Below are positions 1 through 64,000 of a DNA stretch of 64,000 nucleotides, piece by piece. Position 1 is the stretch's first letter. Each line of letters begins with the position of its first letter. The notes beneath the pieces were generated by a model. It was not told the origin of the DNA. It searched no databases and saw nothing but the letters and a program-made list of their open reading frames with translations. The stretch comes from Agathobaculum sp. NTUH-O15-33 (GTDB lineage: Bacteria > Bacillota > Clostridia > Oscillospirales > Butyricicoccaceae), in assembly GCF_033193315.1 (NCBI RefSeq), contig NZ_CP136187.1:1054001-1118000 (forward strand). Direction: 5' to 3'. Both the position numbers and the translations under genes were made by a program.

Positions 1-557
1 TGAGATAGACGATCTTTTCCTCACCGCCACGGGATGCGTCGCGGGGCTCCGGGGGCTGTTCCGGCACAGGGGGAGCGCCAGCCGCAGGGCCGGACGCGGG
101 GCCGCCTCCGCCGCCCTTGTCTTTTGGGGCGCGGGGGGCTTTCTCTTTTTTGGGTGCTTTCGCCTTTTCCGTGGGGGCCTTTTCCTTTTTCGTCGTGCCA
201 GCGCCGCCTGGCCCACTTCTGGACATTTTGTCCTGTTTGTCAGGCGCGGACGGCTCCCCCTTTTCCGCTTTCGGGCGGCGGCCACGGCACGGTTTTTCAG
301 GCGCGGGAGTGGGAGGCCCCTCTTTCCCAGGCGCACCAGCCTCCGGCGCGGGCTGTTCCTTTGCGGCTTTACGCGCAGCCGCAAGGTCGATCACCGTTTC
401 AGAGAGATCGGGCTTTTCGTTCATGCCGGGGATAGTGCCCTGTTCGGCCTCCTGCTCCGGCGCAGGGGGCACGGGCGGCCCGCCGGGATTTTCCGGCGAG
501 GGGGCCTCGGTAACAACAGCCTCCTCCGGGCCTGTGTTCTTTTTTTTCGTCTGCCAT
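1..557 (-). pseudogene. ParB-like protein of a conjugative element (5' part, frameshifted, partial)
   Basis: A strong ribosome site (AAAGGAGG) precedes an ATG at 557. The reading frame that looks like a real protein (Pro/Ala/Lys-rich, with DLSETVIDLAAARKA, then a low-complexity linker, then PRDASRGGEEKIVYL at the window edge) is one base out of register with that ATG. The switch is at a run of eight T (A on the coding strand) at 540-547. Seven would restore the frame. From memory, proteins with this N-terminal layout in clostridial integrative elements continue into a ParB/Spo0J nuclease-type domain. That part lies outside the window, so the domain itself is inferred. It may be a sequencing error, transcriptional slippage or a true mutation. 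Confidence 0.6.
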
Positions 558-583
558 TCGTTTTCCTCCTTTTTTGTGGCATT

Positions 584-625
584 AAAAAAAGGCCAAACCT
601 CCCGGTTTGACCTACGGATTTTTTT
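584..625. terminator. bidirectional intrinsic terminator
   Basis: A nine-base stem (GGCCAAACC / GGTTTGACC, one G-T pair) with a four-base loop is flanked by A7 on one side and T7 on the other, so it can act on both strands. It lies in front of the ParB-like gene and separates it from the chromosomal junction. Confidence 0.7.
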
Positions 626-650
626 ATCCCTCCTTCCTCAGCCGCCACGC

Positions 651-687
651 AAAAACGCCGCCCGTTGTCTCCAATGGCGGCGTTTTT
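651..687. terminator. terminator hairpin near the element end
   Basis: A perfect 12-base inverted repeat (AAAAACGCCGCC / GGCGGCGTTTTT) with a 13-base loop gives a U-tract on either strand. It sits inside the reading frame that continues from the truncated PrpR-like gene, which marks this stretch as foreign sequence belonging to the inserted element. Confidence 0.7.
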
Positions 688-689
688 GT

Positions 690-973
690 GTAGGTTGGCC
701 CTGTATTTTCAGTTGTTTTATTATTATGCCTTTGTCAAGAATAGTAAGCGGAAGCGTGGAGATACGGCGAAATTCAGCGGCATTGGATGAGCCGGCGATA
801 AAAATGCTGCAGCCGTGTTCAAGCGCCAGATTGACCTGTGTTTCAAGCGTATCGGGCGTGCATTCCAATAGTAAGATCTCTAGATCTGGAAAACTGCGCT
901 GACGGATAACCTGCCGAGCGATCTCGCTTAAACTCTCATAACCGAGAAAACAGGCTTTGTATTGAGATGGCAT
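690..973 (-). pseudogene. PrpR N-terminal sensor domain, truncated by insertion
   Basis: The ATG at 973 has a good ribosome site (AAGGGGGAT). About 80 residues resemble the start of the PrpR-N receptor domain (GYESLSEIARQVI; then GCSIFIAGSSNAAEFRRI, like the conserved turn of this fold). The family normally continues into a sigma-54 AAA+ or other output domain of several hundred residues. Here the frame runs into a foreign terminator and stops at 638, so all output domains are missing. It is divergent from the catabolic operon, the usual place for its activator or repressor. Its loss is inferred to leave the operon constitutive or silent. The exact junction (about 690-735) cannot be fixed from this window. 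Confidence 0.6.
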
Positions 974-1013
974 CGTGCAGATCCCCCTTTTGCTTGCTGC
1001 ACAGTCGCTATAT

Positions 1014-1026
1014 TACCGATTCGGTA
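1014..1026. promoter_or_regulatory. 13-bp palindrome, candidate operator
   Basis: TACCGATTCGGTA is a perfect palindrome around one base, lying between the truncated regulator and the operon, about 40 bp upstream of the regulator start. Its role as an operator is inferred from position only. Confidence 0.4.
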
Positions 1027-1081
1027 TAACTAGTATAAACGAGTTTTGCACAGGGTCGAGTTTTTATTCTCGGAACCGATA

Positions 1082-1124
1082 TTTTGTTTCAAAATAAGGC
1101 GTGAAAACGACGCTTGAAACAAAA
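1082..1124. promoter_or_regulatory. 11-bp inverted repeat upstream of the operon
   Basis: TTTTGTTTCAA and its exact reverse complement TTGAAACAAAA are separated by 21 bp and lie 22 bp upstream of the -35 box of the operon promoter. A widely spaced dyad of this kind fits an activator binding site, plausibly for the broken PrpR-type regulator next door. Confidence 0.5.
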
Positions 1125-1145
1125 AATGCTTAAAAACAATTTAAT

Positions 1146-1174
1146 TTGGTCTGCTCGTCAAAAATATGTATAAT
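1146..1174 (+). promoter_or_regulatory. sigma-A-like promoter of the catabolic operon
   Basis: -35 TTGGTC, 17-bp spacer, -10 TATAAT, followed by about 85 bp of leader before the first gene. I looked for a -24/-12 sigma-54 promoter (GG-N10-GC) in the same gap and found none. Confidence 0.65.
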
Positions 1175-1263
1175 GTGAACGAAAAGACAAGAAAGAAAAT
1201 GCATTTTCTGTATGATGTGCTGACAGATTGACCGACGGGGCGTCGGAGAAAGGGTGCAAAAAT

Positions 1264-2475
1264 ATGAAGAAAGAAACCGGGGTATTGCGGGGCGTCAAGG
1301 TGCTTGACCTGACACGCGTACTGGCCGGGCCATACTGCGGTATGCTATTGGCAGATATGGGAGCAGACGTTATCAAGGTGGAACGACCGGGCAAAGGAGA
1401 TGACAGCCGCGCGTTTTACCCGCAGATCAACGGAGAAAGCGCGTATTACATAAACCTGAATCGTAATAAACGCGGCATCACATTGGATCTCAAAAGCGAC
1501 GCGGGCAAACAGACGCTGCTCGAGCTGGTCGAACAGGCGGATATTTTGATCGAAAACTATCGCCCCGGCACGATGGATAAGCTGGGACTGGGATTTAAAA
1601 TACTGCACGCACGAAATCCGCGATTGGTATACGGCTGCGTATCCGGCTTCGGACAGTATGGCCGGAAACACGACCTGCCCGGCTATGATATTATCGGACA
1701 GGCGGCGGGCGGCCTGATGAGTGTGTCCGGTTGGCCGGGCGGCGAGCCCACCCGCACGGGCACGGCAATGGCGGATGTGCTTGGCGGACTGAGCCTAAGC
1801 GCCGGCATATTGGCGGCCTATATCGATGCGCAGCGTACAGGCCAAGGGCGCATGGTCGATGTGGCGCTGGTCGATTCGGTGGTTTCCTCACTGGAGATCA
1901 TCAACCAGATCTATCTGGTCAAGGGACGCGTGCCAGAACGAAGCGGCAACCGATATGAGTCGTGCGCGCCGTACGATTCGTTCCGAGCGAGAGACGGCAG
2001 TTTGGTCATCGCGTGCGGCAACGATAAGCTGTTCCGCTTGCTGGCCGGTGCGATGCAAATGCCGGAACTGACGCAGGACGAGCGATTTTTTGACAATATG
2101 CACCGCCTGCAAAACCAAGCGGAACTCAAGGCCATTATTGAAGGTTGGCTTCGGGATAAGTGCATTGATGAGACTGTTGCAATGCTGCTGCAGGCCGGCG
2201 TACCGGCAAGCCCGATCAACACGATCGACCGGGTTGTGAACGACCCGCATATCGCACAGGACCGCGAAATGTTTGTCGACTGCGAACATCCGGTGGCGGG
2301 CAGGCTGGAAGCTGACCGGCAATCATATCAAGCTAAGCGGCGCGCCGTGCAGCATCAGTCCGGCGCCGCTGCTGGGACAGCATACGGAAGAGGTGCTCGG
2401 CGAGTGGCTGTCCTATTCGACCGATCGGGTCGAGCGGCTGCGGCAACAGGGCGCGCTTTGACCGGGAGGCGATGA
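1264..2475 (+). CDS. class III CoA-transferase (CaiB/BaiF family), C-terminus frameshifted
   Basis: First gene of the operon; ATG at 1264 with AGAAAGGG upstream. The family moves CoA between an acyl-CoA donor and a carboxylic acid. The N-terminal motif DLTRVLAGPYCGMLLADMGA and the aspartate of MADVLGG (about residue 171), which carries the enzyme-bound anhydride, are present. Family homology continues to the end only if the frame changes near 2305-2312. After CEHPVAGRL the true tail is in another frame (KLTGNHIKLSGAP ... RLRQQGAL, ending at 2461). An extra G in CTGGAAG explains the shift. The last 50 residues as read in the original frame are low-quality Arg/Ala-rich sequence. Substrate unknown; the next genes suggest a branched hydroxy-di- or tricarboxylate. 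Confidence 0.85.
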   Translation: MKKETGVLRGVKVLDLTRVLAGPYCGMLLADMGADVIKVERPGKGDDSRAFYPQINGESAYYINLNRNKRGITLDLKSDAGKQTLLELVEQADILIENYRPGTMDKLGLGFKILHARNPRLVYGCVSGFGQYGRKHDLPGYDIIGQAAGGLMSVSGWPGGEPTRTGTAMADVLGGLSLSAGILAAYIDAQRTGQGRMVDVALVDSVVSSLEIINQIYLVKGRVPERSGNRYESCAPYDSFRARDGSLVIACGNDKLFRLLAGAMQMPELTQDERFFDNMHRLQNQAELKAIIEGWLRDKCIDETVAMLLQAGVPASPINTIDRVVNDPHIAQDREMFVDCEHPVAGRLEADRQSYQAKRRAVQHQSGAAAGTAYGRGARRVAVLFDRSGRAAAATGRALTGRR

Positions 2476-2478
2476 AAA

Positions 2479-3387
2479 GTGAACCGGATCAGTATCACCG
2501 AAGTCGCGCCGCGTGACGGCTGGCAGAGCGTATGCGGCATCCTGCCTACCGAGCATAAGCTCGATCTGATCGAGCTTATGCTGCAGGCAGGCGTCCGGCA
2601 TATCCAGCTCGGTTCGTTCGTGTCGCCCAAGGCGATCCCACAGATGGCGGATGTGCGGCGGCTTGTACAGACCCTGATCGAGCGTCACCCGAAAGCGGCG
2701 TTTTCCGCGCTCGTGCCCAACCTATATGGCGCGCGGGCCGCGGTCGAATCCGGCTTGCGCGAGATCACTTGCGTGATCTCCGTGTCGGAGTCACATAACA
2801 AAGCAAACCTTAACCTCTCGATCGATCGATCCTTTGACGAATTGGCTCGCATCCGCGCGCAGTTCCCGGCGCTCCGGATCCATCTGGACGCCGCGACCGC
2901 GTTCGGCTGTCCCTTTGAGGGGCGTACCTCGTTGGACAAGCTGATGCCGTTTCTCGAACGAGCCGTACGGATCGGCGTGGACGGAATTGACCTGTGCGAC
3001 ACGATCGGCGTGGCGCACCCAAGCCAGATCGCGTGCTATGTAAGCGCGGTACAGCGGGCTTTTCCCAACATGCACCTCGCCGTTCATATTCATGATACGC
3101 GAAATATGGGCATGCTCAACACTTGGACTGCGATTCATGCGGGAGTCACGAGCGTACAGACTGCATTGGGGGGGCTGGGCGGCTGTCCGTTCGCACCGGG
3201 CGCATCGGGAAACACCGCGACGGAAGATCTTGTTTACCTGCTGGAAAGGGAGGGATATGACACCGGCATCTCTTTTTCTAAACTGTTGGCAGCCGCTAAG
3301 CGGATGCACGAAACGGTTGCGGGAAATTACAGCGGTCACCATTTGAATATCGGCGCGGATCGCGTACGAACGCCAAATGAGCAATGA
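2479..3387 (+). CDS. HMG-CoA lyase family protein
   Basis: A TIM-barrel aldolase-type lyase that splits a 3-hydroxy-3-alkyl-acyl-CoA into acetyl-CoA (or a homologue) and a keto acid. The family features are all present: APRDGWQ at the N-terminus (catalytic Arg12 and metal ligand Asp13), the HIHDTRNMG metal-binding strand near residue 210, and the GGLGGCPFAPGASGN flexible loop with the active-site cysteine. At 302 residues it has normal length. GTG start with GGGAGG upstream, 17 bp after the corrected end of the CoA-transferase, so the two are probably coupled: activation to the CoA thioester, then cleavage. The true substrate may be citramalyl-CoA-like rather than HMG-CoA. Confidence 0.9.
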   Translation: MNRISITEVAPRDGWQSVCGILPTEHKLDLIELMLQAGVRHIQLGSFVSPKAIPQMADVRRLVQTLIERHPKAAFSALVPNLYGARAAVESGLREITCVISVSESHNKANLNLSIDRSFDELARIRAQFPALRIHLDAATAFGCPFEGRTSLDKLMPFLERAVRIGVDGIDLCDTIGVAHPSQIACYVSAVQRAFPNMHLAVHIHDTRNMGMLNTWTAIHAGVTSVQTALGGLGGCPFAPGASGNTATEDLVYLLEREGYDTGISFSKLLAAAKRMHETVAGNYSGHHLNIGADRVRTPNEQ

Positions 3388-3399
3388 GGAGGATCGGTC

Positions 3400-4671
3400 A
3401 TGCCAATGACAATGTCTGAAAAAATACTGGCCCGATGCGCGAATCGGACGGACGCGCGCGCCGGAGAGATCGTAATGGCTGCCGTGGACTGTGCGATGAT
3501 GGATGATATTTTGGGTCCGCGCGTACTCGACGAGCCGCTCCAACGGTTGGGCGGCCGTATATGCAGGCCGGAACGGGCGGTCGTGGTTTGCGATCACTAT
3601 ACGCCCGCCGCGACCCATGATCAGGCTGATATCGTGAAATACACCAGAGATTGGGCTGTCTCGCATGGTTTGACCAACTATTTTGAAGGAGAGGGCCCCT
3701 GCCATCAAGTGCTGGCTGAAAATGGGTTCAGCTTGCCGGGCACGCTGCAAGTCGGAACGGATTCGCACACCTGCACGGCCGGTGCGTTCGGCTGTTTCGG
3801 AACGGGCGTCGGCTCGACAGAGATGGCGGGCGTGCTTGCGACCGGAGAATTGTGGCTGCGCGTACCGGAAACGCTGCTGTTTTATTGGAGCGGCATGCTG
3901 CCGCAGGGCGTGATGGCCAAGGACATGATCCTGAAAATGATCGGTTTGATCGGTCATGCGGGTGCGACCTACTGTACGATGGAATTTGCCGGACCGACCA
4001 TAGAAGCGCTGCCGATGGACGAGCGCATGTGTATCTCGAATATGGCTGTTGAAGCGGGCGCCAAGGCAGGTCTGATTGCCGCCGACAACGTGACGCGCGC
4101 CTATCTGATAGAACATGACTGCTCACGCGGCTATCATCCGCTGAACAGCGATCCGGACGCGGTATATCGGAGCCGGTATGCGTTCGATGCGTCGGCGCTG
4201 GAGCCGCAGGTCGCCTGTCCGCATCAGGTGGACGCAGTCATGAGCGTTCGTGAGACAGCGGGCGCGCATGTCGATCAGGTCTATATCGGCTCGTGCACGG
4301 GCGGACGGCTGACCGATCTGCGGGCTGCCGCGAAGGTGTTGCGCGGGCACAGGATCGCATCGAGCTGCCGTTTGCTGGTCTCTCCCGCGTCAAGGCGCAT
4401 CTGGATGGAGGCCGAGCGGGAGGGCGTGCTGCGCACTCTGGCCGAGGCCGGCGCCACGATCCTTGCACCGACTTGCGGCGCTTGCCTTGGCGTACATTCC
4501 GGTCTGCTCGCAGGTGGAGAAACCTGCGTTTCGACCACAAACCGCAATTTTAAAGGACGTATGGGAAGCGAACGCTCCGCGGTCTATCTCAGCTCGCCGC
4601 TGACGGCCGCTGCGACCGCGCTCAGAGGTGTATTGACCGACCCGCGCGATGTGCTGCCGGGCAAGTTGTAA
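3400..4671 (+). CDS. aconitase-family hydro-lyase, large subunit (LeuC-like)
   Basis: 423-residue subunit of the isopropylmalate/homoaconitate/dimethylmalate dehydratase group. DSHTCTAGAFG and the three cysteines expected to hold the [4Fe-4S] cluster (GSCTGG, then TCGACLG) are visible. It catalyses reversible dehydration/hydration of a hydroxy acid. A leucine-pathway role is unlikely: no leuA or leuB is present, and the neighbours are catabolic. A 2,3-dimethylmalate- or methylcitrate-like substrate would fit better, but this is inference. Good ribosome site GAGGAGG. Confidence 0.9.
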   Translation: MPMTMSEKILARCANRTDARAGEIVMAAVDCAMMDDILGPRVLDEPLQRLGGRICRPERAVVVCDHYTPAATHDQADIVKYTRDWAVSHGLTNYFEGEGPCHQVLAENGFSLPGTLQVGTDSHTCTAGAFGCFGTGVGSTEMAGVLATGELWLRVPETLLFYWSGMLPQGVMAKDMILKMIGLIGHAGATYCTMEFAGPTIEALPMDERMCISNMAVEAGAKAGLIAADNVTRAYLIEHDCSRGYHPLNSDPDAVYRSRYAFDASALEPQVACPHQVDAVMSVRETAGAHVDQVYIGSCTGGRLTDLRAAAKVLRGHRIASSCRLLVSPASRRIWMEAEREGVLRTLAEAGATILAPTCGACLGVHSGLLAGGETCVSTTNRNFKGRMGSERSAVYLSSPLTAAATALRGVLTDPRDVLPGKL

Positions 4672-4684
4672 GGAGGGATGATTG

Positions 4685-5203
4685 ATGGATACAAATCACA
4701 TCCGCGGCCGCGCGCATGTTTTTGGCGATAACATCAACACGGATCTGATTTCTCCCGCGCAGTATATGGAAAAAAGCCGACAGGAAATTGCGGCGCACGC
4801 CATGGAAGGAGCGGATGCGGACTTCGTGCGTAGAATGAAGCCGGGCGATATCGTGGTAGCGGGCGATAATTTCGGTTCGGGTTCAAGCAGAGAAACGGCG
4901 CCTGCCGCGCTCAAGGATTGCGGCGTATCGGTTGTGATCGCCCGGTTCTTTGCCCGGATATTTTACCGCAACTGCATGAACATCGGTTTGCCGGCGTTGA
5001 TCTGTCCGGAGACCGGTCGGATCGATGAAGAGGATGAACTGGAAATTGATCTTATGAATGGCCGTGTGTACGACGTAACAAAGGGGATCGAGCTGGCCTG
5101 CGAGCCGCTGCCGCCCCATATGATGGAGCTGCTTAAAAGCGGCGGCCTGATGGAATGGCTGCTGACCCGAAAAAAGGAGGATGAGCCATGCATCCGGAAA
5201 TGA
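4685..5203 (+). CDS. aconitase-family hydro-lyase, small subunit (LeuD-like)
   Basis: 172-residue swivelling domain that closes over the active site of the preceding large subunit. It has the GDNFGSGSSRE loop typical of LeuD-type subunits, used for substrate specificity and carboxylate binding. The ATG at 4685 is 7 bp after AGGAGGG; the TTG just before it is less likely. The 3' end overlaps the next gene by 16 bp, so translation is probably coupled. Confidence 0.92.
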   Translation: MDTNHIRGRAHVFGDNINTDLISPAQYMEKSRQEIAAHAMEGADADFVRRMKPGDIVVAGDNFGSGSSRETAPAALKDCGVSVVIARFFARIFYRNCMNIGLPALICPETGRIDEEDELEIDLMNGRVYDVTKGIELACEPLPPHMMELLKSGGLMEWLLTRKKEDEPCIRK

Positions 5204-6339
5204 CAGCATACCGCGTGGTGATTCATCGCGGCGGAACAAGCAAGGGCATTTTTATAAAAGAAAACGAATTGCCTCGCGAGCAGCCGGAACGCGACCGCGT
5301 CATTCGGGCGATCTTCGGCAGCCCGGACCCGCGGCAAATTGATGGTTTGGGCGGCGCGGAGGTATTGACGAGCAAGCTGGCCGTCATCGGCCCTTCCACA
5401 AGGCCGGATGCCGATGTGGATTATACGTTTGCGCAGGTCAGCTTTGACAATGAACTGGTGGACTATGGCGGGAACTGCGGTAATATTTCAGCGGCCGTCG
5501 GCCCGTTTGCGATCGATGAGGGGCTGGTCCCGGCGGTCGAGCCGGTCACGCGTGTACGGATTCATCAGGTCAATACCAACTGTATTCTGATTGCCGATGT
5601 GCCGGTCAAACAGGGGAAGGCGTGCGTTAACGGCGATTGCACGATCGACGGCGTGCCCGGAACGGGCGCACGTATTCTATTGGATTTTGCGGATACGGTC
5701 GGGTCGACGACCGGCCGCCTGTTGCCGACCGGGAACCCGGTGGATCTCATTCAAGCCGGCGATTACGGCGAAGTCGAAGTGTCGATCGTCGATGCGGGCA
5801 ATGTGCTGGTCTTTGTGGAGCCGCACACGTTAGGGCTCATCGGTACGGAATCCTGTGCGGAAATCGAGAGCAATGCGGCGGTCAAGGCCAAGATGGAAGC
5901 GATCCGCGCGGCGTGTACCGTAAAGATCGGACTGGCGCAATCGCCGGAGCAGGCGACGAAAAACAGTCCATACGCGCCCTTTTTCGCTATCGTCAGCCCG
6001 CCGCAGGACTATGAGAGCGGCATTGACGGACGCCGGATCCTGTCGTCGGACATCGATCTGACGGCGCGACTGAGTTTTATGCTGCATATGCATAAGACTT
6101 ACCCCGGCACGGGTACGGTCTGTACGGGGGCGGCGGCGCGGATCCCGGGCACACTGGTGCATCGTCAGTTATCCGAGCGGGCGAAAAAAATGCCCTTGCT
6201 GCGGATCGGACATCCGGGCGGTGTGATTCCGGTGGTGGCTGAACGGGATGACGGCGGGATTTTCCAGCGGCTGAGCTATGAGCGGACCGCCCGCCGCATC
6301 ATGGAGGGAATGGTCTATATCAATAACGATAAGGCATGA
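5188..6339 (+). CDS. PrpF-family isomerase (2-methylaconitate isomerase-like)
   Basis: 383 residues. The opening RVVIHRGGTSKGIF and the GNCGN motif near residue 97 are characteristic of PrpF/4-oxalomesaconate tautomerase-type proteins, which have the diaminopimelate-epimerase fold and shift a double bond in unsaturated tricarboxylates. Known members work beside AcnD in the methylcitrate cycle or in gallate catabolism. Here the partners are a LeuCD-type enzyme and aconitase X, a different combination. No gene name is assigned because the substrate is not known. Confidence 0.88.
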   Translation: MHPEMTAYRVVIHRGGTSKGIFIKENELPREQPERDRVIRAIFGSPDPRQIDGLGGAEVLTSKLAVIGPSTRPDADVDYTFAQVSFDNELVDYGGNCGNISAAVGPFAIDEGLVPAVEPVTRVRIHQVNTNCILIADVPVKQGKACVNGDCTIDGVPGTGARILLDFADTVGSTTGRLLPTGNPVDLIQAGDYGEVEVSIVDAGNVLVFVEPHTLGLIGTESCAEIESNAAVKAKMEAIRAACTVKIGLAQSPEQATKNSPYAPFFAIVSPPQDYESGIDGRRILSSDIDLTARLSFMLHMHKTYPGTGTVCTGAAARIPGTLVHRQLSERAKKMPLLRIGHPGGVIPVVAERDDGGIFQRLSYERTARRIMEGMVYINNDKA

Positions 6340-6354
6340 GAAAGGAGCTGCAAA

Positions 6355-6780
6355 GTGGAAAAAATATTGCGCTGCCGCTGCATCAGCAAAGGCTACGGCG
6401 AGGGAGAGGCGCTGATCTGTCACGCGCCGATCGGCTTTAACTTCGGCGTAGACGTGTCGACCGGCACGATCACCGAGCACGCGCACGAGCTGGAAGGAAA
6501 GTCGTTTCGCGATAAGGTGCTGATCTTTCCGCACGGCAAGGGCAGCACGGGCGGCTCCTATGTGGTGTATCAGGTGACGTGCGCCGGTACCGGTCCGGCG
6601 GCTATCATCAACCGCAATACGGAAACGATTATTGCCGCTGGCGCGATTATGGGCGGCCTGCCGGTCGTCGATCATTTGGAGCAGGATCCGTTGGAAACGA
6701 TCGAGAACGGCGACTGGGTACGCGTTGACGCAACGAACGGTCGGGTCACGGTGTGCAAGGGAAAGGAGCGAGGCGCATGA
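6355..6780 (+). CDS. aconitase X swivel domain subunit (DUF126)
   Basis: 141-residue small subunit. KVLIFPHGKGSTGGSYV with the conserved serine of the PxGxGS loop identifies the swivel domain of aconitase X. In two-gene AcnX systems this subunit pairs with the catalytic chain encoded immediately downstream. GTG start after AAAGGAGCTGCAAA. The ends overlap in ATGA with the next gene. Confidence 0.9.
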   Translation: MEKILRCRCISKGYGEGEALICHAPIGFNFGVDVSTGTITEHAHELEGKSFRDKVLIFPHGKGSTGGSYVVYQVTCAGTGPAAIINRNTETIIAAGAIMGGLPVVDHLEQDPLETIENGDWVRVDATNGRVTVCKGKERGA

Positions 6781-7996
6781 AATTGACCAAGCTGCAGGAG
6801 CGCATGCGGGGCGGTGAGCTGGGGGAGCCGACCGCGCTGGCCATGGAGATGCTGTGCTCGCTCGGCGAAATCTACGGTGCGGACGAGTTGATTCCGATCA
6901 AAAGCGCGCATTGCGCAGGTCTTTCATACAAATCACATGGAGAGGCCGGCATGCTCTGGGCGGAGGACATGGCTGCAAAGGGTGCCCAAATGCGGGTGCC
7001 GACCACGATGAACGTCATCGGCGTCGACCGCAGCCGCGATCTGGGTCTGCCCAAAGACTGGGTGGAGGGACAGCTGCGCATCGAGCGCAGCTACGAATCC
7101 ATGGGCTGCATGGGCACCTCCTCGTGCGTGCCGTATTATTATAGCTTTTTGCCGCGGTTTGGCGAGCATATCGCATGGGCGGAATCATCCGCTGTCGTAT
7201 TCACCAACTCCGTACTGGGCGCGCGGGACAATCGCGAAGGCGGGCCGAGCGCTTGGGCGGCCGGTATGACCGGCTTTACGCCGCGCTATGGCTTGCATTT
7301 GGATGAGAACCGAAAGGGCGATATCCTATTTCATGTCAGCGTTCCGCTCCACGGCGTGAGCGACTTCGGCGCCTTGGGAAATTACGTTGGCAAAATGATT
7401 GGCGAGAAGATCCCGGTTTTTGAGGGCTTGGGCGCACCGACCACGGAGGAACTGGTGTACTTCGGGGCGGCATTGGCTTCGGCGGGCGGCGTGGCGCTGT
7501 TTCATGTCATCGGCATAACGCCCGAGGCGCCTGACCGCGAAACGGTGTTTGCGGGCAAACCGTATGAAACGGTCGAATTGGGGCGGCGGGAGCTCGAGCA
7601 GGGCTATCAGAATTTGACGAGCGGCAAGAGCCGCGAGGTCGATTATGTGGCGCTTGGCTGCCCGCACTGCTCACTGTCGCAGGTGCGCGAGATCGCGGCA
7701 CTGCTCACGGGGAAAAAGGTGCACGAGCATGTAACGCTTTGGGTGCATACCAATTTGGCGGTCAAGGGCATGGCGCAGCAGTTGGGCTATGCCAAAATTA
7801 TTGAAGACGCGGGGGCGTGCTCACGCAGGACCTATGCACGATTTTAAGCGTTCCCGAGGCGCTTGGCATGCACACCCTTGCGACGCACTCCGCTAAGATG
7901 GCGTTCTATGCGCCGGGCGGCAATGGACTGGATGTTTGGTATGGCGACGATAGGCAGTGCATTGAAGCCGCGCTGACCGGTCGCTGGCAAGGATAG
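6777..7996 (+). pseudogene. aconitase X catalytic subunit, frameshifted near the 3' end
   Basis: Large subunit of aconitase X. Known family members dehydrate cis-3-hydroxy-L-proline or phosphomevalonate; the reaction here is unknown. Recognisable parts are KSAHCAGLSYKSHGEAG, GCMGTSSCVPYY, SVLGARDNREGGPSAWAAG and LGCPHCSLSQV, including cysteines expected to bind the iron-sulfur or metal centre. The frame stops at 7847, but homology continues in a second frame (VLTQDLCTIL ... YAPGGNGLDVWYG) to 7996. One base seems to be missing in the GC/G-rich run near 7817-7824. Either the loss is real and the last 60 residues are gone, or it is a base-calling error. Confidence 0.85.
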
Positions 7997-8007
7997 GAAG
8001 GGTTGCT

Positions 8008-8880
8008 ATGGAAACGATCGCATTTTTCGGCTTGGGCGCGATGGGCAAGCCGATGGTACAAAATTTACTAGAGGCCGGATACACGGTGCGCACGGCGCTC
8101 CATCCCACACAGAATATGGATTTTGTGCGCGCATTGGAGCAATACGAGCGCTTTATCATATGCTCGGGCAATGAGCAGGCCGTGCAAGGAGCCGATATCA
8201 TCGTGACTATGGTGCCGGGCGACCGGCAGGTAGAGGAGATACTGCTGGAAAGCGGTCTGGAAGATCGGATCGCGTCAGGCGCCGTTATCGTCGATATGTC
8301 GTCATGCCTGCCGGAGACCGTGTGCAAGGTGGAGACCTTTTACCGTTCGCGCGGCGTCGGCGTCGTGGACGCACCGGTCAGCGGCGGTGTCAAAGGGGCG
8401 GAGGAGGGGGCGTTGACGATCTTCTCAGCGGGTGAAGCCCAGACCATCGACCGGGTTTGGGATATGCTGAACGCACTGGGTAAGACGGTGTTTCGTTTAA
8501 GCAAGTGCGGTCAGGGCAAGACGCTTAAAAACCTGAATAACCTGCTGCTCGATGTCAACGTACTTGCGGTAAGCGAAGTGTTCCGGATCGCAAAGGCGCA
8601 TGCGCTTGATCTGGATGAGGTCTATCAGGTCGTCTGCGCGGGCTCGGGCGCTTCGGTTGCCATGGAAAAACGGTGGGGCCGCATGAAAGACGCAGCGTTT
8701 GACGACGGATTCCGTATCTCGCTCGCCCGCAAGGATCTGAAAAACGCGCTGACGCTCGCGGAGGCTGTGCCCGTTCCTCTGGCGCAACTGACCTATGAAC
8801 TGATGAAGGCCAACCGCGCGCACGATGATTTGGATCTGGCTGCCATGTGCCGGCTCTTTGAAACAACTGATGGAAAGTGA
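8008..8880 (+). CDS. 3-hydroxyisobutyrate/2-hydroxymethylglutarate-type dehydrogenase
   Basis: 290 residues of the beta-hydroxyacid dehydrogenase family: N-terminal NAD(P) motif FFGLGAMGKPM, substrate-binding DAPVSGGVKGAEEG near residue 120, and the catalytic lysine in GQGKTLKNLNN near residue 170. It interconverts a short hydroxy acid and its semialdehyde. Relatives include GarR, MmsB and the 2-(hydroxymethyl)glutarate dehydrogenase of nicotinate fermenters. The last is attractive beside a dimethylmalate-type hydro-lyase, but the nicotinate genes are not here. Confidence 0.88.
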   Translation: METIAFFGLGAMGKPMVQNLLEAGYTVRTALHPTQNMDFVRALEQYERFIICSGNEQAVQGADIIVTMVPGDRQVEEILLESGLEDRIASGAVIVDMSSCLPETVCKVETFYRSRGVGVVDAPVSGGVKGAEEGALTIFSAGEAQTIDRVWDMLNALGKTVFRLSKCGQGKTLKNLNNLLLDVNVLAVSEVFRIAKAHALDLDEVYQVVCAGSGASVAMEKRWGRMKDAAFDDGFRISLARKDLKNALTLAEAVPVPLAQLTYELMKANRAHDDLDLAAMCRLFETTDGK

Positions 8881-8891
8881 GGTCATGAGCA

Positions 8892-9746
8892 ATGTCGGAA
8901 ACCTATGAACGCCTGCGGCAAAGCGTGAGGGAGCACAGAAGAAACATTCTTCGCCTATCCTATGAAACCGGCAAAATGCATCTGGGGGGCGACCTATCCT
9001 GCGCCGAATTAATGGTGACGCTGTTTGAGGAGATTATGCAGATCCGGCCAGCCGATCCCCAGTGGGCGGACCGCGACCGGTTTGTGCTGAGCAAGGGACA
9101 CGGCGGCGGCGCGCTGTATTTGGAAATGGCGCGCTGCGGATATTTTACAATGGACGAAGTGTTCCAAACCTATAGGACTGGGTTGAAAACGCGATTTGGC
9201 ATGCATCCCTGCAAAGCGGCGCTGCCCGCGCTTGACTGTTCCTCCGGTTCGTTGGGACATGGCCTGCCGCTGGCGTGCGGCATGGCGCTTGCAGGCAAGA
9301 TGGACAAGAAGCCGTACCGCGTGTTTTGTCTGGTGGGTGACGGCGAGATGGACGAGGGCTCGAATTGGGAAGCGATGCTGTCCGCGGCGCGTTTCGGACT
9401 AGGCAATTTGGTAGTCATCGTCGACCGCAATCACCTTAGTCTCGACGGGCCGACCGAGGAACTCATCCCGCTTGAACCGTTTGCAGATAAATGGCGTGAT
9501 TTTGGCTGGCATGTCGTAGAGATTACCGATGGAAATGATATTGTACAGGTCGTGGACGCACTCCGGGCGCTGCCCAAGGCGGAGAGCAGCGTGCCCACCG
9601 TGGTGATCGCGCACACGGTCAAGGGCAAGGGCGTATCGTACATGGAGAACAATCCGCTGTTTCATAACGCCGCGATCGATGAGGCGCAATACGCGCAGGC
9701 GATCCGGGAGATCGACGGCACGGCGAAAGAAAGTGAGGCGGAATAA
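8892..9746 (+). CDS. transketolase, N-terminal (TPP-binding) subunit
   Basis: 284-residue half transketolase. It has LSKGHGGGALY and GDGEMDEGSNWEA, the thiamine-diphosphate/magnesium motif. Together with the next gene it forms a complete two-subunit transketolase-like enzyme that transfers a ketol (two-carbon) unit. Its place in this operon suggests that a hydroxyketone intermediate of the pathway is split, not pentose-phosphate housekeeping; that is inference. Confidence 0.92.
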   Translation: MSETYERLRQSVREHRRNILRLSYETGKMHLGGDLSCAELMVTLFEEIMQIRPADPQWADRDRFVLSKGHGGGALYLEMARCGYFTMDEVFQTYRTGLKTRFGMHPCKAALPALDCSSGSLGHGLPLACGMALAGKMDKKPYRVFCLVGDGEMDEGSNWEAMLSAARFGLGNLVVIVDRNHLSLDGPTEELIPLEPFADKWRDFGWHVVEITDGNDIVQVVDALRALPKAESSVPTVVIAHTVKGKGVSYMENNPLFHNAAIDEAQYAQAIREIDGTAKESEAE

Positions 9747-9752
9747 GTCGCT

Positions 9753-10721
9753 ATGAAACTATATAGAGCCAATGAAAAGGTCGTTGCGAACGGCCGCGCG
9801 CTGTGGCAGCAGGCGCTGGCCGACTTGGGCGCGCGCGACGAACGCATCGTGGCGCTGACGGCCGATCTATCCCGTTCGGTCTGCACGGAGCAATTTCGCA
9901 AGCAGTACCCTGAGCGGTTCTTTAATATGGGCATTGCCGAACAGAATATGATCGGCACGGCGGCGGGTATGGCGCTGAGCGGCAAGATCCCGTACTGCGC
10001 TTCCTTTGCGCCTTTCCTGACCATGCGCGCGCTTGAGCAGTTCCGTACCGATGTTTGCTACATGAATCTCCCCGTTCGTCTGGTCGGCAGCTACGGCGGC
10101 ATCGCCATCACCGGCCCAAGCCATTCGGGGCTGGAGGACGCCGGGATCGTGCGCGGACTGGCGGGCGCCGCAGTCGTCTGCCCGTCGGACACTTCCATGG
10201 TTTCAAAAGTGTTTGAAGCATCGCTGCACTACAAGGGGCCGTTGTTTATCCGTCTGGGAGAGGGCTCGAACGATTCGCAGATCTATGCGGAGGATTATGT
10301 ATACCAGATTGGCAAGGCGATTACCGCCCGCGAGGGATGCGACATAACGATCATTACGTTCGGGCAAGTGCTCAAGTACGCGGTCGACGCGGCCGAGATG
10401 CTGAAAGAACAGGGCGTTGACGCGGCCGTTTTGGATATGCATACACTCAAACCGTTCGATGCCGAGGCCGTCGTCGGGGCCGCGAGGCGGACCGGCGCGA
10501 TCCTGACGGTCGAAGATCATTCGATCTATAACGGGCTTGGCTCGGCAGTCGCGGAGGTGCTCGCCGAGGGTGGATTGCGCTGCCGCTTCAAGCGTTTGGG
10601 AATCCCGGATATATATCCGTGTTACGGTCCGTCGGGTCAGTTGCATACGTTGTTTGGCTACGATGCGGACGGCATCGCGGCCGCGGCGCGGCAGCTGCTC
10701 GATCGTCCGGTCGAGGGGTGA
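9753..10721 (+). CDS. transketolase, C-terminal (pyrimidine-binding) subunit
   Basis: 322-residue partner of the preceding gene, only 6 bp downstream. RFFNMGIAEQNMIGTAAGMA contains the conserved glutamate that activates thiamine diphosphate; GPSHSGLEDAGI is the usual substrate loop. The second and third domains (VLKYAVDAAEMLKEQ, LDMHTLKPFD) are complete. Confidence 0.92.
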   Translation: MKLYRANEKVVANGRALWQQALADLGARDERIVALTADLSRSVCTEQFRKQYPERFFNMGIAEQNMIGTAAGMALSGKIPYCASFAPFLTMRALEQFRTDVCYMNLPVRLVGSYGGIAITGPSHSGLEDAGIVRGLAGAAVVCPSDTSMVSKVFEASLHYKGPLFIRLGEGSNDSQIYAEDYVYQIGKAITAREGCDITIITFGQVLKYAVDAAEMLKEQGVDAAVLDMHTLKPFDAEAVVGAARRTGAILTVEDHSIYNGLGSAVAEVLAEGGLRCRFKRLGIPDIYPCYGPSGQLHTLFGYDADGIAAAARQLLDRPVEG

Positions 10722-10727
10722 AGCGCC

Positions 10728-11264
10728 ATGAAAACGACTGTGATCGACAGGGAGCTTTTGGCGAAAGCGATCTACACGCTGTCTCGCTGCGACTTTCGAT
10801 TCGGAAAGTATTTGTTCGTCACGGGCACCGATCCGTTTTCTGTGCTGTGCGGTCTGCTCGCGCGTGAGAGCGGCGCTGCCGCTGTTGTGTTTTGCGTTGA
10901 TAGTGCGGCGGAAAAGCAGCGGATGGAGCGCATGGGCTTTACCGCCTACGATCCGGAACTGGATGAGACCGCGTCGATCGTACGGCAGGTCACGAACGGC
11001 CGCAAATTTGATGTGGTCATTGAGACAACCGGCCAGCTCGCAGCCTATGAGCGGCTGGTGCAAATGGTCCGGCGCGGGGCGGCAGTCGCCTTGCTCGTGG
11101 GCGCGGAAAGACCGTTTTATTTCCATATCTGCGATGTCATACGGGATCAGATCCGCTTTGTCGGCATACGAAACGCGGATGAGAGGAGCTGCCGTATTGC
11201 GGACGATATGATCCGCACCGGTAAACTGGGGCGGATGAAGCAGACCGTCCAAAACGGCGTATGA
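10728..11264 (+). CDS. stand-alone Rossmann domain of the medium-chain dehydrogenase type
   Basis: 178 residues that resemble only the nucleotide-binding half of an alcohol dehydrogenase: KYLFVTGTDPFSVLCGLLAR followed by a VVIETTG strand. The GroES-like catalytic half with the zinc ligands is absent. It has its own ATG and sits cleanly between neighbours, so it is either a degenerate remnant of a tandem dehydrogenase or a small NAD-binding partner. The usual GxGxxG loop is altered to GTDPFS, which argues for loss of normal cofactor binding. Confidence 0.6.
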   Translation: MKTTVIDRELLAKAIYTLSRCDFRFGKYLFVTGTDPFSVLCGLLARESGAAAVVFCVDSAAEKQRMERMGFTAYDPELDETASIVRQVTNGRKFDVVIETTGQLAAYERLVQMVRRGAAVALLVGAERPFYFHICDVIRDQIRFVGIRNADERSCRIADDMIRTGKLGRMKQTVQNGV

Positions 11265-11277
11265 AAGGAGGAGCGTA

Positions 11278-12381
11278 TTGAAAGGTTTGGTAGTGACCGG
11301 CCCGGGCGAGGCGCGCTACACGGAGATAGAGCGCCCGCGTCCCCGTCCGGGACAGGCGCTGATCCGCGTGAAATATGCGGGAATTTGCGGCGGCGACCCC
11401 GGACATATTGCCCGTAACGCATACGGAGCCAGTCCGGAGGCGCCTCGCGTATATGGGCATGAGTATTTCGGCGAGGTGATCGAGATCAACAACCCGGAAG
11501 GCCTGCCCAGCCGCGTCAAGGTCGGCGACATGGTGGTAGGACCGCAGAACGCGCCCTGCGGCGTGTGCGATCAGTGCATGGAAGGGCGGTTTAGCATCTG
11601 CTCGGCGCAGTATGGGGCCAAAGTGCGTCCGGGCGGCACCTTTGGGGAGTACCTAGAACGTGATCTGGACAAGCTGTTCCCCATTGCGGCCGAGGTCGAT
11701 CCGTTGGTCGCAAGCATCGCCGAGCCGCTGGCCATTGCGGTGTTTGATATCCGCAACAGCGGTATCGGCATAGGGGATACCGCGCTCGTCATCGGGGCGG
11801 GCTCGGTGGGTATTTTGATCGGCCTGTTGGCCCGGCACAATGGCGCTTCGCGTGTGATCTTCACGGAAATCAGCGATGCGCGCGTCGAATCGATCCGCGC
11901 AATGGGCTTTGAAGCCTATAATTCCATCACGCAGGACGTTCGAGAAAAGGTGCGCGAAACTACATTCAACGGCGTTGATTACGTGTTCGAGGTATCCGGT
12001 TCGCAGCCGGGGCTTGATTTGGCATTAACAGTCGTGCGTCAGCGTGGCCGTATCGTTCCGGTTGGTCTGCCCAACCCGTTCCGCTCGTTCGATTTCGGAA
12101 AGGTCGTTGAAAAGGAACTCGAGATGGTCTGCGTCAATATGCATCACTTGGAGGACTTTCGCGAAGCGGTCAATCTGATCAACCGTGGCGAGCTGAACGA
12201 TGAATTCCGCAAGCTGGTGACCAGCATTTGGCCCATGGAGCGCGCGCTGGAGGCTATCGAGGCTTCGACCGACAAGAGCGGCGGCGACATCAAGATACTG
12301 CTCGAGCCCGGGCGGGGCGAGGTCACCTATTTCATACCGCGGACAACGGCGGAAGGCAACTGCGAGGAGGTAGCAAAATGA
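11278..12381 (+). CDS. zinc-dependent alcohol dehydrogenase (MDR family)
   Basis: 367 residues, TTG start after AAAGGAGGAG. Catalytic zinc ligands are seen in GICGGDPGH and GHEYFGE. The structural zinc lobe is complete (CGVCDQCMEGRFSIC). The cofactor fold is GAGSVGILIGLLA. It oxidises or reduces a secondary alcohol/polyol, like sorbitol or threonine dehydrogenases. Overlaps the next gene in ATGA, so the two dehydrogenases are co-translated. Confidence 0.9.
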   Translation: MKGLVVTGPGEARYTEIERPRPRPGQALIRVKYAGICGGDPGHIARNAYGASPEAPRVYGHEYFGEVIEINNPEGLPSRVKVGDMVVGPQNAPCGVCDQCMEGRFSICSAQYGAKVRPGGTFGEYLERDLDKLFPIAAEVDPLVASIAEPLAIAVFDIRNSGIGIGDTALVIGAGSVGILIGLLARHNGASRVIFTEISDARVESIRAMGFEAYNSITQDVREKVRETTFNGVDYVFEVSGSQPGLDLALTVVRQRGRIVPVGLPNPFRSFDFGKVVEKELEMVCVNMHHLEDFREAVNLINRGELNDEFRKLVTSIWPMERALEAIEASTDKSGGDIKILLEPGRGEVTYFIPRTTAEGNCEEVAK

Positions 12382-13439
12382 TCGCAAAAGTCGCAAAGCT
12401 GGACCGGGCGCGGCACATAGTTTTTGAGGAAGAAACACTGCCGCCGGTCGGCGACCATGATATGTTAATCCGCATGGAAGCGGTCGGTCTATGTCATTCG
12501 GAGCTGCCGGCCTATCTAGGCGTCGGCGGAACGGGCGTATCCAAGCACGGCTATCGCTGCTCGGTGCCAAACGTCGCCTATCCGGTCGGTCTGGGTCATG
12601 AGGCGGTGGCCGAAGTGGTGGAGACCGGCAAGTATGTGACGCGTTTTCGCGTCGGTGATAAGATCGCCGGACGCTACCGAGGGTGTTTACGTACTTATGG
12701 CGTGATACAAAACGCCGATGTGCCGGTATCGACCGCAATGTTCTTTCAGATCCCGCCGTCCGATAAAGATTATCGCGGCTGCCTGTCCGAGCCGCTCGAG
12801 TGCACGGTCAATATCGTGAAAGCCGCGAGCTGCAAGTTTGGCCAGCGCGTGGCGGTCGTAGGCTGCGGTTTCATGGGCTTGCTGGCGATAGCGGGCCTGA
12901 AGAGCGGCGCGGCCAAGCAGCTCACTGCGGTAGACATTGCGCCGGACAAGCTAAAGCTCGCGCTTGCATACGGCGCGACCGACACCATGGATGCAGGGAC
13001 GCGGGATTTGGAAGAGCTCGCCTATCAGATGACGGACGGCGCGTTCTACGATGTGGTCGTCGAGCTGAGCGGCAGCCTGCGCGGCTTTGACACCGCCATG
13101 CAGCTGATCAAACCGGCGCACCGCAACGCAATTCACACGCAACCGTATCAAGGGCACGGCAAGGTCATTTTGCCGTCTGTTTACAGCCGGGAAGAAATTT
13201 TCCCCTCTCGCTTGGGTACCAACTTGATGCTCAAGACCCCGATTCTGCACGCCGTCCATCCCATGTATGATGTCGATCCTTGCGCCAACCATAAAGAGGG
13301 CATTGCGGCTTATGCCGATGGCCGTCTGCCGGTCGACCGGATGATCACGCACCATATCCCGTTCGATGAATTGCAGACCGGTTATGAGTGGCTGATCAAG
13401 GCGCCCGCTGGGTATATCAAGGGTGTCGTCGACTTCTGA
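12378..13439 (+). CDS. medium-chain alcohol dehydrogenase lacking the structural-zinc lobe
   Basis: 353 residues. Catalytic-zinc motifs GLCHSELP and GHEAVAE are present, and the Rossmann motif is VGCGFMGLLAIAGL. The four-cysteine structural zinc loop seen in the preceding gene is missing, as in the TdH/BchC-like branch. It probably works on a product of the same pathway with a different chirality or oxidation state. The start overlaps the previous stop by three bases. Confidence 0.85.
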   Translation: MIAKVAKLDRARHIVFEEETLPPVGDHDMLIRMEAVGLCHSELPAYLGVGGTGVSKHGYRCSVPNVAYPVGLGHEAVAEVVETGKYVTRFRVGDKIAGRYRGCLRTYGVIQNADVPVSTAMFFQIPPSDKDYRGCLSEPLECTVNIVKAASCKFGQRVAVVGCGFMGLLAIAGLKSGAAKQLTAVDIAPDKLKLALAYGATDTMDAGTRDLEELAYQMTDGAFYDVVVELSGSLRGFDTAMQLIKPAHRNAIHTQPYQGHGKVILPSVYSREEIFPSRLGTNLMLKTPILHAVHPMYDVDPCANHKEGIAAYADGRLPVDRMITHHIPFDELQTGYEWLIKAPAGYIKGVVDF

Positions 13440-13460
13440 TTGCGCGGAGGTGTGCAAAAG

Positions 13461-15377
13461 ATGAAACTGTTTGAAAAAAACACGATCGGGCGCATGAAAC
13501 TAAAAAACCGCATGATTATGAGCCCCATGGGAACGGCGTCCGATCCGGACGGCGGATTTTCCGAGCAAAATCGAAATTATTACGTCGAACGGGCCAAGGG
13601 TGGGTTTGGCCTTATCATTCTGGAGTGCTGCATTGCTTCGGAAGCTTATGAAACGCGGCCCAATAAGGTGCTGGACAGCTTTCATAAGGTCGGGCGGCTG
13701 GCGGACCTGATCGATCGTTGTCATCTGTATGGCGCCAAGGTATGCGTGCAGCTCAGTCCGGGCTGCGGCCGCATGGGCTATTCTGATCCCAATACGCCGC
13801 CGTATGCGGCCAGCGCGGTCCCCTCCGTTTGGTTCCCCGCGCTGACATGCAGACCGTTTACCACCGAGCAGATCCATGATATTGTCGAAAAATTCGGCTT
13901 TTCCGCAAAGCTGGCCCAGACGGCGGGCGCGGACGCTATAGAGCTTCAGGGCTACGGCGGCTATCTGATCGACCAGTTTATGACCGAAGCATGGAATGCA
14001 CGCACGGATGAATATGGCGGCGGCCTAGAGAATCGTATGCGCTTTCCGCTTGCGTTGATCAGACAAATCCAACGGACCTGCGGTAACGATTTCCCTATAC
14101 TCTTCAAGTATTCCGTCACACACGAGGTCTCGGGCGGACGGAAGCTGGAGGAAGGCCTGCGGATCGCGGAAATGCTTGAACAGGCGGGCGTTGCGGCGCT
14201 GCATGTGTGTTTCGGCAGTCATGAGAGTTATTATCAGCCGGTGAGCAGCGTCTATTCGCCGGAGGCAAGCAAGGTGCATTTAGCGGAGCAAGTCAAGCGG
14301 CGCGTTACGATTCCGGTTTTCTGCGACGGCAAGCTGGGCGACCCGGCGCTGGCCGAGCGCATGCTTGCCGAAGGAAAGACAGACTACATTGCGCTTGCCA
14401 AACAATCGCTTGCCGATCCGTATTGGCCGGAAAAGGTGCGGCAAAACCGGCCGGATACCGTGCGCCGGTGCTTGTACTGCTGTGAATGCCATCAGGGTAT
14501 GCACGACGGAAAATTTCTGATGTGTGCGGTCAACCCGCAGTGCGGCAACGAGGGACGCTACGAGATCACCAAAACCGATACGCCGCAGCGGGTGCTCGTG
14601 ATCGGCGGCGGTCCGGGCGGCATGCAGGCGGCCATTACCGCCGCTGAACGCGGTCACACAGTCGAGCTTTGGGAAAAGCGCGCTGTGCTGGGCGGCAATC
14701 TCCGAGCGGCGGCGGGGCCCGCGTTTAAACACGATGTGAAAATGTATTTGGAATACCTCATCCGGCAGCTTTATCAAAGCGGCGCGACCGTCCGGCTGGG
14801 AAAACAGGCGACAAACGACAAGGTGCTCGCTTACCGTGCGGACGCGGTGATACTGGCAGTGGGCGCGCAGCCGCTGACGCCGCCGATTCCGGGCGTGGAC
14901 GGTGAGCAGGTCGTCACTGCTGCCGCGGCGCTCGAGGGCGGTGTATCGGGAACCGGCCGCCGGGCGGTCGTCATTGGCGGCGGTCTGGTCGGCTGTGAAA
15001 CCGCGCTGCACCTACACCAACAAGGCGTGCGGGTCGCCATCGTGGAAATGATGGATGGTCTGGTGCCGCGTGAGCAGATGAACCCAAACAATCGTCAGCT
15101 CTTGATGAAGCTGATCGATGAAAGCGGGATCGAGGTGCTGCTCCAAAGCAAGGTAAGCAGCATTGAGGCGGAAGGCGTGCGCGTCGCGCAGGCGGACACG
15201 GAGCGGCTGCTTCCCTGCGACTGCGTGGTGCTCGCGGCGGGCTTCCGGGCGAATGATGAGCTGGAACAGGCGCTGGAAAATGATATCGAGCGGCTCTACG
15301 TCATTGGCGACTGTGCGCAGCCGGGCAAGGTCTACACCGCGGTACATGAAGGGTTCCACACAGCAAGACTGCTATAA
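13461..15377 (+). CDS. Old Yellow Enzyme/2,4-dienoyl-CoA reductase-type flavoprotein
   Basis: 639 residues from the ATG at 13461 (GGAGGTG upstream). Domains in order: FMN TIM barrel (about 1-330), a [4Fe-4S] segment (CLYCCECHQGMHDG ... CAVNPQCG), and FAD/NAD(P) domains (VLVIGGGPGGMQAAI and VVIGGGLVGCETAL). This is the layout of FadH, BaiCD and clostridial enoate or flavone-type ene-reductases: electrons pass from NAD(P)H through FAD and the cluster to FMN, reducing an activated C=C bond. In the operon it probably reduces an unsaturated or aromatic-derived ketone. Confidence 0.92.
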   Translation: MKLFEKNTIGRMKLKNRMIMSPMGTASDPDGGFSEQNRNYYVERAKGGFGLIILECCIASEAYETRPNKVLDSFHKVGRLADLIDRCHLYGAKVCVQLSPGCGRMGYSDPNTPPYAASAVPSVWFPALTCRPFTTEQIHDIVEKFGFSAKLAQTAGADAIELQGYGGYLIDQFMTEAWNARTDEYGGGLENRMRFPLALIRQIQRTCGNDFPILFKYSVTHEVSGGRKLEEGLRIAEMLEQAGVAALHVCFGSHESYYQPVSSVYSPEASKVHLAEQVKRRVTIPVFCDGKLGDPALAERMLAEGKTDYIALAKQSLADPYWPEKVRQNRPDTVRRCLYCCECHQGMHDGKFLMCAVNPQCGNEGRYEITKTDTPQRVLVIGGGPGGMQAAITAAERGHTVELWEKRAVLGGNLRAAAGPAFKHDVKMYLEYLIRQLYQSGATVRLGKQATNDKVLAYRADAVILAVGAQPLTPPIPGVDGEQVVTAAAALEGGVSGTGRRAVVIGGGLVGCETALHLHQQGVRVAIVEMMDGLVPREQMNPNNRQLLMKLIDESGIEVLLQSKVSSIEAEGVRVAQADTERLLPCDCVVLAAGFRANDELEQALENDIERLYVIGDCAQPGKVYTAVHEGFHTARLL

Positions 15378-15405
15378 GCGATACGATCAAGGAATGGAGG
15401 AACCA

Positions 15406-16242
15406 ATGGGAAAGTATTTTGACAGGCTGACCGTAGAGCAGCAACAACTGCCGTATGCAAAGTTTATCGATTTTCCGTACAGCCAGCCCCCGATCCCGCC
15501 TGCGGTGCAGGCAAGCATCCTTGCGCCGATGGATCCCGAAAAAGCGCTGCGCATCGAACAGGCCGATTCGCTGCTGGACGCTTCATACGCTGCGGACGAT
15601 ATGGGATACTGCTTGCTTGAGGACGGCTCGGGCTATGTGGGTGAAACGATCCACTTTCCGCAGTGCTCGCGCAACATGTTTGAATGGTGGTTTTCTTGGA
15701 CCAGCCTGAACGATGTGCGCTACCAGATTTGGGACCCCGAGGCGCACATCGCGGCGGCGGTCTCGTATTCGCAGCTGGCGCGGCGAATCGACGCCGGACT
15801 GCCCTATGCGCAGCGCTTTGTCGGCACGACCAATTTTACCGTACATCGCGATGCTGCGGGCAACGGCGATCCCGGTACGATGTATTTTATCTCGCCGGAA
15901 ATGTTCGGCCTGCGACCGGACAAGATCGATGATAAAATTTCTCTTGTGATTGCGCTGCACGGCAAAGCCGATACGCCTTATCCGACCATGAGCTCCATTC
16001 GCGTGCTGCGGGATACGGAAAACGGCTTTGTAATGCGTCTGTATTTCTGGCACGGTAAATGCGTGGTGAACGGTCGGGTACTGACCATACCGGGCGCAGC
16101 GCCGGACATCGCCGGATTGGGACAATTCGCCGCGCACGCCGGTCAGGAATATCAGCACTTGGCGGATATCTTGCCGCAGCTCTATGCGGAAAATCACGCG
16201 CGCGTGGATGATCCGGCATCATTCCGTACGCTGCCGTTCTAG
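15406..16242 (+). CDS. PhlG/phloretin-hydrolase-like C-C hydrolase
   Basis: 278 residues, ATG with GGAGG upstream. The central segment EWWFSWTSLNDVRYQIWDPE and the C-terminal HAGQEYQHLADILPQLY resemble the DAPG hydrolase (PhlG) family, zinc enzymes that cut a C-C bond between an acyl group and a phloroglucinol-type ring. Phloretin hydrolase of gut Eubacterium belongs to the same group. Histidine/glutamate positions compatible with zinc binding are present, but I cannot align them exactly. With the ene-reductase upstream it suggests degradation of a beta-diketone or acylated cyclic polyketide. Confidence 0.65.
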   Translation: MGKYFDRLTVEQQQLPYAKFIDFPYSQPPIPPAVQASILAPMDPEKALRIEQADSLLDASYAADDMGYCLLEDGSGYVGETIHFPQCSRNMFEWWFSWTSLNDVRYQIWDPEAHIAAAVSYSQLARRIDAGLPYAQRFVGTTNFTVHRDAAGNGDPGTMYFISPEMFGLRPDKIDDKISLVIALHGKADTPYPTMSSIRVLRDTENGFVMRLYFWHGKCVVNGRVLTIPGAAPDIAGLGQFAAHAGQEYQHLADILPQLYAENHARVDDPASFRTLPF

Positions 16243-16265
16243 GCGGCGGGAAGGAGGCACTGCTT

Positions 16266-17162
16266 ATGAAAAACGATGTCGAACGGCTGCTGGAAGGCGC
16301 TTACGACGTGCATTTGCACGCGGCGCCCTGTATACAGCAGCGCAGGCATACTCTGTATGAGTTGGCCGGATTGGCACGGGACGCGGGCATGGCAGGCTTT
16401 GTGATAAAGGATCATTACGTGCCGACCGCGATGGCCGCGCAGATCGTACAGGAGGTTGTGCCCGCGGTTCAGGTGCGCGGCGGCGTGACATTGGCGCGCA
16501 GCTCCGGTGGACTCGATCCTGCGGCGGCGGAGATCAGTTTCCGCATGGGCGGGCGCGTGGTCTGGATGCTGTCGCTGGAAGCGGAATGGATGTTTCGCCG
16601 CATGCGCGACCCAAGCTTTCCGCACGCCAAGAACTATCAAAACCTTGGCGTGGACGGCGCGCAGCATGGTTACACGATCGTGCGGGACGGCGCATTGGTC
16701 GAATCGGTCAAGGAGATTGTTTCGCTGTGCTGCCAGTACGACGGCGTGCTGGAGACCAGCCACTTGTCACCGGACGAGGCGCGCGCTCTGTTTGCTGAGG
16801 CGCAAAAACAGGGCGCACACAAATTCGTATTGACACACGCCAATCAAGCGATCACCCCTTACACCCTGTCCGAGCAAAAAGCGTATGCCGAAAAGGGCGC
16901 GTATATCATGTACTGCATGGCGCAGTATATGGGCAAACCGAACGAACCTGCCGAAGACATTGCGGGGCTGGCCCGGCTGATTCAGGCGGTCGGCGCGGCG
17001 CATATCGTGCTCGGAACGGATTTCGGCCTGCCTATCTGGCCGTCGGCAATAGAGGGCATGCGCATGATGGTCACGGCCTTGCTGCAACTCGGCATCAGCG
17101 AACAGGACATTCGTCTAATGGTCAAAGAAAACCCGGAGAAGCTTTATTTTGAAACCAGATAA
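16266..17162 (+). CDS. amidohydrolase-like protein (DUF6282)
   Basis: 298 residues. YDVHLHAAPC near the N-terminus is the HxH metal motif of amidohydrolase/PHP-type barrels; later metal-ligand candidates are ETSHLS, LTHANQ and LGTDFG. The pattern matches DUF6282 proteins, which are uncharacterised metal-dependent hydrolases. It is the last enzyme gene before the transporter and could act as a lactonase or ring hydrolase. Confidence 0.75.
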   Translation: MKNDVERLLEGAYDVHLHAAPCIQQRRHTLYELAGLARDAGMAGFVIKDHYVPTAMAAQIVQEVVPAVQVRGGVTLARSSGGLDPAAAEISFRMGGRVVWMLSLEAEWMFRRMRDPSFPHAKNYQNLGVDGAQHGYTIVRDGALVESVKEIVSLCCQYDGVLETSHLSPDEARALFAEAQKQGAHKFVLTHANQAITPYTLSEQKAYAEKGAYIMYCMAQYMGKPNEPAEDIAGLARLIQAVGAAHIVLGTDFGLPIWPSAIEGMRMMVTALLQLGISEQDIRLMVKENPEKLYFETR

Positions 17163-17186
17163 ACACAAAAGAAAAGGAGAAACACG

Positions 17187-18272
17187 ATGAAAAAGTTACT
17201 TGCTATTCTGCTGAGCAGCGCCATGATGGTTTCGGTTCTTACCGGTTGCGGCGGCCAGACGGAACCGGGCGGAGGGGATACGCCTGCCGATAGCGGCGCG
17301 CAGACGTCCGCTCCTGCGGACGCCATGGTGTTCAGCTTTAATATGCCCCCTGCGTCGGGTGCGCCTCCGTATGATTGCGCGGTGAGCTTCCTCGCTGAAG
17401 AAGCGCTCAAACGCACGGACGGTAAGTATACGTTTGAAGTCTACGGCGGTTCGTCTCTTTCGGGCAACGATATGATCACCGGCATGCAGATGACGCAGGC
17501 CGGCGCGATCGACTGCATGATTTTGACCGGCATTACCTTCTCCAACGTTGTTTACGAAACCGCCTCGCTGTCGCTGCCGTTTATGTGGAACGACATGGAG
17601 ACGGTATATGAAACGCTCAACATCGGAACGCCGGTTGCCGACCGGCTGTCGGATATCCTTGAGGAAAACGGCCTGACGCTGCTTGGCTTCCCGGCCATTG
17701 GCTTTCGCGACATTACGAACAGCAAGCACGAAGTACGCATGCCGGAGGATTTAAACGGTCTGAAGATGCGTGTGCAGAGCAACGATATGGTCTATGAATT
17801 GTGGCAGGGCTTCGGCGCCAACACCGCCTATGTGGACAACAGCGAAACATATACCTCGCTGCAGAACGGTACGATCGACGGTCAGGAAAACGCACTCGTA
17901 CTCAATAACATCCCGAATAAGATCTATGAGGTCAATAAGTTCTACACCGAGATCAATATGTGCGAAGATCCGTTTATCATGGTCATGAACTCCGAAAAGT
18001 GGAACAGTATTCCTGCCGAGGATCAGAAGATTCTGCGCGAGGTGATTGCGGATTATGTGGAAGAGACCCGCAAGATGAACGATGAAAAGTACGAAGAGGC
18101 GCTGCAGGTGCTGGCCGAAAATAACGTGCAGGTCACCTCGCTGACCGAGGATGAGATCGCGATCTGGCGCGAAAAGTCCGAGACGGTCACGAATAAGTAT
18201 GCGGCTATGCTCGATCAGGAGCTGATCTCGCTCATTTACGAGGCAAACGGCCGCACCTATCAGCCCGGCTGA
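17187..18272 (+). CDS. dctP: TRAP transporter solute-binding lipoprotein
   Basis: 361 residues. A lipoprotein signal (LLAILLSSAMMVSVLTGC) precedes an acidic, Gly-rich linker. GFRDITNSKHEVRMPEDLNG is the conserved segment with the arginine that binds the substrate carboxylate in DctP proteins. It captures an organic acid outside the membrane and delivers it to the next two gene products. This supports a carboxylate as the operon substrate. Confidence 0.95.
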   Translation: MKKLLAILLSSAMMVSVLTGCGGQTEPGGGDTPADSGAQTSAPADAMVFSFNMPPASGAPPYDCAVSFLAEEALKRTDGKYTFEVYGGSSLSGNDMITGMQMTQAGAIDCMILTGITFSNVVYETASLSLPFMWNDMETVYETLNIGTPVADRLSDILEENGLTLLGFPAIGFRDITNSKHEVRMPEDLNGLKMRVQSNDMVYELWQGFGANTAYVDNSETYTSLQNGTIDGQENALVLNNIPNKIYEVNKFYTEINMCEDPFIMVMNSEKWNSIPAEDQKILREVIADYVEETRKMNDEKYEEALQVLAENNVQVTSLTEDEIAIWREKSETVTNKYAAMLDQELISLIYEANGRTYQPG

Positions 18273-18316
18273 CGGCGGCGTAAGAATCAATCGGAATTCA
18301 AAAAGGAGGTGCGGCT

Positions 18317-18823
18317 GTGAACGATAAGAAGGACAAGAAGACCCGATACATGCCGGAAGAGGTCACGATGTCCGTTATATTCGCGTTCCTGCTGTTTTTT
18401 GGCGGCATCAACGTGGTACTGCGATACTTTTTCAACACGCAGATTCCCTATGTCAACGACATGATGGTAGACGTTTTCGTCTGGCTGTGTCTGATCGGCT
18501 TGCCGGTCGCCTGCTACCGTGGCGCAAACATGAGTTTTACGCTGCTCTACGATTCGATCAGCCCGAAATGGCAGATCGCTTTTACGGTATTCAACTATCT
18601 TTTGGGTATCGCGCTGTTTGCCTTTATTGGCTATTGCGGAACAGTATCCATGCTTACGCAGTTTTCTTTCGGCTATAAAACAGCCGTACCGTTTATTCCA
18701 AAGTGGGTCTGGTCGACCGGGTTCCCGATCGGCTGCGGCCTGTATATCATTCGCAGCGCGCAGTGTCTGTGGAAAGCCGTGCAGGAACACCGTAAGAGTG
18801 CGAAAAAGGAGGCGAGCGAATGA
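18317..18823 (+). CDS. dctQ: TRAP transporter small permease
   Basis: 168 residues with four hydrophobic helices and the typical NxxLRYFFN segment near residue 36. GTG start after AAAAGGAGGTG. The 3' end overlaps the large permease in ATGA. Acts with DctP and DctM in sodium-driven uptake. Confidence 0.93.
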   Translation: MNDKKDKKTRYMPEEVTMSVIFAFLLFFGGINVVLRYFFNTQIPYVNDMMVDVFVWLCLIGLPVACYRGANMSFTLLYDSISPKWQIAFTVFNYLLGIALFAFIGYCGTVSMLTQFSFGYKTAVPFIPKWVWSTGFPIGCGLYIIRSAQCLWKAVQEHRKSAKKEASE

Positions 18824-20124
18824 GTCAGGGATTGATCATTGGTATCTGCATGCTGGGTGTGTTTTTTGCACTGGTATTTGTCAATTCGCCAATCGGTATC
18901 GCGCTTGGCGCTTCGACCGTCATCACGCTGCTTGCGTTTGGCTTGAAAATCGATGTGTTTGCCAACATCATGTATACCGGCCTTGCCAAGTATTCGCTGC
19001 TGTCGATTCCTTTCTTCATTTTGGCGGGCGTAGTGATGGAGCGTACCGGCATATCCACGCGTATCGTGAATTTTGTCAAACTGATCGTTGGTCCGATACC
19101 GGGCGGATTGGCGATCGCCTCGCTGCTGGTCGCATTGTTCTGGGGCGCGGTATCCGGTTCGGGCGTAGCCACGGTCGCCGCGCTGGGCGTCGTGCTGATC
19201 CCAGCCATGATCGACGCGGGCTATGACCGCGGTTTTGCGGCCTCGGTGTTGGCCGCAGCCGGCGGTCTGTCCCTGCTAATCCCGCCGAGCGTCACATTTA
19301 TTCTGTACGGCACGTTGGCGAACGTATCGGTGGGCGGGCTGTTTCTGGCGGGCGTGCTGCCCGGGCTGCTCATTACCGGCTGCTGGGCGATCTACATCTT
19401 TGTGTACAGCAAAAAGCGCAAATACCGCGGCATCGGCCGGTTTGGTACGCGCGCAGAAATATGGAAGGCTTTTAAAGAGGCGTTCTGGGGGCTGCTTACC
19501 CCGGTGATCATTCTGGGCGGAATTTACAGCGGCATATTCACGCCGACGGAAGCCGCGATCGTGGCGGTTTGGTATGCCATTATCATCGGCCTGTTTGTGT
19601 ACAAGAGCTTCCGCTTTCAGGATCTGCCGAATATTTTCTGCAGCGCGGGTATCACCTCGGCCTCGATCTTGCTCATCATGTCCAACGCGGCCGTTTTCGC
19701 TTACGTGCTGACCGGCCACGGCGTCGCCTCCTCGTTCAGCAAGCTCATGCTGTCGGTGTCGAGCACGCCGCAGATCGTCATCGCGCTGATGCTGCTTGTC
19801 GTTATCATCATGGGCTTCTTTCTCGATGGTAATTCGATCATGTACATCTGCGTCCCGCTCTTCCTGCCGGTCGTCAAGGCTTTTGGCTACAGCTATATGT
19901 GGCTGGGCGTTATCCTGTCGGCAGGGGTTGTGGTCGGCCTGATCACACCGCCCGTCGCCCCGAACATCTACCCGGCGGCGCGGATCGCGGGCATCAGTAT
20001 GGTCCAAATTGCAAAATCTATTACACCGTTCATTATTTTCGCGGTGATCGGCTGTTACGTTTTGCTGTTTCTTCCCGAAATATCGCTTTTCCTGCCGAGG
20101 CTTCTCGGATATAACGTCGGCTAA
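18820..20124 (+). CDS. dctM: TRAP transporter large permease
   Basis: 434 residues, about 12 membrane segments. FFILAGVVMERTGIS, LFWGAVSGSGVATVAALG and GGLSLLIPPSVTFILYG are hallmark DctM/SiaM stretches. It is the transport channel of the tripartite system and the last gene of the operon, followed directly by a strong terminator. Confidence 0.95.
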   Translation: MSQGLIIGICMLGVFFALVFVNSPIGIALGASTVITLLAFGLKIDVFANIMYTGLAKYSLLSIPFFILAGVVMERTGISTRIVNFVKLIVGPIPGGLAIASLLVALFWGAVSGSGVATVAALGVVLIPAMIDAGYDRGFAASVLAAAGGLSLLIPPSVTFILYGTLANVSVGGLFLAGVLPGLLITGCWAIYIFVYSKKRKYRGIGRFGTRAEIWKAFKEAFWGLLTPVIILGGIYSGIFTPTEAAIVAVWYAIIIGLFVYKSFRFQDLPNIFCSAGITSASILLIMSNAAVFAYVLTGHGVASSFSKLMLSVSSTPQIVIALMLLVVIIMGFFLDGNSIMYICVPLFLPVVKAFGYSYMWLGVILSAGVVVGLITPPVAPNIYPAARIAGISMVQIAKSITPFIIFAVIGCYVLLFLPEISLFLPRLLGYNVG

Positions 20125-20135
20125 ATCGAATAAAA

Positions 20136-20186
20136 CCCGGCGCAGGGAACAGTTCCGACAAACTGCCCCTGCGCCGGGTCTTTTTT
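20136..20186 (+). terminator. terminator of the catabolic operon
   Basis: A 12-base perfect stem (CCCGGCGCAGGG / CCCTGCGCCGGG) is followed by CTTTTTT, 12 bp after the dctM stop. The 200 bp from here to the spore gene hold only this and the opposing terminator. Confidence 0.9.
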
Positions 20187-20254
20187 GCGGTGTGGCGCCG
20201 CCAAAGCAGAAAACGCGGTAAGAGGGTCACAAGGTGCGCTGCACGTATAAAAAA

Positions 20255-20299
20255 TTGAAAAACGCCCCGCCCCTGCGCGAACGGCGCAAGGACGGGGCG
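20255..20299 (-). terminator. terminator of cotJC
   Basis: On the minus strand a long GC-rich stem (CGCCCCGTCC... / ...GGGGCGGGGCG) ends in TTTTTC, 28 bp after the cotJC stop. Confidence 0.8.
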
Positions 20300-20326
20300 A
20301 AAACAGTATCAATTAGGGCTGCAACC

Positions 20327-20827
20327 CTATTTCTTCATATTAGAGGGCGGCTGCATTTCGGGCGGGACTAGGTCGCCGCCGTCCATGCGGGGCTGCGGCG
20401 GCGTCCACGGTTTTTCAGGGGGACGAACGTCGAAAGCCGGATTGAACGCATAATAGTTTTTCGCATCCAAATTATCTTGAACGACTCTGAGTGCGTCGCC
20501 AAACCGCTGGAAATGCACGACTTCACGCGCGCGCAGGAACTTGAGCGGCTCGCGCACATCGGGGTCGTCGATCAGGCGCAGCAGGTTGTCGTACGTCGTT
20601 CTGGCTTTGGATTCCGCCGCCAGATCTTCAAACAAATCGGTCAGCGGATCGCCCTTGGACTGGAACGTCATGGCGCTCCACGGCGTGCCCGATGCGAACT
20701 GCGGGTAAATGCCGGTGGTATGGTCGACAAAGTAGGCGTCGAAGCCGCCTTCCTTGATCTGCTCAGGCGTCAGGTTGCGCGTCAGCTGGTAAACGATCGC
20801 CGCAATCATTTCGAGATGCGCCAGCTC
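20327..20827 (-). pseudogene. cotJC: cotJC, 3' part (spore-coat manganese catalase), interrupted by prophage
   Basis: Encodes the C-terminal three quarters of a CotJC-type protein: ELAHLEMIAAIVYQLTRN carries the ExxH metal motif of manganese catalases, and AREVVHFQRFGDAL the second ligand helix. CotJC is made in the mother cell and becomes part of the spore coat. There is no start codon of its own; the first internal ATG gives residues from MIAAI. The upstream side is joined to prophage DNA at about 20826, inside the codons for GTEELAH. The missing upstream codons are found at 52263-52370 (ending GTE-E) and, by inference, beyond the window. Confidence 0.92.
20826..20827. other. left attachment site of prophage 1
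   Basis: Chromosomal cotJC sequence (…GCGCCAGC-TC) changes here to prophage sequence. At the other end TC-TTCGG resumes the gene. Choosing TC (GA on the coding strand) as the central dinucleotide recombines to ACC-GAA-GAG-CTG-GCG-CAT, in frame and encoding the conserved TEELAH. Other short shared words give a frameshift. Confidence 0.7.
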
Positions 20828-20842
20828 GTTAGCACATGGATG

Positions 20843-22408
20843 TTATCGGTGTGGACATGAAGAAGGGAATTTCGGGTAGAGGGTAAGGCGTAGATCGCTT
20901 TCGGAGCTGTGGCGAAGGTTGGTTGATTTATGGTATTCCACCTTTTCGAGGACGGAGGATAGAAGTTCGTTTTTCTTTTGCGCGGATTCTGTAAGTTTGT
21001 AGATATCTAAAACGTGTTGAATGCGGGGAACAAGATCACTTTTTGACGCTTCTTGAAGTTCGATCGTTTTGAGCTGGTTTTGCGTGGCCGAAATGTTTTT
21101 AGAAAGGGTTTCGCGTTGGGTGCTTAGCGTCTGCTGGCGCTCGATGAAAACGGCGGTGGAATAAACGGCTTGCTCAAGCAGGGTATAAAGCCGATCCTGT
21201 TGTTGCTCAAGCTGGGTTTGCTCGACAAGCAGCGCGTCGAGCGTATCACGAACAACATGCAATTCACTGCTTACGTGCGCGGCCGGAGAAAGAGCTAGAT
21301 TGGCTTGATAGTCTTTCAGCCAGTCCTCAAGATATTTCAAAACAAGATTTTCTATGTAGGCAAGCGGCGAAGAAACAGTTTCGCAACCGGGTTGCGGGCA
21401 GAGCAAGCCATCTGGATAGCCGTTAGTATAGGGGCGGCGCTGCATGGCACGGCCACAGCAACCACAAATGATGAGACCGGACAGCGGATTTTTGAAGGAT
21501 TTTTTGCCGGGGATGGGGCGGTTCGGCATTTCGGTAAAGTTCTGCTGCGCGAGGTCAAATACATCTTGAGATATAAGCGGCTCATGCAGCCCCTTACACA
21601 TTTCATAGTTTTCAGCCCACGGACGGCTTTTGATAATTTCACCATGCACCATTTGTTTGACACAGGCGCGGCGACCCCAAATAATGAAACCTTCGTACAC
21701 CGGATTTTTCAAAATGCGGGAAACTGTTGAGATCGTCCACTCGCCGCCTTTAGCGGTTGGAATTTGCAGATCGTTGAGCTTATGCGCGATAGCTGTACAG
21801 CTCAAGTGATTATTCTGATCGGTGAACCAAGCATAAATCAGACGTACAATTTCGGCCTGTTCGGGATGCGGAACGAGAATCCAGCCCTTTTCATTTTTAA
21901 GCTTTTCGCGGGTATAGCCATAAGGGCAGACGTTGCCCGGATATTTCCCTTCACGAATGGAGGACACACGGCCGGTTTGCAAACGGCGGTTGATGGTTTT
22001 ATATTCGCGGCGGCTCATAAACAAACCAAACTCAAAGTATTCTTGGTCAAATTCGTTCATGGGGTCATAGGTCTTGAGCGGCGTTATAATTTGTGTGTTG
22101 GAGTACATGAACGATTTTTGCACACGGCCTTGATCGGATGTGTCGCCGCGCGCAAGGCGCTCCACTTCGACGACAAGCACGCCGTCCCACAGGCCGGCAT
22201 CCACTTCATCAAGAAGCTGCTGCATGACGGGGCGGGCGGCAATCGTTTCGCCGGATACCATTTCACGATAGATTTTTGTTAGAGAAATCCGTTTTTGCTT
22301 GGCAAGATTCAGTAATATTTTTTCGTGCCGTGCAAAGGTTTCGCCTTCTCCATGTGTTTCGGCTTCCTGATCGGCGCGGGATTTGCGAATATAGGCACAG
22401 TATGGCAT
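20843..22408 (-). CDS. large serine integrase of prophage 1
   Basis: 521 residues. The N-terminal resolvase domain has the nucleophile serine in YIRKSRADQE (Ser10) and ends in a long helix. The recombinase domain spans about 165-270 (GNVCPYGYTR ... ILKNPVYEGF), the zinc ribbon is CGCCGRAM ... CPQPGC near 325-350, and a coiled coil of about 390-470 is rich in Gln/Leu. Large serine integrases insert and, with a directionality factor, excise phage DNA. The stop codon lies only 16 bp from the cotJC junction. The placement mirrors the recombinases of developmentally excised elements. Confidence 0.95.
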   Translation of the reverse strand: MPYCAYIRKSRADQEAETHGEGETFARHEKILLNLAKQKRISLTKIYREMVSGETIAARPVMQQLLDEVDAGLWDGVLVVEVERLARGDTSDQGRVQKSFMYSNTQIITPLKTYDPMNEFDQEYFEFGLFMSRREYKTINRRLQTGRVSSIREGKYPGNVCPYGYTREKLKNEKGWILVPHPEQAEIVRLIYAWFTDQNNHLSCTAIAHKLNDLQIPTAKGGEWTISTVSRILKNPVYEGFIIWGRRACVKQMVHGEIIKSRPWAENYEMCKGLHEPLISQDVFDLAQQNFTEMPNRPIPGKKSFKNPLSGLIICGCCGRAMQRRPYTNGYPDGLLCPQPGCETVSSPLAYIENLVLKYLEDWLKDYQANLALSPAAHVSSELHVVRDTLDALLVEQTQLEQQQDRLYTLLEQAVYSTAVFIERQQTLSTQRETLSKNISATQNQLKTIELQEASKSDLVPRIQHVLDIYKLTESAQKKNELLSSVLEKVEYHKSTNLRHSSESDLRLTLYPKFPSSCPHR

Positions 22409-22429
22409 AAAACCACTTTCCTTTCCATT

Positions 22430-22459
22430 TAGTCTATGCTATTATGAAAGGGCATAGTT
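22430..22459 (-). promoter_or_regulatory. candidate sigma-K/sigma-E-type promoter of the integrase gene
   Basis: On the minus strand CATAGACTA matches the mother-cell sigma-K -10 pattern CATAnnnTA. AACT lies 17 bp upstream, near the mACm -35 position. A CATACAnT-like sigma-E reading is also possible. No good sigma-A pair with TTGACA spacing is seen. A GGGCA-TAGT-TGCCC inverted repeat (22450-22463) overlaps the -35 side and could bind a repressor. The match is short, so it is suggestive only. Confidence 0.4.
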
Positions 22460-22493
22460 GCCCTATCTCTGACAGGTGAGGTATTGTGCGCTG

Positions 22494-22521
22494 GCCGCTC
22501 GGTGGTAGGACACCGAGCGGC
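22494..22521. terminator. hairpin between integrase and lipoprotein genes
   Basis: A perfect 11-base stem (GCCGCTCGGTG / CACCGAGCGGC) with a six-base loop, followed by TTTAAT on the plus strand. The loop side GGTGGTAG...CACCG recurs in two further hairpins at about 23058 and 23891. Confidence 0.6.
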
Positions 22522-22541
22522 TTTAATATTCTTGTGAACCT

Positions 22542-22994
22542 TTAACGCATATTGCAATGCTCGCATGGACTATACCCAAGGTATTGGCAGTATTCAACGT
22601 TGTGTGCAAACCATTCGGTTTCCATGTTGAAATAGGAACAGTCGAAACGGTGATACCTGTTTCCCTCATTGGTGATGAAACCAATGTTGTCGGAAAGGAA
22701 CAGCATGTCCTGTTCTGCGTTATATAGGTCGATACCCCTATCCGATTCGGCAAAGATATATCCGTAAGTATCAATTAATTCGCTTTGATGATCCATAATC
22801 CATTCGTGGGCAATTTCACCTGCCAATTCATCGGAAATATCATCTACAGATAAGTCGTGAGAAGCATTATAGGCGCCTTCGCTGTAACCTGTGTCATAGC
22901 CTTCGTCGTATTTATCTTGCAGAGTTTGCGAAGAGCTACAAGCAGAGCAGAAGCAAAGCACAAGACAAAGTGCGGGAATAATTGCTTTTCGCAT
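22542..22994 (-). CDS. small secreted lipoprotein with an H-C-C-C metal-binding tail
   Basis: 150 residues from the ATG at 22994 (AGGAGGG upstream). A signal peptide ends in the lipobox FCSAC, then come an acidic middle part and a tail NRYHRFDCSYF ... YLGYSPCEHC. The tail resembles the small Ada-like zinc motif found at the C-terminus of many secreted clostridial proteins. It lies in the lysogeny region, where cargo genes for the host are common. Function not known. Confidence 0.75.
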   Translation of the reverse strand: MRKAIIPALCLVLCFCSACSSSQTLQDKYDEGYDTGYSEGAYNASHDLSVDDISDELAGEIAHEWIMDHQSELIDTYGYIFAESDRGIDLYNAEQDMLFLSDNIGFITNEGNRYHRFDCSYFNMETEWFAHNVEYCQYLGYSPCEHCNMR

Positions 22995-23087
22995 TGTGAA
23001 AACCCTCCTAATTATGGTCGAATAATTAGAAGGACATGCAAGGCGTTCTTGGATTGGCCCGTTCCGGTGGTAGCGCACGGGGACGGT
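22992..23087. repeat. leader duplication, copy A
   Basis: About 95 bp upstream of the lipoprotein gene, covering the ribosome site, a TTAGAAGGACNTGCAAGGCG segment and a hairpin-like GCCCGTTCCGGTGGTAGCG block, closely matching copy B at 23826-23922. On the minus strand it includes a TTGCAT -35-like box. The hairpin is degraded here compared with copy B. Confidence 0.8.
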
Positions 23088-23096
23088 TTTATGTAC

Positions 23097-23828
23097 TTAT
23101 GACCAGAACTCGCTGTGCACGTTGTCGATTGAATGTGTAATATCATAATAAGCAGATCTTACAGCTGTTAGGGCATCGAGAAAATCATACGCATAAGAAA
23201 TATCATTGGTCGTATGGTATGACGTAAACGCAGAAAGAGCGCTTCCGTAAGTGTTAAAGTTGCTTTCAAGCGCATACATTATAACTTCCAGATCTTCGTA
23301 ATAATAAGATGTTTTATCGGACGAATTATAAACCTGCTTTGCTAACTCTGTTTTGATTTGGGAAAGCAAAGTGTAATTTTTAGTGCTTGAATCAATATTT
23401 GTTTGGGTAACGGAAGAATTCAACAAAAGCGTGTCCAACAGAAGCGTATCCGTGTAAATATGAGTGTTAAGGTCTACGCAGGAATCCAACAATTTGAGCG
23501 TGTACATGTTCCGGTTGTAAATGTCGTCCATAACATCAGAAGAAGCGGAAGACTGCGAAGAGATTTTCGCGGTTTTGGTGCTGGAATCGTAAGATATGTT
23601 CGCCCCCATTTGATCGCCTACCGCACGTATGGGAACGTAGGTGGTGCCCTGATACGTAAAGGGGAGAACTGTATTGCCATTCACATCGGTAAGTTTAGGG
23701 GATTGCCCGTTAATGCTCAAGTTGACATCATACGAAACATCAATGGTTTTTTGGTACTGATTTGCCGCATAAGCTCCAACTGTGAAAAAGGAGAACATCA
23801 AGAGTAACGCCATTAATCTTTTTTTCAT
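23097..23828 (-). CDS. secreted protein with copper-amine-oxidase-N-like (stalk) domain
   Basis: 243 residues. A signal peptide ends at AYAANQ. Residues 30-90 (SINGQSPKLTDVNGNTVLPF, TYVPIRAVGDQMGANISYD) form the repeated beta domain called copper amine oxidase N, common on Firmicutes cell-surface proteins. The remainder is Ser/Asp-rich and helical with no recognised family. It shares its leader with the neighbouring lipoprotein gene, so both are probably lysogenic cargo. Confidence 0.8.
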   Translation of the reverse strand: MKKRLMALLLMFSFFTVGAYAANQYQKTIDVSYDVNLSINGQSPKLTDVNGNTVLPFTYQGTTYVPIRAVGDQMGANISYDSSTKTAKISSQSSASSDVMDDIYNRNMYTLKLLDSCVDLNTHIYTDTLLLDTLLLNSSVTQTNIDSSTKNYTLLSQIKTELAKQVYNSSDKTSYYYEDLEVIMYALESNFNTYGSALSAFTSYHTTNDISYAYDFLDALTAVRSAYYDITHSIDNVHSEFWS

Positions 23829-23930
23829 TGTAAAACCCTCCTAAAAATAGTAGAATAAATTAGAAGGACGTGCAAGGCGTTCTTAGTTTGGCCCGTTCCG
23901 GTGGTAGCGCACCGGGGCGGGCTTTTTTTA
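23826..23930. repeat. leader duplication, copy B, with promoter and terminator hairpin
   Basis: Second copy of the leader. On the minus strand TTGCAC, 17 bp, TACTAT forms a sigma-A promoter for the stalk-domain gene. On the plus strand GCCCGTTCCGGTG / CACCGGGGCGGGC followed by T7 forms an intrinsic terminator. Confidence 0.75.
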
Positions 23931-23941
23931 TTGGTAAAATT

Positions 23942-23971
23942 TTGGCAATGAGATTATAGTCTATATATAAT
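23942..23971 (+). promoter_or_regulatory. promoter of the ImmA-like gene
   Basis: -35 TTGGCA, 18-bp spacer, -10 TATAAT, 24 bp upstream of the ATG. Confidence 0.6.
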
Positions 23972-23994
23972 ACAATACCATTTGAGGTGATTGT

Positions 23995-24627
23995 ATGAAA
24001 TATAGGATATATCAGGAGAGCCGCAACGCGGCATGGGATTTGCTGATAAAAGAGCAGGTTCGCACCCTGCCGGTACAGGTAGGGGCGATTTGCCGCCATA
24101 TGGGGTTTGCGGTATTTTCGTATGCGGTTGGAAAAAATTTAATCGCGTATTATGGATTAGCGAACCACGCGCGGCGAACGGATGGCTTTACCGTGCGTGC
24201 GGGCGACGATATCACAATATTTTACGACCAAACGAAACCGGACGGGCGAAACCGCTTCACGATCGCGCACGAGCTGGGGCACATCGTACTAGGGCATTTA
24301 GGCAACCGGCAAGTAACCGCGATAAACCGGGAGCAAGCGCCGGGCGACGACCCACGCGAAACGGCGGCAAATATATTTGCCGCGCGGCTATTGGCCCCAT
24401 CGTGCGTTTTATGGGGCATGCATGTGCAAACGGCGGAAGAAATCGCAAATGTTTGCCATATTTCGCACCATGCAGCAGAAATACGGGCAAAGCGGATGCA
24501 GCTTCTATATGCACGGGAGCACCAATTTTTACAGACGCGGGGGAAAAGCTGCTTTTTGCAACACCCCAAAGAACGCCGGGTTTACGAACAATTCCGCGCG
24601 TACATAGAGCATTACAAATCGGGTTGA
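23995..24627 (+). CDS. ImmA/IrrE-type metallopeptidase
   Basis: 210 residues with the zinc motif TIAHELGHIVLGHL (HExxH) near residue 99 and a downstream glutamate (ETAANIFAARLLAP). In ICEBs1 and related phages ImmA cleaves the immunity repressor to trigger induction. It is convergent with the repressor gene and overlaps its 3' end by 16 bp, which supports the pairing. An upstream GAGGTGATT ribosome site fixes the start. Confidence 0.9.
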   Translation: MKYRIYQESRNAAWDLLIKEQVRTLPVQVGAICRHMGFAVFSYAVGKNLIAYYGLANHARRTDGFTVRAGDDITIFYDQTKPDGRNRFTIAHELGHIVLGHLGNRQVTAINREQAPGDDPRETAANIFAARLLAPSCVLWGMHVQTAEEIANVCHISHHAAEIRAKRMQLLYAREHQFLQTRGKSCFLQHPKERRVYEQFRAYIEHYKSG

Positions 24628-25106
24628 TCGATATCGGATTTTAGCAGGCGTTCGCGCTCAAGGTGCGCGGCGGCTGCTTCTTCTTTGGACAGATCAGCGA
24701 CAGCCTCACCACCCCGGCGCGACACGGCGCGAAGCGGTATGGGCTGGGAATCGCCTATGTTCTGCGCAAAATTCAGCAAAAACTCTTTAAAAACTTTTTT
24801 GGACTGGGCGGGTAATGCAAGATACCCGGCCAGTATTTTTTTGTCCAGATCATCAAGTGCGTACTCATGCGCCAATTCATCAATCAATGTATCATCCGTT
24901 TGCACGAACATTTCACCATTGCCGGTGCGAAGCCATTCTTCATTGACGTTAAACTCACGGCAGATTGACACTATTACCGCATCGGATGGTGTTCTTAATC
25001 CGGATTCATAATTCGTTATGGTATTTCCTTTTACGCCAATTTGTGCCCCGAAATCAGTTTGAGTCATCTTATGTGCTTTGCGGATAAGCTTTATTCGCTC
25101 GTTCAA
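24612..25106 (-). CDS. XRE-family lysogeny repressor of prophage 1
   Basis: 164 residues. A helix-turn-helix at 1-60 (MTQTDFGAQIGVKGNTITNYESG) is followed by a helical C-terminal region without a LexA-type protease, fitting control by the neighbouring ImmA peptidase. The start is a TTG after AGGAGGTG. It is predicted to bind the ACTCTC-type half sites in the divergent promoter region. Confidence 0.85.
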   Translation of the reverse strand: MNERIKLIRKAHKMTQTDFGAQIGVKGNTITNYESGLRTPSDAVIVSICREFNVNEEWLRTGNGEMFVQTDDTLIDELAHEYALDDLDKKILAGYLALPAQSKKVFKEFLLNFAQNIGDSQPIPLRAVSRRGGEAVADLSKEEAAAAHLERERLLKSDIDQPDL

Positions 25107-25132
25107 AACATTTCACCTCCTATCTTGCCTGC

Positions 25133-25161
25133 ATTATATCGCAAAAAACTCTCATAGTCAA
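25133..25161 (-). promoter_or_regulatory. repressor promoter of prophage 1
   Basis: On the minus strand TTGACT, 17 bp, TATAAT. The spacer includes an ATGAGAG half site matching the operator of the opposing promoter. Confidence 0.8.
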
Positions 25162-25181
25162 TATTAATTTCAAGAAAGGCA

Positions 25182-25224
25182 TTGACAAAACTCTCGTTGA
25201 GAATTATAATACTTTCAACGAGAG
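25182..25224 (+). promoter_or_regulatory. early promoter of prophage 1 with operator dyad
   Basis: A consensus promoter TTGACA, 17 bp, TATAAT, with an overlapping perfect 10-base inverted repeat CTCTCGTTGA / TCAACGAGAG centred on the -10 box. The half site recurs in the repressor promoter, so one protein probably controls both directions. Confidence 0.85.
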
Positions 25225-25254
25225 GAAAATAAAATGATATGGTAGGTGAAAAGA

Positions 25255-25419
25255 ATGAAACTAACTTTAGATGGAGCCGACAACGAAATGGGGCATATCT
25301 CCATAGAAACGAAAGATATGCCCCAAGGGTTCTTACACCAGATGCAACCGCTATATGACGGCGGAAAATTGTATGGGTTTGTTATTCAATTTTGTCTGAT
25401 GGATAAAGAGGAGGATTAA
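25255..25419 (+). CDS. small early phage protein, 54 residues
   Basis: First gene after the early promoter, with GGTAGGTG ahead of the ATG. Mixed charged sequence (GHISIETKDMPQGFLHQM) with no recognised family. Its 3' end overlaps the opposite-strand gene that follows by about 38 bp. Confidence 0.55.
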   Translation: MKLTLDGADNEMGHISIETKDMPQGFLHQMQPLYDGGKLYGFVIQFCLMDKEED

Positions 25420-25762
25420 GTTCGCCGCACTCCAGCTGACGGTGTACTTTGGCGTTGTGCTTGAAGTTTTGAGAGTCAAGACCGATTACATGTGCCATTA
25501 AAGATAGGGGCTTACAGTAATTCTTTCCGGAATCACCGTAAGTCGAAACTCCATTATGAATGGTGCCGTAATATTCGACAGTTGAATTGCCACTTGCATT
25601 TACTGTGCCGTATAAATCGCCATGCAAAATAGCACGAGAATGTTCAAATAAGTGGATATCCCCATGATAATCGGTTTCAACAGATACCACTGCGCCATTT
25701 ACGATTGCAAGGTCTTCGCCGAGATCTGTTGTAATACTTAAAGATTGATTGATTTTATACAA
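25382..25762 (-). CDS. hypothetical protein, 126 residues
   Basis: A TTG start is chosen because AAAGGAGG lies 8 bp before it. The protein is rich in short beta-like repeats (HGDIHLFEHSRAILHGDLYGT, each block with H/Y-G-D/T), compatible with a small beta-helix or polymer-forming (bactofilin-like) fold. It runs against the early genes, as cargo genes often do. No function can be assigned. Confidence 0.5.
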   Translation of the reverse strand: MYKINQSLSITTDLGEDLAIVNGAVVSVETDYHGDIHLFEHSRAILHGDLYGTVNASGNSTVEYYGTIHNGVSTYGDSGKNYCKPLSLMAHVIGLDSQNFKHNAKVHRQLECGELNPPLYPSDKIE

Positions 25763-25847
25763 GTTAAAACCTCCTTTCTACACCCAGTATACCAATTTTT
25801 ACAGGTGTGGACAAGGAGAAAACACATAATACAAGGAGGGATACTGT

Positions 25848-25988
25848 ATGAGCACCGAGCAGGAGAAGCGCGAAGACTTGGAAGAAATCGCGGAGATTAT
25901 GCAGATTTTGCCGGAGGACGATAAGCAAAAGCTTTATGGGGTTGCGATCGGCTTAAAGCTTGCGGGACAGACGAAAGCCGTTAGTTAA
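25848..25988 (+). CDS. small phage protein, 46 residues
   Basis: A strong AAGGAGG precedes the ATG. The helix-rich acidic sequence (EEIAEIMQILPEDDKQKLYGVAIGLKLAG) is of a type often seen after the repressor in clostridial prophages; a similar-looking protein is encoded at 55408 in prophage 2. Confidence 0.6.
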   Translation: MSTEQEKREDLEEIAEIMQILPEDDKQKLYGVAIGLKLAGQTKAVS

Positions 25989-26103
25989 GTCGGGGGGCGA
26001 CAGGGGGACAGTCACTCCGTCGGAACGACATGGAAACAGCCCCCTTGTCTGCCGGCATAGGGACAGGCAGCCGGGCCATAGGTTAAGCCGAGGTGATGAA
26101 CAC

Positions 26104-26283
26104 ATGATAATAGAAACGCGAAAAATCGGCGGGGTCACGATCGAGACAGCGGACGATGCGTTTGCAGGCTTGGGGCCGGAGGAAATACGGCACAGGCATG
26201 AGGTGTTTGACCGTACGTTACGCGAAACACTGCTGCAAATTCAGCGGGACAGTAGGGCCGATGAACCGCGCAAAAGCGGATGA
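26104..26283 (+). CDS. hypothetical phage protein, 59 residues
   Basis: ATG after GAGGTGATG. Contains RKIGGVTIETADDAFAGL and a charged helical tail. No recognised family. Early region of prophage 1. Confidence 0.5.
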   Translation: MIIETRKIGGVTIETADDAFAGLGPEEIRHRHEVFDRTLRETLLQIQRDSRADEPRKSG

Positions 26284-26344
26284 ACACGGGCGGGGAACCG
26301 CCCACGAATAAAAATGGACAAGCAGGACATAGGAGGTTAAAGAC

Positions 26345-26677
26345 ATGCAGGTAACCGTACATACATGGAACGGAACGACCAGAATGCAGAGAATCAGCGA
26401 CACGGATGAGGGCGCGGCGCACATTGGGCGGATGATATCGAACGAATTGCGCGGTGTGATGGCGATATCTGAGTTTAAAAATGTGGAGATCAGCATTTGC
26501 GCAAGATTGCCGGGAGAAGAAACGGCCACATCTGACACCGCGAGCGGCGGCACAGAATGCACGTGGAGCGCCAGCGGAAACCAAGAAGCAGAAACGCGCG
26601 TGCGGCGGCTGGTGAACCTGCTGGAAGACGCTGTTTCAGCGGGTGTGCAGATCGGCCGCGACAGTATGCGCAAATGA
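26345..26677 (+). CDS. hypothetical phage protein, 110 residues
   Basis: ATG after TAGGAGG. Begins with a beta-rich MQVTVHTWNGTTRMQRI segment and ends with a helix. Overlaps the next gene in ATGA. No recognised family. Confidence 0.6.
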   Translation: MQVTVHTWNGTTRMQRISDTDEGAAHIGRMISNELRGVMAISEFKNVEISICARLPGEETATSDTASGGTECTWSASGNQEAETRVRRLVNLLEDAVSAGVQIGRDSMRK

Positions 26678-26973
26678 GCCGGGCATGGGGCGGCGTGGAG
26701 GTGCGGCCGGTGAACCGACTGACACAATTCCCCCGCGTGAAGATCGACCGGGTACAGGTACGCTATTATGAAACCGTGCAGAATGAAGCATTTTTCGTTG
26801 TGGAAGGAAGCCGAACGGGCGATTCCGTTTGGTATCCGCTTTGCGAGCCGACCAAGGAGCGGCACACGGCATGGATGGAAAAAGAAGCGTTTGAACGCCT
26901 TTTTCGCGCGGAAAGAACAAAATTTCAGCATGAACAGGAGAAAACGAAGTGGGAAGAAAAATGCAGGCGGTAA
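26674..26973 (+). CDS. hypothetical phage protein, 99 residues
   Basis: Starts in the ATGA overlap with the previous gene and overlaps the next by 25 bp. Carries a beta-rich centre (RVQVRYYETVQNEAFFVVEG) and a highly charged C-terminal helix. No recognised family. Confidence 0.55.
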   Translation: MSRAWGGVEVRPVNRLTQFPRVKIDRVQVRYYETVQNEAFFVVEGSRTGDSVWYPLCEPTKERHTAWMEKEAFERLFRAERTKFQHEQEKTKWEEKCRR

Positions 26974-27176
26974 GCTCGCTGGCCCTTGATGCGTATATTG
27001 CGAAAAAGCTTGGAATTTCCTACGGGGAATACTCGGCGGCGGTTACGCCAAAGGAGCGGCGCACGCTGGAGGAGAAGCACTGGCCCGCGTTCCGCAAGGC
27101 ACAGGGGCGGGCGTACACCAAGGCAAAGCGCGAACAAAGTGCACTTGGAAAAGGGCAAATGAAAACCGGCCTATAG
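26949..27176 (+). CDS. hypothetical basic phage protein, 75 residues
   Basis: GTG at 26949, with ATG at 26961 as alternative. The Lys/Arg-rich sequence with LDAYIAKKLGISYGEYSAAV suggests a small DNA-associated helical protein. Its stop codon lies inside a perfect hairpin. Confidence 0.55.
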   Translation: MGRKMQAVSSLALDAYIAKKLGISYGEYSAAVTPKERRTLEEKHWPAFRKAQGRAYTKAKREQSALGKGQMKTGL

Positions 27177-27200
27177 AAAGTGGGGCTTTCTATAGGCCGG
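27166..27200. terminator. perfect 15-bp inverted repeat across a stop codon
   Basis: CCGGCCTATAGAAAG and its exact reverse complement flank a five-base loop; the TAG of the upstream gene is in the left arm. No T-run follows, so it is either a weak terminator or an mRNA-stabilising hairpin. Confidence 0.6.
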
Positions 27201-27273
27201 AAAACGAGAATGTTTTGTGTGCTTATTATAGCACGGCGGCATGGAAACCGCAAGGAGGTTTTAAAACAAGGTG

Positions 27274-27462
27274 ATGTATTACACGGCGTACGACCCTAAG
27301 ACGGATTTCCCGGTTGCATGGGGGTTTGCCCGCGACTGCGCGCGGATGCTGGGCGTAACAGATCACACCTTTCGTATTATGTTGACCCGATACCGGGAGG
27401 GAGAATACAAGCGATACGAGTTTACACAGGAGCGCGTAAGCAAAGGAGAAGTAAATGCTTGA
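27274..27462 (+). CDS. small phage protein with HTH-like segment
   Basis: 62 residues; ATG at 27274 (GTG just before it is possible), AAGGAGG upstream. FARDCARMLGVTDHTFRIMLTRYREG looks like a helix-turn-helix that reads a motif before a basic helix. Overlaps the next gene by 8 bp. Confidence 0.55.
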   Translation: MYYTAYDPKTDFPVAWGFARDCARMLGVTDHTFRIMLTRYREGEYKRYEFTQERVSKGEVNA

Positions 27463-27745
27463 TGGGATTGTAAGGAACTGCTGTCCGATATGCGGCGCGC
27501 CTATCACGGCGAGTTCGCTGTGCCAATATTCGCTTGACTACAAGATTTTAAAAAGTGGACGGATGTCGAAGCGGTACCGCAAAACGGATTGCAGTTCTAT
27601 GGAGGTTTGGCTTGCCTGCTGTTCCGCACAATGTGGTGCAATATGGGAGGAAGGCGATTTCGCTTGGGACGGCCGCGACCGGTTTTTGGATATGAAATAC
27701 ACCGATGAACAGAACGGGACAAGCGTGAGGGAATATGACTATTAA
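27455..27745 (+). CDS. small cysteine-rich phage protein, 96 residues
   Basis: Two CxxC pairs (CCPICGAP and the later CCSAQCG) suggest a zinc ribbon. Overlaps both neighbours. No recognised family. Confidence 0.55.
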   Translation: MLDGIVRNCCPICGAPITASSLCQYSLDYKILKSGRMSKRYRKTDCSSMEVWLACCSAQCGAIWEEGDFAWDGRDRFLDMKYTDEQNGTSVREYDY

Positions 27746-27956
27746 TGAGATTGTGCAACTTGCACCAGAAAACGAGTTAATCAGAAATACTTTAAAAAAG
27801 GCAAGCACAAAGCAGCCGCTCGGCCGGAACATAGAATTACGCTTTTATGGGGAATTAAAGCCTATCGTTGTCAATACGGAAAACTTCGGGTGCGCGGGGA
27901 AGACAAACACAAAATTGATTTTGCCGAAAAGGCTAAGGCGTGAAGAAGATGAATAA
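27735..27956 (+). CDS. hypothetical phage protein, 73 residues
   Basis: Starts within the previous gene, ends 8 bp into the next. Sequence NIELRFYGELKPIVVNTENFG is beta-rich. No recognised family. Confidence 0.5.
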   Translation: MTINEIVQLAPENELIRNTLKKASTKQPLGRNIELRFYGELKPIVVNTENFGCAGKTNTKLILPKRLRREEDE

Positions 27957-28104
27957 GGTGTTATGCGCGGCCTGTGCGCGGGAGCTGGGAGAGCAGCGGA
28001 AGGCGATCAAGCGATCAAAAAATAGTTTATGGCTTGTGTGCCAGCGGTGCGGGAAGCGCGGATTCTGCGCACGGTATGACGTAGGGCAGCGGAGACGTGC
28101 TTGA
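27949..28104 (+). CDS. zinc-ribbon-like phage protein, 51 residues
   Basis: Two metal-binding knuckles, CAAC and CQRC, in a basic 51-residue protein (VLCAACARELG ... VCQRCGKRGFC). Overlaps the genes before and after, in the tight style of phage early operons. Confidence 0.55.
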   Translation: MNKVLCAACARELGEQRKAIKRSKNSLWLVCQRCGKRGFCARYDVGQRRRA

Positions 28105-28345
28105 TCTAGGTATTGTTTACTTGCGATTTTATCAAGCGTTCGGGCGGTTTCCCAGTGATGAAACAGGGAATCGGCTGCTCGTGGCGCTAAAAAACGGCGT
28201 GTATCCGTCAGAGATCGCAAACGTGATAACGGCGATGGGTCAAGAGGATGTAGCGCGGGCGGATGAAAAACTGTTACAGGAAGTAAGGCGGATATACCTT
28301 GTAAAGCAGGAGAAAAGGCAGGGCGCTAGGAGCGTCCTGCCTTAG
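28097..28345 (+). CDS. hypothetical phage protein, 82 residues
   Basis: GTG start overlapping the previous gene by 8 bp. A helical protein (YLRFYQAFGRFPSDETGNRLLVALKNG). Its end touches the convergent AbiH gene. No recognised family. Confidence 0.5.
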   Translation: MLDLGIVYLRFYQAFGRFPSDETGNRLLVALKNGVYPSEIANVITAMGQEDVARADEKLLQEVRRIYLVKQEKRQGARSVLP

Positions 28346-29496
28346 AAACCTGAAATCATTTCTAATTCATGAAACGTAATGGTTTCGTTATAATATAGTT
28401 CTTCAAATGTGTCACGGGAAAGAACTTTTAAAAGATTGATTACTTTTTGCTCATAATCGGATTGCGAATAGTAGTAAATTTTTACGCTGTTGGTTGCTTT
28501 ATTGCATATACATTCGCGCAAAATGTCTTGGTCTGTTGTATCAAGGGAATGCCCAATAATATAGAAATTGAGTGATTTTGCTGGTGATGGATCGTTGTAT
28601 AGATTTGCTGCACGAAACCATTTTTTATATGTATTACCGGTGCGTTGTTGAATGCGCTGAAAATGCTTTTTAAAATAAATGATATCGTAGACATCTTCTC
28701 GATTAGTAAATGCATCTCGAATACCGAGCACTATATTATGACTGGGCTTCTCAGATTGAAAAACTGAGTGATGTCCATGAATATGATGAATACATTTAGA
28801 AGACAGATGAATTCCTGTTTCAGAGTATGTAGTGGTGTAATTAAAAGAGAGTATATTTGAGATTTCAAGATCATAAAGGCATTTCATTTTCTTTCTTATG
28901 GGGAGGTTGGAAACGAAATAAGTGAGATAATAATCCAAAGCGATAATAAGACCATTAAGGTCATCTTTTAAGACGTCAAAAAACGCAGTTTGTGAAAGAG
29001 ATTCTCTACCGTTTAAAATACAATTTAATCTCGCAAACTTACCATCAATATCGCCTAAACGGCTCAAATTAAACGGAGAAGCGTCTTGGAAGTATTCAAA
29101 CATTAATCCGATAAGCGATTCGATTTCTGCTTCAAAATCAATCCAGCCCTCTTTAGCGTATGGCGCTTCAAAAAAGTATTGTAGAAGAGCATTGTTATTC
29201 CTAAGAGAATCTAATTTTTTGTGAGCATTATAATATGGTTGCGCACCTTCTTTAGGAAAGCAATAATTAAAAAAATCCCGTACAGTTCGCTTGGACTTAG
29301 CAGGGTCTTCTTCCATGCTTTTATCTTTACTGATATATAATTTGGAAAAGGAAGAAGTGTTTATTTTTGAGGAATTGTGAGTACTGGAGTATTTGGGAAG
29401 GTATTTCATAAAAGTAATGAAATCGACATATCGAGTGGGTAGACCAAGAGCAAGATCAAATCCGTTTCCTATAATTAGAATATTCTGCTCACTCAT
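28342..29496 (-). CDS. abiH: AbiH-family abortive infection protein
   Basis: 384 residues from the ATG at 29496 (GGGGG ten bases upstream; an upstream ATG at 29526 has none). The N-terminus NILIIGNGFDLALGLPTRYVDF is the AbiH signature; NILSFNYTTTY near the middle and FYIIGHSLDTTDQDIL near residue 320 are the other conserved blocks. In lactococci AbiH makes infected cells abort phage growth; the mechanism is not known. The gene is AT-rich compared with its neighbours, runs against the early transcript and interrupts it, which suggests a later acquisition by the prophage to exclude competing phages. Confidence 0.9.
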   Translation of the reverse strand: MSEQNILIIGNGFDLALGLPTRYVDFITFMKYLPKYSSTHNSSKINTSSFSKLYISKDKSMEEDPAKSKRTVRDFFNYCFPKEGAQPYYNAHKKLDSLRNNNALLQYFFEAPYAKEGWIDFEAEIESLIGLMFEYFQDASPFNLSRLGDIDGKFARLNCILNGRESLSQTAFFDVLKDDLNGLIIALDYYLTYFVSNLPIRKKMKCLYDLEISNILSFNYTTTYSETGIHLSSKCIHHIHGHHSVFQSEKPSHNIVLGIRDAFTNREDVYDIIYFKKHFQRIQQRTGNTYKKWFRAANLYNDPSPAKSLNFYIIGHSLDTTDQDILRECICNKATNSVKIYYYSQSDYEQKVINLLKVLSRDTFEELYYNETITFHELEMISGF

Positions 29497-29607
29497 TTTT
29501 ATTATACCCCCAAAGTATCTTTGCATATAGGATACAGCAGATTGGAATGAAAAGCAATTAAAACTCGAATTATGTAATGTAAGCTAAGCAACGGGAGATT
29601 CAATAAG

Positions 29608-30402
29608 ATGTCTAAAATTATGAAGGAACAGGCGTGCGGGATACTGTACGAAGCGAGCGCCTACACGCATACGATCATGCCGAACGACCCGCCAAAAGTG
29701 CGGGAGAAGAAACAGCAGGCGATCACCGCCGCAAAACGCGAGATCAACAAGCGGCAGGCGGAATTAACCATGATGCGGTACATCTGCCTAAACTATCGTG
29801 CCGGGCGGGACTGGTTTTTAGGGGTGGACATTGCTGGCCCGCCGCCCACGAGGGACGAAGTTAAGCAACATTTATCAAAATTTCTGCGCGATATGCGCAG
29901 GGAATACAAGCGGCATGGAAAAGAACTGAAATACATATGGGTGATCGAAGAACATGACCGCGAGGGCATAGGCGTGCGAATGCATGCGCATTTAATTATT
30001 AACGCGCTGGGATACGACGCGGACGGACGGCCGCTTGATCACGCCGCTTTCGCGAAATGCTGGACGGCGGGAGATTATACAGCGCGTCGGCTGGACGGGG
30101 CGGACGATGTGTTTCGCGATACATGCGAGTACATGTTAAAAACTTATAAGGACAAGCCCCACGGCGCGCGCTGCTGGTCACATTCCAAGAATTTGATCAA
30201 ACCGGATAAGCCGGTACGCGAATGGGTGCCGGATACGGCGCGGCTTGAGGTACCGCCCGGCGTGAAGCTGATACGCAGGTTTGGCGACGAAAACCAATTT
30301 GGCGGATATGAGTACATGATCGGGCGCATTGTTGATATAAAAGCCTTTCGGCGGTATTGCAATAAGCGCGACCGGATGCGAAACAAGCGTCGCAACAGGT
30401 GA
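29608..30402 (+). CDS. HUH-type replication/relaxase-like protein
   Basis: 264 residues. MHAHLII, near residue 127, is the metal-binding HUH motif of rolling-circle initiators. YMLKTY about 50 residues later supplies the candidate catalytic tyrosine, and RCWSHSKNL follows as in G2P/ORF2-like Rep proteins of small phages. It would nick one strand and stay bound through tyrosine. It sits just before the packaging genes, not in a replication module; its job in a tailed phage is unclear. Prophage 2 encodes a distant counterpart at 61949. Confidence 0.75.
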   Translation: MSKIMKEQACGILYEASAYTHTIMPNDPPKVREKKQQAITAAKREINKRQAELTMMRYICLNYRAGRDWFLGVDIAGPPPTRDEVKQHLSKFLRDMRREYKRHGKELKYIWVIEEHDREGIGVRMHAHLIINALGYDADGRPLDHAAFAKCWTAGDYTARRLDGADDVFRDTCEYMLKTYKDKPHGARCWSHSKNLIKPDKPVREWVPDTARLEVPPGVKLIRRFGDENQFGGYEYMIGRIVDIKAFRRYCNKRDRMRNKRRNR

Positions 30403-30726
30403 AGAAAGTTAATAAATGGATGCGGCGAAGGGGCCGCATTGTGGGCTTGGAAACGGTCTATCTTTCCGACAGGCAAAACGGCGCGAGACGGGACGATGCG
30501 GGACAGGGGTTGCAATAGGATTGCGGGGAGCGGGGGTGCGGGCGGGCGCTGGGGGCGCGCTGCGCGTGGAACTTCATGCGAAAAGGCCGGATGTGCGGCC
30601 GCGAGCACAAAACCGCTGTGCTGCATTTTGCTTTCTTCCTTTTGGGTGCTTGGATCAAGAAAACCAAGGAGTTTGGCAGTCGGTACAAAATGGCGGGATG
30701 CGTCCCGAAATCAGGAGGGCGAGAAC
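30403..30726. other. GC-rich gap without a convincing gene
   Basis: Contains a short hairpin (ATGCGGC / GCCGCAT at about 30419) and long G-rich stretches. Reading frames across it are low-complexity Arg/Gly/Ala and lack ribosome sites, so I see no gene. It may have held a degraded gene or carry a regulatory RNA. Confidence 0.4.
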
Positions 30727-31125
30727 GTGACGAAGGCAGAGCTGGAACAGTTTTTGAAACTGAAAAATGAAATACTCGTGCTGGAATATCAGCTTGCAAG
30801 CCTACGAGACAAGGCGGAAGAAGACAGCCGTATCTATGGGCTGTACTCGCTGACGGGCGACCCGGAAAGCGAGATCGAGCGCCGAGAAAACGAGCTGGAA
30901 CAGATGAAAACCGAGTTTACGCGGCAGCTTCGCGCGGCAGAACGGTTTATAGACGGAATCGAGGAGAGCCGCACGAGAACCGTTTTTCGCCTACGCTACA
31001 TGGAGGGCTGGCCGTGGCTTCCGATCGCGTTCCAGATCGGGTATAGCGATGAACAGCGGCCGCGCAAGATACACAATGGATATTTGATGCAGCAGGCGGA
31101 CGAACAGAAGCGGGGAAGCGCTTAA
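30727..31125 (+). CDS. ArpU/DUF1492-like late transcription regulator
   Basis: 132 residues; GTG after AGGAGG. A long acidic coiled-coil (KLKNEILVLEYQLASLRDKA ...) is followed by a helix-turn-helix of the sigma-70 region 4 type (RYMEGWPWLPIAFQIGYSDEQ). Proteins of this layout stand just before the terminase in Firmicutes phages and switch on the late genes. Confidence 0.75.
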   Translation: MTKAELEQFLKLKNEILVLEYQLASLRDKAEEDSRIYGLYSLTGDPESEIERRENELEQMKTEFTRQLRAAERFIDGIEESRTRTVFRLRYMEGWPWLPIAFQIGYSDEQRPRKIHNGYLMQQADEQKRGSA

Positions 31126-31318
31126 AAGGGTGTTCGCAAAAGTGTACCTTTGCGGCGGGCGAAAAGCGCGGGCTATTTTTATGTCTGTGGCGTTCGTAAA
31201 GGTGCCAAAACTAAAAACGAACGTGCGCGAATGGGGCGCGGCTTTTACGAACACAAAACGCTGGGATTTAACCGTTTTTACCAAATGAAGCATTTTTGTA
31301 AACCGAGGAGGAAAGACA

Positions 31319-31927
31319 ATGGAAAAGATTTACGGATATGCGCGCGTCAGCACGCGGGAACAGAACCTTGACCGGCAAATTTTGGCGCTGCGGCAATATG
31401 TGAAGGACGATCGCGACATCATTACGGACAAAGAAAGCGGCAAGAACTTTGACCGGCCGGGGTATCGGTCGTTACGCGATACACTGTTACGGGCGGGCGA
31501 TACGCTCATTGTTAAATCACTCGACCGACTTGGCCGTAACAAAGAGCAAATGAAAAATGAAGTACAATGGTTTAATACGCATGACATCCGCCTAAAGGTG
31601 ATCGATCTTCCCACGACCATGACCGACCTTCCCGACGATCAAAAATGGATTATCGAAATGGCGAACAATATTATGATCGAAGTACTGTCCAGCATTGCAG
31701 AACAGGAGCGCGAAACGATTCGGCAGCGTCAGGCCGAGGGGATAGAAGCCGCGCGCCAGAAAGGCAAACACTTGGGGAGAAACCCTGCGCAATACCCGGA
31801 ACGATGGGCCGAGGTTTACAGCGCGTGGAATGCGGGCGGAATCACGGCAACGCAGGCCATGAAAACACTTGGGTTAAAACGAACGACGTTTTATAAGCTG
31901 GCGAAATGTATGGCGAAAAAAGATTAA
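31319..31927 (+). CDS. small serine recombinase (Hin/resolvase family)
   Basis: 202 residues; ATG after GAGGAGG. The catalytic serine is in YARVSTREQNLDRQ (about Ser9), RLGRNK and DRPGYRSL are conserved, and a C-terminal HTH (GITATQAMKTLGLKRTTFYKL) binds DNA. It could invert or resolve a segment, but I found no matching inverted sites. It is distinct from the large integrase at 20843 and is transcribed with the packaging genes. Confidence 0.88.
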   Translation: MEKIYGYARVSTREQNLDRQILALRQYVKDDRDIITDKESGKNFDRPGYRSLRDTLLRAGDTLIVKSLDRLGRNKEQMKNEVQWFNTHDIRLKVIDLPTTMTDLPDDQKWIIEMANNIMIEVLSSIAEQERETIRQRQAEGIEAARQKGKHLGRNPAQYPERWAEVYSAWNAGGITATQAMKTLGLKRTTFYKLAKCMAKKD

Positions 31928-32047
31928 GCATGAGGAAGCTCACTGGAAACGGTGGGCTTTTTCTCTTTTCTGCATTTAGGACGAAAAAGACGATTTTTTT
32001 ATTTTACCCTAAAATACAGAAGAATCAATGAGAAGGGGGCGGCAACA

Positions 32048-32545
32048 GTGGCAAAAAAGGCACAGCATAGCGACGAAGAAAAACAGCGTGCGCTTGCCAT
32101 GCTCGCCGCGAACGTGGGCGTAAGCGAAGTGGCGGCAAGGCTGGGTATTCCCAAACAAACAATTTCCCGGTGGAAGACCGAGGGGCAAAACGATGAAGCG
32201 TTTGCAGCACAGCAGCGCAAGAACAAGGCGCGGCTGGTTGACGCTTCGTGGGAAGCCATTCACGACGCGGCGGAAATTACCGTTCGGAGGCTGAAAGCGG
32301 CGCGCACGGATGAAAGCGCATTTATGACGCTGCTTGACCAGATCGAAGAAGACGAAGAAATAAGCGAAACCAAACGGGCCGAGTTGTACCGTAAATTCAA
32401 AAAGCTTTCCGTGGCCGATCTATCCGACCTTTCCAAGGTGATTTCGGTACTATACGACAAGCAGGCACTGGCGGCGGATGAAGCAACCGCGATCATGGGC
32501 GGCGAAGGAAAACTGGAAGTCTGTTTGAAGGTTGTGGAAGGGTAA
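32048..32545 (+). CDS. terminase small subunit
   Basis: 165 residues from a GTG at 32048 (GAAGGGGG upstream). An N-terminal helix-turn-helix (ARLGIPKQTISRWKTEG) recognises the packaging site and a helical part follows. The stop overlaps the large-subunit start (TAATG), typical of translational coupling. Confidence 0.85.
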   Translation: MAKKAQHSDEEKQRALAMLAANVGVSEVAARLGIPKQTISRWKTEGQNDEAFAAQQRKNKARLVDASWEAIHDAAEITVRRLKAARTDESAFMTLLDQIEEDEEISETKRAELYRKFKKLSVADLSDLSKVISVLYDKQALAADEATAIMGGEGKLEVCLKVVEG

Positions 32546-33894
32546 TGCAGCGAATCAATTTTGAAATATCGCCAAAGCAACGGCTTTTTATTGAAGCGGG
32601 CGCGGATGAAATCATGTTTGGCGGCGCGGCGGGCGGCGGAAAAACCTTCGTGCAGATCATCGACGCACTTTTGAAGGCGCTGCAATATCCGGGAAGCCGT
32701 CAACTACTGTTACGTAACGCATTCCCGGAACTGAAACGAACGGTCATTCCGCTTGCGCTGGCACTATATCCGCAAGAACTGGCGCGGTATAACAAGTCAG
32801 ATCACATCTGGACATTTGTCAACGGTTCCACGATCGAGTTTAACTTTGTGACCAGCGCACAGGACGCAATGAAATTTAAGTCTGCGGAATTTGATATTAT
32901 CCGGTTCGACGAACTGACACACTTTGATTTTGACAGCTATATTTACATGATGTCGCGTTTGCGCGGTGCGAACAATTACCCGAAGCAGCTTAAAAGCAGC
33001 ACCAATCCGGGCGGCAAGGGGCATTACTGGGTAAAGGCCCGCTTTATCGATGTGGGCGCGCCGCTGGTGGAATACCCGGCATACAACGACGACGGCGAAC
33101 ATGTTTCAAACGTGCTGTTTATTCCCGCCAAGATCGACGACAACGTTTTTATCATGCGCACTGACCCGGACTATAAAAACAAGCGCATGAAGGCGCTTTC
33201 CAAGGATGACCGGCGCGCGCTGGGCGAGGGCGATTGGGACGTTTGGCAGGGGCAGTATTTCGGCGAGTTCCGGCGTGAAATTCACGTGTTAGAACCGTTT
33301 GTCATTCCGGGTCAGTGGCGGCGATACCGTGCGCTGGACTATGGCCTTGATATGCTGGCGTGCTACTGGGTTGCGGTTGACTTTTTGGGGAGGGCCTATG
33401 TATACCGCGAACTGTACGAAAGCGATTTAATCATTCCACAAGCAGCGGCGCGTATATTGGAGCTGACCGAGGACGGCGAAGAAATAGAAGACACGTTCGC
33501 CCCGAAAGACCTATGGAGCCGAACAAAGGACACGGGCGTTAGCATAGCCGAACAATTTGAAAACTGCGGCGTGAGGTTTACGAAGGTATCCAATCCGCGT
33601 GTGGCTGGGTGGTACGCGCTGAAAACGTGGTTAAAGCCGACGATAGATGAATTCGGAAAACCGGCCGCGAAGCTGCGCATTTTTTCCACCTGCGCCAACC
33701 TGATACGAACGCTTCCGGCGCTGACACACGATGAAAAGCATGTAAACGATGTGGCGACAGAGCCGCACGAACTGACGCACGCGCCCGACGCAATCCGGTA
33801 CTTTATCGACGGACAGCCAGAACCGGCTTACATTCCGCCGCCGTACGAATCGGACGACGAAAGCGGCGTAAACTTTTGGGAGTATGGAGGTTGA
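32545..33894 (+). CDS. terminase large subunit
   Basis: 449 residues. Walker A GGAAGGGKTF near residue 27, Walker B IIRFDE near residue 115, then STNPGG; the C-terminal nuclease domain has YRALDYGLD and a later DAIRYF. It cuts and pumps DNA into the prohead. Confidence 0.95.
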   Translation: MQRINFEISPKQRLFIEAGADEIMFGGAAGGGKTFVQIIDALLKALQYPGSRQLLLRNAFPELKRTVIPLALALYPQELARYNKSDHIWTFVNGSTIEFNFVTSAQDAMKFKSAEFDIIRFDELTHFDFDSYIYMMSRLRGANNYPKQLKSSTNPGGKGHYWVKARFIDVGAPLVEYPAYNDDGEHVSNVLFIPAKIDDNVFIMRTDPDYKNKRMKALSKDDRRALGEGDWDVWQGQYFGEFRREIHVLEPFVIPGQWRRYRALDYGLDMLACYWVAVDFLGRAYVYRELYESDLIIPQAAARILELTEDGEEIEDTFAPKDLWSRTKDTGVSIAEQFENCGVRFTKVSNPRVAGWYALKTWLKPTIDEFGKPAAKLRIFSTCANLIRTLPALTHDEKHVNDVATEPHELTHAPDAIRYFIDGQPEPAYIPPPYESDDESGVNFWEYGG

Positions 33895-33898
33895 GAAC

Positions 33899-34141
33899 AT
33901 GGAAAGCATGATAACCCTGTTTGCTTGCCTGTGCGGGTTTGCACTTGGATGGCTGGCATTTGGACGGCAACACCACGAGCGGGAGAAGCCGCGCCGCGTA
34001 TGGCGCCGCCGCGAGCGGGTACGGGTGCGGGAGCCGACCGAAATGGGATACGCTTCGCAAGGCTTCACAAACGACGAATTTGAGCGCGAGCTTGCGGAAC
34101 TAATGGCGTATGACGGCGACGCTGGGGAGGATAGCGAATGA
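33899..34141 (+). CDS. small membrane-anchored phage protein, 80 residues
   Basis: The ATG at 33899 follows TGGAGG. An N-terminal membrane helix (MITLFACLCGFALGWLAFG) precedes a strongly basic then acidic tail. Between terminase and portal; role unknown. Overlaps the portal gene in ATGA. Confidence 0.6.
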   Translation: MESMITLFACLCGFALGWLAFGRQHHEREKPRRVWRRRERVRVREPTEMGYASQGFTNDEFERELAELMAYDGDAGEDSE

Positions 34142-35814
34142 TTCAGATCAAAAAAGACCCGCGCGGCATCTGGCAGGAATACCAGCAGGGCGTACAGTAT
34201 AACGATTCGCTGAACTGGTATGAACAGGTGAAGAAGAACGAGAACTTCTTTATCGGCCGCCAGTGGGAAGGCGTGAAGGCCAAACGGCTTGCAAAGCCGC
34301 AATTCAACATTCTGCGCCGCGTGGTCAATTATTTTGTATCCACGGTGGTTTCGGACAATATCGCGGCGAATATTCGGCCGTTCATCTCTGAGGACAGCGA
34401 ACAAACCGCGATTTTTACGAAGATTATTTCCGCCGAATTTGACCGCATTTTTGAAATGTGCCAGATGAAAGACAAAAACCGCGTTTGGCTGCGCAATGCG
34501 GCGGTGCACGGCGATTCAACGGCGTATTTCTATTTCGACCCGGACGCGGAAAGCGGGCAGATCGCCGAAGGCCGGGTATGCTGTGAGATCATCGACACGA
34601 CCGAGATCATACCGGCAAACCCATATTCGACGGACATTCAAAAGCAACGCTATTTATTGCTGCTTTCCCGCCGCGAGGTGGAGGACGTGCGCGAAGAAGC
34701 GCGGGCAAACGGCGTGCCGGAGGATGCGCTATCAACGATACAGGCGGACGTGAACCAAGAGGATAAAACATCCGTTGGCCTGCCGGATACCGACCGCGTG
34801 ACCGTGGCAATAAAGCTTTGGAAGGAAAACGGCACGGTACACGCGCTGAAAACCACGCAAACCTGCATTATTATGCCGGAACGCGATACCGAGTACACGC
34901 TTTACCCTGTGGCTTTTCTGCAATGGGAGGCGGTGCGAAATCAATTTCATGGAGCGGGCGCAATCGCCGGAGAGATACCGAATCAAATCTTTATTAACAA
35001 GATGTATGCCTATACGATGGCCTGCTTGGAGCGGAACGCATTTCCCACGATCATTTACAGCAAAAAGGCGTTGCCGAAAGGACTTTCCGACGACCCTACA
35101 GAAATATACGGTGTGCCGGACGACCCGACAAAAGCGCTCTTTGTGCAAACCGGCGTGCAAAACATGTCTACACAGGTAGCGGAGTTTATCGACAAAACGA
35201 TCGCTTACACGCGGGACACAATGGGCGCGAGCGACGCGGCGTTAGGCAACATCAAGCCGGACAATACTTCCGCGATCGTGGCGGTACAAAAGGCAAGCGC
35301 GGCACCGCTGGAATTGCAGCGGATGGCGTTCTACCAATTTATTGAGGATTACGTGCGGGTGATCATCGATATCATTTCCACTGACTACGGTACGCGACAG
35401 GTCAGCTATACGGATGAAAACGGTGAAGAAGTCATAACCGACTTTGACTTTTCACAGCTCAAGGGCATGCATTTGCGCGTGAATATCGATATTGGCAGCG
35501 CGGCTATGTGGTCAGAAGTAAGCCAGATGCAGACGATCGACAACTTGTTCAACAAGCAAATCATTTCTGACCCGATTTTGTATTTGGAATCCTTACCGGA
35601 TGGTGTTTTGACGAACAAGGGCGATTTAATTGCCAACCTCAAGCAGCAGCGAGCCAAGGCGGAACAGCAAATGCAGATGCAGCAGGCCCAGCAAATGCAG
35701 CAGGGGGCAGCGGTGAACCCGGAAAACGTACTTGCACAGCTTTCGGAAGAGGAACGGGCGCAACTTGCCGAGCATCCCGAAATTGCCGAGCAGGTTTTGG
35801 GCGGTATGGCGTAG
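34138..35814 (+). CDS. portal protein (podovirus type)
   Basis: 558 residues. KNENFFIGRQWEGVK and RRVVNYFVSTVVSDN near the start resemble P22-like portals. The C-terminus is rich in Gln/Met (QMQMQQAQQMQQ), common in portal tails. Forms the dodecameric DNA gateway at one capsid vertex. Confidence 0.88.
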   Translation: MIQIKKDPRGIWQEYQQGVQYNDSLNWYEQVKKNENFFIGRQWEGVKAKRLAKPQFNILRRVVNYFVSTVVSDNIAANIRPFISEDSEQTAIFTKIISAEFDRIFEMCQMKDKNRVWLRNAAVHGDSTAYFYFDPDAESGQIAEGRVCCEIIDTTEIIPANPYSTDIQKQRYLLLLSRREVEDVREEARANGVPEDALSTIQADVNQEDKTSVGLPDTDRVTVAIKLWKENGTVHALKTTQTCIIMPERDTEYTLYPVAFLQWEAVRNQFHGAGAIAGEIPNQIFINKMYAYTMACLERNAFPTIIYSKKALPKGLSDDPTEIYGVPDDPTKALFVQTGVQNMSTQVAEFIDKTIAYTRDTMGASDAALGNIKPDNTSAIVAVQKASAAPLELQRMAFYQFIEDYVRVIIDIISTDYGTRQVSYTDENGEEVITDFDFSQLKGMHLRVNIDIGSAAMWSEVSQMQTIDNLFNKQIISDPILYLESLPDGVLTNKGDLIANLKQQRAKAEQQMQMQQAQQMQQGAAVNPENVLAQLSEEERAQLAEHPEIAEQVLGGMA

Positions 35815-35822
35815 TAAAAACA

Positions 35823-35922
35823 CCTTTCGGCGTTCTGACAAGCGGGTTTAGCCTGCCTGCTTGGTTTCACCTCCGGCAGGCGCGCCGCGCGAAACGGGGC
35901 GCGCTTGTCAGAGCGCCGAAGG
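35823..35922. repeat. long imperfect hairpin between portal and scaffold genes
   Basis: The arms CCTTTCGGCGTTCTGACAAG and (reverse complement) CTTGTCAGAGCGCCGAAGG pair over about 21 bp with one bulge and one mismatch, enclosing a further GCCTGCC / GGCAGGC stem. No T-run follows, so it is probably an mRNA structure that sets relative gene expression. Confidence 0.65.
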
Positions 35923-35946
35923 GCTGAAAGAAAAGGAGAAAGAAGC

Positions 35947-36906
35947 ATGAACAGAAACGAAACGGCAGGCGCGGAGGAACGCGCGCAAATCGGCATTCAG
36001 TTTTTCGCCGAGGGCGAGCCGGGCGGCATAGCCGACGCGGCCCCGATGGAAGGCGCGGGATTGGGCGGCGAGAGCGGCTCTGATGGCGACCGTGGAACGG
36101 AAGGCCCGGAGGGTATTCCCGGCGCGCCTTTGCCAGAAGGAATTGCGGCCGAATATGCGGCCGGCGACCCGTTAGAAGCTATTTTCGCGGGGGAGAGTGA
36201 CGGAGAAGACGCATTCGGCGCAGAAGAGAGCGACGACGGCGAGCCGGTAGAGCCACAGCCGCCCGTCGCAGAGGAACAAACTTTCGCGGTACAGATCGGC
36301 GGAGAAACCGTGCAAATGACCGCCGCGCAGATGGCCGAACAGCTTGCGGCCGCACAGCCGCCGAGCCAAGAACAATTACAAGCAATCGTGCAGCAGCAGC
36401 TTGTACAGAACCCGGCAATGCAACTGATCGAGCGCAAGGCGGCAAATTCCGGCATGACCGTGGAACAGTACGTTGCCGCGATGGAACAGCAGGAACGAAC
36501 CCGCGAGGTGCAGCAGATCATGCAGCAAACCGGGCTTTCGCAGGAAATGGCCAGCGAGCTGGCCGAAAGCCGCCGTTTCCGTCAGCAGATGGAAAACGAG
36601 CGGGCAGAACAAGCGGCACAGCAGCAGGCCAAAGAGACCCGGAACAGCATGTTCAGCAATTTTATGCAGTCATTCCCCGCCGTAAAGGCTGAAAACGTAC
36701 CGAGCGAAGTATGGCAAAGCGTTGAAAATGGCATGGATTTAACCGCGGCATATGCGCTGCATCGTGTGGGCGAGTTGAAACGAGAAAACGCGGCGCTCAA
36801 GCAAAACGCGCATGCGCGGCAAAAAAGCATTGGCTCGGCTTCCGGCGTTGAGCAGACGGGCGGACGCGACCCTGTGCTCGACGGGCTGAACGGTATTTCG
36901 TATTGA
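35947..36906 (+). CDS. scaffold-like protein
   Basis: 319 residues; ATG with AAAGGAGAAAG upstream. An acidic Gly/Glu/Ala-rich N-terminal half and a long Gln-rich coiled coil (about 130-250) precede the capsid gene, the standard place and composition for a scaffold that is removed during head maturation. Confidence 0.75.
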   Translation: MNRNETAGAEERAQIGIQFFAEGEPGGIADAAPMEGAGLGGESGSDGDRGTEGPEGIPGAPLPEGIAAEYAAGDPLEAIFAGESDGEDAFGAEESDDGEPVEPQPPVAEEQTFAVQIGGETVQMTAAQMAEQLAAAQPPSQEQLQAIVQQQLVQNPAMQLIERKAANSGMTVEQYVAAMEQQERTREVQQIMQQTGLSQEMASELAESRRFRQQMENERAEQAAQQQAKETRNSMFSNFMQSFPAVKAENVPSEVWQSVENGMDLTAAYALHRVGELKRENAALKQNAHARQKSIGSASGVEQTGGRDPVLDGLNGISY

Positions 36907-36960
36907 CCGGGGAAAAACTATATAAGTAAGAACACATAAAAGAAAGAGAGGAATTAAAAA

Positions 36961-38043
36961 ATGCCAACTATTAACCTACATGTGAAGTATGCACCGGCGC
37001 TGGAAGGCGTGTTCTCTAAGGGCAGTTTTGTAAAGGGGAACACGAATAACCACGTGGATTTTACGGGCGCGAAAACCGTGAAGATATCCACCCTTCAGAC
37101 GACAGAAATCAACGACTATAAGCGAAGCGGTACGAACCGATATGGTACGCCCGAAGAGATTGGCGAGGACGTACAGGAATTGACCATGACGCAGGATAAG
37201 TCTTTCACCGGCACGGTGGATAAAGGCAATGCATCCGATCAGGTGATAAAGAATAAGGCCGCGCTGTGGCTGCGCGAGGAAATTCGCGTCAAGGCAACAC
37301 CCAAGGCGGACAAGTACGCTTTGGGTCAGTACGTCAGATATGCGCATATCGCGACGGTCTCGGAAAAGCCGACCAAGACCAACATCATTGAAGAGATCGC
37401 TAACGCAACGGAATATTTGGACGACCACCTTGTACCGGAAAGCGATCGCGTGCTTTATGTCACGGCTGAAATGTACAAGCTGATTCGATTGGCACCGGAA
37501 TTCCTCGGTGTGGACAAGCTGGGAGAAGCGAGTCTTACCAAGGGCACGGTTGGCGAGTTGGGGCAGGGCATGAAGGTGATCAAGGTGCCTAGTTCCTACT
37601 TGCCTGCAAACTGCTATTTCCTTGTCACGCACAAGGAAAGCGTTATCTACCCGTACAAGCTGAACGAAAGCAAGGTACATACCGACCCGCCCGGCCTGTC
37701 CGGCGCTTTGGTCGAGGGGCGACAGTATTACGATGCGTTTGTCATGGCGGCCAAATGCGACGGCGTTTATGCGCTGGTCAAGGAATCGGAAAAGCTCGCC
37801 GCGCCGACGCTGGCGTGCGAAACGCCCGGCACGACACCGGTAACGATCACCTGCGAAGGTGCAAGCGAAATCCGGTACACGCTGGACGGAAGCGACCCGC
37901 GTTTCTCTGATAAGGCGGTTTCGGCGGCGACCATTCCGGCCGACAAGGTAGGCGCAGACGGAAAGCTCACGGTGCGCGCGGTGGCGTACGCGGATAATAA
38001 ATTTACTTCGGATATCGCAGAACAGACCTTTACCAAGGCGTAA
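36961..38043 (+). CDS. major capsid protein with C-terminal Ig-like domain
   Basis: 360 residues. Residues 1-275 form the shell protein (EINDYKRSGTNRYGTPEEI, YVTAEMYKLIRLAPEF). From about 278 the sequence is EIRYTLDGSDPRFS, a chitobiase-C-terminal-like Ig fold, likely displayed on the head surface to bind carbohydrate. Follows scaffold directly and has the strongest codon bias of the module. Confidence 0.82.
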   Translation: MPTINLHVKYAPALEGVFSKGSFVKGNTNNHVDFTGAKTVKISTLQTTEINDYKRSGTNRYGTPEEIGEDVQELTMTQDKSFTGTVDKGNASDQVIKNKAALWLREEIRVKATPKADKYALGQYVRYAHIATVSEKPTKTNIIEEIANATEYLDDHLVPESDRVLYVTAEMYKLIRLAPEFLGVDKLGEASLTKGTVGELGQGMKVIKVPSSYLPANCYFLVTHKESVIYPYKLNESKVHTDPPGLSGALVEGRQYYDAFVMAAKCDGVYALVKESEKLAAPTLACETPGTTPVTITCEGASEIRYTLDGSDPRFSDKAVSAATIPADKVGADGKLTVRAVAYADNKFTSDIAEQTFTKA

Positions 38044-38099
38044 CGGCTTGCGGGGCGGCAGCACGCCGCCCCGCGTTTTTTATTCAAGGAGGAACCCAC

Positions 38100-38501
38100 A
38101 TGGCGGAAGAAAAACGGACAGGAAACACGGTGAATGAAATCTACCAGACCGCGCTTTGCCTGATGTATGAGAACACCAAAAACACGAAGGACTACGACCC
38201 GTATTTATTCAGCGTAATCAATGTGCTGCTCGCTGAAAATTACGAGCTGAACAACACATACCGGGAAGCATACGGCATAAAACCGCTGGACGCAATGCCA
38301 TATGTGACAGAGAAAAGCGACACAGTGCCATATGAACCGGTATTTTGCAGGCAGATAATCCCCTATGGGATGGCTTCGCATTTCTTTGTTGATGATTCCA
38401 TGAACAAACACGCGGATTTTTACGCGCTGTACAATAATGCGCGCGTAGACGCGGAACGAGCGGTCATTACATCGTACCCCGCAGAGGATGAGGAGGAATA
38501 A
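38100..38501 (+). CDS. head-completion-type protein, 133 residues
   Basis: ATG after AAGGAGG. Acidic, helix-rich, with VNEIYQTALCLMYENTKN. By position between capsid and tail genes it is probably a head-tail adaptor; no sequence family recognised. Confidence 0.55.
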   Translation: MAEEKRTGNTVNEIYQTALCLMYENTKNTKDYDPYLFSVINVLLAENYELNNTYREAYGIKPLDAMPYVTEKSDTVPYEPVFCRQIIPYGMASHFFVDDSMNKHADFYALYNNARVDAERAVITSYPAEDEEE

Positions 38502-38504
38502 GAC

Positions 38505-40340
38505 GTGGGCCAAAAAATGAACATGCCCGCTTATGCCGATGAACCGATTTATGGATGGGCCTGCGAAGCGCTTTCGGGCGGGTTGAATCTCGCGGATTTG
38601 GAATACAAGTTAAGCGATAACCAATCTCCCAATGTGCTAAATATGTGGTACAAAAACCGGACGCTTTGTAAGCGAAACGGTCAGGCGTGGTATTCGGCGG
38701 CGCTGGGCGCTGATGTGCTCGCGGCCTATACGAAACTGTATAAGGGAATGTTCGTGGTACACGCGGGAACGAGAATTTTCACGGTGAGCCGTGACGGAAA
38801 AACGATCACCGAGCGTATGAACGGGTTGACGGCACAGGGAGGGTCGTTCCTGCTGTTTGCAAACAAGCTGTATTACCGCAACGGCGCGGAGTATGTCGTC
38901 TTTGACGGCAGCACCTGCGCGCGGGTCATGCCTACCGTGCCCAATGTGGTGATCAACCGTGCGCCGGATGGATCGAAGGGTGACGCAACAGACCCATATA
39001 ATTTGATGGGTGCAGGGTTTTCAAACACCTTCAACGGCGACGGAACCACGACGGTTTACCAGCTTACGGACACCGGACTTGACGCGGCCACAGTGACCGC
39101 AACCGTAGGAACCGCGCATTACACCGAGGGCGACGGGAATTTCTCCGTTGATCGCGCGGCGGGAAAGGTGACGTTCTCCACCGCGCCGGGCGCGGGGCAA
39201 AACAACGTGTGCATTACGGCTTACAAAACCGCGCAGGACGAAATAAATAGTATTCTGCATTGCAGATACGCGGCGACTTACGGCGGGCAGAACAACAGCC
39301 GTATTGTCATAGGCGGTAACGGTACAAGCACGTTCTTTATCTCGGAACCGCTCGACCCTGCATATTTCCCGGCAAACAATGATTTTACCGTAGCGAATAA
39401 CAGTGGCGATATTTACGGGTTCGGCGAGCAATACGACATTCTTTGTGTGTTCCTCGAACGGTCGATTTATGGGCTATCCTACGAATTCGCAGAGAGCAAG
39501 GGCATGTTCTCCACGGTATGCATTAACCCAAATGTGGGATGCGACATGCCGGGCAGTATTCAGCTTGTAGAAAACCGGCTTGTGTGGTGCAACAGCTATG
39601 CGGGCGTGCATACGCTGGTTTCGACACAGATCGAAAACGAACGCAATGTGCAGCCGATCAGCCGAAATATAAACGGCAATGTGGCGCGGCCGGGACTGTT
39701 ACAGGAGCAGGGGCTTGTAACGGCGATATCGTGCGATTTTGACGGGCGGTATTGGCTATGTGTCGGCGGGTATGCGTATGTGTGGGATTACGGCGTTTCT
39801 CCCTATAGTTATTCAGGAGACACGGACGCGGACGCGCTGCGCCTATCGTGGTGGCGGTTTGACAATATCGTAGGGCGAGCGCTATGCGAAGACGATGGAA
39901 CGCTTTATATATGGCGGCAAAACCGCATGGTGCGGTTCCAAAATGATTTTGAAGATTTCGGCGGCGCGATACATGGCATTTATCAAATGCCGTTACGAAA
40001 CTTTGGACAAAACGACTATTTGAAAACCGTTATAGAATGCTGGATAACCGTGCGCGCGGACACGGCAAGCCGCATACGGCTAAAGTACATTACGGAGAAC
40101 GACCCGAACGGTGAATATGATACGGAGGATATCATTGTACCAAGTAAGATGTGGAAGGGGTTTCTATGGAATGCGTTTCAGTGGACGGTGATCAACTTTG
40201 CAAAATCATTTCGCAGAAAGCCCAACAAGAAAAAAGTATTTTTATTCGGTATTTTGCTTGAAAACAACGAAGAAAGCCGCGATCTAAGTATTTCGGCTAT
40301 TACCATGACTTGGCGAAGCGCTAAGAAAATAAAATCATAG
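38505..40340 (+). CDS. tail tube/stabilisation protein (beta-propeller-like)
   Basis: 611 residues from a GTG after GAGGAGG. Repeated beta blades such as GRYWLCVGGYAYVWDYG and DDGTLYIWRQNRMVRF give a propeller-like pattern, as in podovirus tail stabilisation (P22 gp10-like) proteins. Inferred role from order: after head completion, before the fibre. Confidence 0.6.
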   Translation: MGQKMNMPAYADEPIYGWACEALSGGLNLADLEYKLSDNQSPNVLNMWYKNRTLCKRNGQAWYSAALGADVLAAYTKLYKGMFVVHAGTRIFTVSRDGKTITERMNGLTAQGGSFLLFANKLYYRNGAEYVVFDGSTCARVMPTVPNVVINRAPDGSKGDATDPYNLMGAGFSNTFNGDGTTTVYQLTDTGLDAATVTATVGTAHYTEGDGNFSVDRAAGKVTFSTAPGAGQNNVCITAYKTAQDEINSILHCRYAATYGGQNNSRIVIGGNGTSTFFISEPLDPAYFPANNDFTVANNSGDIYGFGEQYDILCVFLERSIYGLSYEFAESKGMFSTVCINPNVGCDMPGSIQLVENRLVWCNSYAGVHTLVSTQIENERNVQPISRNINGNVARPGLLQEQGLVTAISCDFDGRYWLCVGGYAYVWDYGVSPYSYSGDTDADALRLSWWRFDNIVGRALCEDDGTLYIWRQNRMVRFQNDFEDFGGAIHGIYQMPLRNFGQNDYLKTVIECWITVRADTASRIRLKYITENDPNGEYDTEDIIVPSKMWKGFLWNAFQWTVINFAKSFRRKPNKKKVFLFGILLENNEESRDLSISAITMTWRSAKKIKS

Positions 40341-40367
40341 AAGAATCATAGAAGGGAGAGCCTTTAC

Positions 40368-42839
40368 TTGAACAGGATGAATTTTGACCCGCAAAATGGG
40401 TTTGCCGATACGGTTGCATTCCCTGATCCGGCAAACGAAGAGGAAGTACGCGAACAGCTTATGCGGCCGTCAAAGCAGCTACAAGAATTTCTAAATCAGT
40501 ACTTGGTGCCGCTGCTTACCGGCGCGGGGGGCGCTGGCGAGATCGGCACGAGCGCCGGGAAAAGTGTACAGGTGGAATTAAACGAAACGGTACGATACGG
40601 TACGCAGGACGTGCGGTTTATCCGCGTAAATGCAGATCGGGTGCTTGAAACCTCGGCAGACGGGCAAGTTTGGCAGGCCACGGGTTCAAGCGGCCATATC
40701 ATTTTAGACAAATTCGGCAATGCGCTTGCACAGCGCGGCCGGATGCAGTTTGATAACTGCGAGGTATCCGACGATGGCACAAAGACCATTGTGCACGGCG
40801 TAAAGGGTGATAAAGGCGATAAGGGAGACACGGGAAACACTGGGCCGCAGGGCGTGCAAGGCGACAAGGGCGACAGGGGTTCCGCGATCGTGCCGCAAGT
40901 AGATATCAACGGCATTATGTCGTTCCGCGAGCAGGATACGGTGGAGCTTCCGCAGGCGGTCAATGTACGTGGCCCGCAAGGCCCGGCAGGCGTACAGGGC
41001 GCGCAGGGTGTGCCCGGCGCGGCGGGGCCGCAGGGCATACAGGGGCCGACCGGATTACAAGGGCCGAAGGGTACAACCGGCGAGAAAGGCGACCACGGCG
41101 AACGCGGACTGCAAGGCCCGCAAGGGCCGCAAGGCATACAAGGCAAGCAGGGCGAACCGGGTGTTACCGGCGCGGTAGGCCCAGCAGGGCCGCAGGGTTT
41201 GCAAGGCAGCCAAGGCGCGCAGGGCGCGCAGGGCATCCAAGGTGAACCGGGGCCGCAAGGCCCAGTAGGCCCGGCAGGCGCGCAGGGTGTACAAGGACAG
41301 ATCGGCCCAAAGGGAGACACGGGCGAGCCGGGACCGCAGGGTATTGTAGGCCCGGCTGGCGCGCAGGGCATTCAAGGGCCGATGGGGCCGCAGGGCCTAA
41401 AGGGCGACGACGGCGCAGACGGGCGGAGTTTTACCATTCGGGCTATTTACCCGACACTGGCGGCGCTGCAAATAGCGCATCCTACCGGCACGGGCGGCGA
41501 CGCTTACGCGATCGGCACGGCTGAAAACAACGTTATCTATATTTGGGATACAGATACGGCGGCATGGACATTGATTGGCGAGCTGCGCGGCCCACAAGGC
41601 CCGCAAGGCATTCAGGGAATACAAGGCCCGCAAGGGGATACCGGCCCGGCAGGTCCGGCAGGCGCGCAGGGGCCGAAGGGTGACACAGGCGATACCGGCC
41701 CGGCAGGCGCGCAGGGTGAAAAAGGCGGTCAGGGCGAACCCGGCCCACAGGGGCCAGCGGGGCCAGTTGGTCCGGCAGGGCCAGAGGGGTCGGAAGGGCC
41801 GCAGGGGCCAGCGGGTGCGACTGGCGAAACTGGCGCACAAGGGCCGCAGGGTATCCAAGGGCCGCAAGGGTTACAGGGGCCAGCGGGAAACACCGGCGCG
41901 AAAGGCGAACAGGGCGAAACCGGCCCGGAAGGGCCAGTGGGGCCGCAGGGGCCGCGCGGTGTGCAGGGCGAACAAGGCGTGCAAGGCCCGGCAGGCGCGA
42001 ACGGCAAAAGCGCATACCAAACGGCGGTTGAAGCGGGGTTCGCGGGAACGGAAACGGCGTTTAATACTGCAATGGCGAGCACGCCGGGACACCTTGACAG
42101 CCGCGAAAATCCGCACGGAGTTACAAAGGCGCAGGTTGGACTACCGAACGTGGAAAACCAAACGCCCGACCAGATCAGGCGCGGCGGCGGTAAGCATTTG
42201 GCCGGACAGGGTACGGCAAACGGCTATTCCTTCACCGGCGATTCTGGTGAGGATACCGGCATGTTCTCGGATTCGGATGGCGAGCTATATTTTTTGAAGA
42301 ATGGACAGAGATTTAGCTCGCAGGATTTTTTCACGCCGGATGGGTCGAAATCTGTTAACTACGCAAATAGTGCAGGAAACGCCAACCGGTTGATCGGCGC
42401 GGGTTGGAACTGGAGCGGACAAGGCGGCCAGCCGTCGTGGCTTTGGGGCGGTAATGATGGTCAAAACATGTATGTGTACAATCCAGCCAATTTCAGCGTC
42501 AACCATGCGAACACGGCGGGGAATGCGAATACAGTTGGCGGACATGATGTAGTTAGCGCATTAATAGCGGGAATGGGTATTCATTACGGGACTTATACAG
42601 GGAACGGGAGTTTAAATAGGCGAATCAGCCTTGCATATGATCTTTCTGCCGTACTGATTCTTACTGATTCAATTCACGGATTTGCGGCAAGAATCGGTGG
42701 AACCGACAATCACAATATTTTCTTAACTCACGCAGACGCTGATAAACGAAACTTTATTGTGAGCGAAAACTTTAATGAGTCAAATATATATTACTATTAT
42801 ATTGCAATAAGTTCCTACTTCAGTGAAAATATGAAATAA
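40368..42839 (+). CDS. collagen-like tail fibre
   Basis: 823 residues; TTG start with GGGAG upstream. After a virion-attachment region (1-140) come Gly-X-Y blocks at about 143-172, 201-350 and 406-545, dominated by GPQGPQG, GAQGIQG and GEPGPQG; a small beta domain ([15 protein letters not shown]) separates the last two. The C-terminal 280 residues hold the fibre motif [18 protein letters not shown] and an AT-richer tip, which probably recognises the host surface. The tip appears to have been acquired separately. Confidence 0.9.
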
Positions 42840-42856
42840 TTCGAGGTGTTAAATTT

Positions 42857-43465
42857 ATGACAACCATAATTCATAATGAAAACAAATGGATACAATCACA
42901 AAGTCACCGAGAACTCGGAGAAAATTGGGAAGGTGACGAATGGATCAGCGTTCCCGAAGAATTGGCAGCCAAAGCGTTTGAATATGCGCCGTGGTGCGAT
43001 CTTGTTATTGAAAACGGCGTGCTGGTAGATATTGTTCCCGTGGAGCGGCCGCTTGACGACGAACTCCGAGCGGACAAGCTCCGCGAATTGTCCAAAGCGT
43101 GCAACAATACGATAACGGCGGGCTGTGATGTCACCTTGATCGATGGCACCAAGGGGCACATCGCATTAACGTTGGAAGATCAAATGAATTTGTCCACGGC
43201 AAAAAGTGCGGTGGACGGCGGTGCAACACAGTATCCATACCACATCGATGGGCAGCTTTGCGGTGTTTTCGCGGCGGCTGATATCATTACCATGGCACAG
43301 GGCGCGATGGCGCACAAGCTGTATCATACGACGTATTACAACCATCTGGCCAAGTGGGTGCGCCGGTGCGAAACAGTGGCCGAACTGAATGTAATCACCT
43401 ACGGCACAGCGTTGCCAGATGATCTCGCGGAACATATGGCGGGGGTGCTGGGCAGCGGTGCGTAA
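42857..43465 (+). CDS. tail-associated protein (DUF4376-like)
   Basis: 202 residues; ATG after GAGGTG. The C-terminal half, from CDVTLIDGTKGHIALTLEDQ, resembles DUF4376, a domain found next to fibre genes and possibly a fibre-assembly helper. Confidence 0.65.
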   Translation: MTTIIHNENKWIQSQSHRELGENWEGDEWISVPEELAAKAFEYAPWCDLVIENGVLVDIVPVERPLDDELRADKLRELSKACNNTITAGCDVTLIDGTKGHIALTLEDQMNLSTAKSAVDGGATQYPYHIDGQLCGVFAAADIITMAQGAMAHKLYHTTYYNHLAKWVRRCETVAELNVITYGTALPDDLAEHMAGVLGSGA

Positions 43466-43862
43466 GGTACTATTACATATCCCGATTGCCTTAATAGGCG
43501 GGCTGTTGTACATGGGCGTGGAACTGCTTTGGCGTGGCCGGACGTACTGGTCTATGGGAGTGCTTGGCGGCGTGTGCTTCGCGCTGATTGGATTGCTGGA
43601 CGAATGGCAACACCGCCCGCCTTTGTGGGTGCAAATGATTGCGGGCGCGGTGATCGTCACGGCGTTAGAGTTGGCGGTTGGGCTGATCGTTAATGTGTGG
43701 TTAGGCTGGGCCGTGTGGGACTATTCGGACATGCCCGGCAACCTGATGGGGCAGGTGTGCCCGCAGTTTGCGGCGGCGTGGGTCGGGTTGTCGTGGGTTG
43801 CGATACAAACAGAAAATGTGATACACCGCATTGCGCGGTTTGTCAAAAGCAAAGGAGTGTAG
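43458..43862 (+). CDS. four-helix membrane protein (CmpB-like)
   Basis: 134 residues from the GTG at 43458 (GGGGGTG upstream). Four hydrophobic helices and WLGWAVWDYSDMPGNLMGQVC resemble PF06541-type membrane proteins. It overlaps the previous gene by 8 bp. Could assist release or form a second holin-like pore. Confidence 0.65.
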   Translation: MRKVLLHIPIALIGGLLYMGVELLWRGRTYWSMGVLGGVCFALIGLLDEWQHRPPLWVQMIAGAVIVTALELAVGLIVNVWLGWAVWDYSDMPGNLMGQVCPQFAAAWVGLSWVAIQTENVIHRIARFVKSKGV

Positions 43863-43865
43863 ATA

Positions 43866-45281
43866 ATGGGTATTGGCGGATTGCTGGGCGGGATTGTAGG
43901 CTCGGTGGTAAGCGGTGTTGCAAACGCCGTAAAAAATAATGCGAATAAGGGTTCTTCGGGGTCGAAGGGGTCGAGTTCTTCTGGTTCCTCCGGGTCTTCG
44001 GGGTCAAAGGGGTCGGGCGGGTCTTCTGGCGCTTCCGCTTATGCGGGCGGGTACTATGACAAAACCACCGACTACGAAGCACTGATTAATAACTCGGTGA
44101 AAAACGGCGATTTGTCAGCGGCGGCACAGTATGAACAGTTCCGCAACAATAAGATCACAAGCGAAGGATTAGGCTATGAAACGACCGACCGGTTTTCTTC
44201 CTACTTGCCGAAGTCACAGCAGCAGACCACGACAGAGAACGTACAGGATTCGGGCTATGTACCGGGACAGGGTTTTGAATCAAACGATCGATACATAAAC
44301 GAAATGTACGAAGCGCAGAAGGAAGCCCAAAAGGCGGAGCTAAACAAGCAATATGATTCTTTCAAGGCGCAGAATCAGGCGGACACGGCAGCGCTTCCAC
44401 AACAATATCAAGGCGTAAAAGACCAAAGCGAGCTTGAACGGTGGAAGGCAAACAAGGCGCTCAAACAGCAGATGGCGGACAGCGGCACAATGTACAGCGG
44501 GCAGGGACGGCAAGCCACGCTGGAAGCGGAAACCACATCGGCAAACCGGCTGAACGACATCAACACCGCCGAGCAGGACGCGGCAAACAATCTGCGCCTT
44601 GCGCTGCAACAGGCGCAGATCGCAAGAGACAGCGGCATAGCAAGCGCCAACGCAAACGCGGATGCTTCCGCATCACAAGCGTTGTTAAACGACCTGTACC
44701 GGAAACAGGACGCGGCCCGCGAGGATTACTGGAATTCCAAGAATTTCGATTTATCGCAGGCGGGCGTTACCGGCTATTACAACGGCAGTAAAACGTTGCA
44801 ATCGCAGTATCAGGATTACCAGATTGAAACCGACAAGCGCGATTATGAGCTGCGCAAACGTGAATTGGAGGACAAACTCGCAACGAACCAGATCACACGC
44901 GCACAGTATGAAGAAGAATTGAAAGCCTTGCAACGCGAAAACAAGATCGGCGACAAGTACGACGACAAAAAAGCAGCCGCCGAGCTGGCCGCGCTGCAAG
45001 CGAGCGCGTCAGGGCGTTCTTCGGGCGGGTCGGGCAGCAGGACATACCAGAGCAGCGTAAACACAGGCAGTTACACGCGGCAGGGTTCGACCGCCACCGC
45101 GAACAACAATAGTAACGCAAGCGGAAGCGGAACGAAAACCGAAGCCGAAAAATCATGGGTGTATGTGCCGGGATACGGTCGACAAGGTTGGGGTGAACTA
45201 CAGGTTCTTGTAGATAGCGGAAAAGTACAGGAGATATACGACCCTGTAACCGGAAAATACAGCTACAAAAAAATAAAGTAA
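43866..45281 (+). CDS. virion internal/ejection-type protein
   Basis: 471 residues. A glycine-zipper N-terminus (GIGGLLGGIVGSVVSGVA) and a Ser/Gly linker precede a long coiled coil (about 150-360) and a short C-terminal YVPGYGRQGWGELQ domain. The arrangement resembles podovirus pilot proteins that enter the cell envelope with DNA. No close family recognised. Confidence 0.6.
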   Translation: MGIGGLLGGIVGSVVSGVANAVKNNANKGSSGSKGSSSSGSSGSSGSKGSGGSSGASAYAGGYYDKTTDYEALINNSVKNGDLSAAAQYEQFRNNKITSEGLGYETTDRFSSYLPKSQQQTTTENVQDSGYVPGQGFESNDRYINEMYEAQKEAQKAELNKQYDSFKAQNQADTAALPQQYQGVKDQSELERWKANKALKQQMADSGTMYSGQGRQATLEAETTSANRLNDINTAEQDAANNLRLALQQAQIARDSGIASANANADASASQALLNDLYRKQDAAREDYWNSKNFDLSQAGVTGYYNGSKTLQSQYQDYQIETDKRDYELRKRELEDKLATNQITRAQYEEELKALQRENKIGDKYDDKKAAAELAALQASASGRSSGGSGSRTYQSSVNTGSYTRQGSTATANNNSNASGSGTKTEAEKSWVYVPGYGRQGWGELQVLVDSGKVQEIYDPVTGKYSYKKIK

Positions 45282-45293
45282 GGGGGCTTTCGC

Positions 45294-48200
45294 ATGGCAA
45301 GCGAATTCTTGCGCAATAAAGCCGCGGAACGAGCAAAAAAAATTGATGAAGAATATGGCCCGGATGCATATGGTGGCAGTGGATGGATTGAAAAAACCGT
45401 AAAGCAAAACCAAGCAAAGGCACAAAGTAAAACCAGCGGCTCAAATCCGATCAGGCGTACCATTACGGAAGCCTCTTCAGGCTACCTGACCGGAACAAAA
45501 GAGGGGCGGCTACTTTCGGCAGACGAACGGGTACAAAATAGACGAACGGCGGAACGCGCGGCTTCCTCCTATGCGGCGGCGGCCGGGATTACAGACCCCG
45601 AAGAGCAAAAGCGTGTGCAGCAGGGTATAGAAAGCGCCGCCGCAAAGCGGAAAGAAGCCAAGGGCGCGCCCGCATGGGAAGACATGTTTGCCAAAGACCG
45701 CAATTATGTTGATCTTGCGAAGGCGGGAGACCTGACGGGCGCGGCCGCGAATTTCATCGGCACTGGATTGCAGGCGGCGCAATCACTTTATCTGAACGCC
45801 ATAAACGCGGGAACCGATCTTGCAACAGGCAAGAAGCCGGAATTTCATTACAATATGGATTATTCGGATTACGAAAAAGAGGTTGCGGACAAAACCGGGC
45901 AAGAAAAAACGATCAGCGAGAAAATTAGTGATCAGAATAAGGGGGCAGGCGCGCTCTTCTCGCTGGCAATGGAAACCCTCACAGACCCTACAGAGTATAT
46001 CAGCGGCGGTATGTTTAATGACGCAGCAAAGGCGCTGGGTAAAGCAAAGCCGGGTTCGGCTGAATACATGAAAGCGCTGCAAAAGGGCACGTTCTCACAG
46101 GTGCCCAAACCGAACATTAACACAAATGCCGCAGACACGGCGCAGGATGCACGCAAGGGAACGCCTGAACTGGACGATCTGCCAGAGATTACGAGCGAAC
46201 AGGGGCGCTCTATCACGCAGGAAATGGATAATGCTGCACAGGCAACAAAGACCGCCGACCCATTTGAGCAGCAAGCAATAAAGATAGCCGATGCCCGGCA
46301 AGCAGCGGAAGCCGAATTGGAAGATGCAAAGGCCGGGTTCCGGCAATATTACGCGGAATACAGAAGCACCACGCCGGAGACCCGCCGCGCAGACCTGCTC
46401 ACGGATGCGGAAACGGCGAAAAAGAAGGTAGACGCGGCGCAGGCCGAGGTTGACCGACTGGCAAAAGCGACAGACGACCTTGAAACAGCACGTATGGCGC
46501 GGAAAACAGCGGAGAGCGAAGCCGAAGCCGCCAAGCTGGCGGCGGCAAAGGAAGCCGAAGCGGCGCGCACGCGAATGCAGCAGACAAGGCAGATCGCGGA
46601 CGGCATGGACACGGCGACCGTACACCGCGCGGATTTGGACGCGCTGAACGAAATAGGGGTAAACGACCCTGTTATTGCAGCTATGCGCAGAAATTACGGG
46701 CAAGGCGAGGTGCAGCAAGCCGCGCTTTACAGCCTGTACAAAAAGCTGGATGAAGCGGATTCGCTCGAAGATGCGCTGAAAATCCGCGAGCAAATAACGA
46801 CGCTGGAAAAACAACTTGATGGAACGGCCGATCTTCTGACACACTCCCAGCAGAAATTTATAGAAGGAGCCAAACAGCCCGCCGTGCTGGATTCGCTGGA
46901 CTTGGACGAAACGGCCCCGGCGACCACCACGAAAACAAACCCTACCGTACTCAAGAAGGACGGTGCCGCCGATGGGTTCAGCACGGGCGCGCGCGTTTGG
47001 GCTGGTGATCGCAACAACTACGGGACGATTCAACAAAAGAATGCGTCCGGGACGTATGATGTTTTATTTCACGATACGGCAACGGGACGTAACAAAACGG
47101 TAGAAATGCCCGGCGACATTTTGCAGGCGGTCGATCAAAACCCGCCGCGTGCAAAGTTGGATGAATTGCCGGACTTCGCTTCCTCCAATGCGGCAAGCGC
47201 CACCGCGCAAACAGCGGAAGGCGATAGCGCAAAATGGCGGCGGGTATGGTCGGCAGATGAAACACCGGCAGCGGAAGCGGCAAAGCCGCCCATAAGCGCC
47301 GCCGATGAAGCGCAGAAAGCACAGGTAGCGGCGAGGAACGCGGATGAAGCAGACCCGCGAGAATTGGAAACGGCAAAGGCGCTTGTAGATGAAATCGACC
47401 CGGACACAGCCACGAAAAGCGGACTGGAAAGCTTGCCCGAAGATACGTTTTGGCAACTGAAAAATCCCAAAGGCGCGCACAACAAGGATATTTCGCGTGT
47501 GCTGGATTCCGTGGCGGGAAAAGATACCAAGGTGCGCGAAGTGCTGCGGAAATACATTGAGCGCCCGATCATGGAAGCGAAAAACCGGTATGCGCACAGC
47601 GTACAGAATAAGCTTGACCAGTACTATGAAGCCACGAAAGAACTTGGCATTAAGCAGGGGAGCCGCGAAAGCGCGGCGGTGCAATGGTATGGAGAGGGAT
47701 ACCGGCGCATCAAAACCAAGGGTAACATTGAGGAAATACCGTATACGCTGGCTGACCTGCAACGGGACTTTCCCGACACATGGCAGAACATCCAGCAGAT
47801 GGACAACATTAATCGCCGGGTTTATTCGGACTACCTCGACCAGTTAAACGGCGTGCTGGGGAAAATTTATCCCAATGTCGAAGAAAACGCAAAGGAAAGT
47901 CTAACACTCTTACAAGCCCAACGCGATGGACTACAAAATAAAATCCGCACACTGCAAGAGGGGTTACAGGCGGCGCCGGAATCTAAACAATACGCGGGAG
48001 AGCTGCAAAGCTTAATGCAGCAGGTACAGACAAACGACAAAGAAATCGTTAAGCTGCAACGTGCAATAGAAAATGGCGAGATATTCCGCAACAAGCGCGT
48101 GTTTGCACGAAAGGACTATTATCACCACTGGCAAGAGATGGACGACGGGTTTTCCGCGATCAAAAACATTTTTCAGACATCGGCCGATATTGACCCGCGT

Positions 48201-50909
48201 CTTGTCGGCGTTTCCGACTGGACAAAGCCGAAAACCAAGTGGGCCGGATTTATGCAGGCGCGAAAAGGAATTGACAGCGCGGAGGATTCCGTGGGCGGCA
48301 TGGTCAAATACATACAGGCGGCGGAATACAAGATCAATATTGACCCGGAAATTACGCGGCTGCGCGTGACGGTGCGTGACCTTCAAAACGGCACGGCGGA
48401 AACCAAGAACGCAAACGGGTTTATTGAATGGCTCACCGATTACGCGAATGACCTTGCGGGCAAGACGAACCCGTTAGATCGCGGCGTTCAAAAAACTGTG
48501 ATCGGGCGCGCTACAATGAAAAAACTACGCTGGCTGAATAACCGAGTAAAAGGCAACGCGGTAATGGGTAATTTAAGCTCGGTCGTTTCACAGGTTTATA
48601 ACCTGCCTAATGTAGTGGGATATGTGAAAAATCCGGTTGACCTTGCGACGGGCATGGCGGACACGGCGCGCGTGAGTTTGGGCGATAAGAAAATGAAAAA
48701 TCTATTATCGCAAAGCGGTTTTCTAACCGAGCGTTATTTAGACCATTCCGTGCGACAATTCGATGAGGGGATTTTAAAAACGCCGGAAAAGCTCGCTTCG
48801 TGGATGATGGAAATTGGAGATCGCAAGGTTGCGGAAATGTCTTGGTTTTCGGCATACCGGCAAGCAGAGCGTAAGGGCCTTCAAAATGCGGTTGAGTACG
48901 CGGACGATTTGACGCGGCGCGCGGTAGCCGGGCGCGGAATCGGCGAAATACCGCTAAACCAAAAATCAGAGATCACAAAGTTAATCGCGCCTTTTCAGGT
49001 GGAAGTAAACAATGCGTATCAAATGCTAAAGGAAAAGATGAAGCAAAAGGACGCGCTTTCCCTGATTGAGGTTTTCGGCACTACTTGGATTTTAAACGAG
49101 TTGCGGAAAAATGTAATTGACGGCAGGGAAACGGGTTTTGACCCGATTCATGCAGCACAAGAGGTGCACGGAGATATTGCGGCAGAAGAGGCGGTAGGGA
49201 AAACACTGAATATAGGGCAAAAGGCCACGCGATATGGCGGCCGAATGCTTGGAGAGTTCCTTTCTAATGTGCCGGCCGGGGACCAGCTTGCAAGAACTGT
49301 ATTGGGACTTGACGAAACGACCGCAAAAAACCTCTTTGGCGAGGGAGACCCGACCAGATTCGGAACGGGCAATATCGGCCTTTCGGCAATTACTACACCG
49401 CTGGCGAACCTTGCAACAGGAAAGCAAGTGGACTATCTCGAACCACTTACAAACATTGCGTTACCGTTTGGCGGTGCGCAGGTTAACAGATCACGCAAAG
49501 CAGCCGAAGACCTTGATTTCATCCCAAAGCTGCGCGCCAATAGCACAGAGGGATTTACCGCCAAGGAACAGCCGACAGCGGGCGCTTACACGGCGGATAA
49601 TTCACGGCTGAAATACTTGATCGATACAGGCGACCCATTGAATGTGGCGAAAGCCATTGGATTTGGCTCGACAGCAACCAAAGAGGGACAAGCATATCTT
49701 GCAAACGGGAATAAAATGTATTCCGAAAAGGATACGCAAAACTTCGATGCGCTGCTTGAGTTAGGCCATGAACCGCAAAGCACCCTTGATACGCTGAATG
49801 AAATACACGGCATGCAGCCAACCAAGGACGCAGAAGGTAAAACCGTAGAGACCGCGCCGCAAAAGTCGCGCGAGTACATCATGTCGCTGGATATTGACCC
49901 GCGTCAAAAACAAGAGCTTGACCGCATTCTGATTGCTGGAACGGAACGGACAGAAGACGGAACCCGGTTCACAAAACGCATACCGGACTATTCATCTGAA
50001 AGCGCGGTTGATGCCTTTAACAATTTGTCGGAAGCCGCGTATAACGAAGCAACCGAAGCCCGTAAACAATCGGGAATTGAGTACGACGTTTACCTGAAAG
50101 CCTACAATGCAATGAAGGAGATCGACCGAAAGAATGAAAACGGGGAGCTTGGGAACCGCACGTTAAGTGATGCAAAGCGCGGCGCACTTGCAAGTATGGA
50201 TATTTCAGATGAAGACAAGGCGGTGCTTAACGATCTTCTTGTATCGAACCGGAAACCTACGTCTTATTCTGACTTTTCCGTTGCTGATTTGACAGAAGCA
50301 GCACAAAACAAATGGCCGAAGGCAAAAGCGGCAGGATTCACAGAAACGGAATTCGGCGACGTGTGGCGCACAATCGGTAAATATACCAAAACAAAAGATC
50401 GGCTTTCCGCTGTTGTCGCTCTGGGATTCCCGGAAGCCGATGCAGAATTTTTTGTAAAGCTTTATACGGAAAAAACGGCAGAATCAAGCGGCGACTGGAA
50501 ACTACCGGTTACACCGGGCGAAAACGTTTGGATATCCTCTAACTATGGGCCGCGTGATGCGCCCACGAACGGCGCGTCAACGTTCCATCCCTCGGTTGAC
50601 ATTGCAGCAAACGCAGGTGAACCAGTTTTTGCGACAAAGAGCGGTATTGTTACAGCAGTCAACAAGCGTGGCAATGGTGGAGGGTATGGAACTTGGGTGC
50701 AGATCGACCACGGCGACGGCTATGTAACGCAGTACAATCACATGCAGGAAGGCTCTGCCGATGGGCTGAACCTCGGCGATATAGTAAAGGCAGGGCAAGA
50801 AGTTGGTCTGGTTGGCTCTACCGGCACAAGTACCGGCCCGCACCTTGATTTCAAAATGCTGTACAACGGGCAGACAATCGACCCGTTACAGGAACTATAC
50901 GGATACTAA
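45294..50909 (+). CDS. giant virion protein with C-terminal M23 peptidase domain
   Basis: 1871 residues. A long helical body (with Ala/Glu-rich coiled coil at about 330-430) ends at about 1742-1871 in a LytM/M23-like domain: FHPSVDIA holds the zinc His and Asp, YNHM follows, and GPHLDFKM replaces the usual HLHF. The first His is kept; the second, normally a zinc ligand, is Asp. It is probably an ejected internal protein that opens the peptidoglycan. One uninterrupted frame of this size shows that base calling is reliable here. Confidence 0.85.
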   Translation: MASEFLRNKAAERAKKIDEEYGPDAYGGSGWIEKTVKQNQAKAQSKTSGSNPIRRTITEASSGYLTGTKEGRLLSADERVQNRRTAERAASSYAAAAGITDPEEQKRVQQGIESAAAKRKEAKGAPAWEDMFAKDRNYVDLAKAGDLTGAAANFIGTGLQAAQSLYLNAINAGTDLATGKKPEFHYNMDYSDYEKEVADKTGQEKTISEKISDQNKGAGALFSLAMETLTDPTEYISGGMFNDAAKALGKAKPGSAEYMKALQKGTFSQVPKPNINTNAADTAQDARKGTPELDDLPEITSEQGRSITQEMDNAAQATKTADPFEQQAIKIADARQAAEAELEDAKAGFRQYYAEYRSTTPETRRADLLTDAETAKKKVDAAQAEVDRLAKATDDLETARMARKTAESEAEAAKLAAAKEAEAARTRMQQTRQIADGMDTATVHRADLDALNEIGVNDPVIAAMRRNYGQGEVQQAALYSLYKKLDEADSLEDALKIREQITTLEKQLDGTADLLTHSQQKFIEGAKQPAVLDSLDLDETAPATTTKTNPTVLKKDGAADGFSTGARVWAGDRNNYGTIQQKNASGTYDVLFHDTATGRNKTVEMPGDILQAVDQNPPRAKLDELPDFASSNAASATAQTAEGDSAKWRRVWSADETPAAEAAKPPISAADEAQKAQVAARNADEADPRELETAKALVDEIDPDTATKSGLESLPEDTFWQLKNPKGAHNKDISRVLDSVAGKDTKVREVLRKYIERPIMEAKNRYAHSVQNKLDQYYEATKELGIKQGSRESAAVQWYGEGYRRIKTKGNIEEIPYTLADLQRDFPDTWQNIQQMDNINRRVYSDYLDQLNGVLGKIYPNVEENAKESLTLLQAQRDGLQNKIRTLQEGLQAAPESKQYAGELQSLMQQVQTNDKEIVKLQRAIENGEIFRNKRVFARKDYYHHWQEMDDGFSAIKNIFQTSADIDPRLVGVSDWTKPKTKWAGFMQARKGIDSAEDSVGGMVKYIQAAEYKINIDPEITRLRVTVRDLQNGTAETKNANGFIEWLTDYANDLAGKTNPLDRGVQKTVIGRATMKKLRWLNNRVKGNAVMGNLSSVVSQVYNLPNVVGYVKNPVDLATGMADTARVSLGDKKMKNLLSQSGFLTERYLDHSVRQFDEGILKTPEKLASWMMEIGDRKVAEMSWFSAYRQAERKGLQNAVEYADDLTRRAVAGRGIGEIPLNQKSEITKLIAPFQVEVNNAYQMLKEKMKQKDALSLIEVFGTTWILNELRKNVIDGRETGFDPIHAAQEVHGDIAAEEAVGKTLNIGQKATRYGGRMLGEFLSNVPAGDQLARTVLGLDETTAKNLFGEGDPTRFGTGNIGLSAITTPLANLATGKQVDYLEPLTNIALPFGGAQVNRSRKAAEDLDFIPKLRANSTEGFTAKEQPTAGAYTADNSRLKYLIDTGDPLNVAKAIGFGSTATKEGQAYLANGNKMYSEKDTQNFDALLELGHEPQSTLDTLNEIHGMQPTKDAEGKTVETAPQKSREYIMSLDIDPRQKQELDRILIAGTERTEDGTRFTKRIPDYSSESAVDAFNNLSEAAYNEATEARKQSGIEYDVYLKAYNAMKEIDRKNENGELGNRTLSDAKRGALASMDISDEDKAVLNDLLVSNRKPTSYSDFSVADLTEAAQNKWPKAKAAGFTETEFGDVWRTIGKYTKTKDRLSAVVALGFPEADAEFFVKLYTEKTAESSGDWKLPVTPGENVWISSNYGPRDAPTNGASTFHPSVDIAANAGEPVFATKSGIVTAVNKRGNGGGYGTWVQIDHGDGYVTQYNHMQEGSADGLNLGDIVKAGQEVGLVGSTGTSTGPHLDFKMLYNGQTIDPLQELYGY

Positions 50910-50925
50910 AAAAGGAGAAAAAGAC

Positions 50926-51378
50926 ATGGACAAGCTGTTAGAGACTAAACTTTGGTTTACCGGAATTGCGGGGGTAATTGCTGTCAAGTTGGGCGCGGCG
51001 TTCTGGCCTATCCTCATCATGATCGGTTGCTCCATTTTTGACTACGCAACGGGGCTAATCGCGGCCCCGTTCCGTGGAACAAAAATCGATAGTGAAACCG
51101 GCATGAAGGGCATTGCAAAGAAAGTATGCATGTGGATGCTGGTATTGGTGGGCGCGGTGCTGGATTGGATGCTGGTATTTATGGGCCTTGATTTGCCGGT
51201 ATCCTCCCCAATCGCAATTATCGTAGCTGTTTGGATTATTGCAAACGAACTGATATCTATTTTGGAAAACCTGCATGATGTGGGTGTGCCTATGCCAGAT
51301 TTCTTGGTACAGCTCGCAGAAATGGTCAAAACCAAGGCAAAAATAGATGTACCGGACATGCAGAAAAAGGAGAAATGA
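50926..51378 (+). CDS. holin (phage holin family 4/TcdE-like)
   Basis: 150 residues; ATG after AAAGGAG. Three or four membrane helices, with MIGCSIFDYATGLIAAPFRG being the conserved turn of this holin family. Makes the pore that lets the amidase reach the wall. Confidence 0.9.
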   Translation: MDKLLETKLWFTGIAGVIAVKLGAAFWPILIMIGCSIFDYATGLIAAPFRGTKIDSETGMKGIAKKVCMWMLVLVGAVLDWMLVFMGLDLPVSSPIAIIVAVWIIANELISILENLHDVGVPMPDFLVQLAEMVKTKAKIDVPDMQKKEK

Positions 51379-51381
51379 CAT

Positions 51382-52155
51382 ATGAAAATTCTATTGATTT
51401 CGGGACACGGCGGAACCAAGCACTATGACCCCGGCGCGGAGGGATGCGGATACCGGGAAGCAGTATTGACCCGCGAGCAGGCGCGACTTGTGCAGAGCGA
51501 GCTTGCCAAGTACGAAGTAGAGATTGCGCTATACGATCAAAACAAGGATGCCTATCAAGAACTGAAAAACGGCGGCAAGTTGCCGCTTTCCGGGGTGGGG
51601 TATGTGCTGGAATTCCATTTCAATGCATGTGTCAATGATGAACGGGGCGACGGGCGAACAACAGGAACCGAAGTGCTGGTAAGATCGAATGAAGCATCTG
51701 TAAGCGTTGAACAGGGAATAGTGAACGGCATTGCGGCATTTGGTTTGAAAAATCGTGGTGTAAAGCGAAATAACGGTTTGCTTGTGATGAACACGGTTAA
51801 GCGCGCGGGCATTTCGCACGCACTGGTAGAAACGTGCTTTATTGATGATCGCGATGATATGGTTATCTATAGCGCAAAGAAAAAGGAGATCGCGGCCACA
51901 ATCGCGCAGGCCGTAGCAAATGGATTTGGACTAAAAATAAAGGAGGAAAACGACGTGTTTACATATGAGGATTTTAAGGCATTCCTGAGCCGTTATGAAA
52001 AGGAGAGGGAATCACTGCCCGCAAGCAAGTTTGCGAATGACGCATGGGCGGCACTCAAAGATGCGGCCTTGACCGATGGAAGCGCACCACGCGCACCGCT
52101 TACCCGCGAACAGTATGCGGTATTGGAACAGCGCGCCGGGAGAATCGGTAAGTAA
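51382..52155 (+). CDS. N-acetylmuramoyl-L-alanine amidase (endolysin)
   Basis: 257 residues, amidase 3 family: zinc ligands in ISGHGG, YREA and EFHFNA; catalytic glutamate in LVETCFI. A C-terminal helical cap (FTYEDFKAFLSRYEKE) may bind the wall. Last lysis gene of prophage 1, 4 bp after the holin gene. Confidence 0.93.
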   Translation: MKILLISGHGGTKHYDPGAEGCGYREAVLTREQARLVQSELAKYEVEIALYDQNKDAYQELKNGGKLPLSGVGYVLEFHFNACVNDERGDGRTTGTEVLVRSNEASVSVEQGIVNGIAAFGLKNRGVKRNNGLLVMNTVKRAGISHALVETCFIDDRDDMVIYSAKKKEIAATIAQAVANGFGLKIKEENDVFTYEDFKAFLSRYEKERESLPASKFANDAWAALKDAALTDGSAPRAPLTREQYAVLEQRAGRIGK

Positions 52156-52207
52156 ATAGGGCTTGACCACAACGGCGATTTGTGATATAAAAAGTGTAGA
52201 AAAGCAA

Positions 52208-52236
52208 AGAAGCCGCGGGTTTTCGCGGCTTCTTTG
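52208..52236 (+). terminator. terminator at the end of prophage 1
   Basis: AGAAGCCGCG / CGCGGCTTCT, six-base loop, followed by TTTG. Ends the lysis transcript just before the attachment site. Confidence 0.85.
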
Positions 52237-52370
52237 TCATGTATAAGTTTGTTGTGCGAGTTCTTCGGTGCCGACATCGGTCAAGATACCCTTGCATTCC
52301 TTATAGGGCATGGCGTAACGCTGGTTGAGGTAGCGCATGGATGCGCCCAGTTCGCCGTCCGGCCCCCCTA
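52237..52370 (-). pseudogene. cotJC: cotJC, middle part, between two prophages
   Basis: Encodes GGPDGELGASMRYLNQRYAM and then PYKECKGILTDVGTE-E, the segment directly N-terminal to the part at 20327-20827. Chromosomal sequence runs from about 52263 to 52370. To the left it reads into prophage 1 (LAQQTYT, stop at 52237), and to the right it is cut by prophage 2 within the conserved GGPDGE block. The first 30 or so codons of the gene must be to the right of the second prophage. Confidence 0.9.
52262..52263. other. right attachment site of prophage 1
   Basis: TC precedes TTCGGTGCC of cotJC, matching the TC at 20826-20827. Joining the two outside arms restores codons for GTEELAHLEM without frameshift. 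The resulting prophage is about 31.4 kb. Confidence 0.7.
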
Positions 52371-52371
52371 A
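52371..52371. other. left junction of prophage 2 within cotJC
   Basis: cotJC sequence ends at GGCCCCCC and unrelated AT-rich DNA with the integrase terminator starts. The other end of this prophage is outside the window, so the core dinucleotide cannot be assigned. Confidence 0.75.
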
Positions 52372-52375
52372 TTGC

Positions 52376-52406
52376 AAAAACAGATAGCACAATGGCTATC
52401 TGTTTT
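52376..52406. terminator. terminator after the second integrase gene
   Basis: ACAGATAGC / GCTATCTGT with a six-base loop; five T on the minus strand and TTTT on the plus, so it works in both directions. Confidence 0.8.
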
Positions 52407-52408
52407 CT

Positions 52409-53866
52409 TTATGCGTAATATTGGATTGTAAACGTACTATTTTTGCGGTCGAAGATGATATTGCGAACAAATCCACGTAAACTGTCGTTCTTTTGTTCCT
52501 CGCTTGCTTCTGCGTCGCGGAGCAGGTCAAGGTCGGATTTATGGGCGGCTGCGAAGCCGGCAGGGGTGATGGATTCAGTCGGGGGAGGGGCGCTTGCGTC
52601 GATGGCTGCGATGCGGGCCTCGATCGCGGCCTTGCGTTCGCGGTACTCGTCCAGCGTATCAATTCCAGCTTCGTAGGCTTCGCGGATGCGTTCGAGCTTT
52701 TGCATTTCCCTCGCCCGCTGGCGGGCTATTAGTTCGGCGCTGTTATCACTTTTCAGGTGTTTTCCGTCCGCTGCCATAATGCCAAAATCCAGCCGAGAAA
52801 AATCATCTTCGATCTGTTGCAACACGGCAGCGGTAAAGACCGCGATCGAAATGCTGTGCGATTCAGGGCAGCTGCCACGGGAATAATTGTGACACTGTAA
52901 CGATGGGCCGCCCTTGCCGGTCGCGCGGCCCTTTTGGCGGGTCAGTGTTGCGCCGCAGCACGAACACCGTACTAGTCCCTTCAGCGCGAATGGTTGGCCG
53001 TCCTCGCGGGCATAGCGGCCATGTTTTATTTCGCGTTCATCTAGCAATCGCTGGGCGGTTTCATATGCTTCCGCTGTGATGATAGGGGGATGATCGCTAT
53101 CTATGGTTAGTGTATCGGGATTGTCCCATTTGCGACGTGTTCGTCCTGATGGCGTCCAGCGCACCTTGCCCAGATATACCGGATTGCGCAGGATATACTT
53201 TATTGCGCGGTTGTCGATTGGATTGCCGAACCGCGAGCGGACACCTAGCGCTGTTAATTCGTGCGAAATCGTAAGTATCCCTTTTCCGGCGATAAAATCA
53301 TCATAAACCTTGCGGACGATCGGGGCGGTGTCAGGGTCAATCGCGTATTGTCCATCTATCATTCTATAGCCAATAGGGGCGTAAGAGTTGGGCTTGCCCT
53401 GCTTGGCACGCTGGGTCATACCTCGGCGCACTTCCTCGGCCAAATTGATGCTATAATATTCGTCCATCGCTTCTATTATCGCTTCGATGATGATGGACAT
53501 TTTATCATCTCCAACCGGCTCGCTGATCGATATTACATCTATGGCCAGATCGCGTCGGAGCATGGATTTATACAGTATGCTGTCCTCGCGCGAGCGGGCG
53601 AAACGACTGAACTTCCACAGTAATATCACATCAAAAGGTTTCGGTTTGGTCTTGGCCGTTCCGATCATGCGGTTAAACTCTGTGCGTTTGTCTGTTGTGC
53701 GCCCACTGATACCTTCGTCCACGAATATAAATTCATTAGGCAAAAGGATATCATGCGCTTTTGCGTATTTTCGTATCTCGTCCAGCTGGGAAGCGGGCGA
53801 GTATTCTAGTTGGTCGTCGGTCGATACGCGGATATAAGCCGCGCCAATGCGTAAATCTGCCACCAT
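52409..53866 (-). CDS. large serine integrase of prophage 2
   Basis: 485 residues. Catalytic serine in AAYIRVSTDDQLEYS (Ser15); DEGISGR and KFSRFAR of the resolvase domain; recombinase domain from about 165 (NSYAPIGYRM) to 255 (ILRNPVYLG); zinc ribbon CSCCGATL ... CHNYSRGSCP; C-terminal coiled coil. It differs clearly from the first integrase, and its insertion point in cotJC is about 110 bp away, so this was an independent event. A promoter is not evident; the gene follows a hairpin closely. Confidence 0.95.
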   Translation of the reverse strand: MVADLRIGAAYIRVSTDDQLEYSPASQLDEIRKYAKAHDILLPNEFIFVDEGISGRTTDKRTEFNRMIGTAKTKPKPFDVILLWKFSRFARSREDSILYKSMLRRDLAIDVISISEPVGDDKMSIIIEAIIEAMDEYYSINLAEEVRRGMTQRAKQGKPNSYAPIGYRMIDGQYAIDPDTAPIVRKVYDDFIAGKGILTISHELTALGVRSRFGNPIDNRAIKYILRNPVYLGKVRWTPSGRTRRKWDNPDTLTIDSDHPPIITAEAYETAQRLLDEREIKHGRYAREDGQPFALKGLVRCSCCGATLTRQKGRATGKGGPSLQCHNYSRGSCPESHSISIAVFTAAVLQQIEDDFSRLDFGIMAADGKHLKSDNSAELIARQRAREMQKLERIREAYEAGIDTLDEYRERKAAIEARIAAIDASAPPPTESITPAGFAAAHKSDLDLLRDAEASEEQKNDSLRGFVRNIIFDRKNSTFTIQYYA

Positions 53867-53893
53867 ACGGTACAGCCTCCTTTCTACGGGAAA

Positions 53894-53914
53894 GCCCGCC
53901 CCTAGTGGGCGGGC
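53894..53914 (-). terminator. hairpin between HIRAN-like and integrase genes
   Basis: GCCCGCCC / GGGCGGGC with a short loop; on the minus strand it is followed by TTTC. Weak U-run, so partial read-through to the integrase gene is likely. Confidence 0.6.
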
Positions 53915-53917
53915 CTC

Positions 53918-54454
53918 TTAATCCAAATTCACGAAAGGCGGTACAATCATTATTTCGCAACGCCAGTCATGATTATAGTTTTGATATGTGCGAGAAACGG
54001 TTATTGAATAGGGCAATTCGTGTTGTATAAACAAAATAAGTAAGTCTTTATGTTGTCCATTGCGGGGATACCACCCAACATATTTACTCTCAGGCGTTAA
54101 TATCTTTAGTGCAGTTTGGTCATAGGGATTATTGACATCCCAAATCATGTATAACTGTTGCAAGGTATTTAAGCTAGTAATGACTTTCTGCGGATCGTAA
54201 CCATCATGTTTATGCGTAAAGCCGGTAACCTGTTCGAGCCAAGCATGATCAAAATCAAGCTTTTTAAAATAGTCTTCATCTACTTGTCCGCGTGATTCAA
54301 TATCCATTTGCAATAAGCTTTTGCAACGAGGGCACAGTCCGGCCCAAGAAGCTTTCTTTGAATCGATAGCGTGATAGCAATGGGGACATTGCACTACAGC
54401 CTTACCGGTTCTTACATCGTTTTCCTTAGGAAAAATAAAATCCAAGAACCCCAT
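53918..54454 (-). CDS. zinc-ribbon/HIRAN-like protein
   Basis: 178 residues. Two CxxC knuckles (CPHCYHAID ... CPRCKSL) at 23-46, then NPYDQTALKILTPESKYVGWYPR at about 108-130, the pattern of HIRAN domains, which bind DNA ends or stalled forks. It shares the minus-strand lysogeny region with the integrase and a lipoprotein, suggesting cargo. Confidence 0.6.
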   Translation of the reverse strand: MGFLDFIFPKENDVRTGKAVVQCPHCYHAIDSKKASWAGLCPRCKSLLQMDIESRGQVDEDYFKKLDFDHAWLEQVTGFTHKHDGYDPQKVITSLNTLQQLYMIWDVNNPYDQTALKILTPESKYVGWYPRNGQHKDLLILFIQHELPYSITVSRTYQNYNHDWRCEIMIVPPFVNLD

Positions 54455-54480
54455 AATTACTATTTATCCTTTTCTCTAAA

Positions 54481-54972
54481 TCACTGCTGATTTTGATCAG
54501 CAGAAAAAATTATGCGATTTGCGTTTTCAGAAATGTGTAGGTATTTTACAGACGTGTTATTGCTATCCCAAACCATGCTGGTGGTACTATCTAACGCTTC
54601 GCCTACTTCATCAGCAATTTCTGGTGTCAGTGCATTTAAAAGCACACTGGCGTAAAAACCAGCGGTATACCCGCTTTCGGGGCTAAAGCTTGTATTATAC
54701 CAATATAGGTTGATTTCATCAAGCAGATTATCCTCCCCCGCCGTAAAACTAATTCTCAAATAAGCAGTAACACCAATTTCGTCAGTCTCTGAGGTGTCAG
54801 GGATGGGCAACACCAAATTATTATCAGTTTCACTAACAACCCCGTTTATATAATCAATAATTTCGCTGGCAGAAAAGTCTTGCATTTTCTGGTTTTGTTG
54901 CTTGGGCTCGCCACAACCTGATAGGGCAAACAGCATAAGGCAACATATCAAAAAAGAAAAGGATCTTTTCAT
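54481..54972 (-). CDS. small secreted lipoprotein
   Basis: 163 residues; ATG after GGAGGGG. Signal peptide with lipobox FALSGC, then an acidic soluble domain with no recognised family. It occupies the same place next to the integrase as the secreted proteins of prophage 1, so it is probably lysogenic cargo. Confidence 0.75.
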   Translation of the reverse strand: MKRSFSFLICCLMLFALSGCGEPKQQNQKMQDFSASEIIDYINGVVSETDNNLVLPIPDTSETDEIGVTAYLRISFTAGEDNLLDEINLYWYNTSFSPESGYTAGFYASVLLNALTPEIADEVGEALDSTTSMVWDSNNTSVKYLHISENANRIIFSADQNQQ

Positions 54973-54991
54973 TTGCCCCTCCTACGTTTCG

Positions 54992-55012
54992 CGGTGTTCA
55001 AATTGAACACCG
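54992..55012. terminator. perfect palindrome with T-run
   Basis: CGGTGTTCAA-A-TTGAACACCG followed by TTTTTT on the plus strand. No plus-strand gene ends here, so it may instead be an operator for the divergent lipoprotein and regulator genes. Confidence 0.5.
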
Positions 55013-55066
55013 TTTTTTGATTTTTTGTATTTCGTGCCTGAAACTACGCATCCTATGCCGATAAGT

Positions 55067-55082
55067 GTTTCGATATCGAAAC
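55067..55082. promoter_or_regulatory. 16-bp palindrome upstream of an XRE gene
   Basis: GTTTCGATATCGAAAC is a perfect palindrome 35 bp before the start of the regulator gene and a likely binding site for it. Confidence 0.45.
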
Positions 55083-55116
55083 TTGACTTAACAAATCGGT
55101 CGAAAGGGTGTAAGAT

Positions 55117-55305
55117 ATGGAAAATCAGGTAAGGTATTATCGAATTATGCGTAGGTTAACACAAGACGAGCTGTCCGCGCGCGCTGGTGTGTCCAAAGCG
55201 ACGATCAGCCAGATTGAGACAGGTAAACGCATCCCCGGCGTAGATATCGCATTAATGCTGGAAGCAGCACTGCATGCAGATGTGCACGACCTATTTCGAC
55301 TATAG
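55117..55305 (+). CDS. small XRE-type transcription regulator
   Basis: 62 residues, nearly all helix-turn-helix (LTQDELSARAGVSKATISQIETGKR). AAAGGGTGT upstream. Sits between cargo and lysogeny switch of prophage 2; it could control the cargo genes or its own promoter through the palindrome just upstream. Confidence 0.8.
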   Translation: MENQVRYYRIMRRLTQDELSARAGVSKATISQIETGKRIPGVDIALMLEAALHADVHDLFRL

Positions 55306-55330
55306 TAGTCGCTGTTGTGCAATTTGCCAC

Positions 55331-55359
55331 TTTACAAATCGTGTCAGCGGTTGTATTAT
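55331..55359 (+). promoter_or_regulatory. promoter ahead of the small gene at 55408
   Basis: TTTACA, 17-bp spacer, TATTAT, 48 bp before the ATG. Confidence 0.65.
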
Positions 55360-55407
55360 ATAAGACACAAAGACACGAACAAGTGTTCGATTTTGGGAGG
55401 CGGTCAC

Positions 55408-55572
55408 ATGACAGAACAACAACGGCGTGTAGCCGAAATTATGCGGGATGCTGACGACGAGGTTATCGACCGTCTTTATTGCGTTGCTGCTGCCATAATT
55501 GGTATTCAGCTTGACGAACCATTTCGTCCTGCTGTTCAGTCGTCATCTGATCCATCATTTCAAGAATTTTAA
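55408..55572 (+). CDS. small phage protein, 54 residues
   Basis: ATG after GGGAGG. A helical acidic N-terminus (RRVAEIMRDADDEVIDRLYCVAAAI) resembles the type of small protein at 25848 in prophage 1. Its 3' half lies opposite the 3' end of the repressor gene, an unusual convergent overlap of 110 bp. Confidence 0.55.
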   Translation: MTEQQRRVAEIMRDADDEVIDRLYCVAAAIIGIQLDEPFRPAVQSSSDPSFQEF

Positions 55573-55819
55573 TTTGTTTGGGCGATAGGCCGCTTATTCC
55601 ATCAGGAATAGGCGGCTTTTTTTTGTCTGTTCGGCCCATTAAATACTCTACAGATACCCCAAAATAATCAGCGAGCCGACAAATAGTATCAAAGTTGGGT
55701 TCGCTGTCGCCTGTTTCATATTTATTATAAGTGCTTCGGTCGACACCGAGAAAAAATGCGACTTCTTTTTGTGTTGGTTTACGGGGGTCGTTTGCCCGCG
55801 CTGCTCTTAAATTGTTCAC
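55463..55819 (-). CDS. XRE-family lysogeny repressor of prophage 2
   Basis: 118 residues. Helix-turn-helix TQKEVAFFLGVDRSTYNKYETG at about 17-38; ADYFGVSVEYLMGRT completes the family fold; a helical C-terminus with Gln-rich end. Probably binds the three GTGAAGAAAC-type sites between it and the next gene. Confidence 0.88.
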   Translation of the reverse strand: MNNLRAARANDPRKPTQKEVAFFLGVDRSTYNKYETGDSEPNFDTICRLADYFGVSVEYLMGRTDKKKPPIPDGISGLSPKQIKILEMMDQMTTEQQDEMVRQAEYQLWQQQRNKDGR

Positions 55820-55837
55820 GGTATCACCTCTAGTGTA

Positions 55838-55866
55838 ATTGTAAGGGAAGAAACTTCACATTTCAA
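55838..55866 (-). promoter_or_regulatory. repressor promoter of prophage 2
   Basis: On the minus strand TTGAAA, 17 bp, TACAAT. The operator GGGAAGAAACTTCAC (55845-55859) fills the spacer. Confidence 0.8.
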
Positions 55867-55871
55867 CAAAA

Positions 55872-55923
55872 GTGAAGAAAAATCATGATACGTATTGACA
55901 AGTGAAGAAACGTCACCTATAAT
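55872..55923 (+). promoter_or_regulatory. early promoter of prophage 2 with operators
   Basis: TTGACA (55895), 17 bp, TATAAT. The spacer is the near-perfect dyad GTGAAGAAACGTCAC (55902-55916). A third, weaker copy lies at 55872-55886. The same protein can thus silence both directions. Confidence 0.85.
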
Positions 55924-55964
55924 ATAGGCACGAGGTGAACATACTTCATGTGGAGGTGAAGAAA

Positions 55965-56168
55965 ATGAAATCTATGCAGAATCGTCGTGAATCCCTCGGT
56001 GTTACCCAACAAGCTATGGCTGATAAGTTGGGGGTTGATCGTAGTACCGTATGTAAATGGGAGGCCGACGGAACATATCCAAGACCTAAGTTTTTACCAG
56101 CCATTGCAAACTATCTAAACTGCACTATAGATGATCTATATCGCGAAGAATCCGCAAAGGAGGCGTGA
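55965..56168 (+). CDS. Cro-like XRE regulator
   Basis: 67 residues from the ATG at 55965 (GGAGGTGAAG upstream). Helix-turn-helix VTQQAMADKLGVDRSTVCKWEADG. First early gene, divergent from the repressor, the classical Cro position. Confidence 0.85.
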   Translation: MKSMQNRRESLGVTQQAMADKLGVDRSTVCKWEADGTYPRPKFLPAIANYLNCTIDDLYREESAKEA

Positions 56169-56222
56169 AAACCACATATCAACTATTAAGCATTATACCA
56201 CGAAAAAGGGGATGTTAACACG

Positions 56223-56678
56223 ATGCAGGATTACCAGAATATTTACCAAAGTGCCCGAGAGGGCGCGAATTTAACCCAAGAAGCCGCAGCGGAGCGGTTG
56301 GGCTGGTCAGTGCGATGCTTGCAAGACATCGAGCAAGAGATCCGCGAGCCGTCGCCTGAGAAGGTTGCAGCTATGGCAACCCTATATCGCGCACCATGGT
56401 TACGGGGATTTTACTGCAATCGCTGCCCGCTGGGACACTGCATGCGGCGGCCCGAAAGCAACGTTGAACTGCAACAGCTCGCGCTGGAAGTGGAACTTGA
56501 AGCCGCGGACTATGAGCAGGAACGCCGCGACGCGCACGATCTGGCCCGTATTGCGCTTGACCGCAAGATCGATGATGCAGAGTACCCACGCTATCAGGCC
56601 ATAGAGCAGCGAATGTTGCGCCGGGCGTATTTAAGCGAAATGGCCCTGATAGCTGGCGAAACACAGGTGGAAAGATAG
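56223..56678 (+). CDS. XRE-type regulator with cysteine-rich centre
   Basis: 151 residues. HTH at the N-terminus (LTQEAAAERLGWSVRCLQDIE), then YCNRCPLGHCMRR, a possible metal site, and a long charged helix. Probably an early-gene regulator. Confidence 0.75.
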   Translation: MQDYQNIYQSAREGANLTQEAAAERLGWSVRCLQDIEQEIREPSPEKVAAMATLYRAPWLRGFYCNRCPLGHCMRRPESNVELQQLALEVELEAADYEQERRDAHDLARIALDRKIDDAEYPRYQAIEQRMLRRAYLSEMALIAGETQVER

Positions 56679-56717
56679 ACAACCCATAGCGAATAGGATG
56701 CAGCGAGGGGGTGCGTG

Positions 56718-56996
56718 ATGGCGCGCAAAACGATGCCGCTGCGCGGGCGCAGCGAGTTTATTTGTCCCGATGGCACGATCTTGCCGGTGCGGGACTATGA
56801 CGGGACATTGCTTATGCCTGCGGAAGAGTGGGAGCGGTGTAAAGCAAAGATAGCCCAAAATCTTGGCGAAACAGTATCGCAAATGGCCGCCACGCAGCCA
56901 GAGCTGCGGGCTGTGCTTGGCCTGAAAGCTGGGCAAACGCGCGCCACTGTATCGCTGGGTGATTTACTGGGTTTTGGGAAGGAACGGCCGGACTGA
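56718..56996 (+). CDS. hypothetical phage protein, 92 residues
   Basis: ATG at 56718 after GAGGGGG. An N-terminal beta segment (FICPDGTILPVRDYDG) and a C-terminal helix with GDLLGFGKERPD. No recognised family. Confidence 0.55.
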   Translation: MARKTMPLRGRSEFICPDGTILPVRDYDGTLLMPAEEWERCKAKIAQNLGETVSQMAATQPELRAVLGLKAGQTRATVSLGDLLGFGKERPD

Positions 56997-57029
56997 CACC
57001 CGGCCTGAAAGGAATGGGGACAAGCAATC

Positions 57030-57158
57030 ATGCAATGGCAAACAATAGCTTTTGGTTTTGGCGCGCCCTTGCTGGCGCTGGCGGGTGTTTTCATACTGAT
57101 AGCACGGGCGGCTGACGAATGGCTGCGCCGCCCGAATGAAGGGAGGGGTGCGCGGTGA
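57030..57158 (+). CDS. single-pass membrane peptide, 42 residues
   Basis: One hydrophobic helix (FGAPLLALAGVFILIA) then an Arg-rich tail. Weak upstream signal (GAAAGGAATGGGG). Overlaps the next start in GTGA. Confidence 0.5.
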   Translation: MQWQTIAFGFGAPLLALAGVFILIARAADEWLRRPNEGRGAR

Positions 57159-57343
57159 AAACTTGCGAATCGCGGCAGTGTGCGGCCACACGGCAGCGCT
57201 GGACGCCCGAATGCACGGTGCGCCTGATCGGCCTGTACGGGGCGAATTATACGATCGGCGAGATCGCGGAAATCCTTCGCGTTTCGTCCAGTCAAATCTC
57301 CCGGCAGCTGGCAAAGCTGCGCGAGCGGGGCGGTATGGTATGA
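57155..57343 (+). CDS. small helix-turn-helix protein, 62 residues
   Basis: Begins at a GTG overlapping the previous stop; IGEIAEILRVSSSQISRQLAKLRE is a clear DNA-binding helix pair. Ends in an ATGA overlap with the replication gene. Confidence 0.65.
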   Translation: MKTCESRQCAATRQRWTPECTVRLIGLYGANYTIGEIAEILRVSSSQISRQLAKLRERGGMV

Positions 57344-58161
57344 ATTACCTGCAAGTGGATATCGCGCTCGCACAATGGTTACGAGAGCAAAAGATAGGTG
57401 GCTTGGACGAGGCCGCTTTTATCAGCGAGCTGCGAAGGTGGATCGAGAAAAATGCGGCGAATGGCAGACATGAACATGATGGGCGTTACTGGACGTATAA
57501 CAGCATTCGTGCGCTATGCCGCATGTATCCGTGCTGGACAAAGCGACAGGTTGAGCGCATCATAGGAAAGCTGCGTGATGCGGGGCTAATCATGACTGCA
57601 AACTACAGTAAAGACCCCAGCAATACCACGCTTTATTATTCCGTCGCGGAAGAAAAGATACCCGTTTCCCCGTTTGGTGGTACCCTGTCCCCGAATGGGG
57701 ACACCCCGTCACCACATGGGGACGATAAGCCGTCACCGAACGGGGACGACCTGTCCCCAAACGGGGAAACATTAAAGGAACAGAATAAGACCATAGTAAT
57801 AGCAGCAGCTAATAAGCAAGATAAGCAACCGTCTCCGCGCTGGGTCATGGAGCAATATAACACGATCTGCACGAAGCTTAACCCGTGTATTCGCATGACG
57901 GACAAGCGGGCCAAGGCGGTACGGGTGCTGCTTGGCAAAGGCTACGCAGCCGATCAGTTGGTCAGTGCTTTCCACTTGGCGCAAGCCAGTAACTTGTGTA
58001 CCGGTGGCGGCAGCCGAGGCTGGAAAGCGGACTTTGATTGGCTGACCAAGGAGGACAACTTGGTGAAGGTGCTCGAGGGAAAATACACTGATCATTCGTC
58101 GCAGAAACCCGAAGAGCCGCAAGTATATCTCAAGGAGGACGAATACCCATGGCTGCAATGA
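57340..58161 (+). CDS. phage replisome organiser (DnaD-like)
   Basis: 273 residues. N-terminal winged-helix region (YWTYNSIRALCRMYPCWTKRQVERIIGKLRDAG), a low-complexity centre of repeated SPNGD/SPHGD units, and a C-terminal DnaD-type part ending WKADFDWLTKEDN. Such proteins bind the phage origin and load the helicase encoded next. The SPNGD repeats are the translation of DNA iterons. Confidence 0.85.
   Translation: MNYLQVDIALAQWLREQKIGGLDEAAFISELRRWIEKNAANGRHEHDGRYWTYNSIRALCRMYPCWTKRQVERIIGKLRDAGLIMTANYSKDPSNTTLYYSVAEEKIPVSPFGGTLSPNGDTPSPHGDDKPSPNGDDLSPNGETLKEQNKTIVIAAANKQDKQPSPRWVMEQYNTICTKLNPCIRMTDKRAKAVRVLLGKGYAADQLVSAFHLAQASNLCTGGGSRGWKADFDWLTKEDNLVKVLEGKYTDHSSQKPEEPQVYLKEDEYPWLQ
57667..57768. 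repeat. iterons, candidate replication origin
   Basis: Four near-palindromic 16-bp units, GTCCCCGAATGGGGAC, GTCACCACATGGGGAC, GTCACCGAACGGGGAC and GTCCCCAAACGGGGAA, start at 57687, 57708, 57732 and 57753 (spacing 21-24 bp); a weaker one precedes them. Repeats inside the initiator gene are the lambda-type arrangement. Confidence 0.75.
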
Positions 58162-59465
58162 CTGAGGAATCCATCCAGCTTTATCGGGATGCAGAACAAA
58201 GCGTACTTGGTGCACTGATCGCGGACGCGCCACTGAACGCGGCAGACGTTTTTAGCCGTGTAAAGGCCGAGGATTTTATAACCGGCGATTATCGTTATAT
58301 TTTTGAGACCTGTCGCAAGATGTTCGTTAACAACGACACGGTAGACCCGATCACTGTTCGCAGCGCTTGCGGCACAGAGTATATCTCGCTGATAAAAAAA
58401 TTGGCAGATATGATGCCATCGCCTTGGAATTGCAAATCGTATGTGCGCCAACTACTTGATTGCTCGAAGCGTACACAGATCGACGCCCTTCTGCGGGAAA
58501 CGCTGGGTCATGTTACATATTCATCGCCAATACCTGAAATCGCTGCGAAAGTGCAGCAAATGGAAAATGTGCTGGCACGAGAAAGCGAATCGCGGGGCAG
58601 CGATATGTCTGATTTGTTATTCGAGTTTTTCAATAATTGGGACGAAAAACCTAAATTTTTGGATTGGGGCTTTCCGTCTGTAACTCGTGCAACACAAACC
58701 GAGCTTGGGCAGTACGTGATTATTGCAGCAGAACCTTCTGCGGGGAAAACTGCTTATGCGCTTAACGCCGCTCAAACCCTTGCTGCAAAAAACAGAGTGG
58801 TTTTTTACACTTTGGAGATGTCCAGAGAGCGTTTAATGCAACGCATTATGGCCCGCACCGCGCTGGTTGACCTGAACAAGATCAAGGCGCATGAAGCCGA
58901 CCCTGACGAATGGGAAGCCATAGTGCATGCAAAATCCAAATTAATCAATCTGCCTTTCCGCATTGTGGAAGCGCATGCGATGACCGCCGAGGAAATCCGT
59001 GCGGATGCAATTAGGTCGCACGCAGAGGTGATTATTGTAGATTACTTGCAGCTTATACCGCCGAGTAACCCGCGCATGTCCGAGTATGATACCATTACAG
59101 CAAATACAAAGGCGCTGCAACAACTGGCGCGAACAGGCATTTGCGTAGTTGCGTTAAGCCAACTAAGCAACGAAGGTAAATTGCGCGGATCGAGACAAAT
59201 TAATCAGGACGCAGATGTGGTTTTGCGTATAGGTATCCCGGACAAAGACAAGCTGAAAACGCCAGAGCAGCTGCGCGCTTTTGCTGACGATAGCCTACGA
59301 GTGGTTAAAATCGCAAAAAACCGTGATGGCAGTAGAATTACCCTACCATTTTGGTTTGAAGGGAAATACCAACGTTTCGTTGAGGAATGGAACGGATTCT
59401 ACACCTCGAAAATCGAAGAAATGAAAGAGCCACAGCCAGAGCAAGTGCATATGCCGGGCGCATAG
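58149..59465 (+). CDS. DnaB-type replicative helicase
   Basis: 438 residues. N-terminal helical domain (QSVLGALIADAPLNAADVF), Walker A in IIAAEPSAGKTAYAL (about residue 200), Walker B in VIIVDYLQLIPP, and the H4-like arginine motif in LRGSRQINQDADVVLRI. AAGGAGG upstream; overlaps the organiser gene by 13 bp. Confidence 0.95.
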   Translation: MAAMTEESIQLYRDAEQSVLGALIADAPLNAADVFSRVKAEDFITGDYRYIFETCRKMFVNNDTVDPITVRSACGTEYISLIKKLADMMPSPWNCKSYVRQLLDCSKRTQIDALLRETLGHVTYSSPIPEIAAKVQQMENVLARESESRGSDMSDLLFEFFNNWDEKPKFLDWGFPSVTRATQTELGQYVIIAAEPSAGKTAYALNAAQTLAAKNRVVFYTLEMSRERLMQRIMARTALVDLNKIKAHEADPDEWEAIVHAKSKLINLPFRIVEAHAMTAEEIRADAIRSHAEVIIVDYLQLIPPSNPRMSEYDTITANTKALQQLARTGICVVALSQLSNEGKLRGSRQINQDADVVLRIGIPDKDKLKTPEQLRAFADDSLRVVKIAKNRDGSRITLPFWFEGKYQRFVEEWNGFYTSKIEEMKEPQPEQVHMPGA

Positions 59466-59468
59466 AAC

Positions 59469-59675
59469 ATGGATAACAGCGGAAAGGGAATTACAGCAAT
59501 GGGCAAGAAAAAAGATACGACCAAGACCGAACAGCAAACGGTGGAACGCTGGGTGCACCCAAAGCGCCGGTTTGTTTGTATTATAACGCGCGGCGTAGGG
59601 CTGATGACCGGCACGCCATATGTGATTCGCGAATGCTATAAAATGCTGCCGGACGGCAGGATTTTGGACGATTGA
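59469..59675 (+). CDS. hypothetical phage protein, 68 residues
   Basis: Basic; RWVHPKRRFVCIITRGVGLMTG then a DGRILDD end. Overlaps the ribosome site of the next gene. No recognised family. Confidence 0.5.
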   Translation: MDNSGKGITAMGKKKDTTKTEQQTVERWVHPKRRFVCIITRGVGLMTGTPYVIRECYKMLPDGRILDD

Positions 59676-59689
59676 AAGGAGAAAATCAA

Positions 59690-60427
59690 ATGAAAACCAT
59701 TAGTATTGTCAATTTGAAGGGCGGCGTTGGTAAAACGATCACCGCCGTAAACATGGCTGCGATCCTTGCGACCGAGTACGGAAAACGTGTGTTGTTGATC
59801 GACGCAGACCATCAAGGAAATTCCACGCGGTTTTCCCGTGTTCCCCCGGAGCCAGCGACGTTAGCCGACTTACTTGAGGGGACGTACACCAATCCAGATG
59901 ATATCATCCAGCAGACGATCTACCGGGGGCTGGACGTTATTCCGGCAGATATGTCGCTTGCGTCGCTGGATATTGCAACCGGGTTCTCTCGCGAGGTAGC
60001 CATGCGAGCGGTAACTGCCTTGCGGGACGCGCTGGCCGAGGATGACAGCTATGATTACATGATTGTGGATTGTCCCCCCGCCTTTTCAATCGCGTCGATC
60101 TCGGCGATCGCGGCGACGGACGACGTTGTAATCCCGATCAAAACAGGCATGTTCGAGCAGGACGGCGTGGCCGAGCTGACAGAGCAAATTTCGGCAGGAA
60201 TACGGCTATATTACCCGCATGGGCAGTCATGTGTTCTTCAACGGCATGGCGCTGGGCGAAACCAATCAAATCATGATCGAGGATGGCAAAACGCTGGTCG
60301 TCAAATATCTCGGTCTGGGCGACCAGAACGAGGACGGCATGCGCAGCGTCCTGTTCGAGCTGAACGGTATGCGGCGCGTCGGTTGTATTGGTTGTCCGAT
60401 GGCAGGCCGCAAGGGGATGCGGTTTGA
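59690..60427 (+). pseudogene. ParA-like ATPase, C-terminus replaced
   Basis: ATG at 59690 after AAAGGAGAAAA. Deviant Walker A NLKGGVGKTITAVNMA, LLIDADHQGNST, and VDCPPAFSIASISAI are intact, so this was a segregation ATPase of the Soj/ParA type. At about 60196-60205 (after EQISAGIR) the homology ends and the frame crosses a foreign insert out of phase, giving a meaningless Arg/Gly-rich tail. About 80 residues of the normal C-terminus are gone. Confidence 0.85.
60196..60380 (+). pseudogene. fragment of a pyruvate carboxylase gene
   Basis: In a different frame from parA, this stretch encodes EYGYITRMGSHVFFNGMALG and then GKTLVVKYLGLGDQNEDGMR and SVLFELNGMRR. This is recognisable as the segment of pyruvate carboxylase/oxaloacetate decarboxylase that precedes the biotinyl domain. 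Such housekeeping sequence does not belong in a prophage replication region. It bridges the broken ends of parA and a CysH-like gene. Confidence 0.8.
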
Positions 60428-60614
60428 ATTTGCACGATACCCGACCTATGAACGGGCATACATTAGGGCGTTCGACGCGATGCTGGCAGAACGACAGCAT
60501 AGGGGCAGGTTGGATGCTACATGGCGTATCGGGCACACAGGACGCGATATCATGCACTGGTGGATGGCGGACGGCGTATTGCCGGGGCAGATGGAGATGG
60601 AGGAGGTTGTATGA
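60381..60614 (+). pseudogene. C-terminal part of a phage CysH-like (PAPS reductase family) protein
   Basis: After the pyruvate carboxylase piece the same frame continues VGCIGCPMAGRKGMRFEFAR ... WRIGHTGRDIMHWWMADG, the CxGCP tail of the phage PAPS-reductase/sulfurtransferase family. The N-terminal PP-loop ATP pyrophosphatase domain (about 180 residues) is absent, so the remnant cannot be active. Confidence 0.8.
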
Positions 60615-60808
60615 AGGACGATAAAATTACCGCCGCTGTGATGGGCGACGCAAAGCCTGACCTGATAGACAGGGCGGAAACGATAGACGCTATTAAACGG
60701 CTGGGAGACGGCTATGAACCACGAGGGTACCGCACAGCGCTGCGAGATGCGGTTGAAGCAATCGAACAGGTGGATGCCTTCCGCGCCGAAGGAGGAAAAC
60801 GACCATGA
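60611..60808 (+). CDS. hypothetical phage protein, 65 residues
   Basis: ATG overlapping the previous stop, with AGGAGG upstream. Acidic and helical (DLIDRAETIDAIKRLGDGYE). Often found before nuclease genes in such phages; function unknown. Confidence 0.6.
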   Translation: MKDDKITAAVMGDAKPDLIDRAETIDAIKRLGDGYEPRGYRTALRDAVEAIEQVDAFRAEGGKRP

Positions 60809-60903
60809 TTGATCAGGACAACCCCGCATCTGCGAGGTGCTGGGGCAATGCCACCCCCGGGGGTATGGGGCGGTTCAGCAAGGAGGACACAGTCAATGCC
60901 TAA
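60805..60903 (+). CDS. possible 32-residue peptide
   Basis: ATG after GGAGGAAAA; SARCWGNATPGGMGRFSKED. It overlaps both neighbours. It may be real or only carry the ribosome site of the next gene. Confidence 0.35.
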   Translation: MIDQDNPASARCWGNATPGGMGRFSKEDTVNA

Positions 60904-61819
60904 AATCAAATATGTGCCAAAGGCATTCCGCGGAGAGCGCCTAGAACTCATCCAGCGTGTAAACACCGTGATCTCAGAATACGAAAAGCAAGGCTTTAGC
61001 TTAACGTTACGACAGGCGTATTACCAGATGGTTGCTAGGGCCATAATCCCCAACAACGAGCGCAGCTATAAAAACCTTGGTGCGCTGATCAACGATGCTC
61101 GGCTGGCGGGCATGATTGATTGGAACGCCATTGAAGACCGTACCAGAAACCTTCGTGGAAATTCGCATTGGCAAAACCCCGGAAGCATTATTCGTTCGGC
61201 AGCGTGGTCGTATCACCGCGACCACTGGCAAGGCCAGCGATACTATGTGGAAGTGTGGGTCGAAAAGGACGCTTTGGTCGGTATCGTAGGACAAATATGT
61301 GAGAGACTTGATGTCAATTACTTTTCATGTCGGGGATATGTATCGCAGTCTGAAATGTGGACGGCAGCTCGTCGCTTGCGAGATCGGCAAATGAAGCAGC
61401 ACCAGAGCGTTGTGCTGTTGCATCTTGGCGATCACGATCCGAGCGGGAAAGATATGAGCCGCGATATTGTTGACCGCCTTGACCTGTTTGGCGTGTTGGC
61501 CGTAGATTTTAAACGGCTCGCGCTGAACATGAATCAAATAGAACAGTACAACCCGCCACCGAACCCGACGAAGTTGACAGATAGCCGAGCCTCGGGGTAT
61601 ATACAAGAATTTGGCGGCGAGTGCTGGGAGCTTGACGCACTAGAGCCGCAAGTAATAAGTGACCTAATCGAATATAATGTGCGACGATATCGCAATGAAA
61701 GGCAGTATAAGGCAATCGTAAAACAAGAGCGCGAAGAGCAAAACATGCTTGAAAGCGTTGCGGAAAACTGGCCCGGCATTGCTGCGCACTGGGACGAAAT
61801 ACGAGCAGAGTATTGTTAA
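60896..61819 (+). CDS. TOPRIM-like phage protein
   Basis: 307 residues from the ATG at 60896 (AAGGAGG upstream). N-terminal basic helices (SLTLRQAYYQMVARAII), then a TOPRIM-type pattern: VEVWVEKDALVGIV (Glu), later LLHLGDHDPSGKDM (Asp-x-Asp). This domain occurs in topoisomerases, primases and OLD-type nucleases. A nuclease or primase role in phage DNA metabolism is likely; exact family not named. Confidence 0.7.
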   Translation: MPKIKYVPKAFRGERLELIQRVNTVISEYEKQGFSLTLRQAYYQMVARAIIPNNERSYKNLGALINDARLAGMIDWNAIEDRTRNLRGNSHWQNPGSIIRSAAWSYHRDHWQGQRYYVEVWVEKDALVGIVGQICERLDVNYFSCRGYVSQSEMWTAARRLRDRQMKQHQSVVLLHLGDHDPSGKDMSRDIVDRLDLFGVLAVDFKRLALNMNQIEQYNPPPNPTKLTDSRASGYIQEFGGECWELDALEPQVISDLIEYNVRRYRNERQYKAIVKQEREEQNMLESVAENWPGIAAHWDEIRAEYC

Positions 61820-61833
61820 TCCGGTCTAGCTGC

Positions 61834-61862
61834 TTGACAAAAGCGCAATTAACCCATATTCT
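61834..61862 (+). promoter_or_regulatory. promoter ahead of the HUH Rep gene
   Basis: TTGACA, 17-bp spacer, TATTCT. Independent of the early promoter. Confidence 0.7.
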
Positions 61863-61898
61863 ATTAAGCAAACGAACGTTCGATGAAGTAAAAAGCGT

Positions 61899-61925
61899 GA
61901 TAGGGAGACTGCGGTCTCCCTATCG
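61899..61925 (+). terminator. attenuator-like hairpin in the Rep leader
   Basis: GATAGGGAGAC / GTCTCCCTATC with a four-base loop, between promoter and the Rep start, no strong T-run. Could limit or regulate Rep synthesis. Confidence 0.6.
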
Positions 61926-61948
61926 GTGTTTCTGCGGGAGGTGCCGAT

Positions 61949-62800
61949 TTGAAACGACGAAAAACAGTACGCGCAGGTCGTTTGGTATGGGATATTGTAT
62001 ATCCCGTACCAAACCCGCGCGATGATGAATATGTGCGCAAAAAGAAAAAACAAATAAGTGCGCGGGCCATGGAGCTGACTAACTGCAATTCGGCACAACG
62101 GAAGCTGGAGCTGCGCATGGCGGCAGCGTTTGACCTGTCTGATCTGGTCGTAACGCTTACTTTTGGGGATTGGGCGCTACCAAGTGACTGCAAGGCGGGG
62201 CGAAAGCTGCTGAGTAAATTCTTACGCCAACTTCGCGAATATAGGAACGCGCGCGGACAAGAACTATTTTATATCATCTGCCCTGAAGGATTGCACGGCG
62301 ATCATAGATTGCATTTTCACTTGATACTAAACCAAACGGAAAATGATCTCGAAGTTATCCGCAGTCTTTGGCCGCATGGTGACCAAATAGATTTACGGCA
62401 TATATATGATAAAACCGGATACGGCGAATCAGGGTATAGCGGCTGGGCCGGATACCTATCTAAGGAACGAAGGGAAGCATCCCTAAATGGTAAGCGGATG
62501 TTTACCTGCTCCCGAAACTTGCCAAAGCCTAAAGTTACTTATGACTGGGTGGATGACGGTTCAACCGTCGAAGCGCCGCCCGGCGCGACGAATGTGGTCG
62601 AGAGCGGCGACCGCAACGAGTTTGCATCATTCAAAGCTGTTAAATACCTGCTGCCAAAGGCGGCGGTCAAATCGTCCGTTTCTTTTATTTCTGGCTCGAA
62701 GCTACCATTAACTAAGGGACGCGGGCGTAGAAAAGTAGAAAGACGGGTAGACAAACCAAAGCAAAAACGGTACAATAAGAGACAAGGAGAAGCCGTATGA
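61949..62800 (+). CDS. HUH-type replication/relaxase-like protein
   Basis: 283 residues; TTG start after GGGAGGTG. LHFHLILN, near residue 128, is the HUH motif; YLSKERRE supplies a candidate tyrosine; FTCSRNLPKP matches the RCWSHSKNL region of the prophage 1 protein at 29608. The C-terminus is very basic. It has its own promoter and a leader hairpin, implying separate control. Confidence 0.75.
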   Translation: MKRRKTVRAGRLVWDIVYPVPNPRDDEYVRKKKKQISARAMELTNCNSAQRKLELRMAAAFDLSDLVVTLTFGDWALPSDCKAGRKLLSKFLRQLREYRNARGQELFYIICPEGLHGDHRLHFHLILNQTENDLEVIRSLWPHGDQIDLRHIYDKTGYGESGYSGWAGYLSKERREASLNGKRMFTCSRNLPKPKVTYDWVDDGSTVEAPPGATNVVESGDRNEFASFKAVKYLLPKAAVKSSVSFISGSKLPLTKGRGRRKVERRVDKPKQKRYNKRQGEAV

Positions 62801-62955
62801 TTAAAAACGGTTGGTACTGCTGCCCGCAGTGTGGGCGCAAGCTTTTCCCGGTCAGCGACAAGACGCTGATTAAAGACCTGCTTTTTCAGTGTAAGCACTG
62901 TAAGGCAAAAGTGAATATTGAAATCGAGCCACGAGCCTACGAGCTAGGAGCCTAA
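62797..62955 (+). CDS. zinc-ribbon protein of the Com/KTR type, 52 residues
   Basis: YCCPQCGRKLF and FQCKHCKAKV give two CxxC pairs, as in Mu Com and cysteine-rich KTR proteins. Overlaps the Rep stop in ATGA, so co-translated with it. Confidence 0.7.
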   Translation: MIKNGWYCCPQCGRKLFPVSDKTLIKDLLFQCKHCKAKVNIEIEPRAYELGA

Positions 62956-62996
62956 ACACAAACCGGATTGCCGGTATGTGTTTGGGCTCTTTTTTG
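62951..62996 (+). terminator. terminator after the Rep unit
   Basis: CCTAAACACA ... TGTGTTTGGG stem followed by CTTTTTTG. Confidence 0.75.
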
Positions 62997-63019
62997 TTTG
63001 CCTGAAAGGGGGCGATGCA

Positions 63020-63229
63020 GTGAAGACGCTGGAAGAAATGGCCGAAGAGTACGAGCGCAATCTCGTGCCGCTGCGCCGCCGTAGAGATGCGTTGCGAGAG
63101 AAGGTCAAGCATGTTTGGTCACGGGACGAACGCAATTTGCTATGGCGACGCATTGGTATTTTGGACGGCATGATCACCAGCAGTGCCCAAGATATTGCGC
63201 AAATGCGTGGTGATGCCCACGGCATCTAA
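63020..63229 (+). CDS. hypothetical phage protein, 69 residues
   Basis: GTG after AAAGGGGGCG. A strongly charged helical protein (EEMAEEYERNLVPLRRRRDALREK), a type often preceding HNH genes. Overlaps the next gene by 17 bp. Confidence 0.6.
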   Translation: MKTLEEMAEEYERNLVPLRRRRDALREKVKHVWSRDERNLLWRRIGILDGMITSSAQDIAQMRGDAHGI

Positions 63230-63593
63230 GCCACTAAGGCCGTGCCGTCATCCGGGGTGCGCTGTGCTGGTGCGCGGCGGCTATTGTGATCAGCATAGGC
63301 CGCCAGAGCGTCGCAGCGAGCAAAGCCGCGCTTGGCATAGCTGGTACAGCCTGCCGATATGGACGGACGACCTGCGGCCCACGCAGCTGCTACAAGAACC
63401 GTTCTGCCGCGAATGCGCTGCACATGGCCGCCGCCGCGTGCAAGCAACGGACGTTGACCACATCGTAGACCATCAGGGCGATTGGGCAAGGTTTACCGAT
63501 CGTAGCAACTTGCAAAGTCTGTGTCATAGCTGCCATAGCCGCAAAACTATGGCGCAAATCATACGAAAACGCGCTAAAAAATCGTGCCGATAG
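63213..63593 (+). CDS. HNH endonuclease
   Basis: 126 residues. CRHPGCAVLVRGGYCDQH at the N-terminus binds zinc; ATDVDHIVDH is the HNH core and SLCHSCHSRKT the second zinc part. HNH proteins beside terminase genes nick DNA at cos sites of HK97-type phages. Confidence 0.92.
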   Translation: MPTASKPLRPCRHPGCAVLVRGGYCDQHRPPERRSEQSRAWHSWYSLPIWTDDLRPTQLLQEPFCRECAAHGRRRVQATDVDHIVDHQGDWARFTDRSNLQSLCHSCHSRKTMAQIIRKRAKKSCR

Positions 63594-63653
63594 CGGCGCT
63601 ACTGGCCGAACGTTTGGACGCTGGTGCGCACCGACGCGGCGCGCGACTTTGGC

Positions 63654-63673
63654 GATAAATCCATGGATTTATC
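63654..63673. promoter_or_regulatory. 20-bp perfect palindrome
   Basis: GATAAATCCATGGATTTATC reads the same on both strands, in the gap between the HNH gene and the next gene. A cos- or operator-type site is possible. Confidence 0.5.
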
Positions 63674-63770
63674 GGGATACCCCCCGATCAAAAAAGTTTG
63701 CGATCGAGGGGCGCAAGACCGCATGGCCTCCTCTGCACAGGATTTTTTCCCAATGGAAGGAGAAGCAAAA

Positions 63771-64000
63771 GTGAGTGAAAACAAAATGCCGGGAACGGCG
63801 GGGCCGGGCGAGCTGGCGACGGCGATAGAACCGGCGTGGTTTATGCCGGAAAAAATACTGCTGGTACCGATTGATGAGCTGGTGCCCTATGCTCGCAATG
63901 CCAGAACGCATAGTGATGCGCAGCTTGCACAGCTGCGTGCAAGCATTCGTGAATTTGGATTTGTAAACCCGGTGCTTATCGACAGTGACAGAAATATTAT
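63771..64000 (+). CDS. ParB-domain DNA methyltransferase (partial)
   Basis: GTG after AAGGAGAAG. The 76 visible residues include VPIDELVPYARNARTHSDAQ and IREFGFVNPVLID, the ParB-like N-terminal domain that precedes a DNA methylase domain in many phages. The methylase part lies beyond the window, so that assignment is inferred. Confidence 0.75.
   Translation, partial: MSENKMPGTAGPGELATAIEPAWFMPEKILLVPIDELVPYARNARTHSDAQLAQLRASIREFGFVNPVLIDSDRNI

Follow-up and report, generated by a model that had tools for sequence, protein, structure and literature searches.

Two serine-integrase prophages split the spore-coat gene cotJC of Agathobaculum sp. NTUH-O15-33, a gene interrupted at recurrent positions in related gut bacteria

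Introduction

Genes that are inactivated by the integration of elements and restored by their excision were reportedly treated under the term regulated gene integrity by Mageeney in 2020 (in NAR), a general concept that is common to the case described here. Within sporulation, published passages describe programmed gene reassembly for a few genes, namely sigK, spsM, gerE and yabG. In passages on skin, a recombinase-bearing element lies inside the mother-cell gene sigK of Bacillus and Clostridioides, and its excision reconstitutes the gene in frame (PMC5025042, PMC4191935, PMC5595907). SPbeta, a phage with a serine integrase, is described in part of one source as splitting the spore-envelope gene spsM of Bacillus subtilis (PMC4191935), and passages on gin in gerE of Bacillus cereus and yin in yabG of Clostridium botulinum present non-phage or phage-like elements that split sporulation genes (PMC5595907, PMC10747680). 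In addition, the functional prophage phi027 of C. difficile R20291 has an attR that, according to passages of its description, adjoins a CotJC homologue, CDR20291_1465 (PMC11222575).

Here, we analyzed a stretch of 64,000 nucleotides (the window) from the single contig (C1) of Agathobaculum sp. NTUH-O15-33 (genome G000), in which a first-pass annotation had described cotJC as split by a 31.4 kb prophage in a skin-like arrangement, and compared the locus with other genomes of its family and order.

Results

Structure of the split gene

Three in-frame pieces of cotJC lie on the minus strand of this genome, cut by two different prophages. The features are as follows, in window positions except for the last.

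20327-20827, minus strand: cotJC exon 3 (codons 65-230 and the stop codon); one difference in 166 residues relative to the same-species uninterrupted gene
20826-20827: exon 3-side core of prophage A, the dinucleotide TC (plus strand) or GA (gene strand), located by comparison with the empty site L008
20828-52263: prophage A, about 31.4 kb, inserted after codon 64; boundaries from the empty-site comparison
20843-22408, minus strand: intA, a 521-aa large serine integrase encoded by prophage A; its stop codon is 15 bp from exon 3; site-2a clade in the tree
52262-52263: exon 2-side core of prophage A, again TC (plus strand) or GA (gene strand), located by comparison with L008
52263/52264-52365, minus strand: cotJC exon 2 (about codons 31-64), by sequence comparison
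52361-52365: GGCCC on the plus strand (GGGCC on the gene strand), five bases common to both ends of prophage B, with the core inside
52366-64000, continuing to about G000:C1:1146908: prophage B, about 40.5 kb in total, inserted after codon 32
52409-53866, minus strand: intB, a 485-aa large serine integrase encoded by prophage B, identified with a domain scan; it falls in the site-1 clade of the tree
G000:C1:1146903-1146998: cotJC exon 1 (first 32 codons), behind cotJA and cotJB, about 29 kb beyond the right end of the window

A different genome from this species (Butyricicoccus faecihominis) carries an uninterrupted cotJC of 230 codons, of the kind that the first-pass annotation had proposed to look for, and the empty site was found in G060, which is without prophages A and B. 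Comparison with this gene placed the crossover of prophage A within GA of the gene strand. Joining at this core in silico gave ...ILTDVGTEE|LAHLEMIAAIVY..., in frame, and on the basis of the cores and the same-species empty site, precise excision would regenerate cotJC in frame. Identity to the empty site was 99.0% over 573 nt in one flanking block and 97.3% over 110 nt in the other; with both blocks near-identical to it, chance was excluded as an origin of the split. Upstream, cotJC does not run past 52365, where it is broken again by the second serine-integrase prophage. The only other CotJC-family copy (PF05067) of this genome, at C1:1935692, was considered as a replacement for cotJC and rejected, being divergent and located outside the cotJ operon.

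Prophage A carries head, terminase, tail, endolysin and replication genes (23 of its 33 main ORFs scanned, one on its other strand), and prophage B carries tail sheath, baseplate, portal and terminase genes (35 of 60 main ORFs scanned in the main survey). The Resolvase, Recombinase and Zn_ribbon_recom domains of intA bore out the proposal of a serine-integrase prophage between the parts of cotJC. Like temperate phages, both A and B combine an integrase of this domain set (Resolvase, Recombinase and zinc ribbon) with phage structural genes; like gene-intervening elements, both have a site-specific recombinase beside the element end (intA, intB) and interrupt the coding sequence of a sporulation gene, as indicated by the position of cotJC behind cotJA and cotJB. 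Thus, the split, prophage A, the shared TC dinucleotide as exchange point, the in-frame product and the skin-like arrangement all held, and the earlier description had missed prophage B and the third piece.

Recurrence of cotJC breaks

Counted by hand, 37 of 88 family genomes and 81-84 of 254 genomes in an order-wide sample have cotJC breaks at a small set of shared positions, three of the 84 being doubtful (G174, G245 and G246); the order was taken as Oscillospirales from genome names. The phenomenon is order-wide, and the first description was incomplete in this respect as well as in the number of prophages here. Up to four breaks were found per gene. Four windows along the gene, drawn after the sites were known, contained 74 of the 76 breaks of the order sample, counted after nine low-identity rows (29-36%) had been dropped as paralogues (G236 twice, G200, G243, G149, G162, G293, G321 and G327). 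It should be noted that the 78 genomes examined for breaks were picked for a weak or partial best match, so that 63 of 78 is not a rate, and that some order genomes with partial matches, such as G133, G222 and G277, lay outside this survey.

Two or more pieces were located on one contig in 14 family genomes; among the 37 with breaks, 15 had pieces on separate contigs and 8 had a single piece only. The control gene SpoIVA was full-length in 69 of the 69 family genomes possessing it, and RpsB was partial in 8 of 76 and never present as two pieces on one contig. No stop codon was found within any of 128 exon pieces, the four flagged stops lying beyond the break. The same cut points in many related species, with intact pieces, suggest rejoining of the gene by DNA excision when needed.

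Recombinases, small elements and selection

Recombinase ORFs of 449-734 aa, 66 in number, adjoin cotJC breaks, and their tree contained five clades, one per site. This correspondence is an independent result at sites 1, 3 and 4 only, since just two codons separate sites 2a and 2b and the adjoining recombinase was used in part to assign their labels. Six shorter matches (289-395 aa) were excluded from the tree, five of them at or near a stretch or contig end, and a missing recombinase is uninformative at contig ends or where a single junction is covered. The first-pass annotation had named related strains with the same split and no functional recombinase as the case against its reading. Recombinases of 449-734 aa adjoin the breaks as described above; at L145 (G068, site 3, 289 aa), which is internal and not at a stretch end, the recombinase looks broken.

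Some cotJC elements measure only 3-5 kb. Each of those annotated has one recombinase, and no recognised phage structural gene was found among the 10 proteins scanned from such small elements. Two genomes, G058 and G162, share a colinear 3.2-kb element, for which dS was 0.545 in the exons and 0.546 in the recombinase, with dN/dS of 0.035 and 0.092, respectively. Because exon dS equals recombinase dS, the element is, judged from these rates, vertically inherited, and since purifying selection acts on the exons as well as on the recombinase in such a case, excision probably maintains the function of the split gene.

Upstream of intA, a sigma-K-like box (CATAGACTA, at about position 22430 of the window) looked attractive and was set aside, as the set-wide test gave no support for a general claim.

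Discussion

Our main reading, to which we assign a probability of roughly 0.7, is that cotJC of this strain is a split gene parted by two independent serine-integrase prophages at conserved sites, whose excision restores the gene, by analogy in the mother cell. Prophages A and B would each have integrated at their own conserved site of the coding sequence. Recombination between attL and attR by the integrase of each phage, with a postulated directionality factor, would excise the prophage precisely, and both excisions would be required for restoration of the 230-codon gene. We infer from the analogous systems that excision would occur in the sporulating mother cell, which is the site of CotJC production and does not pass on a loss of phage DNA.

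A broader proposal, which we put forward tentatively and with slightly less than an even chance of being right, is that cotJC of this order may be fragmented by design. The five clades of recombinases would each have colonised a separate site in it, some of the elements being reduced to domesticated forms of 3-5 kb, and the gene would act as a multi-input developmental gate, rebuilt by mother cells in each generation through one to four programmed excisions, with the cargo shed. If so, the cargo of the elements (superoxide dismutase, nucleoside phosphorylase, ABC transporter and others) would be shed from the mother cell alone.

The explanation to be weighed most carefully against the main reading, which we regard as unlikely, is plain lysogeny, in which cotJC is a conserved and dispensable attB for several families of phages and mobile elements, insertion inactivates it, and intact exons reflect recent insertions and turnover with no developmental timing. 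Prophages A and B, with their phage structural genes and their absence from G060, resemble ordinary complete phages, and their insertion may be recent; the selection evidence therefore does not bear directly on them. The exact joined attP of A and that of B were absent from the viral contigs searched. A single-sequence search of these contigs confirmed no relatives of intA, and an alignment-based search did reach them; for both integrases, relatives occur there beside attP-like sites (paired arms) that are uncut, so that such phages move. The gene may also be dispensable, as part of a study of C. difficile reports no significant coat defect when cotCB and cotD, which are genes of the CotJC type, were disrupted by insertion (PMC11222575). 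On the other hand, turnover of recent insertions does not account well for the vertically inherited 3.2-kb element with its low exon dN/dS, for small elements in which no phage structural gene was recognised among the proteins scanned, or for the stop-free exon pieces.

Much less probable is phase variation, in which spontaneous excision at random restores the gene in a minority of cells, enough for selection on the exons to continue, independently of the mother cell. Given a directionality factor, large serine integrases are able to catalyse excision, and the promoter test for sporulation control leaves room for this explanation: CATANNNT was found upstream of 24 of 65 recombinases (resampled mean 10.1, maximum 18 in 200 resamplings), as against 15 of 65 on the opposite strand. 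However, a coat gene is of use only in sporulating mother cells, and random excision would cure the lineage too, yet the elements persist across species. Finally, an assembly or binning artefact has a negligible probability and was rejected, as was chance: many relatives are drafts, with pieces on different contigs in the family genomes counted above, but G000 is one contig with a near-identical empty site for comparison, other genomes have several pieces on the same contig, and the breaks fall at fixed codons beside recombinases, a pattern that SpoIVA and RpsB do not have.

Under the main reading or not, cotJC has been targeted repeatedly throughout an order of gut bacteria, by site-specific recombinases of five clades and with up to four breaks in about 230 codons. 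The range of element sizes, from 3 kb to whole phages, offers a direct test of the domestication of phages into a genetic switch, and the breaks supply a collection of serine recombinases whose sites are mapped. As a warning for annotation, cotJC in many gut genomes will resemble a pseudogene and may not be one.

Among the matches listed from the open-licence PubMed Central literature, no description of a split cotJC was found, a single paper there mentions cotJC together with a serine recombinase, and the main text of PMC10083194 contains none of catalase, spore coat and cotJC. As far as the passages on phi027 go, that system is similar in having a prophage end beside a CotJC homologue, and differs in that a 678-bp ORF is given as a bacterial gene downstream of attR, those passages describing neither split nor reconstitution (PMC11222575). 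According to partial accounts of gin, the 3-5 kb cotJC elements resemble it in being without recognised phage structural genes; gin, however, measures 28.6 kb and has three recombinases, whereas the small cotJC elements annotated have one each. SPbeta in spsM, as portrayed in the passages on it, is likewise a serine-integrase phage interrupting a spore-envelope gene, whereas cotJC houses two phages here, and in other species related elements occupy additional sites along it. With skin in sigK, as set out in excerpts of its literature, the locus shares the interruption of a mother-cell gene, within its coding sequence, by an element that carries a site-specific recombinase, as well as in-frame rejoining (here in silico); in contrast, cotJC is a late structural coat gene and not a sigma factor, and two elements occupy two sites in this genome, whose sigK-like gene is not split. 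Thus, the kind of system represented by skin, SPbeta and gin is already known, and cotJC as a target, the number of sites and their stacking appear to be new among the matches listed from that literature.

Two prophages within cotJC

Searching the genome from which the window comes (G000, a single 4.0 Mb contig) revealed that its cotJC gene consists of three pieces, all on the minus strand. The window spans contig bases 1054001-1118000. The pieces and the elements between them are listed below.

cotJC pieces and prophages in G000
Window 20327-20827, minus strand: 3' part of cotJC (family PF05067)
Window 20828-52263, unstranded: prophage A, with a large serine integrase (521 aa), its stop codon 15 bp from exon 3
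Window 52366 to ~G000:C1:1146908, unstranded: prophage B, with a 485-aa serine integrase adjoining exon 2
Contig 1074471-1074833, minus strand: cotJC piece (genome search), the same piece as the 3' part above
Contig 1106255-1106383, minus strand: cotJC piece (genome search)
Contig 1146903-1146998, minus strand: first cotJC piece (genome search)
Contig 1935692: separate intact PF05067-type family member

Upstream of the 3' part, cotJC codons resume at window 52263 on the minus strand. The first-pass annotation had described a single prophage splitting the gene. That prophage (A) is present, but it is one of two: the first cotJC piece (MWSYDKRLQFPVKIKNPDPQAAKIVITQLGGP, preceded by cotJA and cotJB) is located ~29 kb outside the window, so that only one prophage had been noticed. 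Prophage A encodes major head, terminase, tail, endolysin and replication proteins (23 proteins scanned; 33 main ORFs), and prophage B has a contractile-tail gene set comprising tail sheath, baseplate, portal, terminase and a YqbQ-like protein (35 of 60 ORFs covered in the main scan). Their integrases are distantly related (34 bits). Prophage A also contains an AbiH-type abortive-infection gene (window 28342-29526, minus strand; Pfam AbiH) and a second, small serine resolvase (window 31319-31927, plus strand; Pfam Resolvase), and a tyrosine recombinase is found close to the far end of prophage B (L006:6569-7582, plus strand, equal to G000:C1:1140569-1141582; Pfam Phage_integrase).

The conspecific genome G060 has an uninterrupted 230-codon cotJC, and its locus aligned to the window chromosome in three blocks.

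Alignment of the G060 locus
Block 1: window 20255-20827, 99.0% identity
Block 2: window 52253-52362, 97.3% identity
Block 3: 92904-96000 in extended window coordinates, 99.2% identity

This comparison bore out the TC core proposed for prophage A on the plus strand (GA on the gene strand). The core of prophage B falls within GGGCC, in which one base differs in G060. The reading frame of cotJC is kept across both joints, and a single residue distinguishes the exons from G060.

Distribution of cotJC breaks

We compared cotJC in 60 relatives and then in 87 genomes of the family, and the flanks of broken copies were fetched and aligned. Piece ends recurred at residues ~31 (site 1), 63-65 (sites 2b and 2a), 136 (site 3) and 175 (site 4). 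Counted by hand, cotJC was broken at one of the sites in 37 of the 88 family genomes, including G000; two or more pieces were found on one contig in 14 of them, pieces on separate contigs in 15 and a single piece only in 8. The cotJC gene of G002 comprised five exons and four gaps on one contig within 83.5 kb, and G079 and G083 each had four exons on one contig. As controls, a further mother-cell protein, SpoIVA, was detected in 69 of 87 family genomes and spanned the profile in every case, and RpsB, of similar length, was partial in 8 of 76 and never present as two pieces on one contig.

In the order sample, 254 of 297 genomes had a cotJC match. Re-examination of 78 genomes, selected for a weak or partial best match, revealed at least two pieces in 63, one full copy in 9 and one partial copy in 6. 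Almost all breaks (74/76) fell inside four windows, which were set after the sites were known and cover about one-third of the protein. Altogether, cotJC was broken in 84 of 254 genomes (the 63 re-examined genomes with at least two pieces, plus 19 family genomes, G048 and G058), or 81 without the doubtful G174, G245 and G246. Splitting of cotJC is order-wide. Pieces were located on opposite strands in G227 (C3:54033, plus; 162493, minus) and 675 kb apart on one contig in G174 (C1:198548 and 873266), layouts that possibly reflect large rearrangements between the pieces.

Recombinases and attachment sites

In a tree of 66 break-adjoining recombinases (449-734 aa; six shorter matches omitted), the five site labels required four changes, the minimum possible, and each site group had 100% ultrafast bootstrap; labels 1, 3 and 4 were set independently of the recombinase, and 2a and 2b partly with knowledge of it. 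Long branches separate the clades, so the five families probably arrived at cotJC separately. One of the omitted matches (L145, from G068), not truncated by a stretch end, looks broken. All 8 site-2a recombinases adjoined the downstream exon, and those of other sites lay on either side; two 2a-like viral contigs (L232 and L293) had a cotJC piece in the opposite arrangement. At site 3, GA was common to both ends at one fixed codon in all 17 pairs. In G002, exons 2 and 3 are separated by a gap bordered by recombinases of both site-2 clades, 2b on one side and 2a on the other (L011:10031-11776 and L012:2100-3665). These two sites overlap, and the gap would hold either a pair of stacked elements or a single element with two recombinases.

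Among 31 viral contigs with a B-family integrase, the integrase led directly into cotJC (residues ~25-30) in 6, and 13 appeared by eye to have an uncut attP, with a G-rich core flanked by paired AT-rich arms. Under a strict rule (arm score of at least 9 plus core), 7 of 26 B-family windows passed versus 2 of 620 random windows. At its two ends, prophage B retains the arm pair TATCTGTTTTT/AAAAACAGATA. The best 80 A-family contigs (of 257 matches) included 17 with a cotJC piece, and paired arms were present in 16 of 40 other contigs with enough sequence, under a looser rule without control; some of these viral relatives (42-62% identity to A) may use other targets. A cotJC piece was also found on 6 of 15 site-3 clade contigs. 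On viral contig IMGVR_UViG_2593339269_000002 (L192, L231), a B-type integrase leads into one cotJC piece and an A-type integrase into a later one, the same stacking as in the window.

Element size, cargo and promoters

Element size varied between ~3.1 kb (G255) and tens of kb, and the small elements contained a recombinase and host-like genes.

Cargo of small elements
G058: Fe/Mn superoxide dismutase, with a counterpart in G162
G255: pyrimidine nucleoside phosphorylase
G313: ABC transporter
G337: methylguanine methyltransferase
G233: GH25/LysM protein, which could be a phage lysin

No phage structural family was detected among 10 small-element proteins scanned with Pfam. The site-1 elements in G058, G162 and G341 all encode a ~59-75 aa protein without a Pfam family (L016:10639-10863, minus strand; L172; L175), which is a candidate for either a directionality factor or a protein related to the coat. 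Small ORFs (65-108 aa) precede some 2b recombinases (L015, L023, L170) and are candidate regulators; those of G048 and G079 are 41% alike, and a similar ORF is present in G186.

The motif CATANNNT, the -10 element common to sigma-E and sigma-K, preceded 24 of 65 recombinases at scattered positions (mean 10.1 and maximum 18 in 200 resamplings), but 15 of 65 had it on the opposite strand. Stricter sigma-K and CATACANT patterns showed no excess upstream of recombinases. For cotJC first exons, CATANNNT occurred in 52 of 57 upstream regions (~750 nt) versus a resampled mean of 21.6, counting a single strand.

Selection on split cotJC

Two genomes of congeneric species from another family, G058 and G162, have a common colinear 3.2-kb site-1 element, with 91.1% identity over 5,854 bp covering flank, exon 1, element and part of exon 2. 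By the Nei-Gojobori method (own script), the 197 codons joined from cotJC exons gave dS 0.545 and dN 0.019 (ratio 0.035), and the recombinase dS 0.546 and dN 0.050 (ratio 0.092). This is most simply read as cotJC and the element having stayed together since the species split, with both being kept. For G048 and G186 (site 2b), whose elements differ in part, cotJC had a ratio of 0.018 and the recombinase one of 0.124, at high dS (1.16 and 2.36, respectively). No internal stop was found in 128 exon pieces, four script-flagged stops being located past the break. These dN/dS and stop-codon results concern split cotJC genes generally and not prophages A and B, which themselves could be recent.

Relationship to known sporulation gene elements

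No description of split cotJC was found among the papers listed by searches of open-licence PubMed Central. Published reports describe a prophage adjoining a CotJC homologue in C. difficile R20291 (PMC11222575) and intervening elements in the sporulation genes sigK, spsM, gerE and yabG (PMC5595907, PMC4191935, PMC5025042, PMC10747680). The cotJC elements follow the same logic as those in the latter four genes, but differ from them in occupying a new gene, in using several sites within it, in being stacked, and in sizes that span whole phages to 3-kb elements.
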